Translations under genes and position numbers: made by a program | DNA from: Gordius sp. MW1 | Lineage: Eukaryota; Nematomorpha; Gordioida; Gordea; Gordiidae | Assembly: GCA_964036665.1 (NCBI GenBank) | Contig: OZ038533.1 | Coordinates: 10,810,413-10,874,412, forward strand | DNA length: 64,000 bases | Direction of reading: 5' to 3' | The notes under the pieces: model-generated | Seen by the model: only the letters and a program-made list of their open reading frames with translations | What the model was told of the DNA's origin: nothing | The model's database searches: none | In this document: piece after piece, positions 1 to 64,000 of the stretch | Position numbering within the stretch: the stretch's first letter is position 1 | Layout of the letters: every line of letters starts with the position of its first letter

Positions 1-12
1 CAACGTTTTATT

Positions 13-39
13 GTTGCGATTAGTTTGCTGTATCGCAAC
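13..39. other. Recurrent dyad GTTGCGAT-N11-ATCGCAAC (first example)
   Basis: An 8-bp perfect inverted repeat with an 11-bp A/T/G loop (TAGTTTGCTGT or TAGTTTGTTGT). It recurs at the same place in nearly all monomers, about 13 bp after each monomer start. It could be a protein-binding site or form a cruciform or RNA hairpin; the sequence alone does not decide. Damaged versions exist (ATCGAAAC at 36016 and 45119; GTTTCGAT near 28457; a deleted right arm near 709). The transposon sits in the loop of one copy. Confidence 0.7.
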
Positions 40-82
40 GTGAGTGCTTAATTTTTCAAAAATGCATTATGCGATCATGATT

Positions 83-90
83 TCAAAGTA
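83..90. other. Perfect 8-bp palindrome ATCATGAT, once per monomer
   Basis: It lies inside GCGATCATGATTTC and is kept in most monomers of both subtypes. Variants are found at 9290 (ATTATGAT), 49294 (GTCATGAT) and 50660 (GATTGATT). Significance unknown. Confidence 0.5.
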
Positions 91-204
91 ATAGTTTTCT
101 GATTCTGATAAATTTTTACTTTTTATCATCGAAACCACGTCTGAAAACGACAACTTTCATCGGATGCATACGGTTGAAAGAAAAATATGTGAAAATTTTG
201 AGGT

Positions 205-220
205 AAAAATATTTATTTTT
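205..220. other. AT-rich inverted repeat AAAAATA-TT-TATTTTT
   Basis: Seven-base arms with a two-base centre, present in most monomers and followed by a T run. In A-type 9214, 10588 and relatives one T is lost (AAATATTATTTTTTT). It is likely a curved or easily melted segment; this is inference from base composition. Confidence 0.5.
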
Positions 221-250
221 TACGATTCTATGTAAAAGAGCATGAAAAAA

Positions 251-260
251 TATATAAAAG
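251..260 (+). promoter_or_regulatory. TATA-box-like word TATATAAAAG (first example)
   Basis: It matches the strong eukaryotic TATA consensus (TATAWAAR) and occurs in nearly every monomer on the plus strand, preceded by GCATGAAAAAA. Variants lose it in part (ATACATTAAAG at 45338 and 46026; ATATACAAAAG at 44992 and 45682). I see no clear initiator about 30 bp downstream, so promoter activity is only a possibility. Confidence 0.3.
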
Positions 261-1369
261 TAAGCCAATTTGAGAATCCTATTATCCTCGATTGACTTCC
301 GAAAAGATGTTTTAAGCTGCGAGAACTATCATTTTGACAAAAGACAACGTTTGTTGCGATTAGTTTGTTGTTTCGCAACGTGAGTGCTTAATTTTTGAAA
401 ATGGCTCTATGCGATCATGATTTCAAAGTAATAGTTTTCAGATTCTTATAAATTTTTACTTGAGATCATAGAAACCACGTCTGAAAACGACAACTTTCAT
501 CGGATGAATACGGTTCAAAGAAAAATATGTGAAAAATTTTGAGGTAAAAATATTTATTTTTTTCATTTCTATGTGAAAGAGCATGAAAAAATATATAAAA
601 GTAAGCCAATTTGAGAATCCTATTATCCTCGATTGACTTCCGAAAAGAGGTTTTAAGCTGCGAGAACTATCATTTTGACAAAAGACAACGTTTTATTGTT
701 GCGATTAGTTTGCGCAACGTGAGTGCTTAATTTTTCAAAAATGCACTATGCGATCATGATTTCAAAGTAATAGTTTTCTGATTCTGATAAATTTTTACTT
801 GGGATCATAGAAACCACGTCTGAAAACGACAACTTTCATCGGATGAATAAGGTTCAAAGAAAAATATGTGAAAAATATTGAGGTAAAAATATTTATTTTT
901 TTCAATTCTATGTGAAAGAGCATGAAAAAATATATAAAAGTAAGCCAATTTGAGAATCCTATTATCCTCAATTGACTTCCGAAAAGAGGTTTTAAGCTGC
1001 GAGAACTATCATTTTGACAAAAGACAACGTTTTATTGTTGCGATTAGTTTGTTGTATCGCAACATGAGTGCTTGATTTTTGAAAAATGCACTATGCGATC
1101 ATGATTTCAAAGTAATAGTTTTCTGATTCTGATAAATTTTTACTTTTTATCATCGAAACCACGTCTGAAAACACGAACTTTCATCGGATGCATACGGTTG
1201 AAAGAAAAATATGTGAAAAATTTTGAGGTAATAATATTTATTTTTTTCGATTATAAGTGAAAGAGCGTAAAAAAATATATAAAAGTAAGTCAATTTGAGA
1301 ATCCTATTATCCTCGATTGACTTCCGAAAAGAGGTTTTAAGCTGCGAGAAATATCATTTTGACAAAAGA

Positions 1370-1714
1370 CAACGTTTTATTGTTGCGATTAGTTTGTTGT
1401 ATCGCAACGTGAGTGCTTGATTTTTGAAAATGGCTCTATGCGATCATGATTTCAAAGTAATAGTTTTCAGATTCTGATAAATTTTTACTTGGGATCATAG
1501 AAACCACGTCTGAAAACGACAACTTTCATCGGATGAATACGGTTCAAAGAAAAATATGAGAAAAATTTTGAGGTAAACATATTTATTTTTTTCAATTCTA
1601 TGTGAAAGAGCATGAAAAAATATATAAAAGTAAGCCAATTTGAGAATCCTATAATCCTCGATTGACTTCCGAAAAGAGGTTTTAAGCTGCGAGAACTATC
1701 ATTTTGACAAAAGA
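1370..1714. repeat. Example of subtype A monomer
   Basis: This monomer has the A diagnostic positions: TTGAAAATGGCTCTATG, TTTTCAGATTCTG, ACTTGGGATCATAG, GGATGAATACGGTTCAAAG and TTCAATTC. The variants CTTGATTTTTG, ATATGAGAAAA, GTAAACATATTT and CTATAATCC tag it as the second member of the 12-mer; the same tags recur at 5464. Subtype A differs from B at clustered blocks rather than evenly, so conversion or crossover within monomers can swap whole blocks and make mosaics. Confidence 0.9.
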
Positions 1715-2059
1715 CAACGTTTTATTGTTGCGATTAGTTTGTTGTATCGCAACGTGAGTGCTTAATTTTTCAAAAATGCACTATGCGATCATGATTTCAA
1801 AGTAATAGTTTTCTGATTCTGATAAATTTTTACTTTTTATCATCGAAACCACGTCTGAAAACGACAACTTTCATCGGATGCATACGGTTGAAAGAAAAAT
1901 ATGTGAAAAATTTTGAGGTAAAAATATTTATTTTTTTCATTTCTATGTGAAAGAGCATGAAAAAATATATAAAAGTAAGCCAATTTGAGAATCCTATTAT
2001 CCTCGATTGACTTCCGAAAAGAGGTTTTAAGCTGCGAGAACTATCATTTTGACAAAAGA

Positions 2060-2377
2060 CAACGTTTTATTGTTGCGATTAGTTTGTTGTATCGCAACGT
2101 GAGTGCTTAATTTTTCAAAAATGCACTATGCGATCATGATTTCAAAGTAATAGTTTTCTGATTCTGATAAATTTTTACTTGGGATCATACATCGGATGAA
2201 TAAGGTTCAAAGAAAAATATGTGAAAAATTTTGAGGTAAAAATATTTATTTTTTTTATTTCTATGTAAAAGAGCATGAAAAAATATATAAAAGTAAGCCA
2301 ATTTGAGAATCCTATTATCCTCGATTGACTTCCGAAAAGATGTTTTAAGCTGCGAGAACTATCATTTTGACAAAAGA
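2060..2377. repeat. 318-bp deleted monomer (12-mer copy 1)
   Basis: A type C monomer in which 27 bp are missing from the middle: GGGATCATA joins directly to CATCGGATGAAT near 2189, removing the GAAACCACGTCTGAAAACGA segment and the CAACTTT that follows it. The same junction is found at 6154-6471, so the deletion predates the 12-mer duplication and serves as a phase marker. Confidence 0.9.
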
Positions 2378-5118
2378 CAACGTTTGTTGCGATTAGTTTG
2401 TTGTTTCGCAACGTGAGTGCTTAATTTTTGAAAATGGCTCTATGCGATCATGATTTCAAAGTAATAGTTTTCTGATTCTGATAAATTTTTACTTTTTATC
2501 ATCGAAACCACGTCTGAAAACAACAACTTTCATCGGATGCATACGGTTGAAAGAAAAATATGTGAAAAATTTTGAGGTAATAATATTTATTTTTTTCGAT
2601 TATAAGTGAAAGAGCGTAAAAAAATATATAAAAGTAAGTCAATTTGAGAATCCTATTATCCTCGATTGACTTCCGAAAAGAGGTTTTAAGCTGCGAGAAC
2701 TATCATTTTGACAAAAGACAACGTTTTATTGTTGCGATTAGTTTGTTGTATCGCAACGTGAGTGCTTGATTTTTGAAAATGGCTCTATGCGATCATGATT
2801 TCAAAGTAATAGTTTTCAGATTCTGATAAATTTTTACTTGGGATCATAGAAACCACGTCTGAAAACGACAACATTCATCGGATGAATACGGTTCAAAGAA
2901 AAATATGAGAAAAATTTTGAGGTAAACATATTTATTTTTTTCAATTCTATGTGAAAGAGCATGAAAAAATATATAAAAGTAAGCCAATTTGAGAATCCTA
3001 TAATCCTCGATTGACTTCCGAAAAGAGGTTTTAAGCTGCGAGAACTATCATTTTGACAAAAGACAACGTTTTATTGTTGCGATTAGTTTGTTGTATCGCA
3101 ACGTGAGTGCTTAATTTTTCAAAAATGCACTATGCGATCATGATTTCAAAGTAATAGTTTTCTGATTCTGATAAATTTTTACTTTTTATCATCGAAACCA
3201 CGTCTGAAAACGACAACTTTCATCGGATGCATACGGTTGAAAGAAAAATATGTGAAAAATTTTGAGGTAAAAATATTTATTTTTTTCGATTCTATGTGAA
3301 AGAGCATGAAAAAATATATAAAAGTAAGCCAATTTGAGAATCCTATTATCCTCGATTGACTTCCGAAAAGAGGTTTTAAGCTGCGAGAATCATTTTGACA
3401 AAAGACAACGTTTTATTGTTGCGATTAGTTTGTTGTATCGCAACGTGAGTGCTTAATTTTTCAAAAATGCATTATGCGATCATGATTTCAAAGTAATAGT
3501 TTTCTGATTCTGATAAATTTTTACTTTTTATCATGGAAACCACATCTGACAACGACAACTTTCATGGGATGCTTACGGTTGAAAGAAAAATATATGAAAA
3601 ATTTTGAGGTAAAAATATTTATTTTTTTCGATTCTATGTGAAAGAGCGTAAAAAAATATATAAAAGTAAGCCAATTTGAGAATCCTATTATCCTCGATTG
3701 ACTTCCGAAAAGAGGTTTTAAGCGAGAACTATCATTTTGACAAAAGACAACGTTTTATTTTTGCGATTAGTTTGTTGTATCGCAACGTGAGTGCTTAATT
3801 TTTCAAAAATACACTATGCGATCATGATTTCAAAGTAATAGTTTTCTGATTCTGATAAATTTTTACTTTTTATCATCGAAACCACGTCTGAAAACGACAA
3901 CTTTCATCGGATGCATACGGTTGAAAGAAAAATATGTGAAAAATTTTGAGGTAAAAATATTTATTTTTTTCGATTCTATGTGAAAGAGCATAAAAAAATA
4001 TATAAAAGTAAGATATTTTGAGAATCCTATTATCCTCGATTGACTTCCGAAAAGAGGTTTTAAGCTGCGAGAACTATCATTTTGACAAAAGACAACGTTT
4101 TATTGTTGCGATTAGTTTGTTGTATCGCAACGTGAGTGCTTAACATTTGAAAATGCACTATGCGATCATGATTTCAAAGTAATAGGTTTCTGATTCTGAT
4201 AAATTTTTACTTTTTATCATCGAAACCACGTCTGAAAACGACAACTTTCATCGGATGCATACGGTTGAAAGAAAAATATGTGAAAAATTTTGAGGTAAAA
4301 ATATTTATTTTTTTCGATTCTATGTGAAAGAGCATGAAAAAATATATAAAAGTAAGCCAATTTGAGAATCCTATTATCCTTGATTGACTTCCGAAAAGAT
4401 GTTTTAAGCTGCGAGAACTATCATTTTGACAAAAGACAACGTTTGTTGCGATTAGTTTGTTGTTTCGCAACGTTACTGCTTAATTTTTGAAAATGGCTCT
4501 ATGCGATCATGATTTCAAAGTAATAGTTTTCAGATTCTAATAAATTTTTACTTGAGATCATAGAAACCACGTCTGAAAACGACAACTTTCATCGGATGAA
4601 TACGGTTCAAAGAAAAATATGTGAAAAATTTTGAGGTAAAAATATTTATTTTTTTTATTTCTATGTGAAAGAGCATGAAAAAATATATAAAAGTAAGCCA
4701 ATTTGAGAATCCTATTATCCTCGATTGACTTCCGAAAAGAGGTTTTAAGCTGCGAGAACTATCATTTTGACAAAAGACAACGTTTTATTGTTGCGATTAG
4801 TTTGTTGTATCGCAACGTGAGTGCTTAATTTTTCAAAAATGCACTATGCGATCATGATTTCAAAGTAGTTTTCTGATTCTGATAAATTTTTACTTGGGAT
4901 CATAGAAACCACGTCTGAAAACGACAACTTTCATCGGATGAATAAGGTTCAAAGAAAAATATGTGAAAAATATTGAGGTAAAAATATTTATTTTTTTCAA
5001 TTCTATGTGAAAGAGCATGAAAAAATATATAAAAGTAAGCCAATTTGAGAATCCTATTATCCTCAATTGACTTCCGAAAAGAGGTTTTAAGCTGCGAGAA
5101 CTATCATTTTGACAAAGA

Positions 5119-8100
5119 CAACGTTTTATTGTTGCGATTAGTTTGTTGTATCGCAACATGAGTGCTTGATTTTTGAAAAATGCACTATGCGATCATGATT
5201 TCAAAGTAATAGTTTTCTGATTCTGATAAATTTTTACTTTTTATCATCGAAACCACGTCTGAAAACAACAACTTTCATCGGATGCATACGGTTGAAAGAA
5301 AAATATGTGAAAAATTTTGAGGTAATAATATTTATTTTTTTCGATTATAAGTGAAAGAGCGTAAAAAAATATATAAAAGTAAGTCAATTTGAGAATCCTA
5401 TTATCCTCGATTGACTTCCGAAAAGAGGTTTTAAGCTGCGAGAAATATCATTTTGACAAAAGACAACGTTTTATTGTTGCGATTAGTTTGTTGTATCGCA
5501 ACGTGAGTGCTTGATTTTTGAAAATGGCTCTATGCGATCATGATTTCAAAGTAATAGTTTTCAGATTCTGATAAATTTTTACTTGGGATCATAGAAACCA
5601 CGTCTGAAAACGACAACTTTCATCGGATGAATACGGTTCAAAGAAAAATATGAGAAAAATTTTGAGGTAAACATATTTATTTTTTTCAATTCTATGTGAA
5701 AGAGCATGAAAAAATATATAAAAGTAAGCCAATTTGAGAATCCTATAATCCTCGATTGACTTCCGAAAAGAGGTTTTAAGCTGCGAGAACTATCATTTTG
5801 ACAAAAGACAACGTTTTATTGTTGCGATTAGTTTGTTGTATCGCAACGTGAGTGCTTAATTTTTCAAAAATGCACTATGCGATCATGATTTCAAAGTAAT
5901 AGTTTTCTGATTCTGATAAATTTTTACTTTTTATCATCGAAACCACGTCTGAAAACGACAACTTTCATCGGATGCATACGGTTGAAAGAAAAATATGTGA
6001 AAAATTTTGAGGTAAAAATATTTATTTTTTTCATTTCTATGTGAAAGAGCATGAAAAAATATATAAAAGTAAGCCAATTTGAGAATCCTATTATCCTCGA
6101 TTGACTTCCGAAAAGAGGTTTTAAGCTGCGAGAACTATCATTTTGACAAAAGACAACGTTTTATTGTTGCGATTAGTTTGTTGTATCGCAACGTGAGTGC
6201 TTAATTTTTCAAAAATGCACTATGCGATCATGATTTCAAAGTAATAGTTTTCTGATTCTGATAAATTTTTACTTGGGATCATACATCGGATGAATAAGGT
6301 TCAAAGAAAAATATGTGAAAAATTTTGAGGTAAAAATATTTATTTTTTTTATTTCTATGTAAAAGAACATGAAAAAATATATAAAAGTAAGCCAATTTGA
6401 GAATCCTATTATCCTCGATTGACTTCCGAAAAGATGTTTTAAGCTGCGAGAACTATCATTTTGACAAAAGACAACGTTTGTTGCGATTAGTTTGTTGTTT
6501 CGCAACGTGAGTGCTTAATTTTTGAAAATGGCTCTATGCGATCATGATTTCAAAGTAATAGTTTTCTGATTCTGATAAATTTTTACTTTTTATCATCGAA
6601 ACCACGTCTGAAAACAACAACTTTCATCGGATGCATACGGTTGAAAGAAAAATATGTGAAAAATTTTGAGGTAATAATATTTATTTTTTTCGATTATAAG
6701 TGAAAGAGCGTAAAAAAATATATAAAAGTAAGTCAATTTGAGAATCCTATTATCCTCGATTGACTTCCGAAAAGAGGTTTTAAGCTGCGAGAACTATCAT
6801 TTTGACAAAAGACAACGTTTTATTGTTGCGATTAGTTTGTTGTATCGCAACGTGAGTGCTTGATTTTTGAAAATGGCTCTATGCGATCATGATTTCAAAG
6901 TAATAGTTTTCAGATTCTGATAAATTTTTACTTGGGATCATAGAAACCACGTCTGAAAACGACAACTTTCATCGGATGAATACGGTTCAAAGAAAAATAT
7001 GAGAAAAATTTTGAGGTAAACATATTTATTTTTTTCAATTCTATGTGAAAGATCATGAAAAAATATATAAAAGTAAGCCAATTTGAGAATCCTATAATCC
7101 TCGATTGACTTCCGAAAAGAGGTTTTAAGCTGCGAGAACTATCATTTTGACAAAAGACAACGTTTTATTGTTGCGATTAGTTTGTTGTATCGCAACGTGA
7201 GTGCTTAATTTTTCAAAAATGCACTATGCGATCATGATTTCAAAGTAATAGTTTTCTGATTCTGATAAATTTTTACTTTTTATCATCGAAACCACGTCTG
7301 AAAACGACAACTTTCATCGGATGCATACGGTTGAAAGAAAAATATGTGAAAAATTTTGAGGTAAAAATATTTATTTTTTTTGATTCTATGTGAAAGAGCA
7401 TGAAAAAATATATAAAAGTAAGCCAATTTGAGAATCCTATTATCCTCGATTGACTTCCGAAAAGAGGTTTTAAGCTGCGAGAATCATTTTGACAAAAGAC
7501 AACGTTTTATTGTTGCGATTAGTTTGTTGTATCGCAACGTGAGTGCTTAATTTTTCAAAAATGCATTATGCGATCATGATTTCAAAGTAATAGTTTTCTG
7601 ATTCTGATAAATTTTTACTTTTTATCATGGAAACCACATCTGACAACGACAACTTTCATGGGATGCTTACGGTTGAAAGAAAAATATATGAAAAATTTTG
7701 AGGTAAAAATATTTATTTTTTTCGATTCTATGTGAAAGAGCGTAAAAAAATATATAAAAGTAAGCCAATTTGAGAATCCTATTATCCTCGATTGACTTCC
7801 GAAAAGAGGTTTTAAGCGAGAACTATCATTTTGACAAAAGACAACGTTTTATTTTTGCGATTAGTTTGTTGTATCGCAACGTGAGTGCTTAATTTTTCAA
7901 AAATACACTATGCGATCATGATTTCAAAGTAATAGTTTTCTGATTCTGATAAATTTTTACTTTTTATCATCGAAACCACGTCTGAAAACGACAACTTTCA
8001 TCGGATGCATACGGTTGAAAGAAAAATATGTGAAAAATTTTGAGGTAAAAATATTTATTTTTTTCGATTCTATGTGAAAGAGCATAAAAAAATATATAAA

Positions 8101-9213
8101 AGTAAGATATTTTGAGAATCCTATTATCCTCGATTGACTTCCGAAAAGAGGTTTTAAGCTGCGAGAACTATCATTTTGACAAAAGACAACGTTTTATTGT
8201 TGCGATTAGTTTGTTGTATCGCAACGTGAGTGCTTAACATTTGAAAATGCACTATGCGATCATGATTTCAAAGTAATAGGTTTCTGATTCTGATAAATTT
8301 TTACTTTTTATCATCGAAACCACGTCTGAAAACGACAACTTTCATCGGATGCATACGGTTGAAAGAAAAATATGTGAAAAATTTTGAGGTAAAAATATTT
8401 ATTTTTTTCGATTCTATGTGAAAGAGCATGAAAAAATATATAAAAGTAAGCCAATTTGAGAATCCTATTATCCTTGATTGACTTCCGAAAAGATGTTTTA
8501 AGCTGCGAGAACTATCATTTTGACAAAAGACAACGTTTGTTGCGATTAGTTTGTTGTTTCGCAACGTGAGTGCTTAATTTTTGAAAATGGCTCTATGCGA
8601 TCATGATTTCAAAGTAATAGTTTTCAGATTCTAATAAATTTTTACTTGAGATCATAGAAACCACGTCTGAAAACGACAACTTTCATCGGATGAATACGGT
8701 TCAAAGAAAAATATGTGAAAAATTTTGAGGTAAAAATATTTATTTTTTTTATTTCTATGTGAAAGAGCATGAAAAAATATATAAAAGTAAGCCAATTTGA
8801 GAATCCTATTATCCTCGATTGACTTCCGAAAAGAGGTTTTAAGCTGCGAGAACTATCATTTTGACAAAAGACAACGTTTTATTGTTGCGATTAGTTTGTT
8901 GTATCGCAACGTGAGTGCTTAATTTTTCAAAAATGCACTATGCGATCATGATTTCAAAGTAGTTTTCTGATTCTGATAAATTTTTACTTGGGATCATAGA
9001 AACCACGTCTGAAAACGACAACTTTCATCGGATGAATAAGGTTCAAAGAAAAATATGTGAAAAATATTGAGGTAAAAATATTTATTTTTTTCAATTCTAT
9101 GTGAAAGAGCATGAAAAAATATATAAAAGTAAGCCAATTTGAGAATCCTATTATCCTCAATTGACTTCCGAAAAGAGGTTTTAAGCTGCGAGAACTATCA
9201 TTTTGACAAAAGA
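5119..9213. repeat. 12-monomer higher-order repeat, copy 2
   Basis: Monomer starts: 5119, 5464, 5809, 6154, 6472, 6813, 7158, 7500, 7842, 8187, 8531, 8872. It carries the same private tags in the same order as copy 1. Its second half (from 7158) is also the first part of the 17-monomer unit, so the 12-mer duplication appears older than the 17-mer duplication. The last monomer keeps the 3-bp deletion AAAGTAGTTTTC seen in copy 1 near 4866. Confidence 0.93.
6154..6471. repeat. 318-bp deleted monomer (12-mer copy 2)
   Basis: It has the same 27-bp internal deletion, with the junction GATCATACATCGG near 6279-6291, as the monomer at 2060. It then differs slightly (AAAAGAACATG where copy 1 reads AAAAGAGCATG). 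Confidence 0.9.
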
Positions 9214-12200
9214 CAACGTTTTATTGTTGCGATTAGTTTGTTGTATCGCAACGTGAGTGCTTAATTTTTGAAAATGGCTCTATGCGATTATGATTTCAAA
9301 GTAATAGTTTTCAGATTTTGATAAATTTTTACTTGGGATCATAGAAACCACGTCTGAAAACGACAACTTTCATCGGATGAATACGGTTCAAAGAAAAATA
9401 TATGAAAAATTTTGAGGTAAAAATATTATTTTTTTCAATTCTATGTGAAAGAGCATGAAAAAATATATAATAGTAAGCCAATTTGAGAATCCTATTATCC
9501 TCGATTGACTTCCGAAAAGAGGTTTTAAGCTGCGAGAACTATCATTTTGACAAAAGACAACGTTTTATTGTTGCGATTAGTTTGCTGTATCGCAACGTGA
9601 GTGCTTAATTTTTCAAAAATGCATTATGCGATCATGATTTCAAAGTAATAGTTTTCTGATTCTGATAAATTTTTACTTTTTATCATCGAAACCACGTCTG
9701 AAAACGACAACTTTCATCGGATGCATACGGTTGAAAGAAAAATATGTGAAAATTTTGAGGTAAAAATATTTATTTTTTTCGATTCTATGTAAAAGAGCAT
9801 GAAAAAATATATAAAAGTAAGCCAATTTGAGAATCCTATTATCCTCGATTGACTTCCGAAAAGATGTTTTAAGCTGCGAGAACTATCATTTTGACAAAAG
9901 ACAACGTTTGTTGCGATTAGTTTGTTGTTTCGCAACGTGAGTGCTTAATTTTTGAAAATGGCTCTATGCGATCATGATTTCAAAGTAATAGTTTTCAGAT
10001 TCTTATAAATTTTTACTTGAGATCATAGAAACCACGTCTGAAAACGACAACTTTCATCGGATGAATACGGTTCAAAGAAAAATATGTGAAAAATTTTGAG
10101 GTAAAAATATTTATTTTTTTCATTTCTATGTGAAAGAGCATGAAAAAATATATAAAAGTAAGCCAATTTGAGAATCCTATTATCCTCGATTGACTTCCGA
10201 AAAGAGGTTTTAAGCTGCGAGAACTATCATTTTGACAAAAGACAACGTTTTATTGTTGCGATTAGTTTGTTGTATCGCAACGTGAGTGCTTAATTTTTCA
10301 AAAATGCACTATGCGATCATGATTTCAAAGTAATAGTTTTCTGATTCTGATAAATTTTTACTTGGGATCATAGAAACCACGTCTGAAAACGACAACTTTC
10401 ATCGGATGAATAAGGTTCAAAGAAAAATATGTGAAAAATATTGAGGTAAAAATATTTATTTTTTTCAATTCTATGTGAAAGAGCATGAAAAAATATATAA
10501 AAGTAAGCCAATTTGAGAATCCTATTATCCTCAATTGACTTCCGAAAAGAGGTTTTAAGCTGCGAGAACTATCATTTTGACAAAAGACAACGTTTTATTG
10601 TTGCGATTAGTTTGTTGTATCGCAACGTGAGTGCTTGATTTTTGAAAATGGCTCTATGCGATTATGATTTCAAAGTAATAGTTTTCAGATTTTGATAAAT
10701 TTTTACTTGGGATCATAGAAACCACGTTTGAAAACGACAACTTTCATCGGATGAATACGGTTCAAAGAAAAATATATGAAAAATTTTGAGGTAAAAATAT
10801 TATTTTTTTCAATTCTATGTGAAAGAGCATGAAAAAATATATAAAAGTATGCCAATTTGAGAATCCTATTATCCTCGATTGACTTCCGAAAAGAGGTTTT
10901 AAGCTGCGAGATTTATCATTTTGACAAAAGACAACGTTTTATTGTTGCGATTAGTTTGCTGTATCGCAACGTGAGTGCTTAATTTTTCAAAAATGCATTA
11001 TGCGATCATGATTTCAAAGTAATAGTTTTCTGATTCTGATAAATTTTTACTTTTTATCACCGAAACCACGTCTGAAAACGACAACTTTCATCGGATGCAT
11101 ACGGTTGAAAGAAAAATATGTGAAAATTTTGAGGTAAAAATATTTATTTTTTTCGATTCTATGTGAAAGAGCATGAAAAAATATATAAAAGTAAGCCAAT
11201 TTGAGAATCCTATTATCCTCGATTGACTTCCGAAAAGAGGTTTTAAGCTGCGAGAACTATCATTTTGACAAAACACAACGTTTTATTGTTGCGATTAGTT
11301 TGTTGTATCGCAACGTGATGCTTATTTTTAAAAATGGCTCTATGCGATCATGATTTCAAAGTAATAGTTTTCAGATTCTGATAAATTTTTACTTGGGATC
11401 ATAGAAACCACGTCTGAAAACGACAACTTTCATCGGATGAATACGGTTCAAAGAAAAACATGTGAAAAATTTTGAATTGGTAAAAATATTTATTTTTTTC
11501 AATTCTATGTGAAAGAGCATGAAAAAATATATAAAAGTAAGCCAATTTGAGAATCCTATTATCCTCGATTGACTTCCGAAAAGAGGTTTTAAGCTGCGAG
11601 AACTATCATTTTGACAAAAGACAACGTTTTATTGTTGCGATTAGTTTGTTGTATCGCAACGTGAGTGCTTAATTTTTCAAAAATGCACTATGCAATGATG
11701 ATTTCAAAGTAATAGTTTTCTGATTCTGATAAATTTTTACTTTTTATCATCGAAACCACGTCTGAAAACGACAACTTTCATCGGATGCATACGGTTGAAA
11801 GAAAAATATGTGAAAAATTTTGAGGTAAAAATATTTATTTTTTTCAATTCTATGTGAAAGAGCATGAAAAAATATATAAAAGTAAGCCAATTTGAGAATC
11901 CTATTATCCTCGATTGACTTCCGAAAAGAGGTTTTAAGCTGCGAGAACTATCATTTTGACAAAAGACAACGTTTTATTGTTGCGATTAGTTTGCTGTATC
12001 GCAACGTGAGTGCTTAATTTTTCAAAAATGCATTATGCGATCATGATTTCAAAGTAATAGTTTTCTGATTCTGATAAATATTTACTTTTTATCATCGAAA
12101 CCACGTCTGAAAACGACAACTTTCATCGGATGCATACGGTTGAAAGAAAAATATGTGAAAATTTTGAGGTAAAAATATTTATTTTTTTCGATTCTATGTG

Positions 12201-13001
12201 AAAGAGCATGAAAAAATATATAAAAGTAAGCCAATTTGAGAATCCTATTATCCTCGATTGACTTCCGAAAAGAGGTTTTAAGCTGCGAGAACTATCATTT
12301 TGACAAAACACAACGTTTTATTGTTGCGATTAGTTTGTTGTATCGCAACGTGATGCTTATTTTTAAAAATGGCTCTATGCGATCATGATTTCAAAGTAAT
12401 AGTTTTCAGATTCTGATAAATTTTTACTTGGGATCATAGAAACCACGTCTGAAAACGACAACTTTCATCGGATGAATACGGTTCAAAGAAAAACATGTGA
12501 AAAATTTTGAATTGGTAAAAATATTTATTTTTTTCAATTCTATGTGAAAGAGCATGAAAAAATATATAAAAGTAAGCCAATTTGAGAATCCTATTATCCT
12601 CGATTGACTTCCGAAAAGAGGTTTTAAGCTGCGAGAACTATCATTTTGACAAAAGACAACGTTTTATTGTTGCGATTAGTTTGTTGTATCGCAACGTGAG
12701 TGCTTAATTTTTCAAAAATGCACCATGCAATCATGATTTCAAAGTAATAGTTTTCTGATTCTGATAAATTTTTACTTTTTATCATCGAAACCACGTCTGA
12801 AAACGACAACTTTCATCGGATGCATACGGTTGAAAGAAAAATATGTGAAAAATTTTGAGGTAAAAATATTTATTTTTTTCGATTCTATGTGAAAGAGCAT
12901 GAAAAAATATATAAAAGTAAGCCAATTTGAGAATCCTATTATCCTCGATTGACTTCCGAAAAGAGGTTTTAAGCTGCGAGAACTATCATTTTGACAAAAG
13001 A
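7158..13001. repeat. 17-monomer higher-order repeat, copy a (5,844 bp)
   Basis: Monomer starts: 7158, 7500, 7842, 8187, 8531, 8872, 9214, 9558, 9902, 10243, 10588, 10932, 11276, 11622, 11967, 12311, 12657. Every tag recurs exactly 5,844 bp downstream, including AAATATTATTTTTTT with ATAATAGTAAG (9214), AGTATGCC and GAGATTTATC (10588), TCACCGAAACC (10932), GTGATGCTTATTTTTAAAAA with TTTGAATTGG (11276, 12311) and the CACCATGCAATC variant (12657). By eye the two copies look almost identical. The unit boundary lies inside the monomer at 13002, whose head matches 18846 and whose tail matches 7158. Confidence 0.93.
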
Positions 13002-16000
13002 CAACGTTTTATTGTTGCGATTAGTTTGCTGTATCGCAACGTGAGTGCTTAATTTTTCAAAAATGCATTATGCGATCATGATTTCAAAGTAATAGTTTTC
13101 TGATTCTGATAAATTTTTACTTTTTATCATCGAAACCACGTCTGAAAACGACAACTTTCATCGGATGCATACGGTTGAAAGAAAAATATGTGAAAAATTT
13201 TGAGGTAAAAATATTTATTTTTTTTGATTCTATGTGAAAGAGCATGAAAAAATATATAAAAGTAAGCCAATTTGAGAATCCTATTATCCTCGATTGACTT
13301 CCGAAAAGAGGTTTTAAGCTGCGAGAATCATTTTGACAAAAGACAACGTTTTATTGTTGCGATTAGTTTGTTGTATCGCAACGTGAGTGCTTAATTTTTC
13401 AAAAATGCATTATGCGATCATGATTTCAAAGTAATAGTTTTCTGATTCTGATAAATTTTTACTTTTTATCATGGAAACCACATCTGACAACGACAACTTT
13501 CATGGGATGCTTACGGTTGAAAGAAAAATATATGAAAAATTTTGAGGTAAAAATATTTATTTTTTTCGATTCTATGTGAAAGAGCGTAAAAAAATATATA
13601 AAAGTAAGCCAATTTGAGAATCCTATTATCCTCGATTGACTTCCGAAAAGAGGTTTTAAGCGAGAACTATCATTTTGACAAAAGACAACGTTTTATTTTT
13701 GCGATTAGTTTGTTGTATCGCAACGTGAGTGCTTAATTTTTCAAAAATACACTATGCGATCATGATTTCAAAGTAATAGTTTTCTGATTCTGATAAATTT
13801 TTACTTTTTATCATCGAAACCACGTCTGAAAACGACAACTTTCATCGGATGCATACGGTTGAAAGAAAAATATGTGAAAAATTTTGAGGTAAAAATATTT
13901 ATTTTTTTCGATTCTATGTGAAAGAGCATAAAAAAATATATAAAAGTAAGATATTTTGAGAATCCTATTATCCTCGATTGACTTCCGAAAAGAGGTTTTA
14001 AGCTGCGAGAACTATCATTTTGACAAAAGACAACGTTTTATTGTTGCGATTAGTTTGTTGTATCGCAACGTGAGTGCTTAACATTTGAAAATGCACTATG
14101 CGATCATGATTTCAAAGTAATAGGTTTCTGATTCTGATAAATTTTTACTTTTTATCATCGAAACCACGTCTGAAAACGACAACTTTCATCGGATGCATAC
14201 GGTTGAAAGAAAAATATGTGAAAAATTTTGAGGTAAAAATATTTATTTTTTTCGATTCTATGTGAAAGAGCATGAAAAAATATATAAAAGTAAGCCAATT
14301 TGAGAATCCTATTATCCTTGATTGACTTCCGAAAAGATGTTTTAAGCTGCGAGAACTATCATTTTGACAAAAGACAACGTTTGTTGCGATTAGTTTGTTG
14401 TTTCGCAACGTGAGTGCTTAATTTTTGAAAATGGCTCTATGCGATCATGATTTCAAAGTAATAGTTTTCAGATTCTAATAAATTTTTACTTGAGATCATA
14501 GAAACCACGTCTGAAAACGACAACTTTCATCGGATGAATACGGTTCAAAGAAAAATATGTGAAAAATTTTGAGGTAAAAATATTTATTTTTTTTATTTCT
14601 ATGTGAAAGAGCATGAAAAAATATATAAAAGTAAGCCAATTTGAGAATCCTATTATCCTCGATTGACTTCCGAAAAGAGGTTTTAAGCTGCGAGAACTAT
14701 CATTTTGACAAAAGACAACGTTTTATTGTTGCGATTAGTTTGTTGTATCGCAACGTGAGTGCTTAATTTTTCAAAAATGCACTATGCGATCATGATTTCA
14801 AAGTAGTTTTCTGATTCTGATAAATTTTTACTTGGGATCATAGAAACCACGTCTGAAAACGACAACTTTCATCGGATGAATAAGGTTCAAAGAAAAATAT
14901 GTGAAAAATATTGAGGTAAAAATATTTATTTTTTTCAATTCTATGTGAAAGAGCATGAAAAAATATATAAAAGTAAGCCAATTTGAGAATCCTATTATCC
15001 TCAATTGACTTCCGAAAAGAGGTTTTAAGCTGCGAGAACTATCATTTTGACAAAAGACAACGTTTTATTGTTGCGATTAGTTTGTTGTATCGCAACGTGA
15101 GTGCTTAATTTTTGAAAATGGCTCTATGCGATTATGATTTCAAAGTAATAGTTTTCAGATTTTGATAAATTTTTACTTGGGATCATAGAAACCACGTCTG
15201 AAAACGACAACTTTCATCGGATGAATACGGTTCAAAGAAAAATATATGAAAAATTTTGAGGTAAAAATATTATTTTTTTCAATTCTATGTGAAAGAGCAT
15301 GAAAAAATATATAATAGTAAGCCAATTTGAGAATCCTATTATCCTCGATTGACTTCCGAAAAGAGGTTTTAAGCTGCGAGAACTATCATTTTGACAAAAG
15401 ACAACGTTTTATTGTTGCGATTAGTTTGCTGTATCGCAACGTGAGTGCTTAATTTTTCAAAAATGCATTATGCGATCATGATTTCAAAGTAATAGTTTTC
15501 TGATTCTGATAAATTTTTACTTTTTATCATCGAAACCACGTCTGAAAACGACAACTTTCATCGGATGCATACGGTTGAAAGAAAAATATGTGAAAATTTT
15601 GAGGTAAAAATATTTATTTTTTTCGATTCTATGTAAAAGAGCATGAAAAAATATATAAAAGTAAGCCAATTTGAGAATCCTATTATCCTCGATTGACTTC
15701 CGAAAAGATGTTTTAAGCTGCGAGAACTATCATTTTGACAAAAGACAACGTTTGTTGCGATTAGTTTGTTGTTTCGCAACGTGAGTGCTTAATTTTTGAA
15801 AATGGCTCTATGCGATCATGATTTCAAAGTAATAGTTTTCAGATTCTTATAAATTTTTACTTGAGATCATAGAAACCACGTCTGAAAACGACAACTTTCA
15901 TCGGATGAATACGGTTCAAAGAAAAATATGTGAAAAATTTTGAGGTAAAAATATTTATTTTTTTCATTTCTATGTGAAAGAGCATGAAAAAATATATAAA

Positions 16001-18845
16001 AGTAAGCCAATTTGAGAATCCTATTATCCTCGATTGACTTCCGAAAAGAGGTTTTAAGCTGCGAGAACTATCATTTTGACAAAAGACAACGTTTTATTGT
16101 TGCGATTAGTTTGTTGTATCGCAACGTGAGTGCTTAATTTTTCAAAAATGCACTATGCGATCATGATTTCAAAGTAATAGTTTTCTGATTCTGATAAATT
16201 TTTACTTGGGATCATAGAAACCACGTCTGAAAACGACAACTTTCATCGGATGAATAAGGTTCAAAGAAAAATATGTGAAAAATATTGAGGTAAAAATATT
16301 TATTTTTTTCAATTCTATGTGAAAGAGCATGAAAAAATATATAAAAGTAAGCCAATTTGAGAATCCTATTATCCTCAATTGACTTCCGAAAAGAGGTTTT
16401 AAGCTGCGAGAACTATCATTTTGACAAAAGACAACGTTTTATTGTTGCGATTAGTTTGTTGTATCGCAACGTGAGTGCTTGATTTTTGAAAATGGCTCTA
16501 TGCGATTATGATTTCAAAGTAATAGTTTTCAGATTTTGATAAATTTTTACTTGGGATCATAGAAACCACGTTTGAAAACGACAACTTTCATCGGATGAAT
16601 ACGGTTCAAAGAAAAATATATGAAAAATTTTGAGGTAAAAATATTATTTTTTTCAATTCTATGTGAAAGAGCATGAAAAAATATATAAAAGTATGCCAAT
16701 TTGAGAATCCTATTATCCTCGATTGACTTCCGAAAAGAGGTTTTAAGCTGCGAGATTTATCATTTTGACAAAAGACAACGTTTTATTGTTGCGATTAGTT
16801 TGCTGTATCGCAACGTGAGTGCTTAATTTTTCAAAAATGCATTATGCGATCATGATTTCAAAGTAATAGTTTTCTGATTCTGATAAATTTTTACTTTTTA
16901 TCACCGAAACCACGTCTGAAAACGACAACTTTCATCGGATGCATACGGTTGAAAGAAAAATATGTGAAAATTTTGAGGTAAAAATATTTATTTTTTTCGA
17001 TTCTATGTGAAAGAGCATGAAAAAATATATAAAAGTAAGCCAATTTGAGAATCCTATTATCCTCGATTGACTTCCGAAAAGAGGTTTTAAGCTGCGAGAA
17101 CTATCATTTTGACAAAACACAACGTTTTATTGTTGCGATTAGTTTGTTGTATCGCAACGTGATGCTTATTTTTAAAAATGGCTCTATGCGATCATGATTT
17201 CAAAGTAATAGTTTTCAGATTCTGATAAATTTTTACTTGGGATCATAGAAACCACGTCTGAAAACGACAACTTTCATCGGATGAATACGGTTCAAAGAAA
17301 AACATGTGAAAAATTTTGAATTGGTAAAAATATTTATTTTTTTCAATTCTATGTGAAAGAGCATGAAAAAATATATAAAAGTAAGCCAATTTGAGAATCC
17401 TATTATCCTCGATTGACTTCCGAAAAGAGGTTTTAAGCTGCGAGAACTATCATTTTGACAAAAGACAACGTTTTATTGTTGCGATTAGTTTGTTGTATCG
17501 CAACGTGAGTGCTTAATTTTTCAAAAATGCACTATGCAATGATGATTTCAAAGTAATAGTTTTCTGATTCTGATAAATTTTTACTTTTTATCATCGAAAC
17601 CACGTCTGAAAACGACAACTTTCATCGGATGCATACGGTTGAAAGAAAAATATGTGAAAAATTTTGAGGTAAAAATATTTATTTTTTTCAATTCTATGTG
17701 AAAGAGCATGAAAAAATATATAAAAGTAAGCCAATTTGAGAATCCTATTATCCTCGATTGACTTCCGAAAAGAGGTTTTAAGCTGCGAGAACTATCATTT
17801 TGACAAAAGACAACGTTTTATTGTTGCGATTAGTTTGCTGTATCGCAACGTGAGTGCTTAATTTTTCAAAAATGCATTATGCGATCATGATTTCAAAGTA
17901 ATAGTTTTCTGATTCTGATAAATATTTACTTTTTATCATCGAAACCACGTCTGAAAACGACAACTTTCATCGGATGCATACGGTTGAAAGAAAAATATGT
18001 GAAAATTTTGAGGTAAAAATATTTATTTTTTTCGATTCTATGTGAAAGAGCATGAAAAAATATATAAAAGTAAGCCAATTTGAGAATCCTATTATCCTCG
18101 ATTGACTTCCGAAAAGAGGTTTTAAGCTGCGAGAACTATCATTTTGACAAAACACAACGTTTTATTGTTGCGATTAGTTTGTTGTATCGCAACGTGATGC
18201 TTATTTTTAAAAATGGCTCTATGCGATCATGATTTCAAAGTAATAGTTTTCAGATTCTGATAAATTTTTACTTGGGATCATAGAAACCACGTCTGAAAAC
18301 GACAACTTTCATCGGATGAATACGGTTCAAAGAAAAACATGTGAAAAATTTTGAATTGGTAAAAATATTTATTTTTTTCAATTCTATGTGAAAGAGCATG
18401 AAAAAATATATAAAAGTAAGCCAATTTGAGAATCCTATTATCCTCGATTGACTTCCGAAAAGAGGTTTTAAGCTGCGAGAACTATCATTTTGACAAAAGA
18501 CAACGTTTTATTGTTGCGATTAGTTTGTTGTATCGCAACGTGAGTGCTTAATTTTTCAAAAATGCACCATGCAATCATGATTTCAAAGTAATAGTTTTCT
18601 GATTCTGATAAATTTTTACTTTTTATCATCGAAACCACGTCTGAAAACGACAACTTTCATCGGATGCATACGGTTGAAAGAAAAATATGTGAAAAATTTT
18701 GAGGTAAAAATATTTATTTTTTTCGATTCTATGTGAAAGAGCATGAAAAAATATATAAAAGTAAGCCAATTTGAGAATCCTATTATCCTCGATTGACTTC
18801 CGAAAAGAGGTTTTAAGCTGCGAGAACTATCATTTTGACAAAAGA
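13002..18845. repeat. 17-monomer higher-order repeat, copy b
   Basis: Monomer starts are those of copy a plus 5,844: 13002, 13344, 13686, 14031, 14375, 14716, 15058, 15402, 15746, 16087, 16432, 16776, 17120, 17466, 17811, 18155, 18501. The first six monomers are a third set of the 12-mer tail (compare 3064-5118 and 7158-9213). The first monomer is a crossover product: its GCTGTATC and GCATTATG head is like 18846, and its TTTTTTTTGATTC and GAGAATCATT tail is like 7158. Confidence 0.93.
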
Positions 18846-20903
18846 CAACGTTTTATTGTTGCGATTAGTTTGCTGTATCGCAACGTGAGTGCTTAATTTT
18901 TCAAAAATGCATTATGCGATCATGATTTCAAAGTAATAGTTTTCTGATTCTGATAAATTTTTACTTTTTATCATCGAAACCACGTCTGAAAACGACAACT
19001 TTCATCGGATGCATACGGTTGAAAGAAAAATATGTGAAAATTTTGAGGTAAAAATATTTATTTTTTTCAATTCTATGTGAAAGAGCATGAAAAAATATAT
19101 AAAAGTAAGCCAATTTGAGAATCCTATTATCCTCGATTGACTTCCGAAAAGAGGTTTTAAGCTGCGAGAACTATCATTTTGACAAAACACAACGTTTTAT
19201 TGTTGCGATTAGTTTGTTGTATCGCAACGTGATGCTTATTTTTAAAAATGGCTCTATGCGATCATGATTTCAAAGTAATAGTTTTCAGATTCTCATAAAT
19301 TTTTACTTGGGATCATAGAAACCACGTCTGACAACTTTCATCGGATGAATACGGTTCAAAGAAAAACATGTGAAAAATTTTGAATTGGTAAAAATATTTA
19401 TTTTTTTCAATTCTATGTGAAAGAGCATGAAAAAATATATAAAAGTAAGCCAATTTGAGAATCCTATTATCCTCGATTGACTTCCGAAAAGAGGTTTTAA
19501 GCTGCGAGAACTATCATTTTGACAAAAGACAACGTTTTATTGTTGCGATTAGTTTGTTGTATCGCAACGTGAGTGCTTAATTTTTCAAAAATGCACTATG
19601 CAATCATGATTTCAAAGTGATAGTTTTCTGATTCTGATAAATTTTTACTTTTTATCATCGAAACCACGTCTGAAAACGACAACTTTCATCGGATGCATAC
19701 GGTTGAAAGAAAAATATGTGAAAATTTTTGAGGTAAAAATATTTATTTTTTTCGATTCTATGTGAAAGAGCATGAAAAAATATATAAAAGTAAGCCAATT
19801 TGAGAATCCTATTATCCTCGATTGACGTCCGAAAAGAGGTTTTAAGCTGCGAGAACTATCATTTTGACAAAAGACAACGTTTTATTGTTGCGATTAGTTT
19901 GCTGTATCGCAACGTGAGTGCTTAATTTTTCAAAAATGCACTATGCGATCATGATTTCAAAGTAATAGTTTTCTGATTCTGATAAATTTTTACTTTTTAT
20001 CATCGAAACCACGTCTGAAAACAACAACTTTCATCGGATGCATACGGTTGAAAGAAAAATATATGAAAAATTTTGAGGTTAAAATATTTATTTTTTTCGA
20101 TTCTATGTGAAAGAGCATGAAAAAATATATAAAAGTAAGCCAATTTGAGAATCCTATTATCCTCGATTGACTTCCGAAAAGAGGTTTTAAGCTGCGAGAA
20201 CTATCATTTTGACAAAAGACAACGTTTTATTGTTGCGATTAGTTTGCTGTATCGCAACGTGAGTGCTTAATTTTTCAAAAATGCACTATGCGATCATGAT
20301 TTCAAAGTAATAGTTTTCTGATTCTGATAAATTTTTACTTTTTATCATCGAAACCACGTCTGAAAACGACAACTTTCATCGGATGCATACGGTTGAAAGA
20401 AAAATATGTGAAAATTTTGAGGTAAAAATATTTATTTTTTTCGATTCTATGTAAAAGAGCATGAAAAAATATATAAAAGTAAGCCAATTTGAGAATCTTA
20501 TTATCCTCGATTGACTTCCGAAAAGAGGTTTTAAGCTGCGAGAACTATCATTTTGACAAAAGACAACGTTTTATTGTTGCGATTAGTTTGTTGTATCGCA
20601 ACGTGATGCTTATTTTTAAAAATGGCTCTATGCGATCATGATTTCAAAGTAATAGTTTTCAGATTCTGATAAATTTTTACTTGGGATCATAGAAACCAGG
20701 TCTAAAAACGACAACTTTCATCGGATGAATACGGTTCAAAGAAAAATATGTGAAAAATTTTGAGGTAAAAATATTTATTTTTTTCGATTCTATGTCAAAG
20801 AGCATGAAATATATAAAAGTAAGCCAATTTGAGAATCCTATTATCCTCGATTGACTTCCGAAAAGAGGTTTTAAGCTGCGAGAACTATCATTTTGACAAA
20901 AGA
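18846..20903. repeat. 6-monomer higher-order repeat, copy 1 (2,058 bp)
   Basis: Monomer starts: 18846, 19190, 19530, 19875, 20220, 20564. Tags: CAGATTCTCATAAAT with a 5-bp loss in CACGTCTGACAACTTT (second), CAAAGTGATAG with GATTGACGTCC (third), AACAACAAC with GAGGTTAAAATA (fourth), GAATCTTATT (fifth), and CCAGGTCTAAAAAC with TGTCAAAGAGCATGAAATA (sixth). Confidence 0.92.
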
Positions 20904-22961
20904 CAACGTTTTATTGTTGCGATTAGTTTGCTGTATCGCAACGTGAGTGCTTAATTTTTCAAAAATGCATTATGCGATCATGATTTCAAAGTAATAGTTT
21001 TCTGATTCTGATAAATTTTTACTTTTTATCATCGAAACCACGTCTGAAAACGACAACTTTCATCGGATGCATACGGTTGAAAGAAAAATATGTGAAAATT
21101 TTGAGGTAAAAATATTTATTTTTTTCAATTCTATGTGAAAGAGCATGAAAAAATATATAAAAGTAAGCCAATTTGAGAATCCTATTATCCTCGATTGACT
21201 TCCGAAAAGAGGTTTTAAGCTGCGAGAACTATCATTTTGACAAAACACAACGTTTTATTGTTGCGATTAGTTTGTTGTATCGCAACGTGATGCTTATTTT
21301 TAAAAATGGCTCTATGCGATCATGATTTCAAAGTAATAGTTTTCAGATTCTCATAAATTTTTACTTGGGATCATAGAAACCACGTCTGACAACTTTCATC
21401 GGATGAATACGGTTCAAAGAAAAACATGTGAAAAATTTTGAATTGGTAAAAATATTTATTTTTTTCAATTCTATGTGAAAGAGCATGAAAAAATATATAA
21501 AAGTAAGCCAATTTGAGAATCCTATTATCCTCGATTGACTTCCGAAAAGAGGTTTTAAGCTGCGAGAACTATCATTTTGACAAAAGACAACGTTTTATTG
21601 TTGCGATTAGTTTGTTGTATCGCAACGTGAGTGCTTAATTTTTCAAAAATGCACTATGCAATCATGATTTCAAAGTGATAGTTTTCTGATTCTGATAAAT
21701 TTTTAGTTTTTATCATCGAAACCACGTCTGAAAACGACAACTTTCATCGGATGCATACGGTTGAAAGAAAAATATGTGAAAATTTTTGAGGTAAAAATAT
21801 TTATTTTTTTCGATTCTATGTGAAAGAGCATGAAAAAATATATAAAAGTAAGCCAATTTGAGAATCCTATTATCCTCGATTGACGTCCGAAAAGAGGTTT
21901 TAAGCTGCGAGAACTATCATTTTGACAAAAGACAACGTTTTATTGTTGCGATTAGTTTGCTGTATCGCAACGTGAGTGCTTAATTTTTCAAAAATGCACT
22001 ATGCGATCATGATTTCAAAGTAATAGTTTTCTGATTCTGATAAATTTTTACTTTTTATCATCGAAACCACGTCTGAAAACAACAACTTTCATCGGATGCA
22101 TACGGTTGAAAGAAAAATATATGAAAAATTTTGAGGTTAAAATATTTATTTTTTTCGATTCTATGTGAAAGAGCATGAAAAAATATATAAAAGTAAGCCA
22201 ATTTGAGAATCCTATTATCCTCGATTGACTTCCGAAAAGAGGTTTTAAGCTGCGAGAACTATCATTTTGACAAAAGACAACGTTTTATTGTTGCGATTAG
22301 TTTGCTGTATCGCAACGTGAGTGCTTAATTTTTCAAAAATGCACTATGCGATCATGATTTCAAAGTAATAGTTTTCTGATTCTGATAAATTTTTACTTTT
22401 TATCATCGAAACCACGTCTGAAAACGACAACTTTCATCGGATGCATACGGTTGAAAGAAAAATATGTGAAAATTTTGAGGTAAAAATATTTATTTTTTTC
22501 GATTCTATGTAAAAGAGCATGAAAAAATATATAAAAGTAAGCCAATTTGAGAATCTTATTATCCTCGATTGACTTCCGAAAAGAGGTTTTAAGCTGCGAG
22601 AACTATCATTTTGACAAAAGACAACGTTTTATTGTTGCGATTAGTTTGTTGTATCGCAACGTGATGCTTATTTTTAAAAATGGCTCTATGCGATCATGAT
22701 TTCAAAGTAATAGTTTTCAGATTCTGATAAATTTTTACTTGGGATCATAGAAACCAGGTCTAAAAACGACAACTTTCATCGGATGAATACGGTTCAAAGA
22801 AAAATATGTGAAAAATTTTGAGGTAAAAATATTTATTTTTTTCGATTCTATGTCAAAGAGCATGAAATATATAAAAGTAAGCCAATTTGAGAATCCTATT
22901 ATCCTCGATTGACTTCCGAAAAGAGGTTTTAAGCTGCGAGAACTATCATTTTGACAAAAGA
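20904..22961. repeat. 6-monomer higher-order repeat, copy 2
   Basis: Starts: 20904, 21248, 21588, 21933, 22278, 22622. Same order and tags as copy 1 at an offset of exactly 2,058. One difference I noticed is TTTTTAGTTTTTATC near 21702, against TTTTTACTTTTTATC in copy 1. The last four monomers reappear as members 6-9 of the 11-mer that follows, so the 11-mer seems to have been built on part of this 6-mer. Confidence 0.92.
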
Positions 22962-25900
22962 CAACGTTTTATTGTTGCGATTAGTTTGTTGTATCGCAAC
23001 GTGAGTGCTTAATTTTTCAAAAATGCACTATGCGATCATGATTTCAAAGTAATAGTTTTCTGATTCTGATAAATTTTTACTTGTGATCATAGAAACCACG
23101 TCTGAAAACGACAACTTTCATCGGATGAATAAGGTTCAAAGAAAAATATGTGAAAAATATTAAGGTAAAAATATTTATTTTTTTCAATTCTATGTGAAAG
23201 AGCATGAAAAAATATATAAAAGTAAGCCAATTTGAGAATCCTATTATCCTCGATTGACTTCCGAAAAGAGGTTTTAAGCTGCGAGAACTATCATTTTGAC
23301 AAAAGACAACGTTTTATTGTTGCGATTAGTTTGTTGTATCGCAACGTGAGTGCTTAATTTTTGAAAATGGCTCTATGCGATCATGATTTCAAAGTAATAG
23401 TTTTCAGATTTTGATAAATTTTTACTTGGGATCATAGAAACCACGTCTGAAAACGACAACTTTCATCGGATGAATAAGGTTCAAAGAAAAATATATGAAA
23501 TTTTGAGGTAAAAATATTATTTTTTTCAATTCTATGTGAAAGAGCATGAAAAAATATATAAAAGTAAGCCAATTTGAGAATCCTACTATCCTCGATTGAC
23601 TTCCGAAAAGAGGTTTTAAGCTGCGAGAACTATCATTTTGACAAAAGACAACGTTTTATTGTTGCGATTAGTTTGCTGTATCGCAACGTGAGTGCTTAAT
23701 TTTTCAAAAATGCACTATGCGATCATGATTTCAAAGTAATAGTTTTCTGATTCTGATAAATTTTTACTTTTTATCATCGAAACCACGTCTGAAAACGACA
23801 ACTTTCATCGGATGCATACGGTTGAAAGAAAAATATGTGAAAATTTTGAGGTAAAAATATTTATTTTTTTCGATTTGATGTGAAAGAGCATGAAAAAATA
23901 TATAAAAGTAAGCCAATTTGAGAAATCCTCGATTGACTTCCGAAAAGAGGTTTTAAGCTGCGAGAACTATCATTTTGACAAAACACAACGTTTTATTGTT
24001 GCGATTAGTTTGTTGTATCGCAACGTGATGCTTATTTTTAAAAATGGCTCTATGCGATCATGATTTCAAAGTAATAGTTTTCAGATTCTGATAAATTTTT
24101 ACTTGGGATCATAGAAACCAGGTCTTAAAACGACAACTTTCATCGGATGAATACGGTTCAAAGAAAAATATGTGAAAAATTTTGAGGTAAAAATATTTAT
24201 TTTTTTCGATTCTATGTGAAAGAGCATGAAAAAATATATAAAAGTAAGCCAATTTGAGAATCCTATTATCCTCGATTGACTTCCGAAAAGAGGTTTTAAG
24301 CTGCGAGAACTATCATTTTGACAAAAGACAACGTTTTATTGTTGCGATTAGTTTGCTGTATCGCAACGTGAGTGCTTAATTTTTCAAAAATGCACTATGC
24401 GATCATGATTTCAAAGTAATAGTTTTCTGATTCTGATAAATTTTTACTTTTTATCATCGAAACCACGTCTGAAAACGACAACTTTCATCGGATGCATACG
24501 GTTGAAAGAAAAATATGTGAAAAATTTTGAGGTAAAAATATTTATTTTTTTCGATTCTATGTGAAAGAGCATGAAAAAATATATAAAAGTAAGCCAATTT
24601 GAGAATCCTATTATCCTCGATTGACTTCCGAAAAGAGGTTTTAAGCTGCGAGAACTATCATTTTGACAAAAGACAACGTTTTATTGTTGCGATTAGTTTG
24701 CTGTATCGCAACGTGAGTGCTTAATTTTTCAAAAATGCACTATGCAATCATGATTTCAAAGTAATAGTTTTCTGATTCTGATAAATTTTTACTTTTTATC
24801 ATCGAAACCACGTCTGAAAACGACAACTTTCATCGGATGCATACGGTTGAAAGAAAAATATGTGAAAAATTTTGAGGTAAAAATATTTATTTTTTTCGAT
24901 TCTATGTGAAAGAGCATGAAAAAATATATAAAAGTAAGCCAATTTGAGAATCCTATTATCCTCGATTGACGTCCGAAAAGAGGTTTTAAGCTGCGAGAAC
25001 TATCATTTTGACAAAAGACAACGTTTTATTGTTGCGATTAGTTTGCTGTATCGCAACGTGAGTGCTTAATTTTTCAAAAATGCACTATGCGATCATGATT
25101 TCAAAGTAATAGTTTTCTGATTCTGATAAATTTTTACTTTTTATCATCGAAACCACGTCTGAAAACAACAACTTTCATCGGATGCATACGGTTGAAAGAA
25201 AAATATATGAAAAATTTTGAGGTTAAAATATTTATTTTTTTCGATTCTATGTGAAAGAGCATGAAAAAATATATAAAAGTAAGCCAATTTGAGAATCCTA
25301 TTATCCTCGATTGACTTCCGAAAAGAGGTTTTAAGCTGCGAGAACTATCATTTTGACAAAAGACAACGTTTTATTGTTGCGATTAGTTTGCTGTATCGCA
25401 ACGTGAGTGCTTAATTTTTCAAAAATGCACTATGCGATCATGATTTCAAAGTAATAGTTTTCTGATTCTGATAAATTTTTACTTTTTATTATCGAAACCA
25501 CGTCTGAAAACGACAACTTTCATCGGATGCATACGGTTGAAAGAAAAATATGTGAAAATTTTGAGGTAAAAATATTTATTTTTTTCGATTCTATGTAAAA
25601 GAGCATGAAAAAATATATAAAAGTAAGCCAATTTGAGAATCTTATTATCCTCGATTGACTTCCGAAAAGAGGTTTTAAGCTGCGAGAACTATCATTTTGA
25701 CAAAAGACAACGTTTTATTGTTGCGATTAGTTTGTTGTATCGCAACGTGATGCTTATTTTTAAAAATGGCTCTATGCGATCATGATTTCAAAGTAATAGT
25801 TTTCAGATTCTGATAAATTTTTACTTGGGATCATAGAAACCAGGTCTAAAAACGACAACTTTCATCGGATGAATACGGTTCAAAGAAAAATATGTGAAAA

Positions 25901-26731
25901 ATTTTGAGGTAAAAATATTTATTTTTTTCGATTCTATGTCAAAGAGCATGAAATATATAAAAGTAAGCCAATTTGAGAATCCTATTATCCTCGATTGACG
26001 TCCGAAAAGAGGTTTTAAGCTGCGAGAACTATCATTTTGACAAAAGACAACGTTTTATTGTTGCGATTAGTTTGCTGTATCGCAACGTGAGTGCTTAATT
26101 TTTCAAAAATGCACTATGCGATCATGATTTCAAAGTAATAGTTTTCTGATTCTGATAAATTTTTACTTTTTATCATCGAAACCACGTCTGAAAACGACAA
26201 CTTTCATCGGATGCATACGGTTGAAAGAAAAATATGTGAAAATTTTGAGGTAAAAATATTTATTTTTTTCGATTCTATGTAAAAGAGCATGAAAAAATAT
26301 ATAAAAGTAAGCCAATTTGAGAATCTTATTATCCTCGATTGACTTCCGAAAAGAGGTTTTAAGCTGCGAGAACTATCATTTTGACAAAAGACAACGTTTT
26401 ATTGTTGCGATTAGTTTGTTGTATCGCAACGTGATGCTTATTTTTAAAAATGGCTCTATGCGATCATGATTTCAAAGTAATAGTTTTCAGATTCTGATAA
26501 ATTTTTACTTGGGATCATAGAAACCAGGTCTAAAAACGACAACTTTCATCGGATGAATACGGTTCAAAGAAAAATATGTGAAAAATTTTGAGGTAAAAAT
26601 ATTTATTTTTTTCGATTCTATGTCAAAGAGCATGAAATATATAAAAGTAAGCCAATTTGAGAATCCTATTATCCTCGATTGACTTCCGAAAAGAGGTTTT
26701 AAGCTGCGAGAACTATCATTTTGACAAAAGA
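22962..26731. repeat. 11-monomer higher-order repeat, copy 1 (3,770 bp)
   Basis: Starts: 22962 (C, CTTGTGATCAT, AATATTAAGG), 23307 (A, AGATTTTGAT), 23649 (B, CGATTTGATGTG and GAGAAATCCTCG), 23986 (A, CCAGGTCTTAAAAC), 24329 (B), 24674 (B, GACGTCC), 25019 (B, GAGGTTAAAATA), 25364 (B, TTATTATCG), 25708 (A, CCAGGTCTAAAAAC), 26048 (B, GAATCTTATT), 26392 (A). All tags recur 3,770 bp later. Confidence 0.93.
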
Positions 26732-29700
26732 CAACGTTTTATTGTTGCGATTAGTTTGTTGTATCGCAACGTGAGTGCTTAATTTTTCAAAAATGCACTA
26801 TGCGATCATGATTTCAAAGTAATAGTTTTCTGATTCTGATAAATTTTTACTTGTGATCATAGAAACCACGTCTGAAAACGACAACTTTCATCGGATGAAT
26901 AAGGTTCAAAGAAAAATATGTGAAAAATATTAAGGTAAAAATATTTATTTTTTTCAATTCTATGTGAAAGAGCATGAAAAAATATATAAAAGTAAGCCAA
27001 TTTGAGAATCCTATTATCCTCGATTGACTTCCGAAAAGAGGTTTTAAGCTGCGAGAACTATCATTTTGACAAAAGACAACGTTTTATTGTTGCGATTAGT
27101 TTGTTGTATCGCAACGTGAGTGCTTAATTTTTGAAAATGGCTCTATGCGATCATGATTTCAAAGTAATAGTTTTCAGATTTTGATAAATTTTTACTTGGG
27201 ATCATAGAAACCACGTCTGAAAACGACAACTTTCATCGGATGAATAAGGTTCAAAGAAAAATATATGAAATTTTGAGGTAAAAATATTATTTTTTTCAAT
27301 TCTATGTGAAAGAGCATGAAAAAATATATAAAAGTAAGCCAATTTGAGAATCCTACTATCCTCGATTGACTTCCGAAAAGAGGTTTTAAGCTGCGAGAAC
27401 TATCATTTTGACAAAAGACAACGTTTTATTGTTGCGATTAGTTTGCTGTATCGCAACGTGAGTGCTTAATTTTTCAAAAATGCACTATGCGATCATGATT
27501 TCAAAGTAATAGTTTTCTGATTCTGATAAATTTTTACTTTTTATCATCGAAACCACGTCTGAAAACGACAACTTTCATCGGATGCATACGGTTGAAAGAA
27601 AAATATGTGAAAATTTTGAGGTAAAAATATTTATTTTTTTCGATTTGATGTGAAAGAGCATGAAAAAATATATAAAAGTAAGCCAATTTGAGAAATCCTC
27701 GATTGACTTCCGAAAAGAGGTTTTAAGCTGCGAGAACTATCATTTTGACAAAACACAACGTTTTATTGTTGCGATTAGTTTGTTGTATCGCAACGTGATG
27801 CTTATTTTTAAAAATGGCTCTATGCGATCATGATTTCAAAGTAATAGTTTTCAGATTCTGATAAATTTTTACTTGGGATCATAGAAACCAGGTCTTAAAA
27901 CGACAACTTTCATCGGATGAATACGGTTCAAAGAAAAATATGTGAAAAATTTTGAGGTAAAAATATTTATTTTTTTCGATTCTATGTGAAAGAGCATGAA
28001 AAAATATATAAAAGTAAGCCAATTTGAGAATCCTATTATCCTCGATTGACTTCCGAAAAGAGGTTTTAAGCTGCGAGAACTATCATTTTGACAAAAGACA
28101 ACGTTTTATTGTTGCGATTAGTTTGCTGTATCGCAACGTGAGTGCTTAATTTTTCAAAAATGCACTATGCGATCATGATTTCAAAGTAATAGTTTTCTGA
28201 TTCTGATAAATTTTTACTTTTTATCATCGAAACCACGTCTGAAAACGACAACTTTCATCGGATGCATACGGTTGAAAGAAAAATATGTGAAAAATTTTGA
28301 GGTAAAAATATTTATTTTTTTCGATTCTATGTGAAAGAGCATGAAAAAATATATAAAAGTAAGCCAATTTGAGAATCCTATTATCCTCGATTGACTTCCG
28401 AAAAGAGGTTTTAAGCTGCGAGAACTATCATTTTGACAAAAGACAACGTTTTATTGTTTCGATTAGTTTGCTGTATCGCAACGTGAGTGCTTAATTTTTC
28501 AAAAATGCACTATGCAATCATGATTTCAAAGTAATAGTTTTCTGATTCTGATAAATTTTTACTTTTTATCATCGAAACCACGTCTGAAAACGACAACTTT
28601 CATCGGATGCATACGGTTGAAAGAAAAATATGTGAAAAATTTTGAGGTAAAAATATTTATTTTTTTCGATTCTATGTGAAAGAGCATGAAAAAATATATA
28701 AAAGTAAGCCAATTTGAGAATCCTATTATCCTCGATTGACGTCCGAAAAGAGGTTTTAAGCTGCGAGAACTATCATTTTGACAAAAGACAACGTTTTATT
28801 GTTGCGATTAGTTTGCTGTATCGCAACGTGAGTGCTTAATTTTTCAAAAATGCACTATGCGATCATGATTTCAAAGTAATAGTTTTCTGATTCTGATAAA
28901 TTTTTACTTTTTATCATCGAAACCACGTCTGAAAACAACAACTTTCATCGGATGCATACGGTTGAAAGAAAAATATATGAAAAATTTTGAGGTTAAAATA
29001 TTTATTTTTTTCGATTCTATGTGAAAGAGCATGAAAAAATATATAAAAGTAAGCCAATTTGAGAATCCTATTATCCTCGATTGACTTCCGAAAAGAGGTT
29101 TTAAGCTGCGAGAACTATAATTTTGACAAAAGACAACGTTTTATTGTTGCGATTAGTTTGCTGTATCGCAACGTGAGTGCTTAATTTTTCAAAAATGCAC
29201 TATGCGATCATGATTTCAAAGTAATAGTTTTCTGATTCTGATAAATTTTTACTTTTTATTATCGAAACCACGTCTGAAAACGACAACTTTCATCGGATGC
29301 ATACGGTTGAAAGAAAAATATGTGAAAATTTTGAGGTAAAAATATTTATTTTTTTCGATTCTATGTAAAAGAGCATGAAAAAATATATAAAAGTAAGCCA
29401 ATTTGAGAATCTTATTATCCTCGATTGACTTCCGAAAAGAGGTTTTAAGCTGCGAGAACTATCATTTTGACAAAAGACAACGTTTTATTGTTGCGATTAG
29501 TTTGTTGTATCGCAACGTGATGCTTATTTTTAAAAATGGCTCTATGCGATCATGATTTCAAAGTAATAGTTTTCAGATTCTGATAAATTTTTACTTGGGA
29601 TCATAGAAACCAGGTCTAAAAACGACAACTTTCATCGGATGAATACGGTTCAAAGAAAAATATGTGAAAAATTTTGAGGTAAAAATATTTATTTTTTTCG

Positions 29701-30501
29701 ATTCTATGTCAAAGAGCATGAAATATATAAAAGTAAGCCAATTTGAGAATCCTATTATCCTCGATTGACGTCCGAAAAGAGGTTTTAAGCTGCGAGAACT
29801 ATCATTTTGACAAAAGACAACGTTTTATTGTTGCGATTAGTTTGCTGTATCGCAACGTGAGTGCTTAATTTTTCAAAAATGCACTATGCGATCATGATTT
29901 CAAAGTAATAGTTTTCTGATTCTGATAAATTTTTACTTTTTATCATCGAAACCACGTCTGAAAACGACAACTTTCATCGGATGCATACGGTTGAAAGAAA
30001 AATATGTGAAAATTTTGAGGTAAAAATATTTATTTTTTTCGATTCTATGTAAAAGAGCATGAAAAAATATATAAAAGTAAGCCAATTTGAGAATCTTATT
30101 ATCCTCGATTGACTTCCGAAAAGAGGTTTTAAGCTGCGAGAACTATCATTTTGACAAAAGACAACGTTTTATTGTTGCGATTAGTTTGTTGTATCGCAAC
30201 GTGATGCTTATTTTTAAAAATGGCTCTATGCGATCATGATTTCAAAGTAATAGTTTTCAGATTCTGATAAATTTTTACTTGGGATCATAGAAACCAGGTC
30301 TAAAAACGACAACTTTCATCGGATGAATACGGTTCAAAGAAAAATATGTGAAAAATTTTGAGGTAAAAATATTTATTTTTTTCGATTCTATGTCAAAGAG
30401 CATGAAATATATAAAAGTAAGCCAATTTGAGAATCCTATTATCCTCGATTGACTTCCGAAAAGAGGTTTTAAGCTGCGAGAACTATCATTTTGACAAAAG
30501 A
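26732..30501. repeat. 11-monomer higher-order repeat, copy 2
   Basis: Starts: 26732, 27077, 27419, 27756, 28099, 28444, 28789, 29134, 29478, 29818, 30162. Matches copy 1 almost base for base. Two differences I saw are GTTTCGATTAG near 28456 (copy 1 has GTTGCGATTAG), which damages the dyad left arm, and CTATAATTTTG near 29115 (copy 1 has CTATCATTTTG). Confidence 0.93.
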
Positions 30502-32552
30502 CAACGTTTTATTGTTGCGATTAGTTTGTTGTATCGCAACGTGAGTGCTTAATTTTTCAAAAATGCACTATGCGATCATGATTTCAAAGTAATAGTTTTC
30601 TGATTCTGATAAATTTTTACTTGTGATCATAGAAACCACGTCTGAAAACGACAACTTTCATCGGATGAATAAGGTTCAAAGAAAAATATGTGAAAAATAT
30701 TAAGGTAAAAATATTTATTTTTTTCAATTCTATGTGAAAGAGCATGAAAAAATATATAAAAGTAAGCCAATTTGAGAATCCTATTATCCTCGATTGACTT
30801 CCGAAAAGAGGTTTTAAGCTGCGAGAACTATCATTTTGACAAAAGACAACGTTTTATTGTTGCGATTAGTTTGTTGTATCGCAACGTGAGTGCTTAATTT
30901 TTGAAAATGGCTCTATGCGATCATGATTTCAAAGTAATAGTTTTCAGATTTTGATAAATTTTTACTTGGGATCATAGAAACCACGTCTGAAAACGACAAC
31001 TTTCATCGGATGAATAAGGTTCAAAGAAAAATATATGAAATTTTGAGGTAAAAATATTATTTTTTTCAATTCTATGTGAAAGAGCATGAAAAAATATATA
31101 AAAGTAAGCCAATTTGAGAATCCTACTATCCTCGATTGACTTCCGAAAAGAGGTTTTAAGCTGCGAGAACTATCATTTTGACAAAAGACAACGTTTTATT
31201 GTTGCGATTAGTTTGCTGTATCGCAACGTGAGTGCTTAATTTTTCAAAAATGCACTATGCGATCATGATTTCAAAGTAATAGTTTTCTGATTCTGATAAA
31301 TTTTTACTTTTTATCATCGAAACCACGTCTGAAAACGACAACTTTCATCGGATGCATACGGTTGAAAGAAAAATATGTGAAAATTTTGAGGTAAAAATAT
31401 TTATTTTTTTCGATTTGATGTGAAAGAGCATGAAAAAATATATAAAAGTAAGCCAATTTGAGAAATCCTCGATTGACTTCCGAAAAGAGGTTTTAAGCTG
31501 CGAGAACTATCATTTTGACAAAACACAACGTTTTATTGTTGCGATTAGTTTGTTGTATCGCAACGTGATGCTTATTTTTAAAAATGGCTCTATGCGATCA
31601 TGATTTCAAAGTAATAGTTTTCAGATTCTGATAAATTTTTACTTGGGATCATAGAAACCAGGTCTTAAAACGACAACTTTCATCGGATGAATACGGTTCA
31701 AAGAAAAATATGTGAAAAATTTTGAGGTAAAAATATTTATTTTTTTCGATTCTATGTGAAAGAGCATGAAAAAATATATAAAAGTAAGCCAATTTGAGAA
31801 TCCTATTATCCTCGATTGACTTCCGAAAAGAGGTTTTAAGCTGCGAGAACTATCATTTTGACAAAAGACAACGTTTTATTGTTGCGATTAGTTTGCTGTA
31901 TCGCAACGTGAGTGCTTAATTTTTCAAAAATGCACTATGCGATCATGATTTCAAAGTAATAGTTTTCTGATTCTGATAAATTTTTACTTTTTATCATCGA
32001 AACCACGTCTGAAAACGACAACTTTCATCGGATGCATACGGTTGAAAGAAAAATATGTGAAAATTTTGAGGTAAAAATATTTATTTTTTTCGATTCTATG
32101 TAAAAGAGCATGAAAAAATATATAAAAGTAAGCCAATTTGAGAATCTTATTATCCTCGATTGACTTCCGAAAAGAGGTTTTAAGCTGCGAGAACTATCAT
32201 TTTGACAAAAGACAACGTTTTATTGTTGCGATTAGTTTGTTGTATCGCAACGTGATGCTTATTTTTAAAAATGGCTCTATGCGATCATGATTTCAAAGTA
32301 ATAGTTTTCAGATTCTGATAAATTTTTACTTGGGATCATAGAAACCAGGTCTAAAAACGACAACTTTCATCGGATGAATACGGTTCAAAGAAAAATATGT
32401 GAAAAATTTTGAGGTAAAAATATTTATTTTTTTCGATTCTATGTCAAAGAGCATGAAATATATAAAAGTAAGCCAATTTGAGAATCCTATTATCCTCGAT
32501 TGACTTCCGAAAAGAGGTTTTAAGCTGCGAGAACTATCATTTTGACAAAAGA
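30502..32552. repeat. Contracted copy of the 11-mer (6 monomers, 2,051 bp)
   Basis: Starts: 30502, 30847, 31189, 31526, 31869, 32213. The first four equal members 1-4 of the 11-mer. The fifth has the standard B head but the GTAAAAGAGCATG and GAATCTTATT tail of member 10, and the sixth equals member 11. Five monomers have been lost at a B-B crossover inside the monomer at 31869, as expected from unequal exchange between members 5 and 10. Confidence 0.9.
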
Positions 32553-35500
32553 CAACGTTTTATTGTTGCGATTAGTTTGTTGTATCGCAACGTGAGTGCT
32601 TAATTTTTCAAAAATGCACTATGCGATCATGATTTCAAAGTAATAGTTTTCTGATTCTGATAAATTTTTACTTGTGATCATAGAAACCACGTCTGAAAAC
32701 GACAACTTTCATCGGATGAATAAGGTTCAAAGAAAAATATGTGAAAAATATTAAGGTAAAAATATTTATTTTTTTCAATTCTATGTGAAAGAGCATGAAA
32801 AAATATATAAAAGTAAGCCAATTTGAGAATCCTATTATCCTCGATTGACTTCCGAAAAGAGGTTTTAAGCTGCGAGAACTATCATTTTGACAAAAGACAA
32901 CGTTTTATTGTTGCGATTAGTTTGTTGTATCGCAACGTGAGTGCTTAATTTTTGAAAATGGCTCTATGCGATCATGATTTCAAAGTAATAGTTTTCAGAT
33001 TTTGATAAATTTTTACTTGGGATCATAGAAACCACGTCTGAAAACGACAACTTTCATCGGATGAATAAGGTTCAAAGAAAAATATATGAAATTTTGAGGT
33101 AAAAATATTATTTTTTTCAATTCTATGTGAAAGAGCATGAAAAAATATATAAAAGTAAGCCAATTTGAGAATCCTACTATCCTCGATTGACTTCCGAAAA
33201 GAGGTTTTAAGCTGCGAGAACTATCATTTTGACAAAAGACAACGTTTTATTGTTGCGATTAGTTTGCTGTATCGCAACGTGAGTGCTTAATTTTTCAAAA
33301 ATGCACTATGCGATCATGATTTCAAAGTAATAGTTTTCTGATTCTGATAAATTTTTACTTTTTATCATCGAAACCACGTCTGAAAACGACAACTTTCATC
33401 GGATGCATACGGTTGAAAGAAAAATATGTGAAAATTTTGAGGTAAAAATATTTATTTTTTTCGATTTGATGTGAAAGAGCATGAAAAAATATATAAAAGT
33501 AAGCCAATTTGAGAAATCCTCGATTGACTTCCGAAAAGAGGTTTTAAGCTGCGAGAACTATCATTTTGACAAAACACAACGTTTTATTGTTGCGATTAGT
33601 TTGTTGTATCGCAACGTGATGCTTATTTTTAAAAATGGCTCTATGCGATCATGATTTCAAAGTAATAGTTTTCAGATTCTGATAAATTTTTACTTGGGAT
33701 CATAGAAACCAGGTCTTAAAACGACAACTTTCATCGGATGAATACGGTTCAAAGAAAAATATGTGAAAAATTTTGAGGTAAAAATATTTATTTTTTTCGA
33801 TTCTATGTGAAAGAGCATGAAAAAATATATAAAAGTAAGCCAATTTGAGAATCCTATTATCCTCGATTGACTTCCGAAAAGAGGTTTTAAGCTGCGAGAA
33901 CTATCATTTTGACAAAAGACAACGTTTTATTGTTGCGATTAGTTTGCTGTATCGCAACGTGAGTGCTTAATTTTTCAAAAATGCACTATGCGATCATGAT
34001 TTCAAAGTAATAGTTTTCTGATTCTGATAAATTTTTACTTTTTATCATCGAAACCACGTCTGAAAACGACAACTTTCATCGGATGCATACGGTTGAAAGA
34101 AAAATATGTGAAAAATTTTGAGGTAAAAATATTTATTTTTTTCGATTCTATGTGAAAGAGCATGAAAAAATATATAAAAGTAAGCCAATTTGAGAATCCT
34201 ATTATCCTCGATTGACTTCCGAAAAGAGGTTTTAAGCTGCGAGAACTATCATTTTGACAAAAGACAACGTTTTATTGTTGCGATTAGTTTGCTGTATCGC
34301 AACGTGAGTGCTTAATTTTTCAAAAATGCACTATGCAATCATGATTTCAAAGTAATAGTTTTCTGATTCTGATAAATTTTTACTTTTTATCATCGAAACC
34401 ACGTCTGAAAACGACAACTTTCATCGGATGCATACGGTTGAAAGAAAAATATGTGAAAAATTTTGAGGTAAAAATATTTATTTTTTTCGATTCTATGTGA
34501 AAGAGCATGAAAAAATATATAAAAGTAAGCCAATTTGAGAATCCTATTATCCTCGATTGACGTCCGAAAAGAGGTTTTAAGCTGCGAGAACTATCATTTT
34601 GACAAAAGACAACGTTTTATTGTTGCGATTAGTTTGCTGTATCGCAACGTGAGTGCTTAATTTTTCAAAAATGCACTATGCGATCATGATTTCAAAGTAA
34701 TAGTTTTCTGATTCTGATAAATTTTTACTTTTTATCATCGAAACCACGTCTGAAAACAACAACTTTCATCGGATGCATACGGTTGAAAGAAAAATATATG
34801 AAAAATTTTGAGGTTAAAATATTTATTTTTTTCGATTCTATGTGAAAGAGCATGAAAAAATATATAAAAGTAAGCCAATTTGAGAATCCTATTATCCTCG
34901 ATTGACTTCCGAAAAGAGGTTTTAAGCTGCGAGAACTATCATTTTGACAAAAGACAACGTTTTATTGTTGCGATTAGTTTGCTGTATCGCAACGTGAGTG
35001 CTTAATTTTTCAAAAATGCACTATGCGATCATGATTTCAAAGTAATAGTTTTCTGATTCTGATAAATTTTTACTTTTTATCATCGAAACCACGTCTGAAA
35101 ACGACAACTTTCATCGGATGCATACGGTTGAAAGAAAAATATGTGAAAATTTTGAGGTAAAAATATTTATTTTTTTCGATTCTATGTAAAAGAGCATGAA
35201 AAAATATATAAAAGTAAGCCAATTTGAGAATCTTATTATCCTCGATTGACTTCCGAAAAGAGGTTTTAAGCTGCGAGAACTATCATTTTGACAAAAGACA
35301 ACGTTTTATTGTTGCGATTAGTTTGTTGTATCGCAACGTGATGCTTATTTTTAAAAATGGCTCTATGCGATCATGATTTCAAAGTAATAGTTTTCAGATT
35401 CTGATAAATTTTTACTTGGGATCATAGAAACCAGGTCTAAAAACGACAACTTTCATCGGATGAATACGGTTCAAAGAAAAATATGTGAAAAATTTTGAGG

Positions 35501-35641
35501 TAAAAATATTTATTTTTTTCGATTCTATGTAAAAGAGCATGAAAAAATATATAAAAGTAAGCCAATTTGAGAATCTTATTATCCTCGATTGACTTCCGAA
35601 AAGAGGTTTTAAGCTGCGAGAACTATCATTTTGACAAAAGA
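32553..35641. repeat. 11-monomer higher-order repeat, partial copy (9 monomers)
   Basis: Starts: 32553, 32898, 33240, 33577, 33920, 34265, 34610, 34955, 35299. Members 1-8 follow copy 1 order. The monomer at 35299 begins as the CCAGGTCTAAAAAC type A but ends with GTAAAAGAGCATG and GAATCTTATT, the tail of a neighbouring B member, so it is a mosaic that marks the switch into the 9-mer. Confidence 0.88.
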
Positions 35642-38600
35642 CAACGTTTTATTGTTGCGATTAGTTTGTTGTATCGCAACGTGATGCTTATTTTTAAAAA
35701 TGGCTCTATGCGATCATGATTTCAAAGTAATAGTTTTCAGATTCTGATAAATTTTACTTGGGATCATAGAAACCAGGTCTAAAAACGACAACTTTCATCG
35801 GATGAATACGGTTCAAAGAAAAATATGTGATAAATTTTGAGGTAAAAATATTTATTTTTTTCAATTCTATTTGAAAGAGCGTAAAAAAATATATAAAAGT
35901 AAGTCAATTTGAGAATTCTATTATCCTCGATTGACTTCCGAAAAGAGGTTTTAAGCTGCGAGAACTATCATTTTGACAAAAGACAACGTTTTATTGTTGC
36001 GATTAGTTTGTTGTATCGAAACGTGAGTGCTTAATTTTTGAAAATGCACTATGCGATTATGATTTCAAAGTAATAGTTTTCTGATTCTGATAAATTTTTA
36101 CTTTTTATCATCGAAACCACGTCTGAAAACGACAACTTTCATCGGATGCATACGGTTGAAAGAAAAATATGTGAAAAATTTTGAGGTAAAAATATTTATT
36201 TTTTTCGATTCTATGTCAAAGAGCATGAAATATATAAAAGTAAGCCAATTTGAGAATCCTATTATCCTCGATTGACTTCCGAAAAGAGGTTTTAAGCTGC
36301 GAGAACTATCATTTTGACAAAAGACAACGTTTTATTGTTGCGATTAGTTTGTTGTATCGCAACGTGAGTGCTTAATTTTTCAAAAATGCACTATGCGATC
36401 ATGATTTCAAAGTAATAGTTTTCTGATTCTGATAAATTTTTACTTGTGATCATAGAAACCACGTCTGAAAACGACAACTTTCATCGGAAGAATAAGGTTC
36501 AAAGAAAAATATGTGAAAAATATTAAGAAAAATATTTATTTTTTTCAATTCTATGTGAAAGAGCATGAAAAAATATATAAAAGTAAGCCAATTTGAGAAT
36601 CCTATTATCCTCGATTGACTTCCGAAAAGAGGTTTTAAGCTGCGAGAACTATCATTTTGACAAAAGACAACGTTTTATTGTTGCGATTAGTTTGTTGTAT
36701 CGCAACGTGAGTGCTTAATTTTTGAAAATGGCTCTATGCGATCATGATTTCAAAGTAATAGTTTTCAGATTTTGATAAATTTTTACTTGGGATCATAGAA
36801 ACCACGTCTGAAAACGACAACTTTCATCGGATGAATAAGGTTCAAAGAAAAATATATGAAATTTTGAGGTAAAAATATTATTTTTTTCAATTCTATGTGA
36901 AAGAGCATGAAAAAATATATAAAAGTAAGCCAATTTGAGAATCCTATTATCCTCGATTGACTTCCGAAAAGAGGTTTTAAGCTGCGAGAACTATCATTTT
37001 GACAAAAGACAACGTTTTATTGTTGCGATTAGTTTGCTGTATCGCAACGTGAGTGCTTAATTTTTCAAAAATGCACTATGCGATCATGATTTCAAAGTAA
37101 TAGTTTTCTGATTCTGATAAATTTTTACTTTTTATCATCGAAACCACGTCTGAAAACGACAACTTTCATCGGATGCATACGGTTGAAAGAAAAATATGTG
37201 AAAATTTTGAGGTAAAAATATTTATTTTTTTTGATTTGATGTGAAAGAGCATGAAAAAATATATAAAAGTAAGCCAATTTGAGAATCCTATTATCCTCGA
37301 TTGACTTCCGAAAAGAGGTTTTAAGCTGCGAGAACTATCATTTTGACAAAACACAACGTTTTATTGTTGCGATTAGTTTGTTGTATCGCAACGTGATGCT
37401 TATTTTTAAAAATGGCTCTATGCGATCATGATTTCAAAGTAATAGTTTTCAGATTCTGATAAATTTTTACTTGGGATCATAGAAACCAGGTCTTAAAACG
37501 ACAACTTTCATCGGATGAATACGGTTCAAAGAAAAATATGTGAAAAATTTTGAGGTAAAAATATTTATTTTTTTCAATTCTATGTGAAAGAGCATGAAAA
37601 AATATATAAAAGTAAGCCAATTTGAGAATCCTATTATCCTCGATTGACTTCCGAAAGAGGTTTTAAGCTGCGAGAACTATCATTTTGACAAAAGACAACG
37701 TTTTTTTGTTGCGATTAGTTTGCTGCATCGCAACGTGAGTGCTTAATTTTTCAAAAATGCACTATGCGATCATGATTTCAAAGTAATAGTTTTCTGATTC
37801 TGATAAATTTTTACTTTTTATCATCAAAACCACGTCTGAAAACGACAACTTTCATCGGATGCATACGGTTGAAAGAAAAATATGTGAAAAATTTTGAGGT
37901 AAAAATATTTATTTTTTTCGATTCTATGTGAAAGAGCATGAAAAAATATATAAAAGTAAGCCAATTTGAGAATCCTATTATCCTCGATTGACTTCCGAAA
38001 AGAGGTTTTAAGCTGCGAGAACTATCATTTTGACAAAAGACAACGTTTTATTGTTGCGATTAGTTTGTTGTATCGCAACGTGATGCTTATTTTTAAAAAT
38101 GGCTCTATGCGATCATGATTTCAAAGTAATAGTTTTCAGATTCTGATAAATTTTTACTTGGGATCATAGAAACCAGGTCTTAAAACGACAACTTTCATCG
38201 GATGAATACGGTTCAAAGAAAAATATGTGAAAAATTTTGAGGTAAAAATATATATTTTTTTCAATTCTATGTGAAAGAGCATGAAAAAATATATAAAAGT
38301 AAGCCAATTTGAGAATCCTATTATCCTCGATTGACTTCCGAAAAAAGGTTTTAAGCTGCGAGAACTATCATTTTGACAAAAGACAACGTTTTATTGTTGC
38401 GATTAGTTTGTTGTATCGCAACGTGATGCTTATTTTTAAAAATGGCTCTATGCGATCATGATTTCAAAGTAATAGTTTTCAGATTCTGATAAATTTTTAC
38501 TTGGGATCATAGAAACCAGGTCTAAAAACGACAACTTTCATCGGATGAATACGGTTCAAAGAAAAATATGTGAAAAATTTTGAGGTAAAAATATTTATTT

Positions 38601-38726
38601 TTTTCGATTCTATGTAAAAGAGCATGAAAAAATATATAAAAGTAAGCCAATTTGAGAATCTTATTATCCTCGATTGACTTCCGAAAAGAGGTTTTAAGCT
38701 GCGAGAACTATCATTTTGACAAAAGA
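35642..38726. repeat. 9-monomer higher-order repeat, copy 1 (3,085 bp)
   Basis: Starts: 35642 (A, GTGATAAATTTTG, CTATTTGAAAGAGCG), 35984 (B with TATCGAAACG), 36325 (C, CATCGGAAGAATAAGG and AATATTAAGAAAAATA), 36668 (A), 37010 (B, TTTTTTTTGATTTGATG), 37354 (A), 37696 (B, CTGCATCGCAAC, CATCAAAACC), 38041 (A, AAATATATATTTTT), 38384 (A). The first seven recur 3,085 bp later. Several members derive from the 11-mer (GATTTGATG, CCAGGTCTTAAAAC, CTTGTGATCAT). Confidence 0.9.
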
Positions 38727-41126
38727 CAACGTTTTATTGTTGCGATTAGTTTGTTGTATCGCAACGTGATGCTTATTTTTAAAAATGGCTCTATGCGATC
38801 ATGATTTCAAAGTAATAGTTTTCAGATTCTGATAAATTTTACTTGGGATCATAGAAACCAGGTCTAAAAACGACAACTTTCATCGGATGAATACGGTTCA
38901 AAGAAAAATATGTGATAAATTTTGAGGTAAAAATATTTATTTTTTTCAATTCTATTTGAAAGAGCGTAAAAAAATATATAAAAGTAAGTCAATTTGAGAA
39001 TTCTATTATCCTCGATTGACTTCCGAAAAGAGGTTTTAAGCTGCGAGAACTATCATTTTGACAAAAGACAACGTTTTATTGTTGCGATTAGTTTGTTGTA
39101 TCGAAACGTGAGTGCTTAATTTTTGAAAATGCACTATGCGATTATGATTTCAAAGTAATAGTTTTCTGATTCTGATAAATTTTTACTTTTTATCATCGAA
39201 ACCACGTCTGAAAACGACAACTTTCATCGGATGCATACGGTTGAAAGAAAAATATGTGAAAAATTTTGAGGTAAAAATATTTATTTTTTTCGATTCTATG
39301 TCAAAGAGCATGAAATATATAAAAGTAAGCCAATTTGAGAATCCTATTATCCTCGATTGACTTCCGAAAAGAGGTTTTAAGCTGCGAGAACTATCATTTT
39401 GACAAAAGACAACGTTTTATTGTTGCGATTAGTTTGTTGTATCGCAACGTGAGTGCTTAATTTTTCAAAAATGCACTATGCGATCATGATTTCAAAGTAA
39501 TAGTTTTCTGATTCTGATAAATTTTTACTTGTGATCATAGAAACCACGTCTGAAAACGACAACTTTCATCGGAAGAATAAGGTTCAAAGAAAAATATGTG
39601 AAAAATATTAAGAAAAATATTTATTTTTTTCAATTCTATGTGAAAGAGCATGAAAAAATATATAAAAGTAAGCCAATTTGAGAATCCTATTATCCTCGAT
39701 TGACTTCCGAAAAGAGGTTTTAAGCTGCGAGAACTATCATTTTGACAAAAGACAACGTTTTATTGTTGCGATTAGTTTGTTGTATCGCAACGTGAGTGCT
39801 TAATTTTTGAAAATGGCTCTATGCGATCATGATTTCAAAGTAATAGTTTTCAGATTTTGATAAATTTTTACTTGGGATCATAGAAACCACGTCTGAAAAC
39901 GACAACTTTCATCGGATGAATAAGGTTCAAAGAAAAATATATGAAATTTTGAGGTAAAAATATTATTTTTTTCAATTCTATGTGAAAGAGCATGAAAAAA
40001 TATATAAAAGTAAGCCAATTTGAGAATCCTATTATCCTCGATTGACTTCCGAAAAGAGGTTTTAAGCTGCGAGAACTATCATTTTGACAAAAGACAACGT
40101 TTTATTGTTGCGATTAGTTTGCTGTATCGCAACGTGAGTGCTTAATTTTTCAAAAATGCACTATGCGATCATGATTTCAAAGTAATAGTTTTCTGATTCT
40201 GATAAATTTTTACTTTTTATCATCGAAACCACGTCTGAAAACGACAACTTTTATCGGATGCATACGGTTGAAAGAAAAATATGTGAAAAATTTTGAGGTA
40301 AAAATATTTATTTTTTTTGATTTGATGTGAAAGAGCATGAAAAAATATATAAAAGTAAGCCAATTTGAGAATCCTATTATCCTCGATTGACTTCCGAAAA
40401 GAGGTTTTAAGCTGCGAGAACTATCATTTTGACAAAACACAACGTTTTATTGTTGCGATTAGTTTGTTGTATCGCAACGTGATGCTTATTTTTAAAAATG
40501 GCTCTATGCGATCATGATTTCAAAGTAATAGTTTTCAGATTCTGATAAATTTTTACTTGGGATCATAGAAACCAGGTCTTAAAACGACAACTTTCATCGG
40601 ATGAATACGGTTCAAAGAAAAATATGTGAAAAATTTTGAGGTAAAAATATTTATTTTTTTCAATTCTATGTGAAAGAGCATGAAAAAATATATAAAAGTT
40701 AGCCAATTTGAGAATCCTATTATCCTCGATTGACTTCCGAAAGAGGTTTTAAGCTGCGAGAACTATCATTTTGACAAAAGACAACGTTTTATTGTTGCGA
40801 TTAGTTTGCTGCATCGCAACGTGAGTGCTTAATTTTTCAAAAATGCACTATGCGATCATGATTTCAAAGTAATAGTTTTCTGATTCTGATAAATTTTTAC
40901 TTTTTATCATCAAAACCACGTCTGAAAACGACAACTTTCATCGGATGCATACGGTTGAAAGAAAAATATGTGAAAAATTTTGAGGTAAAAATATTTATTT
41001 TTTTCGATTCTATGTGAAAGAGCATGAAAAAATATATAAAAGTAAGCCAATTTGAGAATCCTATTATCCTCGATTGACTTCCGAAAAGAGGTTTTAAGCT
41101 GCGAGAACTATCATTTTGACAAAAGA
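38727..41126. repeat. 9-mer, copy 2 (first seven monomers)
   Basis: Starts: 38727, 39069, 39410, 39753, 40095, 40440, 40782. These match 35642-38040 in order and tags. A few changes are private, such as CAACTTTTATCGG near 40246 and AAAAGTTAGCC near 40694. After 41126 the order no longer follows copy 1. Confidence 0.9.
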
Positions 41127-42498
41127 CAACGTTTTATTGTTGCGATTAGTTTGTTGTATCGCAACGTGAGTGCTTAATTTTTCAAAAATGCACTATGCGA
41201 TCATGATTTCAAAGTAATAGTTTTCTGATTCTGATAAATTTTTACTTGTGATCATAGAAACCACGTCTGAAAACGACAACTTTCATCGGAAGAATAAGGT
41301 TCAAAGAAAAATATGTGAAAAATATTAAGAAAAATATTTATTTTTTTCAATTCTATGTGAAAGAGCATGAAAAAATATATAAAAGTAAGCCAATTTGAGA
41401 ATCCTATTATCCTCGATTGACTTCCGAAAAGAGGTTTTAAGCTGCGAGAACTATCATTTTGACAAAAGACAACGTTTTATTGTTGCGATTAGTTTGTTGT
41501 ATCGCAACGTGATGATTATTTTTAAAAATGGCTCTATGCGATCATGATTTCAAAGTAATAGTTTTCAGATTCTGATAAATTTTTACTTGGGATCATAGAA
41601 ACCAGGTCTTAAAACGACAACTTTCATCGGAAGAATAAGGTTCAAAGAAAAATATGTGAAAAATATTAAGAAAAATATTTATTTTTTTCAATTCTATGTG
41701 AAAGAGCATGAAAAAATATATAAAAGTAAGCCAATTTGAGAATCCTATTATCCTCGATTGACTTCCGAAAAAAGGTTTTAAGCTGCGAGAACTATCATTT
41801 TGACAAAAGATAACGTTTTATTGTTGCGATTAGTTTGCTGTATCGCAACGTGAGTGCTTAATTTTTCAAAAATGCACTATGCGATCATGATTTCAAAGTA
41901 ATAGTTTTCTGATTCTGATAAATTTTTACTTTTTATCATCGAAACCACGTCTGAAAACGACAACTTTCATCGGATGCATACGGTTGAAAGAAAAATATGT
42001 GAAAAATTTTGAGGTAAAAATATTTATTTTTTTCGATTCTATGTGAAAGAGCATGAAAAAATATATAAAAGTAAGCCAATTTGAGAATCCTATTATCCTC
42101 GATTGACTTCCGAAAAGAGGTTTTAAGCTGCGAGAACTATCATTTTGACAAAAGACAACGTTTTATTGTTGCGATTAGTTTGTTGTATCGCAACGTGATG
42201 CTTATTTTTAAAAATGGCTCTATGCAATCATGATTTCAAAGTAATAGATTCTGATTCTGATAAATTTTCACTTTTTATCATCGAAACCACGTCTGAAAAC
42301 GACAACTTTTATCGGATGCATACGGTTGAAAGAAAAATATGTGAAAAATTTTGAGGTAAAAATATTTATTTTTTTTCGATTCTATGTGAAAGAGGATGAA
42401 AAAATATATAAAAGTAAGAAAATTTGAGAATCCTATTATCCTCGATTGACTTCCGAAAACAGGTTTTAAGCTGCGAGAACTATCATTTTGACAAAAGA
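41127..42498. repeat. Irregular monomers left of the transposon
   Basis: Starts: 41127 (C with CATCGGAAGAATAAGG), 41470 (mosaic: A head with GTGATGATTATTTTT and CCAGGTCTTAAAAC, C tail with GGAAGAATAAGG and AATATTAAG), 41811 (B, beginning TAACG), 42156 (A head joined to a B-like tail with TAGATTCTGATTC, AAATTTTCAC, AGAGGATG, AAAACAGG). The AAAACAGG variant links the last monomer to B monomers on the far side of the transposon (45087, 45776). No multi-monomer period is visible here. Confidence 0.85.
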
Positions 42499-42520
42499 CA
42501 ACGTTTTATTGTTGCGATTA

Positions 42521-42528
42521 GTTTGTTG
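42521..42528. other. Left target-site duplication of the transposon
   Basis: GTTTGTTG immediately before CAGAGCTGTTAA. It is repeated exactly at 44764-44771. Removing the element and one copy restores the normal monomer reading GATTAGTTTGTTGTATCGC. An 8-bp duplication is the hallmark length of the hAT superfamily. Confidence 0.97.
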
Positions 42529-42540
42529 CAGAGCTGTTAA
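42529..42540. repeat. Left terminal inverted repeat
   Basis: CAGAGCTGTTAA, the reverse complement of the last 12 bases of the element. CAG-starting ends of this type are usual in hAT transposons. Confidence 0.95.
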
Positions 42541-42690
42541 GTAACTAGTTACATGTAACTAGTTCCTGGAACTAGATCCTTTTCTTCAGTAAAGTAACTG
42601 TAACCAGTTACTTTTACTTCAGGGTAACTGTAACTGTAGTTAGTTACATTATTCCAGTAACTGTGTAACTAAAGTTACAGTTACTTTTTA
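42541..42690. repeat. Left subterminal GTAAC/GTTAC repeats
   Basis: Thirteen GTAAC or GTTAC words in both orientations, several joined as GTAACTAGTTAC-like or GTAACTGTAACTG-like groups. In hAT elements such subterminal words bind the transposase; here that role is inferred from position and from the similar cluster at the right end. Confidence 0.85.
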
Positions 42691-43105
42691 TAAATTAAAA
42701 TTTTTTTAATTAAATATTCAAATTACACGTCTAGTTTGTGTACTTCACTTTAATTTAAATTTCCTTCGCGGATCAAATTTGAATTTCGAATAGATAATCT
42801 ATTTTATCAGAAAATTACCAATATTATATAAAATATTATTTTAGTACAAATTTGTATTCCAAAAATTTAAAGAAGTGACACAACAGGTCAAAAATGTAAT
42901 GAACATTTAATGAATTTTAATTGGCTATCTTTTATCAATTGTTCAGTTCTTTTATATATTTGCAAAACAAATTTTTATCAACTTAAAATATCATATGATT
43001 TTGGCCCAACCTCTAATAATTTTGAAAGCCATTTGATAAATTACTTTAGTACATTATTAATGGATGTTATTAAAATAATTATATATTTTAATGGATATTA
43101 TTTAA
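42691..43105. other. Transposon interior, no recognisable content
   Basis: AT-rich sequence between the left subterminal repeats and the minisatellite. A 68-codon plus-strand frame at 42910-43116 has no recognisable motif and a composition expected of AT-rich noncoding DNA, so I do not call it a gene. No N-terminal hAT transposase segment (BED zinc finger, catalytic blocks) is visible. Confidence 0.6.
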
Positions 43106-43200
43106 ATGCTCAGTAAAAATTCAAAAATGCTCAGTAAATAAACTTAATAATGCTCAGTTATAAATATAAAATGCTCAGTAATTTCAAAAAAATGCTCAGT
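43106..43200. repeat. Short minisatellite, ATGCTCAGTAA units, about 21 bp
   Basis: Five ATGCTCAGT words start at 43106, 43127, 43150, 43171 and 43192, that is at spacings of 21, 23, 21 and 21 bp, separated by variable A/T-rich spacers. A possible sixth, decayed unit (AATACTTAATATT) follows near 43215. Internal tandem arrays of this kind are common in non-autonomous DNA transposons. Confidence 0.85.
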
Positions 43201-43210
43201 AATTTTAATT

Positions 43211-43698
43211 AATAATACTTAATATTAATCTATTTAGCGTTAATATTTTATAAAAATAAAGTTAAATTGAGTTTGTGGAAATTAAAATGGTTTTTTATTC
43301 TGGCTACATTAAACAGATTGGAGACCTGATTGTTAAATTTTTATCAATTAAAAGGTAGCTTAGTGTCTTGAATTTTTTCCTCCCTTCTCACCCTTTAAAT
43401 AAATATGGCAAATTAGAAAAGCTATGAAGTAATGACTTATATTTCCCATTCTAAAATGCTCTGTCTCTCCCTTCTTAAATTTTACTATGCTTGTGTTTAT
43501 AATGTATTTATTTGCAAATTTATTGAGAGTTATCAATCTTAAACTTTATAAAGGCAAAATATAAAAATTTTTTTTTGAATAAAATCACAAAATAAAACAA
43601 TTGAAAATGGAAAATAGGCAAATTTTGCTGGATACAACTTTTATTTCAAAAACCTAAAATTTGTTATATATTCAGTGTTAAATTATCTAAACTTACTA
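43211..43698. other. Transposon interior, AT-rich, possible 3' flank of the minus-strand relic
   Basis: No protein similarity seen. Read on the minus strand it follows the stop of the MULE-type relic. It contains AATAAA (43640-43645, minus) and a run of nine A (43568-43576, minus), which could be remains of a 3' untranslated region, but the spacing between the two (about 64 bp) is long for a poly(A) signal and tail. Confidence 0.45.
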
Positions 43699-44226
43699 TT
43701 ACTTAACATTAAATGCTGATTTAGCCTTTAAAGGTCTACTAAAGGTCTACCTCGCTTTCTTTTTTGCCCCAAACTTTTGGCTTCTTTAGGTGGTTGGCAA
43801 AATTTATGTTTAATTGCCAATAAAACCAGATGCTTGCAAATATATTGTATAAAAAGCAACACTTGCACTAGCCTTTAAAGCATTTTTCACAATCATTTGG
43901 AAATTCACATAGCCAAAGCCAAAAATTCTTTGACAATGCTAATATTATTTTCACTAATCATAATACTTCTTGCTGGTATACAATACTCCGTAATATTAAG
44001 ATGTTTTTTGGCAGGCTATTAATATTATTTCTTGCAAATTCATAACCTTCTGTCCATAGCTTTAAATTTTTGATAGGTTTTGACAATTTTTTGGAGTATT
44101 TATATTCAGAGGACTAAGTTTTAACCTTGTCCAAAGCCATGACATTAAACCTACTAAGTGGTAGGCGTTCTCTCAGTGAGAATTCATCTTTGTTAGCCTA
44201 TTGGCTGATTCTAAGGCATTATTAAT
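43699..44226 (-). pseudogene. MULE-type transposase relic, C-terminal end with SWIM zinc finger
   Basis: Conceptual minus-strand reading gives, in order, NNALESAN (44223-44200), LRERLPLSRF (44176-44147), a weakly conserved stretch, WLWLCEFPNDCEKCFKG (about 43921-43871), CKCC, YICKHL (43844-43827), and a basic tail GQKRKRGRP (about 43769-43743) ending at a stop (43701-43699). CKC followed by ICKH is the CxC...CxH pattern of SWIM zinc fingers, and NALES, LRERLPLSRF and the GRP tail are features I recall from C-terminal regions of MULE-type transposases and domesticated relatives. The segments lie in different frames with in-frame stops, so the gene is dead. It probably represents a fragment captured by, or nested in, the hAT element. 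A full MULE catalytic domain is absent. Identification is from recalled family patterns, not a search. Confidence 0.7.
43730..43751. repeat. 11-bp tandem duplication in the relic
   Basis: AAAGGTCTACT is followed at once by AAAGGTCTACC. On the minus strand this doubles the codons just after the GRP motif and shifts the frame of the last residues. It is one of the lesions that inactivate the relic. Confidence 0.85.
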
Positions 44227-44489
44227 TCATTGATCCCTAACCAGGAGGAAAGACAGGACCTAGAGGAACCAAATACGTTGGATTTTTTTAATCTTTCAAA
44301 GTCGAAAAGTATTCAAGAGTGCATTCACACATTTATAAATTCAAATAATAGTTATTTTTTAATATATAATAGTTTCCCTATATTGAAAAACTTTTCACTA
44401 AATTCAATGTACCCCTTACCATCTAGCGCCCCGTCGAGCGTCTTTTTAGTCTTGGTAAATTAATTTTCGGTGAAAAGCAACTAGCTTAT
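44215..44489 (+). pseudogene. hAT transposase relic, C-terminal dimerisation segment
   Basis: After a stop at 44212-44214 the plus-strand frame reads through a patch with DFFNLSKSKS and FPILKNFSLNS and reaches LPSSAPS (44416-44436). The LPSSAP block followed by an E-R-[LV]-F-S core is the signature of the hAT C-terminal dimerisation domain (hATC). Here the frame breaks right after it: in the register entered at 44436 the downstream bases encode ERLFSLGKL, so a single-base loss near 44436 has split the motif. The remaining original frame ends at 44463; the shifted one at a stop at 44490-44492. All upstream transposase regions are missing. This supports the element class given by its ends, and the fragment is non-functional. 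Confidence 0.75.
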
Positions 44490-44607
44490 TGACAATATAG
44501 AAAATAACTTATTATTAAAATCAAATCATCATTTATTACCTTCTGATTTTTATATAAATGTTTAAATAAATAATAGCAATTAATAATACCAAACAAAATT
44601 GTTTTTT

Positions 44608-44751
44608 GTAACTTTAGGTGTAACTAGTTCCATCAGGTAAGTAACTGGAACTGTAATCAGTTACATTTGAAAATATGTAACTGTAACTGTAATTAGTTAC
44701 ATTTTTTGTGAAAGTAATTGTAACTTAACTAGTTACTGTGGTTAAGTAACT
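44608..44751. repeat. Right subterminal GTAAC/GTTAC repeats
   Basis: Ten GTAAC or GTTAC words, including GTAACTGTAACTG and TAATTAGTTAC groups also seen at the left end. Between the hAT relic and this cluster (44493-44607) I see only AT-rich DNA. Confidence 0.85.
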
Positions 44752-44763
44752 TTAACAGCTCTG
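44752..44763. repeat. Right terminal inverted repeat
   Basis: TTAACAGCTCTG, the exact reverse complement of the first 12 bases of the element. Confidence 0.95.
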
Positions 44764-44771
44764 GTTTGTTG
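44764..44771. other. Right target-site duplication
   Basis: GTTTGTTG, identical to 42521-42528. The satellite continues directly with TATCGCAACGTG, completing the split monomer (42499-42528 plus 44772-45086, together 345 bp). Confidence 0.97.
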
Positions 44772-46464
44772 TATCGCAACGTGAGTGCTTAATTTTTGAA
44801 AATGGCTCTATGCGATCATGATTTCAAAGTAATAGTTTTCAGATTCTGATAAATTTTTACTTGGGATCATAGAAACCACGTCTGAAAACGACAACTTTCA
44901 TCGGATGAATACGGTTCAAAGAAAAATATGTGAAAAATTTTGAGGTAAAAATATTTATTTTTTTCAATTCTATGTGAAAGAGCGTAAAAAAATATACAAA
45001 AGTAAGTCAATTTGAGAATTCTATTATCCTCGATTGACTCATGAAAAGAGGTTTTAAGCTGCGAGAACTATCATTTTGACAAAAGACAACGTTTTATTGT
45101 TGCGATTAGTTTGTTGTATCGAAACGTGAGTGCTTAATTTTTGAAAATGCACTATGCGATTATGATTTCAAAGTAATAGTTTTCTGATTCTGATAAATTT
45201 TTACTTTTTATCATCGAATCCACGTCTGAATACGACAACTTTCATCGGATGCATACGGTTGAAAGAAAAATATTTGAAAAATTTTGAGGTAAAAATATTT
45301 ATTTTTTTCGATTCTATGTGAAAGAGCATGAAAAAATACATTAAAGTAAGCCAATTTGAGAATCCTATTATCCTCGATTGATTTCCGAAAACAGGTTTTA
45401 AGCTGCGAGAACTATCATTTTGACAAAAGACAACGCTTTATTGTTGCGATTAGTTTGTTGTATCGCAACGTGAGTGCTTAATTTTTGAAAATGGCTCTAT
45501 GCGATCATGATTTCAAAGTAATAGTTTTCAGATTCTGATAAATTTTTACTTGGGATCATAGAAACCAGGTCTAAAAATGACAACTTTCATCGGATGAATA
45601 CGGTTCAAAGAAAAATATGTGAAAAATTTTGAGGTAAAAATATTTATTTTTTTCAATTCTATGTGAAAGAGCGTAAAAAAATATACAAAAGTAAGTCAAT
45701 TTGAGAATTCTATTATCCTCGATTGACTAATGAAAAGAGGTTTTAAGCTGCGAGAACTATCATTTTGACAAAAGACAACGTTTTATTGTTGCGATTAGTT
45801 TGTTGTATCGAAACGTGAGTGCTTAATTTTTGAAAATGCACTATGCGATCATGATTTCAAAGTAATAGTTTTCTGATTCTGATAAATTTTTACTTTTTAT
45901 CATCGCATCCACGTCTGAATACGACAACTTTCATCGGATGCATACGGTTGAAAGAAAAATATTTGAAAAATTTTGAGGTAAAAATATTTATTTTTTTCGA
46001 TTCTATGTGAAAGAGCATGAAAAAATACATTAAAGTAAGCCAATTTGAGAATCCTATTATCCTCGATTGACTTCCGAAAACAGGTTTTAAGCTGCGAGAA
46101 CTATCATTTTGACAAAAGACAACGCTTTATTGTTGCGATTAGTTTGTTGTATCGCAACGTGAGTGCTTAATTTTTGAAAATGGGTCTATGCGATCATGAT
46201 TTCAAAGTAATAGTTTTCAGATTCTGATAAATTTTTACTTGGGATCATAGAAACCAGGTCTAAAAATGACAACTTTCATCGGATTAATACGGTTCAAAGG
46301 AAAATATGTGAAAAATTTTGAGGTAAAAATATTTATTTTTTTCAATTCTATGTGAAAGAGCGTAAAAAAATATATAAAAGTAAGTCAATTTGAGAATTCT
46401 ATTATCCTCGATTGACTCATGAAAAGAGGTTTTAAGCTGCGAGAACTATCATTTTGACAAAAGA
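44772..46464. repeat. A-B dimer repeats (689 bp period)
   Basis: The end of the split A monomer, then 45087 (B), 45431 (A), 45776 (B), 46120 (A), with the next B at 46465. Successive A and B starts are 689 bp apart. Shared tags: ATCGAAACGTGAG, TGAATACGAC, ATATTTGAAAA and ATACATTAAAG in B; CGCTTTATTG, CCAGGTCTAAAAATGAC and GAGCGTAAAAAAATATA in A; GACTCATGAAAAG or GACTAATGAAAAG at the A end. This is the simplest higher-order unit in the window. Confidence 0.88.
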
Positions 46465-49400
46465 CAACGTTTTATTGTTGCGATTAGTTTGTTGTATCGA
46501 AACGTGAGTGCTTAATTTTTGAAAATGCACTATGCGATCATGATTTCAAAGTAATAGTTTTCTGATTCTGATTAATTTTCACTTTTTATCATCGAAAGCA
46601 CGTCTGAAAACGACAACTTTTATCGGATGCAGACGGTTGAAAGAAAAATGTGTGAAAAATTTTGAGGTAAAAATATTTATTTTTTTCAATTCTATGTCAA
46701 AGAGCATGAAAAAATATATTAAAGTAAGCCGATTTGAGAATCCTATTATCCTCGATTGACTTCCGAAAAGAGGTTTTAAGCTGCGAGAACTATCATTTTG
46801 ACAAAAGACAACGTTTTATTGTTGCGATTAGTTTGTTGTATCGCAACGTGAGTGCTTAATTTTTCAAAAATGCACTATGCGATCATGATTTCAAAGTAAT
46901 AGTTTTCTGATTCTGATAAATTTTTACTTGGGATCATAGAAACCACGTCTGAAAACGACAACTTTCATCGGATGAATAAGGTTCAAAGAAAAATATGTGA
47001 AAAATATTGAGGTAAAAATATTTATTTTTTTCAATTCCATGTAAAAGAGCATGAAAAAATATATAAAAGTAAGCCAATTTGAGAATCCTATTATCCTCGA
47101 TTGACTTCCAAAAAGAGGTTTTAAGCTGCGAGAACTATCATTTTGACAAATGACAACGTTTTATTGTTGCGATTAGTTTGTTGTATCGCAACGTGAGTGC
47201 TTAATTTTTGAAAATGGCTCTATGCGATCATGATTTCAAAGTAATAGTTTTCAGATTCTGATAAATTTTTACTTGGGATCATAGAAACCACGTCTGAAAA
47301 CGACAACTTTCATCGGATGAATACGGTTCAAAGAAAAATATGTGAAAAATTTTGAGGTAAAAATATTATTTTTTTCAATTCTATGTGAAAGAGCATGAAA
47401 AAATATATAAAAGTAAGCCAATTTGAGAATCCTATTATCCTCGATTGACTTCCGAAAAGAGGTTTTAAGCTGCGAGAACTATCATTTTGCCAAAAGACAA
47501 CGTTTTATTGTTGCGATTAGTTTGCTGTATCGCAACGTGAGTGCTTAATTTTTCAAAAATGCACTATGCGATCATGATTTCAAAGTAATAGTTTTCTGAT
47601 TCTGATAAATTTTTACTTTTTATCATCGAAACCACGTCTGAAAACGACAACTTTCATCGGATGCATACGGTTGAAAGAAAAATATGTGAAAAATTTTGAG
47701 GTAAAAATATTTATTTTTTTCAATTCTATGTGAAAGAGCATGAAAAAATATATAAAAGTAAGCCAATTTGAGAATCCTATTATCCTCGATTGACTTCCGA
47801 AAAAGGTTTTAAGCTGCGAGAACTATCATTTTGACAAAAGACAACGTTTTATTGTTGCGATTAGTTTGTTGTATCGCAACGTGAGTGCTTAATTTTTCAA
47901 AAATGCACAATGCGATCATGATTTCAAAGTAATTGTTTTCTGATTCTGATAAATTTTTACTTTTTATCATCGAATCCACGTCTGAATACGACAACTTTCA
48001 TCGGATGCATACGGTTGAAAGAAAAATATTTGAAAAATTTTGAGGTAAAAATATTTATTTTTTTCGATTCTATGTGAAAGAGCATGAAAAAATATATAAA
48101 AGTAAGCCAATTTGAGAATCCTATTATCCTCGATTGACTTCCGAAAAGAGGTTTTAAGCTGCGAGAACTATCATTTTGACAAAAGATAACGCTTTATTGT
48201 TGCGATTAGTTTGTTGTATCGCAACGTGAGTGCTTAATTTTTGAAAATGGCTCTATGCGATCATGATTTCAAAGTAATAGTTTTCAGATTCTGATAAATT
48301 TTTACTTGGGATCATAGAAACCAGGTCTAAAAATGACAACTTTCATCGGATGAATACGGTTCAAAGGAAAATATGTGAAAAATTTTGAGGTAAAAATATT
48401 TATTTTTTTCAATTCTATGTGAAAGAGCGTAAAAAAATATATAAAAGTAAGTCAATTTGAGAATTCTATTATCCTCGATTGACTTCCGAAAAGAGGTTTT
48501 AAGCTGCGAGAACTATCATTTTGACAAAAGACAACGTTTTATTGTTGCGATTAGTTTGTTGTATCGAAACGTGAATGCTTAATTTTTGAAAATGCACTAT
48601 GCGATCATGATTTCAAAGTAAGAGTTTTCTGATTCTGATTAATTTTCACTTTTTATCATCGAAACCACGTCTGAAAACGACAACTTTTTTCGGATGCAGA
48701 CGGTTGAAAGAAAAATATGTGAAAAATTTTGAGGTAAAAATATTTATTTTTTTCGATTTTATGTGAAAGAGCGTAAAAAAATATATAAAAGTAAGTCAAT
48801 TTGAGAATTCTATTATCCTCGATTGACTTCCGAAAAGAGGTTTTAAGCTGCGAGAACTATCATTTTGACAAAAGACAACGTTTTATTGTTGCGATTAGTT
48901 TGTTGTATCGAAACGTGAATGCTTAATTTTTGAAAATGCACTATGCGATCATGATTTCAAAGTAAGAGTTTTCTGATTCTGATAAATTTTTACTTTTTAT
49001 CATCGAAACCACGTCTGAAAACGACAACTTTTTTCGGATGCAGACGGTTGAAAGAAAAATATGTGAAAAATTTTGAGGTAAAAATATTTATTTTTTTCGA
49101 TTTTATGTGAAAGAGCATGAAAAAATATATAAAAGTAAGCCAATTTGAGAATCCTATTATCCTCGATTGACTTCCGAAAAGAGGTTTTAAGCTGCGAGAA
49201 CTATCATTTTGACAAAAGACAACGTTTTATTGTTGCGATTAGTTTGTTGTATCGCAACGTGAGTCCTTAATTTTTCAAAAATGCACTATGCGGTCATGAT
49301 TTCAAAGTAATAGTTTTCTGATTCTGATAAATTTTTACTTTTTATCATCGAAACCACGTCTGAAAACGACAACTTTCATCGGATGCATACGGTTGAAAGA

Positions 49401-50587
49401 AAAATATGTGAAAAATTTTGAGGTAAAAATATTTATTTTTTTCGATTTTATGTGAAAGAGCATGAAAAAATATATAAAAGTAAGCCAATTTGAGAATCCT
49501 ATTATCCTCGATTGACTTCCGAAAAGACGTTTTAAGCTGCGAGAACTATCATTTTGACAAAAGACAACGTTTTGTTGGCGATTAGTTTGTTGTATCGCAA
49601 CGTGAGTCCTTAATTTTCAAAAATGCACTATGCGGTCATGATTTCAAAGTAATAGTTTTCTGATTCTGATAAATTTTTACTTTTTATCATCGAAACCACG
49701 TCTGAAAACGACAACTTTCATCGGATGCATACGGTTGAAAGAAAAATATGTGAAAAATTTTGAGGTAAAAATATTTATTTTTTTCGATTCTATGTGAAAG
49801 AGCATGAAAAAATATATAAAAGTAAGCCAATTTGAGAATCCTATTATCCTCGATTGACTTCCGAAAAGAGGTTTTAAGCTGCGAGAACTATCATTTTGAC
49901 AAAAGACAACGTTTTATTGTTGCGATTAGTTTGTTGTATCGCAACGTGAGTGCTTAATTTTTCAAAAATGCACTATGCGATCATGATTTCAAAGTAATAG
50001 TTTTCTGATTCTGATAAATTTTTACTTTTTATCATCGAAACCACGTCTGAAAACGACAACTTTCATCGGATGCATACGGTTGAAAGAAAAATATGTGAAA
50101 AATTTTGAGGTAAAAATATTTATTTTTTCGATTCTATGTGAAAGAGCATGAAAAAATATATAAAAGTAAGCCAATTTGAGAATCCTATTCGATTGACTTC
50201 CGAAAAGAGGTTTTAAGCTGCGAGAACTATCATTTTGACAAAAGACAACGTTTTATTGGCGATTAGTTTGTTGTATCGCAACGTGAGTCCTTAATTTTCA
50301 AAAATGCACTATGCGGTCATGATTTCAAAGTAATAGTTTTCTGATTCTGATTAATTTTCACTTTTTATCATCGAAACCACGTCTGAAAACGACAACTTTT
50401 TTCGGATGCAGACGGTTGAAAGAAAAATATGTGAAAAATTTTGAGGTAAAAATATTTATTTTTTTCGATTTTATGTGAAAGAGCATGAAAAAATATATAA
50501 AAGTAAGCCAATTTGAGAATCCTATTATCCTCGATTGACTTCCGAAAAGAGGTTTTAAGCTGCGAGAACTATAATTTTGACAAAAGA
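46465..50587. repeat. Irregular monomers between the AB dimers and the 15-mer
   Basis: Starts: 46465, 46809, 47154, 47498, 47842, 48187, 48532, 48876, 49220, 49565, 49907, 50246. Subtypes change from mixed (46465 B, 46809 C, 47154 A, 47498 B, 47842 B, 48187 A) to B only. 48532 and 48876 are a near-duplicate pair (GTGAATGC, AAGTAAGAG, TTTTTTCGGATGCAGACGG). 49220 and 49565 share GAGTCCTT and GCGGTCATG. 49907 and 50246 correspond to 55029 and 55368, so the 15-mer period may reach back to about 49.9 kb. Confidence 0.85.
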
Positions 50588-53500
50588 CAACGTTTTATTG
50601 TTGCGATTAGTTTGTTGTATCGCAACGTGAGTGCTTAATTTTTCAAAAATGCACTATGCGATTGATTTCAAAGTAATAGTTTTCTGATTCTGATAAATTT
50701 TTACTTGGGATCATAGAAACCACGTCTGAAAACGACAACTTTCATCGGATGCATACAGTTGAAAGAAAAATATGTGAAAAATTTTGAGGTAAAAATATTT
50801 ATTTTTTTCGATTCTATGTGAAAGAGCATGAAAAAATATATAAAAGTAAGCCAATTTGAGAATCCTATTATCCTCGATTGACTTCCGAAAAGAGGTTTTA
50901 AGCTGCGAGAACTATCATTTTGACAAAAGACAACGTTTTATTGTTGCGATTAGTTTGTTGTATCGCAACGTGAGTGCTTAATTTTTGAAAATGCTTCTAT
51001 GCGATCATGATTTCAAAGTAATAGTTTTCTGATTCTGATAAATTTTTACTTTTTATCATCGAAACCACGTCTAAAAACGACAACTTTTATCGGATGCATA
51101 CGGTTGAAAGAAAAATATGTGAAAAATTTTGAGGTAAAAATATTTATTTTTTTCGATTCTATGTGAAAGAGCATGAAAAAATATATAAAAGTAAGCCAAT
51201 TTGAGAATCCTATTATCCTCGATTGACTTCCGAAAAGAGGTTTTAAGCTGCGAGAACTATCATTTTGACAAAAGACAACGTTTTATTGTTGCGATTAGTT
51301 TGTTGTATCCAACGTGAGTGCTTAATTTTTGAAAATGCCTCTATGCGATCATGATTTCAAAGTAATAGTTTTCTGATTCTGATAAATTTTTACTTTTTAT
51401 CATCGAAACCACGTCTGAAAACGACAACTTTCATCGGATGCATACGGTTGAAAGAAAAATATGTGAAAAATTTTGAGGTAAAAATATTTATTTTTTTCGA
51501 TTCTATGTGAAAGAGCATGAAAAAATATATAAAAGTAAGCCAATTTGAGAATCCTATTATCCTCGATTGACTTCCGAAAAGAGGTTTTAAGCTGCGAGAA
51601 CTATCATTTTGACAAAAGACAACGTTTTATTGTTGCGATTAGTTTGTTGTATCGCAACGTGAGTGCTTAATTTTTCAAAAATGCACTATGCGATCATGAT
51701 TTCAAAGTAATAGTTTTCTGATTCTGATAAATTTTTACTTTTTATCATCGAAACCACGTCTGAAAACGACAACTTTCATCGGATGCATACGGTTGAAAGA
51801 AAAATATGTGAAAAATTTTGAGGTAAAAATATTTATTTTTTCGATTCTATGTGAAAGAGCATGAAAAAATATATAAAAGTAAGCCAATTTGAGAATCCTA
51901 TTCGATTGACTTCCGAAAAGAGGTTTTAAGCTGCGAGAACTATCATTTTGACAAAAGACAACGTTTTATTGTTGCGATTAGTTTGTTGTATCGCAACGTG
52001 AGTGCTTAATTTTTCAAAAATGCACTATGCGATCATGATTTCAAAGTAATAGTTTTCTGATTCTGATAAATTTTTACTTTTTATCATCGAAACCACGTCT
52101 GAAAACGACAACTTTCATCGGATGCATACGGTTGAAAGAAAAATATGTGAAAAATTTTGAGGTAAAAATATTTATTTTTTTCGATTTTATGTGAAAGAGC
52201 ATGAAAAAATATATAAAAGTAAGCCAACTTGAGAATCCTATTATCCTCGATTAACTTCCGAAAAGAGGTTTTAAGCTGTGAGAACTATCATTTTGACAAA
52301 AGACAACGTTTTATTGTTGCGATTAGTTTGTTGTATCGCAACGTGAGTGATCATGATTTCAAAGTAATAGTTTTCAGATTCTGATAAATTTTTACTTGGG
52401 ATCATAGAAACCACGTCTGAAAACGACAACTTTCATCCGATGCATACGGTTGAAAGAAAAATATGTGAAAAATTTTGAGGTAAAAGATTTTTTTTTTTTT
52501 CGATTCTATGTGAAAGAGCGTAAAAAAATATATAAAAGTAAGCCAATTTGAGAATCCTATTATCCTCGATTGACTTCCGAAAAGAGGTTTTAAGCTGTGA
52601 GAACTATCATTTTGACAAAAGACAACGTTTTATTGTTGCGATTAGTTTGTTGTATCGCAACGTGAGTGCTGGATTTTTCAAAAATGCACTATGCGGTCAT
52701 GATTTCAAAGTAATAGTTTTCTGATTCTGATAAATTTTTACTTTTTATCATCGAAACCACGTCTGAAAACGACAACTTTCATCGGATGCATACGTTGAAA
52801 GAAAAATATGTGAAAAATTTTGAGGTAAAAATATTTATTTTTTCGATTCTATGTGAAAGAGCATGAAAAAATATATAAAAGTAAGCCAATTTGAGAATCC
52901 TATTCGATTGACTTCCGAAAAGAGGTTTTAAGCTGCGAGAACTATCATTTTGACAAAAGACAACGTTTTATTGTTGCGATTAGTTTGTTGTATCGCAACG
53001 TGAGTGCTTAATTTTTCAAAAATGCACTATGCGATCATGATTTCAAAGTAATAGTTTTCTGATTCTGATAAATTTTTACTTTTTATCATCGAAACCACGT
53101 CTGAAAACGACAACTTTCATCGGATGCATACGGTTGAAAGAAAAATATGTGAAAAATTTTGAGGTAAAAAAATTTATTTTTTTCGATTCTATGTGAAAGA
53201 GCATGAAAAAATATATAAAAGTAAGCCAATTTGAGAATCCTATTATCCTCGATTGACTTCCGAAAAGAGGTTTTAAGCTGCGAGAACTATCATTTTGACA
53301 AAAGACAACGTTTTATTGTTGCGATTAGTTTGTTGTATCGCAACGTGAGTGCTTAATTTTTCAAAAATGCACTATGCGGTCATGATTTCAAAGTAATAGT
53401 TTTCTGATTCTGATAAATTTTTACTTTTTATCATCGAAACCACGTCTGAAAACGACAACTTTCATCGGATGCATACGGTTGAAAGAAAAATATGTGAAAA

Positions 53501-55709
53501 ATTTTGAGGTAAAAATATTTATTTTTTTCGATTCTATGTGAAAGAGCATGAAAAAATATATAAAAGTAAGCCAATTTGAGAATCCTATTATCCTCGATTG
53601 ACTTCCGAAAAGAGGTTTTAAGCTGCGAGAACTATCATTTTGACAAAAGACAACGTTTTATTGTTGCGATTAGTTTGTTGTATCGCAACGTGATTGTTAA
53701 TTTTTCAAAAATGCACTATGCGGTCATGATTTTAAAGTAATAGTTTTCTGATTCTGATAAATTTTTACTTTTTATCATCGAAACCACGTCTGAAAACGAC
53801 AACTTTCATCGGATGCATACGGTTGAAAGAAAAATATGTGAAAAATTTTGAGGTAAAAATATTTATTTTTTTCGATTCTATGTGAAAGAGCATGAAAAAA
53901 TATATAAAAGTAAGCCAATTTGAGAATCCTATTATCCTCGATTGACTTCCGAAAAGAGGTTTTAAGCTGCGAGAACTATCATTTTGACAAAAGACAACGT
54001 TTTATTGTTGCGATTAGTTTGTTGTATCGCAACGTGATTGTTAATTTTTCAAAAATGCACTATGCGGTCATGATTTTAAAGTAATAGTTTTCTGATTCTG
54101 ATAAATTTTTACTTTTTATCATCGAAACCACGTCTGAAAACGACAACTTTCATCGGATGCATACGGTTGAAAGAAAAATATGTGAAAAATTTTGAGGTAA
54201 AAATATTTATTTTTTTCGATTCTATGTGAAAGAGCATGAAAAAATATATAAAAGTAAGCCAATTTGAGAATCCTATTATCCTCGATTGACTTCCGAAAAG
54301 AGGTTTTAAGCTGCGAGAACTATCATTTTGACAAAAGACAACGTTTTATTGTTGCGATTAGTTTGTTGTATCGCAACGTGAGTGCTTAATTTTTCAAAAA
54401 TGCACTATGCGATCATGATTTCAAAGTAATAGTTTTCTGATTGTGATAAATTTTTACTTTTTATCATAGAAACCACGTCTGAAAACGACAACTTTCATCG
54501 GATGCATACGGTTGAAAGAAAAATATGTGAAAAATTTTGAGGTAAAATTATTTATTTTTTTCGATTCTATGTGAAAGAGCATGAAAAAATATATAAAAGT
54601 AAGCCAATTTGAGAATCCTATTATCCTCGATTGACTTCCGAAAAGAGTTTTTAAGCTGCGAGAACTATCATTTTGACAAAAGACAACGTTTTATTGTTCC
54701 GAATAGTTTGTTGTATCGCAACGTGAGTGCTTAATTTTTCAAAAATGCACTATGCGGTCATGATTTCAAAGTAATAGTTTTCTGATTCTGATAAATTTTT
54801 ACTTTTTATTATCGAAACCACGTCTGAAAACGACATCTTTCATCGGATGCATACGGTTGAAAGAAAAATATGTGAAAAATTTTGAGGTAAAAATATTTAT
54901 TTTATTCGATTTTATGTGAAAGAGCATGAAAAAATATATAAAAGTAAGCCAATTTGAGAATCCTATTATCCTCGATTGACTTCCGAAAAGAGGTTTTAAG
55001 CTGCGAGAACTATCATTTTGACAAAAGACAACGTTTTATTGTTGCGATTAGTTTGTTGTATCGCAACGTGAGTGCTTAATTTTTCAAAAATGCACTATGC
55101 GATCATGAATTCAAAGTAATCGTTTTCTGATTCTGATAAATTTTTACTTTTTATCATCGAAACCACGTCTGAAAACGACAACTTTCATCGGATGCATACG
55201 GTTGAAAGAAAAATATGTGAAAAATTTTGAGGTAAAAATATTTATTTTTTCGATTCTATGTGAAAGAGCATGAAAAAATATATAAAAGTAAGCCAATTTG
55301 AGAATCCTATTCGATTGACTTCCGAAAAGAGGTTTTAAGCTGCGAGAACTATCATTTTGACAAAAGACAACGTTTTATTGGCGATTAGTTTGTTGTATCG
55401 CAACGTGAGTCCTTAATTTTCAAAAATGCACTATGCGGTCATGATTTCAAAGTAATAGTTTTCTGATTCTGATTAATTTTCACTTTTTATCATCGAAACC
55501 ACGTCTGAAAACGACAACTTTTTTCGGATGCAGACGGTTGAAAGAAAAATATGTGAAAAATTTTGAGGTAAAAATATTTATTTTTTTCGATTTTATGTGA
55601 AAGAGCATGAAAAAATATATAAAAGTAAGCCAATTTGAGAATCCTATTATCCTCGATTGACTTCCGAAAAGAGGTTTTAAGCTGCGAGAACTATAATTTT
55701 GACAAAAGA
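50588..55709. repeat. 15-monomer higher-order repeat, copy 1 (5,122 bp)
   Basis: Starts and tags: 50588 (GCGATTGATTTC), 50931 (GCTTCTATG), 51276 (TATCCAACG, GCCTCTATG), 51620 (CTATTCGATTG), 51959 (AACTTGAG), 52304 (GTGAGTGATCATG), 52623 (GTGCTGGA), 52961 (AAAAAAATTTATT), 53306 (GCGGTCATG), 53651 and 53995 (GTGATTGTTAA), 54339 (GATTGTGAT), 54684 (GTTCCGAATAG), 55029 (ATGAATTCAAAG), 55368 (TTGGCGATTAG). Nearly all are subtype B. Confidence 0.9.
52304..52622. repeat. 319-bp deleted monomer with long T tract
   Basis: About 27 bp between GTGAGTG and ATCATG are missing (the CTTAATTTTTCAAAAATGCA region). The usual AAAAATATTTATTTTT is replaced by AAAAGA followed by a T run of about 14. The A-type block ACTTGGGATCAT sits beside the B-type GCATACGGTTG, so it is also a mosaic. 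The same form recurs at 57077-57395. Confidence 0.88.
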
Positions 55710-58700
55710 CAACGTTTTATTGTTGCGATTAGTTTGTTGTATCGCAACGTGAGTGCTTAATTTTTCAAAAATGCACTATGCGATTGATTTCAAAGTAATA
55801 GTTTTCTGATTCTGATAAATTTTTACTTGGGATCATAGAAACCACGTCTGAAAACGACAACTTTCATCGGATGCATACAGTTGAAAGAAAAATATGTGAA
55901 AAATTTTGAGGTAAAAATATTTATTTTTTTCGATTCTATGTGAAAGAGCATGAAAAAATATATAAAAGTAAGCCAATTTGAGAATCCTATTCGATTGACT
56001 TCCGAAAAGAGGTTTTAAGCTGCGAGAACTATCATTTTGACAAAAGACAACGTTTTATTGTTGCGATTAGTTTGTTGTATCGCAACGTGAGTGCTTAATT
56101 TTTCAAAAATGCACTATGCGGTCATGATTTCAAAGTAATAGTTTTCTGATTCTGATAAATTTTTACTTTTTATCATCGAAACCACGTCTGAAAACGACAA
56201 CTTTCATCGGATGCATACGGTTGAAAGAAAAATATGTGAAAAATTTTGAGGTAAAAATATTTATTTTTTTCGATTCTATGTGAAAGAGCATGAAAAAATA
56301 TATAAAAGTAAGCCAATTTGAGAATCCTATTATCCTCGATTGACTTCCGAAAAGAGGTTTTAAGCTGCGAGAACTATCATTTTGACAAAAGACAACGTTT
56401 TATTGTTGCGATTAGTTTGTTGTATCGCAACGTGAGTGCTTAATTTTTCAAAAATGCACTATGCGATCACGATTTCAAAGTAATAGTTTTCTGATTCTGA
56501 TAAATTTTTACTTTTTATCATCGAAACCACGTCTGAAAACGACAACTTTCATCGGATGCATACGGTTGAAAGAAAAATATGTGAAAAATTTTGAGGTAAA
56601 AATATTTATTTTTTCGATTCTATGTGAAAGAGCATGAAAAAATATATAAAAGTAAGCCAATTTGAGAATCCTATTCGATTGACTTCCGAAAAGAGGTTTT
56701 AAGCTGCGAGAACTATCATTTTGACAAAAGACAACGTTTTATTGTTGCGATTAGTTTGTTGTATCGCAACGTGAGTGCTTAATTTTTCAAAAATGCACTA
56801 TGCGATCATGATTTCAAAGTAATAGTTTTCTGATTCTGATAAATTTTTACTTTTTATCATCGAAACCACGTCTGAAAACGACAACTTTCATCGGATGCAT
56901 ACGGTTGAAAGAAAAATATGTGAAAAATTTTGAGGTAAAAATATTTATTTTTTTCGATTTTATGTGAAAGAGCATGAAAAAATATATAAAAGTAAGCCAA
57001 CTTGAGAATCCTATTATCCTCGATTGACTTCCGAAAAGAGGTTTTAAGCTGTGAGAACTATCATTTTGACAAAAGACAACGTTTTATTGTTGCGATTAGT
57101 TTGTTGTATCGCAACGTGAGTGATCATGATTTCAAAGTAATAGTTTTCAGATTCTGATAAATTTTTACTTGGGATCATAGAAACCACGTCTGAAAACGAC
57201 AACTTTCATCCGATGCATACGGTTGAAAGAAAAATATGTGAAAAATTTTGAGGTAAAAGATTTTTTTTTTTTTCGATTCTATGTGAAAGAGCGTAAAAAA
57301 ATATATAAAAGTAAGCCAATTTGAGAATCCTATTATCCTCGATTGACTTCCGAAAAGAGGTTTTAAGCTGTGAGAACTATCATTTTAACAAAAGACAACG
57401 TTTTATTGTTGCGATTAGTTTGTTGTATCGCAACGTGAGTGCTGGATTTTTCAAAAATGCACTATGCGGTCATGATTTCAAAGTAATAGTTTTCTGATTC
57501 TGATAAATTTTTACTTTTTATCATCGAAACCACGTCTGAAAACGACAACTTTCATCGGATGCATACGTTGAAAGAAAAATATGTGAAAAATTTTGAGGTA
57601 AAAATATTTATTTTTTCGATTCTATGTGAAAGAGCATGAAAAAATATATAAAAGTAAGCCAATTTGAGAATCCTATTCGATTGACTTCCGAAAAGAGGTT
57701 TTAAGCTGCGAGAACTATCATTTTGACAAAAGACAACGTTTTATTGTTGCGATTAGTTTGTTGTATCGCAACGTGAGTGCTTAATTTTTCAAAAATGCAC
57801 TATGCGATCATGATTTCAAAGTAATAGTTTTCTGATTCTGATAAATTTTTACTTTTTATCATCGAAACCACGTCTGAAAACGACAACTTTCATCGGATGC
57901 ATACGGTTGAAAGAAAAATATGTGAAAAATTTTGAGGTAAAAAAATTTATTTTTTTCGATTCTATGTGAAAGAGCATGAAAAAATATATAAAAGTAAGCC
58001 AATTTGAGAATCCTATTATCCTCGATTGACTTCCGAAAAGAGGTTTTAAGCTGCGAGAACTATCATTTTGACAAAAGACAACGTTTTATTGTTGCGATTA
58101 GTTTGTTGTATCGCAACGTGAGTGCTTAATTTTTCAAAAATGCACTATGCGGTCATGATTTCAAAGTAATAGTTTTCTGATTCTGATAAATTTTTACTTT
58201 TTATCATCGAAACCACGTCTGTAAACGACAACTTTCATCGGATGCATACGGTTGAAAGAAAAATATGTGAAAAATTTTGAGGTAAAAATATTTATTTTTT
58301 TCGATTCTATGTGAAAGAGCATGAAAAAATATATAAAAGTAAGCCAATTTGAGAATCCTATTATCCTCGATTGACTTCCGAAAAGAGGTTTTAAGCTGCG
58401 AGAACTATCATTTTGACAAAAGACAACGTTTTATTGTCGATTAGTTTGTTGTATCGCAACGTGAGTGCTTAATTTTAGAAAATGCATTATGCGATCATGA
58501 TTTCAAAGTAATAGTTTTCTGATTCTGATAAATTTTTACTTTTTATCATCGAAACCACGTCTGAAAACGACAACTTTCATCGGATGCATACGGTTGAAAG
58601 AAAAATATGTGAAAAATTTTGAGGTAAAAAAATTTATTTTTTTCGATTCTATGTGAAAGAGCATGAAAAAATATATAAAAGTAAGCCAATTTGAGAATCC

Positions 58701-60825
58701 TATTATCCTCGATTGACTTCCGAAAAGAGGTTTTAAGCTGCGAGAACTATCATTTTGACAAAAGACAACGTTTTATTGTTGCGATTAGTTTGTTGTATCG
58801 CAACGTGAGTGCTTAATTTTTCAAAAATGCACTATGCGGTCATGATTTCAAAGTAATAGTTTTCTGATTCTGATAAATTTTTACTTTTTATCATCGAAAC
58901 CACGTCTGAAAACGACAACTTTCATCGGATGCATACGGTTGAAAGAAAAATATGTGAAAAATTTTGAGGTAAAAATATTTATTTTTTTCGATTCTATGTG
59001 AAAGAGCATGAAAAAATATATAAAAGTAAGCCAATTTGAGAATCCTATTATCCTCGATTGACTTCCGAAAAGAGGTTTTAAGCTGCGAGAACTATCATTT
59101 TGACAAAAGACAACGTTTTATTGTTGCGATTAGTTTGTTGTATCGCAACGTGATTGTTAATTTTTCAAAAATGCACTATGCGGTCATGATTTTAAAGTAA
59201 TAGTTTTCTGATTCTGATAAATTTTTACTTTTTATCATCGAAACCACGTCTGAAAACGACAACTTTCATCGGATGCATACGGTTGAAAGAAAAATATGTG
59301 AAAAATTTTGAGGTAAAAATATTTATTTTTTTCGATTCTATGTGAAAGAGCATGAAAAAATATATAAAAGTAAGCCAATTTGAGAATCCTATTATCCTCG
59401 ATTGACTTCCGAAAAGAGGTTTTAAGCTGCGAGAACTATCATTTTGACAAAAGACAACGTTTTATTGTTGCGATTAGTTTGTTGTATCGCAACGTGAGTG
59501 CTTAATTTTTCAAAAATGCACTATGCGATCATGATTTCAAAGTAATAGTTTTCTGATTGTGATAAATTTTTACTTTTTATCATAGAAACCACGTCTGAAA
59601 ACGACAACTTTCATCGGATGCATACGGTTGAAAGAAAAATATGTGAAAAATTTTGAGGTAAAATTATTTATTTTTTTCGATTCTATGTGAAAGAGCATGA
59701 AAAAATATATAAAAGTAAGCCAATTTGAGAATCCTATTATCCTCGATTGACTTCCGAAAAGAGTTTTTAAGCTGCGAGAACTATCATTTTGACAAAAGAC
59801 AACGTTTTATTGTTCCGAATAGTTTGTTGTATCGCAACGTGAGTGCTTAATTTTTCAAAAATGCACTATGCGGTCATGATTTCAAAGTAATAGTTTTCTG
59901 ATTCTGATAAATTTTTACTTTTTATTATCGAAACCACGTCTGAAAACGACATCTTTCATCGGATGCATACGGTTGAAAGAAAAATATGTGAAAAATTTTG
60001 AGGTAAAAATATTTATTTTATTCGATTTTATGTGAAAGAGCATGAAAAAATATATAAAAGTAAGCCAATTTGAGAATCCTATTATCCTCGATTGACTTCC
60101 GAAAAGAGGTTTTAAGCTGCGAGAACTATCATTTTGACAAAAGACAACGTTTTATTGTTGCGATTAGTTTGTTGTATCGCAACGTGAGTGCTTAATTTTT
60201 CAAAAATGCACTATGCGATCATGAATTCAAAGTAATCGTTTTCTGATTCTGATAAATTTTTACTTTTTATCATCGAAACCACGTCTGAAAACGACAACTT
60301 TCATCGGATGCATACGGTTGAAAGAAAAATATGTGAAAAATTTTGAGGTAAAAATATTTATTTTTTCGATTCTATGTGAAAGAGCATGAAAAAATATATA
60401 AAAGTAAGCCAATTTGAGAATCCTATTCGATTGACTTCCGAAAAGAGGTTTTAAGCTGCGAGAACTATCATTTTGACAAAAGACAACGTTTTATTGGCGA
60501 TTAGTTTGTTGTATCGCAACGTGAGTCCTTAATTTTCAAAAATGCACTATGCGGTCATGATTTCAAAGTAATAGTTTTCTGATTCTGATTAATTTTCACT
60601 TTTTATCATCGAAACCACGTCTGAAAACGACAACTTTTTTCGGATGCAGACGGTTGAAAGAAAAATATGTGAAAAATTTTGAGGTAAAAATATTTATTTT
60701 TTTCGATTTTATGTGAAAGAGCATGAAAAAATATATAAAAGTAAGCCAATTTGAGAATCCTATTATCCTCGATTGACTTCCGAAAAGAGGTTTTAAGCTG
60801 CGAGAACTATAATTTTGACAAAAGA
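55710..60825. repeat. 15-monomer higher-order repeat, copy 2 (5,116 bp, rearranged)
   Basis: Starts: 55710, 56048, 56393, 56732, 57077, 57396, 57734, 58079, 58424, 58766, 59111, 59455, 59800, 60145, 60484. It has 15 monomers like copy 1 but not the same 15. It lacks the GCTTCTATG and GCCTCTATG monomers (one GCGGTCATG monomer stands in their place), has a second AAAAAAATTT plus GCGGTCATG pair (58424, 58766), and has one GTGATTGTTAA monomer instead of two. Confidence 0.9.
57077..57395. repeat. 319-bp deleted monomer with long T tract (copy 2)
   Basis: Same internal deletion and T run as the monomer at 52304, at an offset of 4,773 bp rather than the full 5,12x-bp unit, because copy 2 has one monomer fewer upstream of it. 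Confidence 0.88.
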
Positions 60826-62541
60826 CAACGTTTTATTGTTGCGATTAGTTTGTTGTATCGCAACGTGAGTGCTTAATTTTTCAAAAATGCACTATGCGAT
60901 TGATTTCAAAGTAATAGTTTTCTGATTCTGATAAATTTTTACTTGGGATCATAGAAACCACGTCTGAAAACGACAACTTTCATCGGATGCATACAGTTGA
61001 AAGAAAAATATGTGAAAAATTTTGAGGTAAAAATATTTATTTTTTTCGATTCTATGTGAAAGAGCATGAAAAAATATATAAAAGTAAGCCAATTTGAGAA
61101 TCCTATTATCCTCGATTGACTTCCGAAAAGAGGTTTTAAGCTGCGAGAACTATCATTTTGACAAAAGACAACGTTTTATTGTTGCGATTAGTTTGTTGTA
61201 TCGCAACGTGAGTGCTTAATTTTTGAAAATGCTTCTATGCGATCATGATTTCAAAGTAATAGTTTTCTGATTCTGATAAATTTTTACTTTTTATCATCGA
61301 AATCACGTCTAAAAACGACAACTTTTATCGGATGCATACGGTTGAAAGAAAAATATGTGAAAAATTTTGAGGTAAAAATATTTATTTTTTTCGATTCTAT
61401 GTGAAAGAGCATGAAAAAATATATAAAAGTAAGCCAATTTGAGAATCCTATTATCCTCGATTGACTTCCGAAAAGAGGTTTTAAGCTGCGAGAACTATCA
61501 TTTTGACAAAAGACAACGTTTTATTGTTGCGATTAGTTTGTTGTATCCAACGTGAGTGCTCAATTTTTGAAAATGCCTCTATGCGATCATGATTTCAAAG
61601 TAATAGTTTTCTGATTCTGATAAATTTTTACTTTTTATCATCGAAACCACGTCTGAAAACGACAACTTTCATCGGATGCATACGGTTGAAAGAAAAATAT
61701 GTGAAAAATTTTGAGGTAAAAATATTTATTTTTTTCGATTCTATGTGAAAGAGCATGAAAAAATATATAAAAGTAAGCCAATTTGAGAATCCTATTATCC
61801 TCGATTGACTTCCGAAAAGAGGTTTTAAGCTGCGAGAACTATCATTTTGACAAAAGACAACGTTTTATTGTTGCGATTAGTTTGTTGTATCGCAACGTGA
61901 GTGCTTAATTTTTCAAAAATGCACTATGCGATCATGATTTCAAAGTAATAGTTTTCTGATTCTGATAAATTTTTACTTTTTATCATCGAAACCACGTCTG
62001 AAAACGACAACTTTCATCGGATGCATACGGTTGAAAGAAAAATATGTGAAAAATTTTGAGGTAAAAATATTTATTTTTTCGATTCTATGTGAAAGAGCAT
62101 GAAAAAATATATAAAAGTAAGCCAATTTGAGAATCCTATTCGATTGACTTCCGAAAAGAGGTTTTAAGCTGCGAGAACTATCATTTTGACAAAAGACAAC
62201 GTTTTATTGTTGCGATTAGTTTGTTGTATCGCAACGTGAGTGCTTAATTTTTCAAAAATGCACTATGCGATCATGATTTCAAAGTAATAGTTTTCTGATT
62301 CTGATAAATTTTTACTTTTTATCATCGAAACCACGTCTGAAAACGACAACTTTCATCGGATGCATACGGTTGAAAGAAAAATATGTGAAAAATTTTGAGG
62401 TAAAAATATTTATTTTTTTCGATTTTATGTGAAAGAGCATGAAAAAATATATAAAAGTAAGCCAACTTGAGAATCCTATTATCCTCGATTGACTTCCGAA
62501 AAGAGGTTTTAAGCTGTGAGAACTATCATTTTGACAAAAGA
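60826..62541. repeat. 15-monomer higher-order repeat, copy 3 (first five monomers)
   Basis: Starts: 60826, 61169, 61514, 61858, 62197. They carry GCGATTGATTTC, GCTTCTATG, TATCCAACG with GCCTCTATG, CTATTCGATTG, and AACTTGAG in order, so they follow copy 1 (50588-52303) rather than the adjacent copy 2. Small differences include GAAATCACG near 61300 and GTGCTCAATTT near 61556. Confidence 0.9.
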
Positions 62542-64000
62542 CAACGTTTTATTGTTGCGATTAGTTTATTGTATCGCAACGTGAGTGCTTAATTTTTCAA
62601 AAATGCACTATGCGGTCATGATTTCAAAGTAATAGTTTTCTGATTCTGATAAATTTTTACTTTTTATCATCGAAACCACGTCTGAAAACGACAACTTTCA
62701 TCGGATGCATACGGTTGAAAGAAAAATATGTGAAAAATTTTTAGGTAAAAATATTTATTTTTTTCGATTTTATGTGAAAGAGCATGAAAAAATATATAAA
62801 AGTAAGCCAATTTGAGAATCCTATTATCCTCGATTGACTTCCGAAAAGAGGTTTTAAGCTGCGAGAACTATCATTTTGACAAAAGACAACGTTTTATTGT
62901 TGCTAGTTTGTTGTATCGCAACGTGAGTGCTTAATTTTTGAAAATGGCTCTATGCGATCATGATTTCAAAGTAATAGTTTTCTGATTCTGATAAATTTTT
63001 ACTTTTTATCATCGAAACCACGTCTGAAAACGACAACTTTCATCGGATGCATACGGTTGAAAGAAAAATATGTGAAAAATTTTGAGGTAAAAATATTTAT
63101 TTTTTTCGATTCTATGTGAAAGCATGAAAAAATATATATAAGTAAGCCAATTTGAGAATCCTATTATCCTCGATTGACTTCCGAAAAGAGGTTTTAAGCT
63201 GCGAGAACTATCATTTTGACAAAAGACAACGTTTTATTGTTGCGATTAGTTTGTTGTATCGCAACGTGAGTGCTTAATTTTAGAAAATGCACTATGCGAT
63301 CATGATTTCAAAGTAATAGTTTTCTGATTCTGATAAACTTTTACTTTTTATCATCGAAACCACGTCTGAAAACAACAACTTTCATCGGATGCATACGGTT
63401 GAAAGAAAAATATGTGAAAAATTTTGAGGTAAAAATATTTATTTTTTTCGATTCTATGTGAAAGAGCATGAAAAAATATATAAAAGTAAGCCAATTTGAG
63501 AATCCTATCTCGATTGACTTCCGAAAAGACGTTTTAAGCTGCGAGAACTGTCATTTGACAAAAGACAACGTTTTATTGTTGCGATTAGTTTGTTGTATCG
63601 CAACGTGAGTGCTTAATTTTTAAAAATGGCTCTATGCGATCATGATTTCAAAGTAATAGTTTTCTGATTCTGATAAATTTTTACTTTTTATCACCGAAAC
63701 CAGGTCTGAAAACGACAACTTTCATCGGATGCATACGGTTGAAAGAAAAATATGTGAAAAATTTTGAGGTAAAAATATTTATTTTTTTCGATTCTATGTG
63801 AAAGAGCATGAAAAAATATATAAAAGTAAGCCTATTTGAGAATCCTATTATCCTCGATTGACTTCCGAAAAGACGTTTTAAGCTGCGAGAACTATCATTT
63901 TGACAAAAGACAACGTTTTATAGTTGCGATTAGTTTGTTGTATCGCAACGTGAGTGCTTAATTTTTCAAAAATGCACTATGCGATTGATTTCAAAGTAAT
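62542..64000. repeat. Irregular monomers at the right edge
   Basis: Starts: 62542 (GTTTATTGTATCG, ATTTTTAGGTA), 62887 (TTGTTGCTAGTTTG, dyad left arm damaged by a 5-bp loss; GGCTCTATG head on a B body), 63227 (GATAAACTTTTAC, CCTATCTCG), 63566 (GAACTGTCATTTGAC lies just before it; GGCTCTATG, TCACCGAAACCAGG) and 63911, a partial monomer with GCGATTGATTTC. The 15-mer order is not kept here. Confidence 0.85.

Follow-up and report, generated by a model that had tools for sequence, protein, structure and literature searches.

Introduction

In-frame insertions and deletions of 1-31 monomers have been recorded in Arabidopsis mutation-accumulation lines, with the insertions taken from adjacent sequence, as summarized in the review PMC12321929; simulations of the Arabidopsis CEN180 satellite described there likewise build higher-order repeat (HOR) structure from such steps. 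In the unequal exchange model of Smith (1976), as PMC8997354 presents it, out-of-register exchange gives rise to duplications, deletions and HORs. The same source describes a 'high-entropy' alpha-satellite layer in human centromere 8, in which HORs of 4, 7, 8 and 11 monomers are intermixed.

The window considered here, that is, the whole 64,000-bp stretch of DNA analysed, resembles CEN180, as described in PMC12321929, in its in-register whole-monomer block changes of many sizes, its insertions from adjacent sequence and its signs of short conversion. It differs in having a 345-bp animal monomer and units of up to 17-25 monomers, compared with mostly 2-3 monomers in the CEN180 HORs of that review. 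The mixture of unit sizes recalls human centromere 8; there, however, a single 11-mer is the source of the smaller HORs according to PMC8997354, whereas here each large unit has 2-3 copies, and monomers differ by about 5%, compared with the 50-70% identity that this source gives within a human HOR. Peromyscus PMsat, with 344-346 bp in several species (PMC6733818), was among the matches listed for a 345-bp satellite in the literature, and the present satellite may still be a published one; the likeness is one of monomer length, PMsat being a rodent satellite and the genome here one of 212 Mb whose COX1 appears to use a mitochondrial code of the invertebrate type. Multi-megabase (peri)centromere-type satellite blocks with polarity changes are also described for Tribolium madens (PMC13081366). 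The blocks here likewise switch polarity; they differ from the macro-dyads reported there, which have a monomer of ~110 bp, in that no paired inverted arms were seen.

Composition of the array

Tandem Repeats Finder returned one 345-bp array over positions 1-64000, with 186.3 copies. Satellite accounts for 61,765 of the 64,000 bp, in two parts, and the remainder is a single 2,235-bp insert:

1..42528, forward strand: satellite array, left part, 345-bp monomers m1-m125 (m125 partial)
44764..64000, forward strand: satellite array, right part, 345-bp monomers

Within the 64-kb window, no 24-mer recurs on the reverse strand. The window and the adjoining 200 kb (264 kb in total, with 0 N bases) were cut at the monomer start, and 703 of the 704 pieces measured 318-349 bp; the single 689-bp piece is a missed monomer boundary and was excluded from the monomer matrix. 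Monomers out of register were thus absent. Monomers of the window diverge by 4.7% on average. Linkage between variable sites inside the monomer decays with distance, mean r2 being 0.65 at <15 bp and 0.02 at 120-134 bp, the pattern expected of short conversion tracts. Pairs of monomers separated by 2-20 positions resemble each other more than pairs overall do, by about 9% (0.0414 vs 0.0454), a result that counts against a reading of simple turnover. A division into two clean monomer classes, A and B, was tried and rejected, as clustering showed just a weak same-type excess at even spacing. The CENP-B box motif used for comparison, NTTCGNNNNANNCGGGN, was not found in the monomer consensus, where its best match has 3 mismatches.

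Local duplications within the array

Diagonals were read in two ways, from a monomer-by-monomer identity matrix and from a base-level comparison. The seven periods named in a first-pass annotation of this DNA (12-, 17-, 6-, 11-, 9- and 15-mers and an AB dimer) are all present, and the diagonals it predicted at offsets of 4094, 5844, 2058, 3770, 3085 and ~5120 bp were found in the monomer identity matrix at the following intervals:

1026..9214, forward strand: 12-mer tandem duplication, period 4,094 bp, m4-m15 and m16-m27, 0.27% diverged
7159..18846, forward strand: 17-mer tandem duplication, period 5,844 bp, m22-m38 and m39-m55, 0.03% diverged
18847..22962, forward strand: 6-mer tandem duplication, period 2,058 bp, 2 copies, 0.05% diverged
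22279..35642, forward strand: 11-mer, period 3,770 bp, 3 copies (m66-76, m77-87, m88-104)
29819..33920, forward strand: 6-mer duplication inside the third 11-mer copy, m88-93 and m94-99, offset 2,051 bp
35300..41127, forward strand: 9-mer duplication, period 3,085 bp, 2 copies, 8 of 9 monomers match
44764..46809, forward strand: AB dimers, about 689 bp, about 3 dimers, m126-m131
49908..63911, forward strand: 15-mer, about 5.12 kb, 3 mosaic copies

Two copies are present for the 12-, 17-, 6- and 9-mers, and three for the 11-mer, the AB dimer and the mosaic 15-mer; the range of two to four given at first pass should be two or three. At base level the 12-mer run covers 2.00 copies (8 mismatches in 4,097), the 17-mer 2.04 (2 in 6,100) and the 6-mer 2.06 (1 in 2,182). 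The unbroken 11-mer run is 2.61 copies long, with three copies by the monomer matrix, and the 6-mer inside its third copy (offset 2,051) shows 0 mismatches in 2,293. Over the whole 264 kb, nine tandem runs with a period of at least 2 kb were found, of 2.00-2.61 copies each, where the dropping of rows shorter than 0.97 of a period sets a floor just under two copies.

One mark of an HOR is that copies are far closer to each other than the monomers inside them. This is the case for the 12-, 17-, 6-, 11- and 9-mers, whose copies differ by 0.03-0.27% (for the 9-mer, over 8 of its 9 monomers) against the 4.7% mean. The likeness between copies is looser in the AB dimer, in which A and B differ by 9.6-10.6% and like monomers by 0.9-4.4%, and in the 15-mer, in which consecutive copies average 2.1-2.2% divergence over the 11 monomers compared and copies 1 and 3 lie within 0.21% of each other in 7 monomers. 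The 15-mer, being mosaic, does not represent a single clean event. The other mark, a long array built of many repeats of a single unit, was not found in the window, where units have 2-3 copies.

The 17-mer overlaps and postdates the 12-mer duplication, and the 11-mer duplication preceded its internal 6-mer. The suggestion that successive events could be read in order is borne out for these two pairs; several others differ by 0-2 bases and are unordered.

The insert and its relatives

The first-pass annotation left the insert at 42529-44763 unmentioned. Its features, given without strand, are:

42521..42528: target-site duplication GTTTGTTG, 8 bp, left
42529..44763: hAT-like non-autonomous element, 2,235 bp, ends CAGAGCTGTTAA...TTAACAGCTCTG, longest stop-free frame 82 aa
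44764..44771: target-site duplication GTTTGTTG, 8 bp, right

As in hAT elements, an 8-bp target-site duplication (GTTTGTTG) stands on both flanks; hAT-like copies on C4 and C6 have 8-bp duplications too (read by eye). The ends CAGAGCTGTTAA and TTAACAGCTCTG are of the CAG-type inverted kind, which is a trait of hAT transposons. Judged by reading frames only, no hAT transposase gene is present in the 2,235 bp, the longest stop-free frame being 82 aa.

Three C7 copies, the one in the window and two others, sit at the small monomer dyad, whose positions 12-19 and 31-38 were read by eye from the consensus. An insertion preference for this dyad was considered and rejected, as the copies on C4 and C6 occupy other monomer positions. 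Two C7 copies that are 4.3 kb apart and share a site are probably one insertion duplicated with the satellite: 6 mismatches and 1 gap separate the elements, and their right flanks differ by 1/345 bp. The left flanks differ by 21/345 bp, which makes this reading uncertain.

Occurrence in the genome

There are 43,385 exact 31-mer matches to the satellite genome-wide, one of them a lone match at C1:6503806. A variant word of the monomer has all of its 79 matches on C1-C8, in one region per chromosome. Abundance together with one main block per chromosome is what characterizes a major (peri)centromere-type satellite, and by its sequence distribution the monomer appears to be an abundant satellite of this type on eight chromosomes. 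The telomere repeat TTAGGG is found at the start of C1, and no run of six TTAGG or TCAGG was found. COX1 on C12 reads with TGA = Trp, and its code appears to be of the invertebrate mitochondrial type (ATA = Met, AGR = Ser), as read by eye.

The large units themselves are mostly local. In the 212 Mb genome, all four exact copies of the 11-mer diagnostic word lie inside the window, as do both copies of each of the 12-, 17- and 9-mer words; among the units tested, the answer was clear for these four. The 15-mer word is not private, being found also on C4 and elsewhere on C7. Similar duplications of other sizes occur in the adjoining upstream 200 kb and in the C1 sample. For example, C1 has its own 17-mer repeat of 5,842 bp (L031) and, from the spacing of a 31-mer, a 25-mer repeat of 8,594 bp. 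The C3 sample gave partial matches only and lends the pattern weaker support, and one of the three upstream blocks is without any period of at least 6 monomers.

With a copy number of 2-3 and four clear-answer units private to the window, the term 'HOR periods' is overstated. Successive local amplifications of different size were rightly seen at first pass, whereas its six higher-order periods claim too much: the units are local in-register tandem duplications, not HOR arrays.

Turnover model and alternative explanations

We explain the patchwork by in-register duplication and deletion turnover of a satellite block, with a probability of about 0.8. The window would be part of a megabase-scale (peri)centromere-type block, presumably at or beside a functional centromere. 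This block would turn over through homology-driven tandem duplications and deletions that stay in register and span 1 to about 25 monomers each; sister exchange out of register and break-induced replication are both candidates for the duplication step, and short gene conversion and point mutation would follow. Each 'higher-order period' would then record a single duplication, or two for a few of the periods, that has not yet been overwritten. The adjacent, in-register, variable-size duplications found here are what exchange or break-induced replication would leave as a footprint. The window fits the Smith 1976 model as PMC8997354 describes it, and break-induced replication fits equally; the two would leave the same junctions. 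An exchange hot spot within the monomer was tried and rejected, since junction phases are unclustered (p 0.46, with wide intervals and low power; 16 of 32 tandem-run rows used, the rest being same-event repeats, too wide or without monomer phase).

Turnover was simulated as single-copy tandem duplication and deletion, with a mean of 10-14 monomers per event and stretches of 182 monomers; the simulation is simple and tuned to mean divergence, and stretches within one run are not independent. Each simulated stretch held 5.9-6.7 distinct periods (observed 5, 2, 5 and 7 in four blocks) and 2.8-3.0 periods of at least 6 monomers (observed 2, 0, 3 and 5, the last in the window). The median largest copy number was 2.1 (observed 2.7, none, 2.3 and 2.6), and the ratio of adjacent to all divergence 0.96-0.99 (observed 0.98 over 264 kb and 1.03 in the window). 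The single-copy model reproduces periods, copies and neighbour divergence, and multi-copy amplification fits worse. At least five large periods were reached in 6-17% of simulated neutral stretches with one extra copy per event, and in 10-21% in a smaller earlier simulation, so the window would be at the rich end of neutral turnover and, by this modelling, unexceptional.

If several copies were added at once, e.g., by rolling-circle copying and circle reinsertion, several true HOR arrays would stand side by side, and three units do have three copies. Most large units, however, consist of two adjacent copies, and the tested words of four units occur at one place only. Multi-copy simulations with a mean of 3-14 monomers gave 4.8-10.5 large periods, against the observed 2, 0, 3 and 5, and a median largest copy number of 3.6-4.8, against up to 2.7. 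With ~3 extra copies and a mean of 20 monomers they came closer (3.4 large periods, median largest copy number 3.2, 43% of stretches with three copies or fewer), and this version is less clearly excluded; taken together, multi-copy amplification seems very improbable. Copy counts depend on the assembly, and the 17-mer, 11-mer and two 6-mer repeats differ by 0-2 bases, a range in which assemblers may fail, so that these events may be longer near-identical arrays that were collapsed, or false duplications. Yet the older duplications (4,094, 2,067, 2,056 and 2,744 bp), which carry 8-11 mismatches, likewise come in about two copies, the 264 kb are free of N, and C1 has a similarly built repeat of 5,842 bp. 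We give such an artefact only a slight chance.

Five large periods occur in the window, compared with 2, 0 and 3 in the other blocks, and it also holds the largest young events, as it would if a local recombination hotspot or kinetochore core drove the rich patchwork specifically there. This is distinctly unlikely, given how often simulated neutral stretches reach five periods and that the junction phases, in a test of low power, are unclustered. It is also unlikely that the window is the actively rearranging C7 centromere core, with 2-6 kb blocks duplicated by break-induced replication; if it were, newborn HORs could be observed here before any one takes over.

Implications

The turnover reading is consistent with existing models of satellite turnover, and events of this type are already known from Arabidopsis, as the review PMC12321929 reports them. 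Large stretches copied once or twice beside themselves are what ordinary repeat turnover is expected to produce, with no new chromosome structure. The locus offers an N-free stretch in which satellite change can be seen as duplications of many sizes, mostly in two copies and private where tested. With so few differences between copies, the array would be suited to the measurement of rates in pedigrees or clones.

The satellite array and its genomic setting

The window and its main features are as follows.

C7 (21.05 Mb, in a genome of 211.8 Mb in 12 contigs), bases 10,810,413-10,874,412: the window
Window, plus strand: satellite array, AT-rich 345-bp monomer, head-to-tail
Window 42529-44763: hAT-like transposon, 2,235 bp, inverted ends CAGAGCTGTTAA / TTAACAGCTCTG, 8-bp target-site duplication GTTTGTTG
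Window 43104-43202: tandem repeat within the transposon, 21-bp unit AAATGCTCAGTAAAAATTCAA, 4.6 copies

The array was cut into 182 pieces, partial ones counted, and its 180 full monomers differ pairwise by 4.7% on average; the 2,235-bp element at 42529-44763 is the single interruption. A small dyad, GTTGCGAT...ATCGCAAC (positions 12-19 and 31-38, 11-base loop), was seen by eye in the consensus of the window monomers.

An exact 31-mer of the monomer has 43,385 copies in the genome (17,135 on the plus and 26,250 on the minus strand), including an isolated one at C1:6.50 Mb among the first 100 matches listed. Scaling by the density of this word (529 copies in about 244.7 kb of satellite, within 264 kb read) gives a rough estimate of 20 Mb of satellite, or about 9.5% of the genome. 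A rarer variant word, which served as a map marker, has 79 matches, all on contigs C1-C8 (8, 18, 23, 4, 2, 5, 14 and 5, respectively) in one region per chromosome, and both strands are represented within the region on C2, C3, C4, C5 and C7. Such a distribution is what a (peri)centromeric satellite that switches polarity would show. The C7 block is on the plus strand at 8.34 Mb, the minus strand at 9.25-9.66 Mb and the plus strand at 10.14-10.87 Mb; such changes within blocks, here and on C2, C3, C4 and C5, are possibly macro-dyads like those that PMC13081366 reports for the Tribolium madens satellite.

Local duplications in the window

The first-pass annotation had described several higher-order periods of this monomer side by side, and the monomer-by-monomer matrix and base-level diagonals recovered every period it named. 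The 12-, 17-, 6- and 9-monomer units each have two copies and the AB dimer about three; the 11-mer has three, with an inner 6-mer duplication (offset 2,051 bp) within the third. The 15-mer also has three copies and is a mosaic: consecutive copies differ by 2.1-2.2% on average (11 monomers compared), and copies 1 and 3 have seven monomers in common at 0.21%. With such low copy numbers (2-3) and a mosaic 15-mer, the periods are accurately described as tandem duplications that are local and recent; the coexistence of several repeat sizes stands, and their description as higher-order repeat (HOR) arrays does not.

The order of events, which had been thought readable, is so in part. The 12-mer copies diverge by 0.27%, and the final six monomers of the second copy were later taken into the 17-mer duplication, whose copies diverge by 0.03% (17 monomers), or 0.10% for the six inherited monomers; the 12-mer is thus the older. 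Likewise, the inner 6-mer is younger than the 11-mer because it lies inside the third 11-mer copy. Several other events, with only 0-2 differences, could not be ordered.

It could be that the youngest units are under-assembled and their true copy number is higher, which is the main uncertainty, as copies were read from the assembly alone. However, the older, well-marked duplications are likewise at about two copies, which argues against under-assembly as a general cause.

Exact-match counts of unit-diagnostic words, in which mismatched words are missed, covered the whole genome for the 11-, 12-, 17-, 9- and 15-mers. All copies of the 11-mer word (4/4) and of the 12-, 17- and 9-mer words (2/2 each) are inside the window. 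The 15-mer word, which is marked by a short deletion of a kind that may arise repeatedly, has seven copies: three in the window, one elsewhere on C7 and three on C4.

Neighbouring satellite, insertions and other chromosomes

Upstream, the adjoining 200 kb consists throughout of this satellite in the same orientation, five insertions excepted. The base-level comparison gives 15 tandem-type rows there (periods 345 to 2,744 bp, 2.0-3.4 copies), and the monomer matrix adds a repeat of 20 monomers with 2.1 copies. Distinct periods of at least six monomers number 2, 0 and 3 in successive 182-monomer upstream stretches, the third of which extends 7.5 kb into the window, and 5 in the window (179 monomers).

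The hAT-like insert in the window lacks a long open frame, the longest being 82 aa in 2,235 bp, and its relatives on C1-C8 give at least 65 matches (from the 40 candidates scored, out of 1,323). Two near-identical copies, at C7:10753751 and C7:10758059, lie 4.3 kb apart with the same target site and are probably one insertion co-duplicated with the satellite; the C4 and C6 satellites carry hAT-like insertions at other monomer positions. Three other insertions in the satellite lie at C7:10662276-10663437 (1.2 kb), 10676725-10681662 (4.9 kb) and 10765716-10772173 (6.5 kb). Mitochondrial COX1 copies also occur in nuclear contigs (C8:2829490-2830827, C5:673008, C4:356383 and others), the C8 copy being full length (408.2 bits, against 410.5 for the C12 copy).

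Of the other chromosomes, C1 and C3 only were examined at this depth, 10 kb each. The C1 sample repeats at 5,842 bp (17 monomers) across the whole overlap that 10 kb permits, and the spacing of an exact 31-mer on C1 gives an 8,594-bp (25-mer) repeat too. The C3 sample has short matches only, at offsets of 15 monomers (1.4 kb) and 4 monomers (1.1 kb), and no complete two-copy unit of such size within its 10 kb.

Turnover and mechanism

In the simulation, arrays changed by mutation and by duplication or deletion of random blocks, with thinning to match the mean divergence observed. When each event added one copy and blocks averaged 10-14 monomers, the simulated arrays came near the observed number of periods, copies per period and likeness of adjacent versus random monomers; in the real array, adjacent monomers resemble each other no more than randomly paired ones do (ratio 0.98 over 264 kb and 1.03 in the window). 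The likeness of monomers 2-20 apart exceeds that of all pairs by about 9%, a figure that stands outside this comparison. Among simulated stretches, 6-17% have five or more large periods (10-21% in another run), stretches from one run not being independent; under this model, the window lies at the period-rich end of the neutral-turnover range. Amplification by several extra copies per event is the less likely model: about three extra copies produce too many copies at mean blocks of 3-14 monomers, and at a mean block of 20 the misfit is no longer clear.

Inside the monomer, linkage between variable sites (22 sites) fades over roughly 75-120 bp, which is what short conversion tracts predict. The duplications themselves may have arisen via unequal sister exchange or break-induced replication, two known processes (PMC8997354, PMC12321929) that both fit and between which sequence cannot separate.

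The original observation is correct and its kind ordinary, namely a centromere-type satellite in which blocks of monomers were duplicated locally and in register, the same type that PMC12321929 describes in Arabidopsis and PMC8997354 in the mixed layers of human centromere 8.
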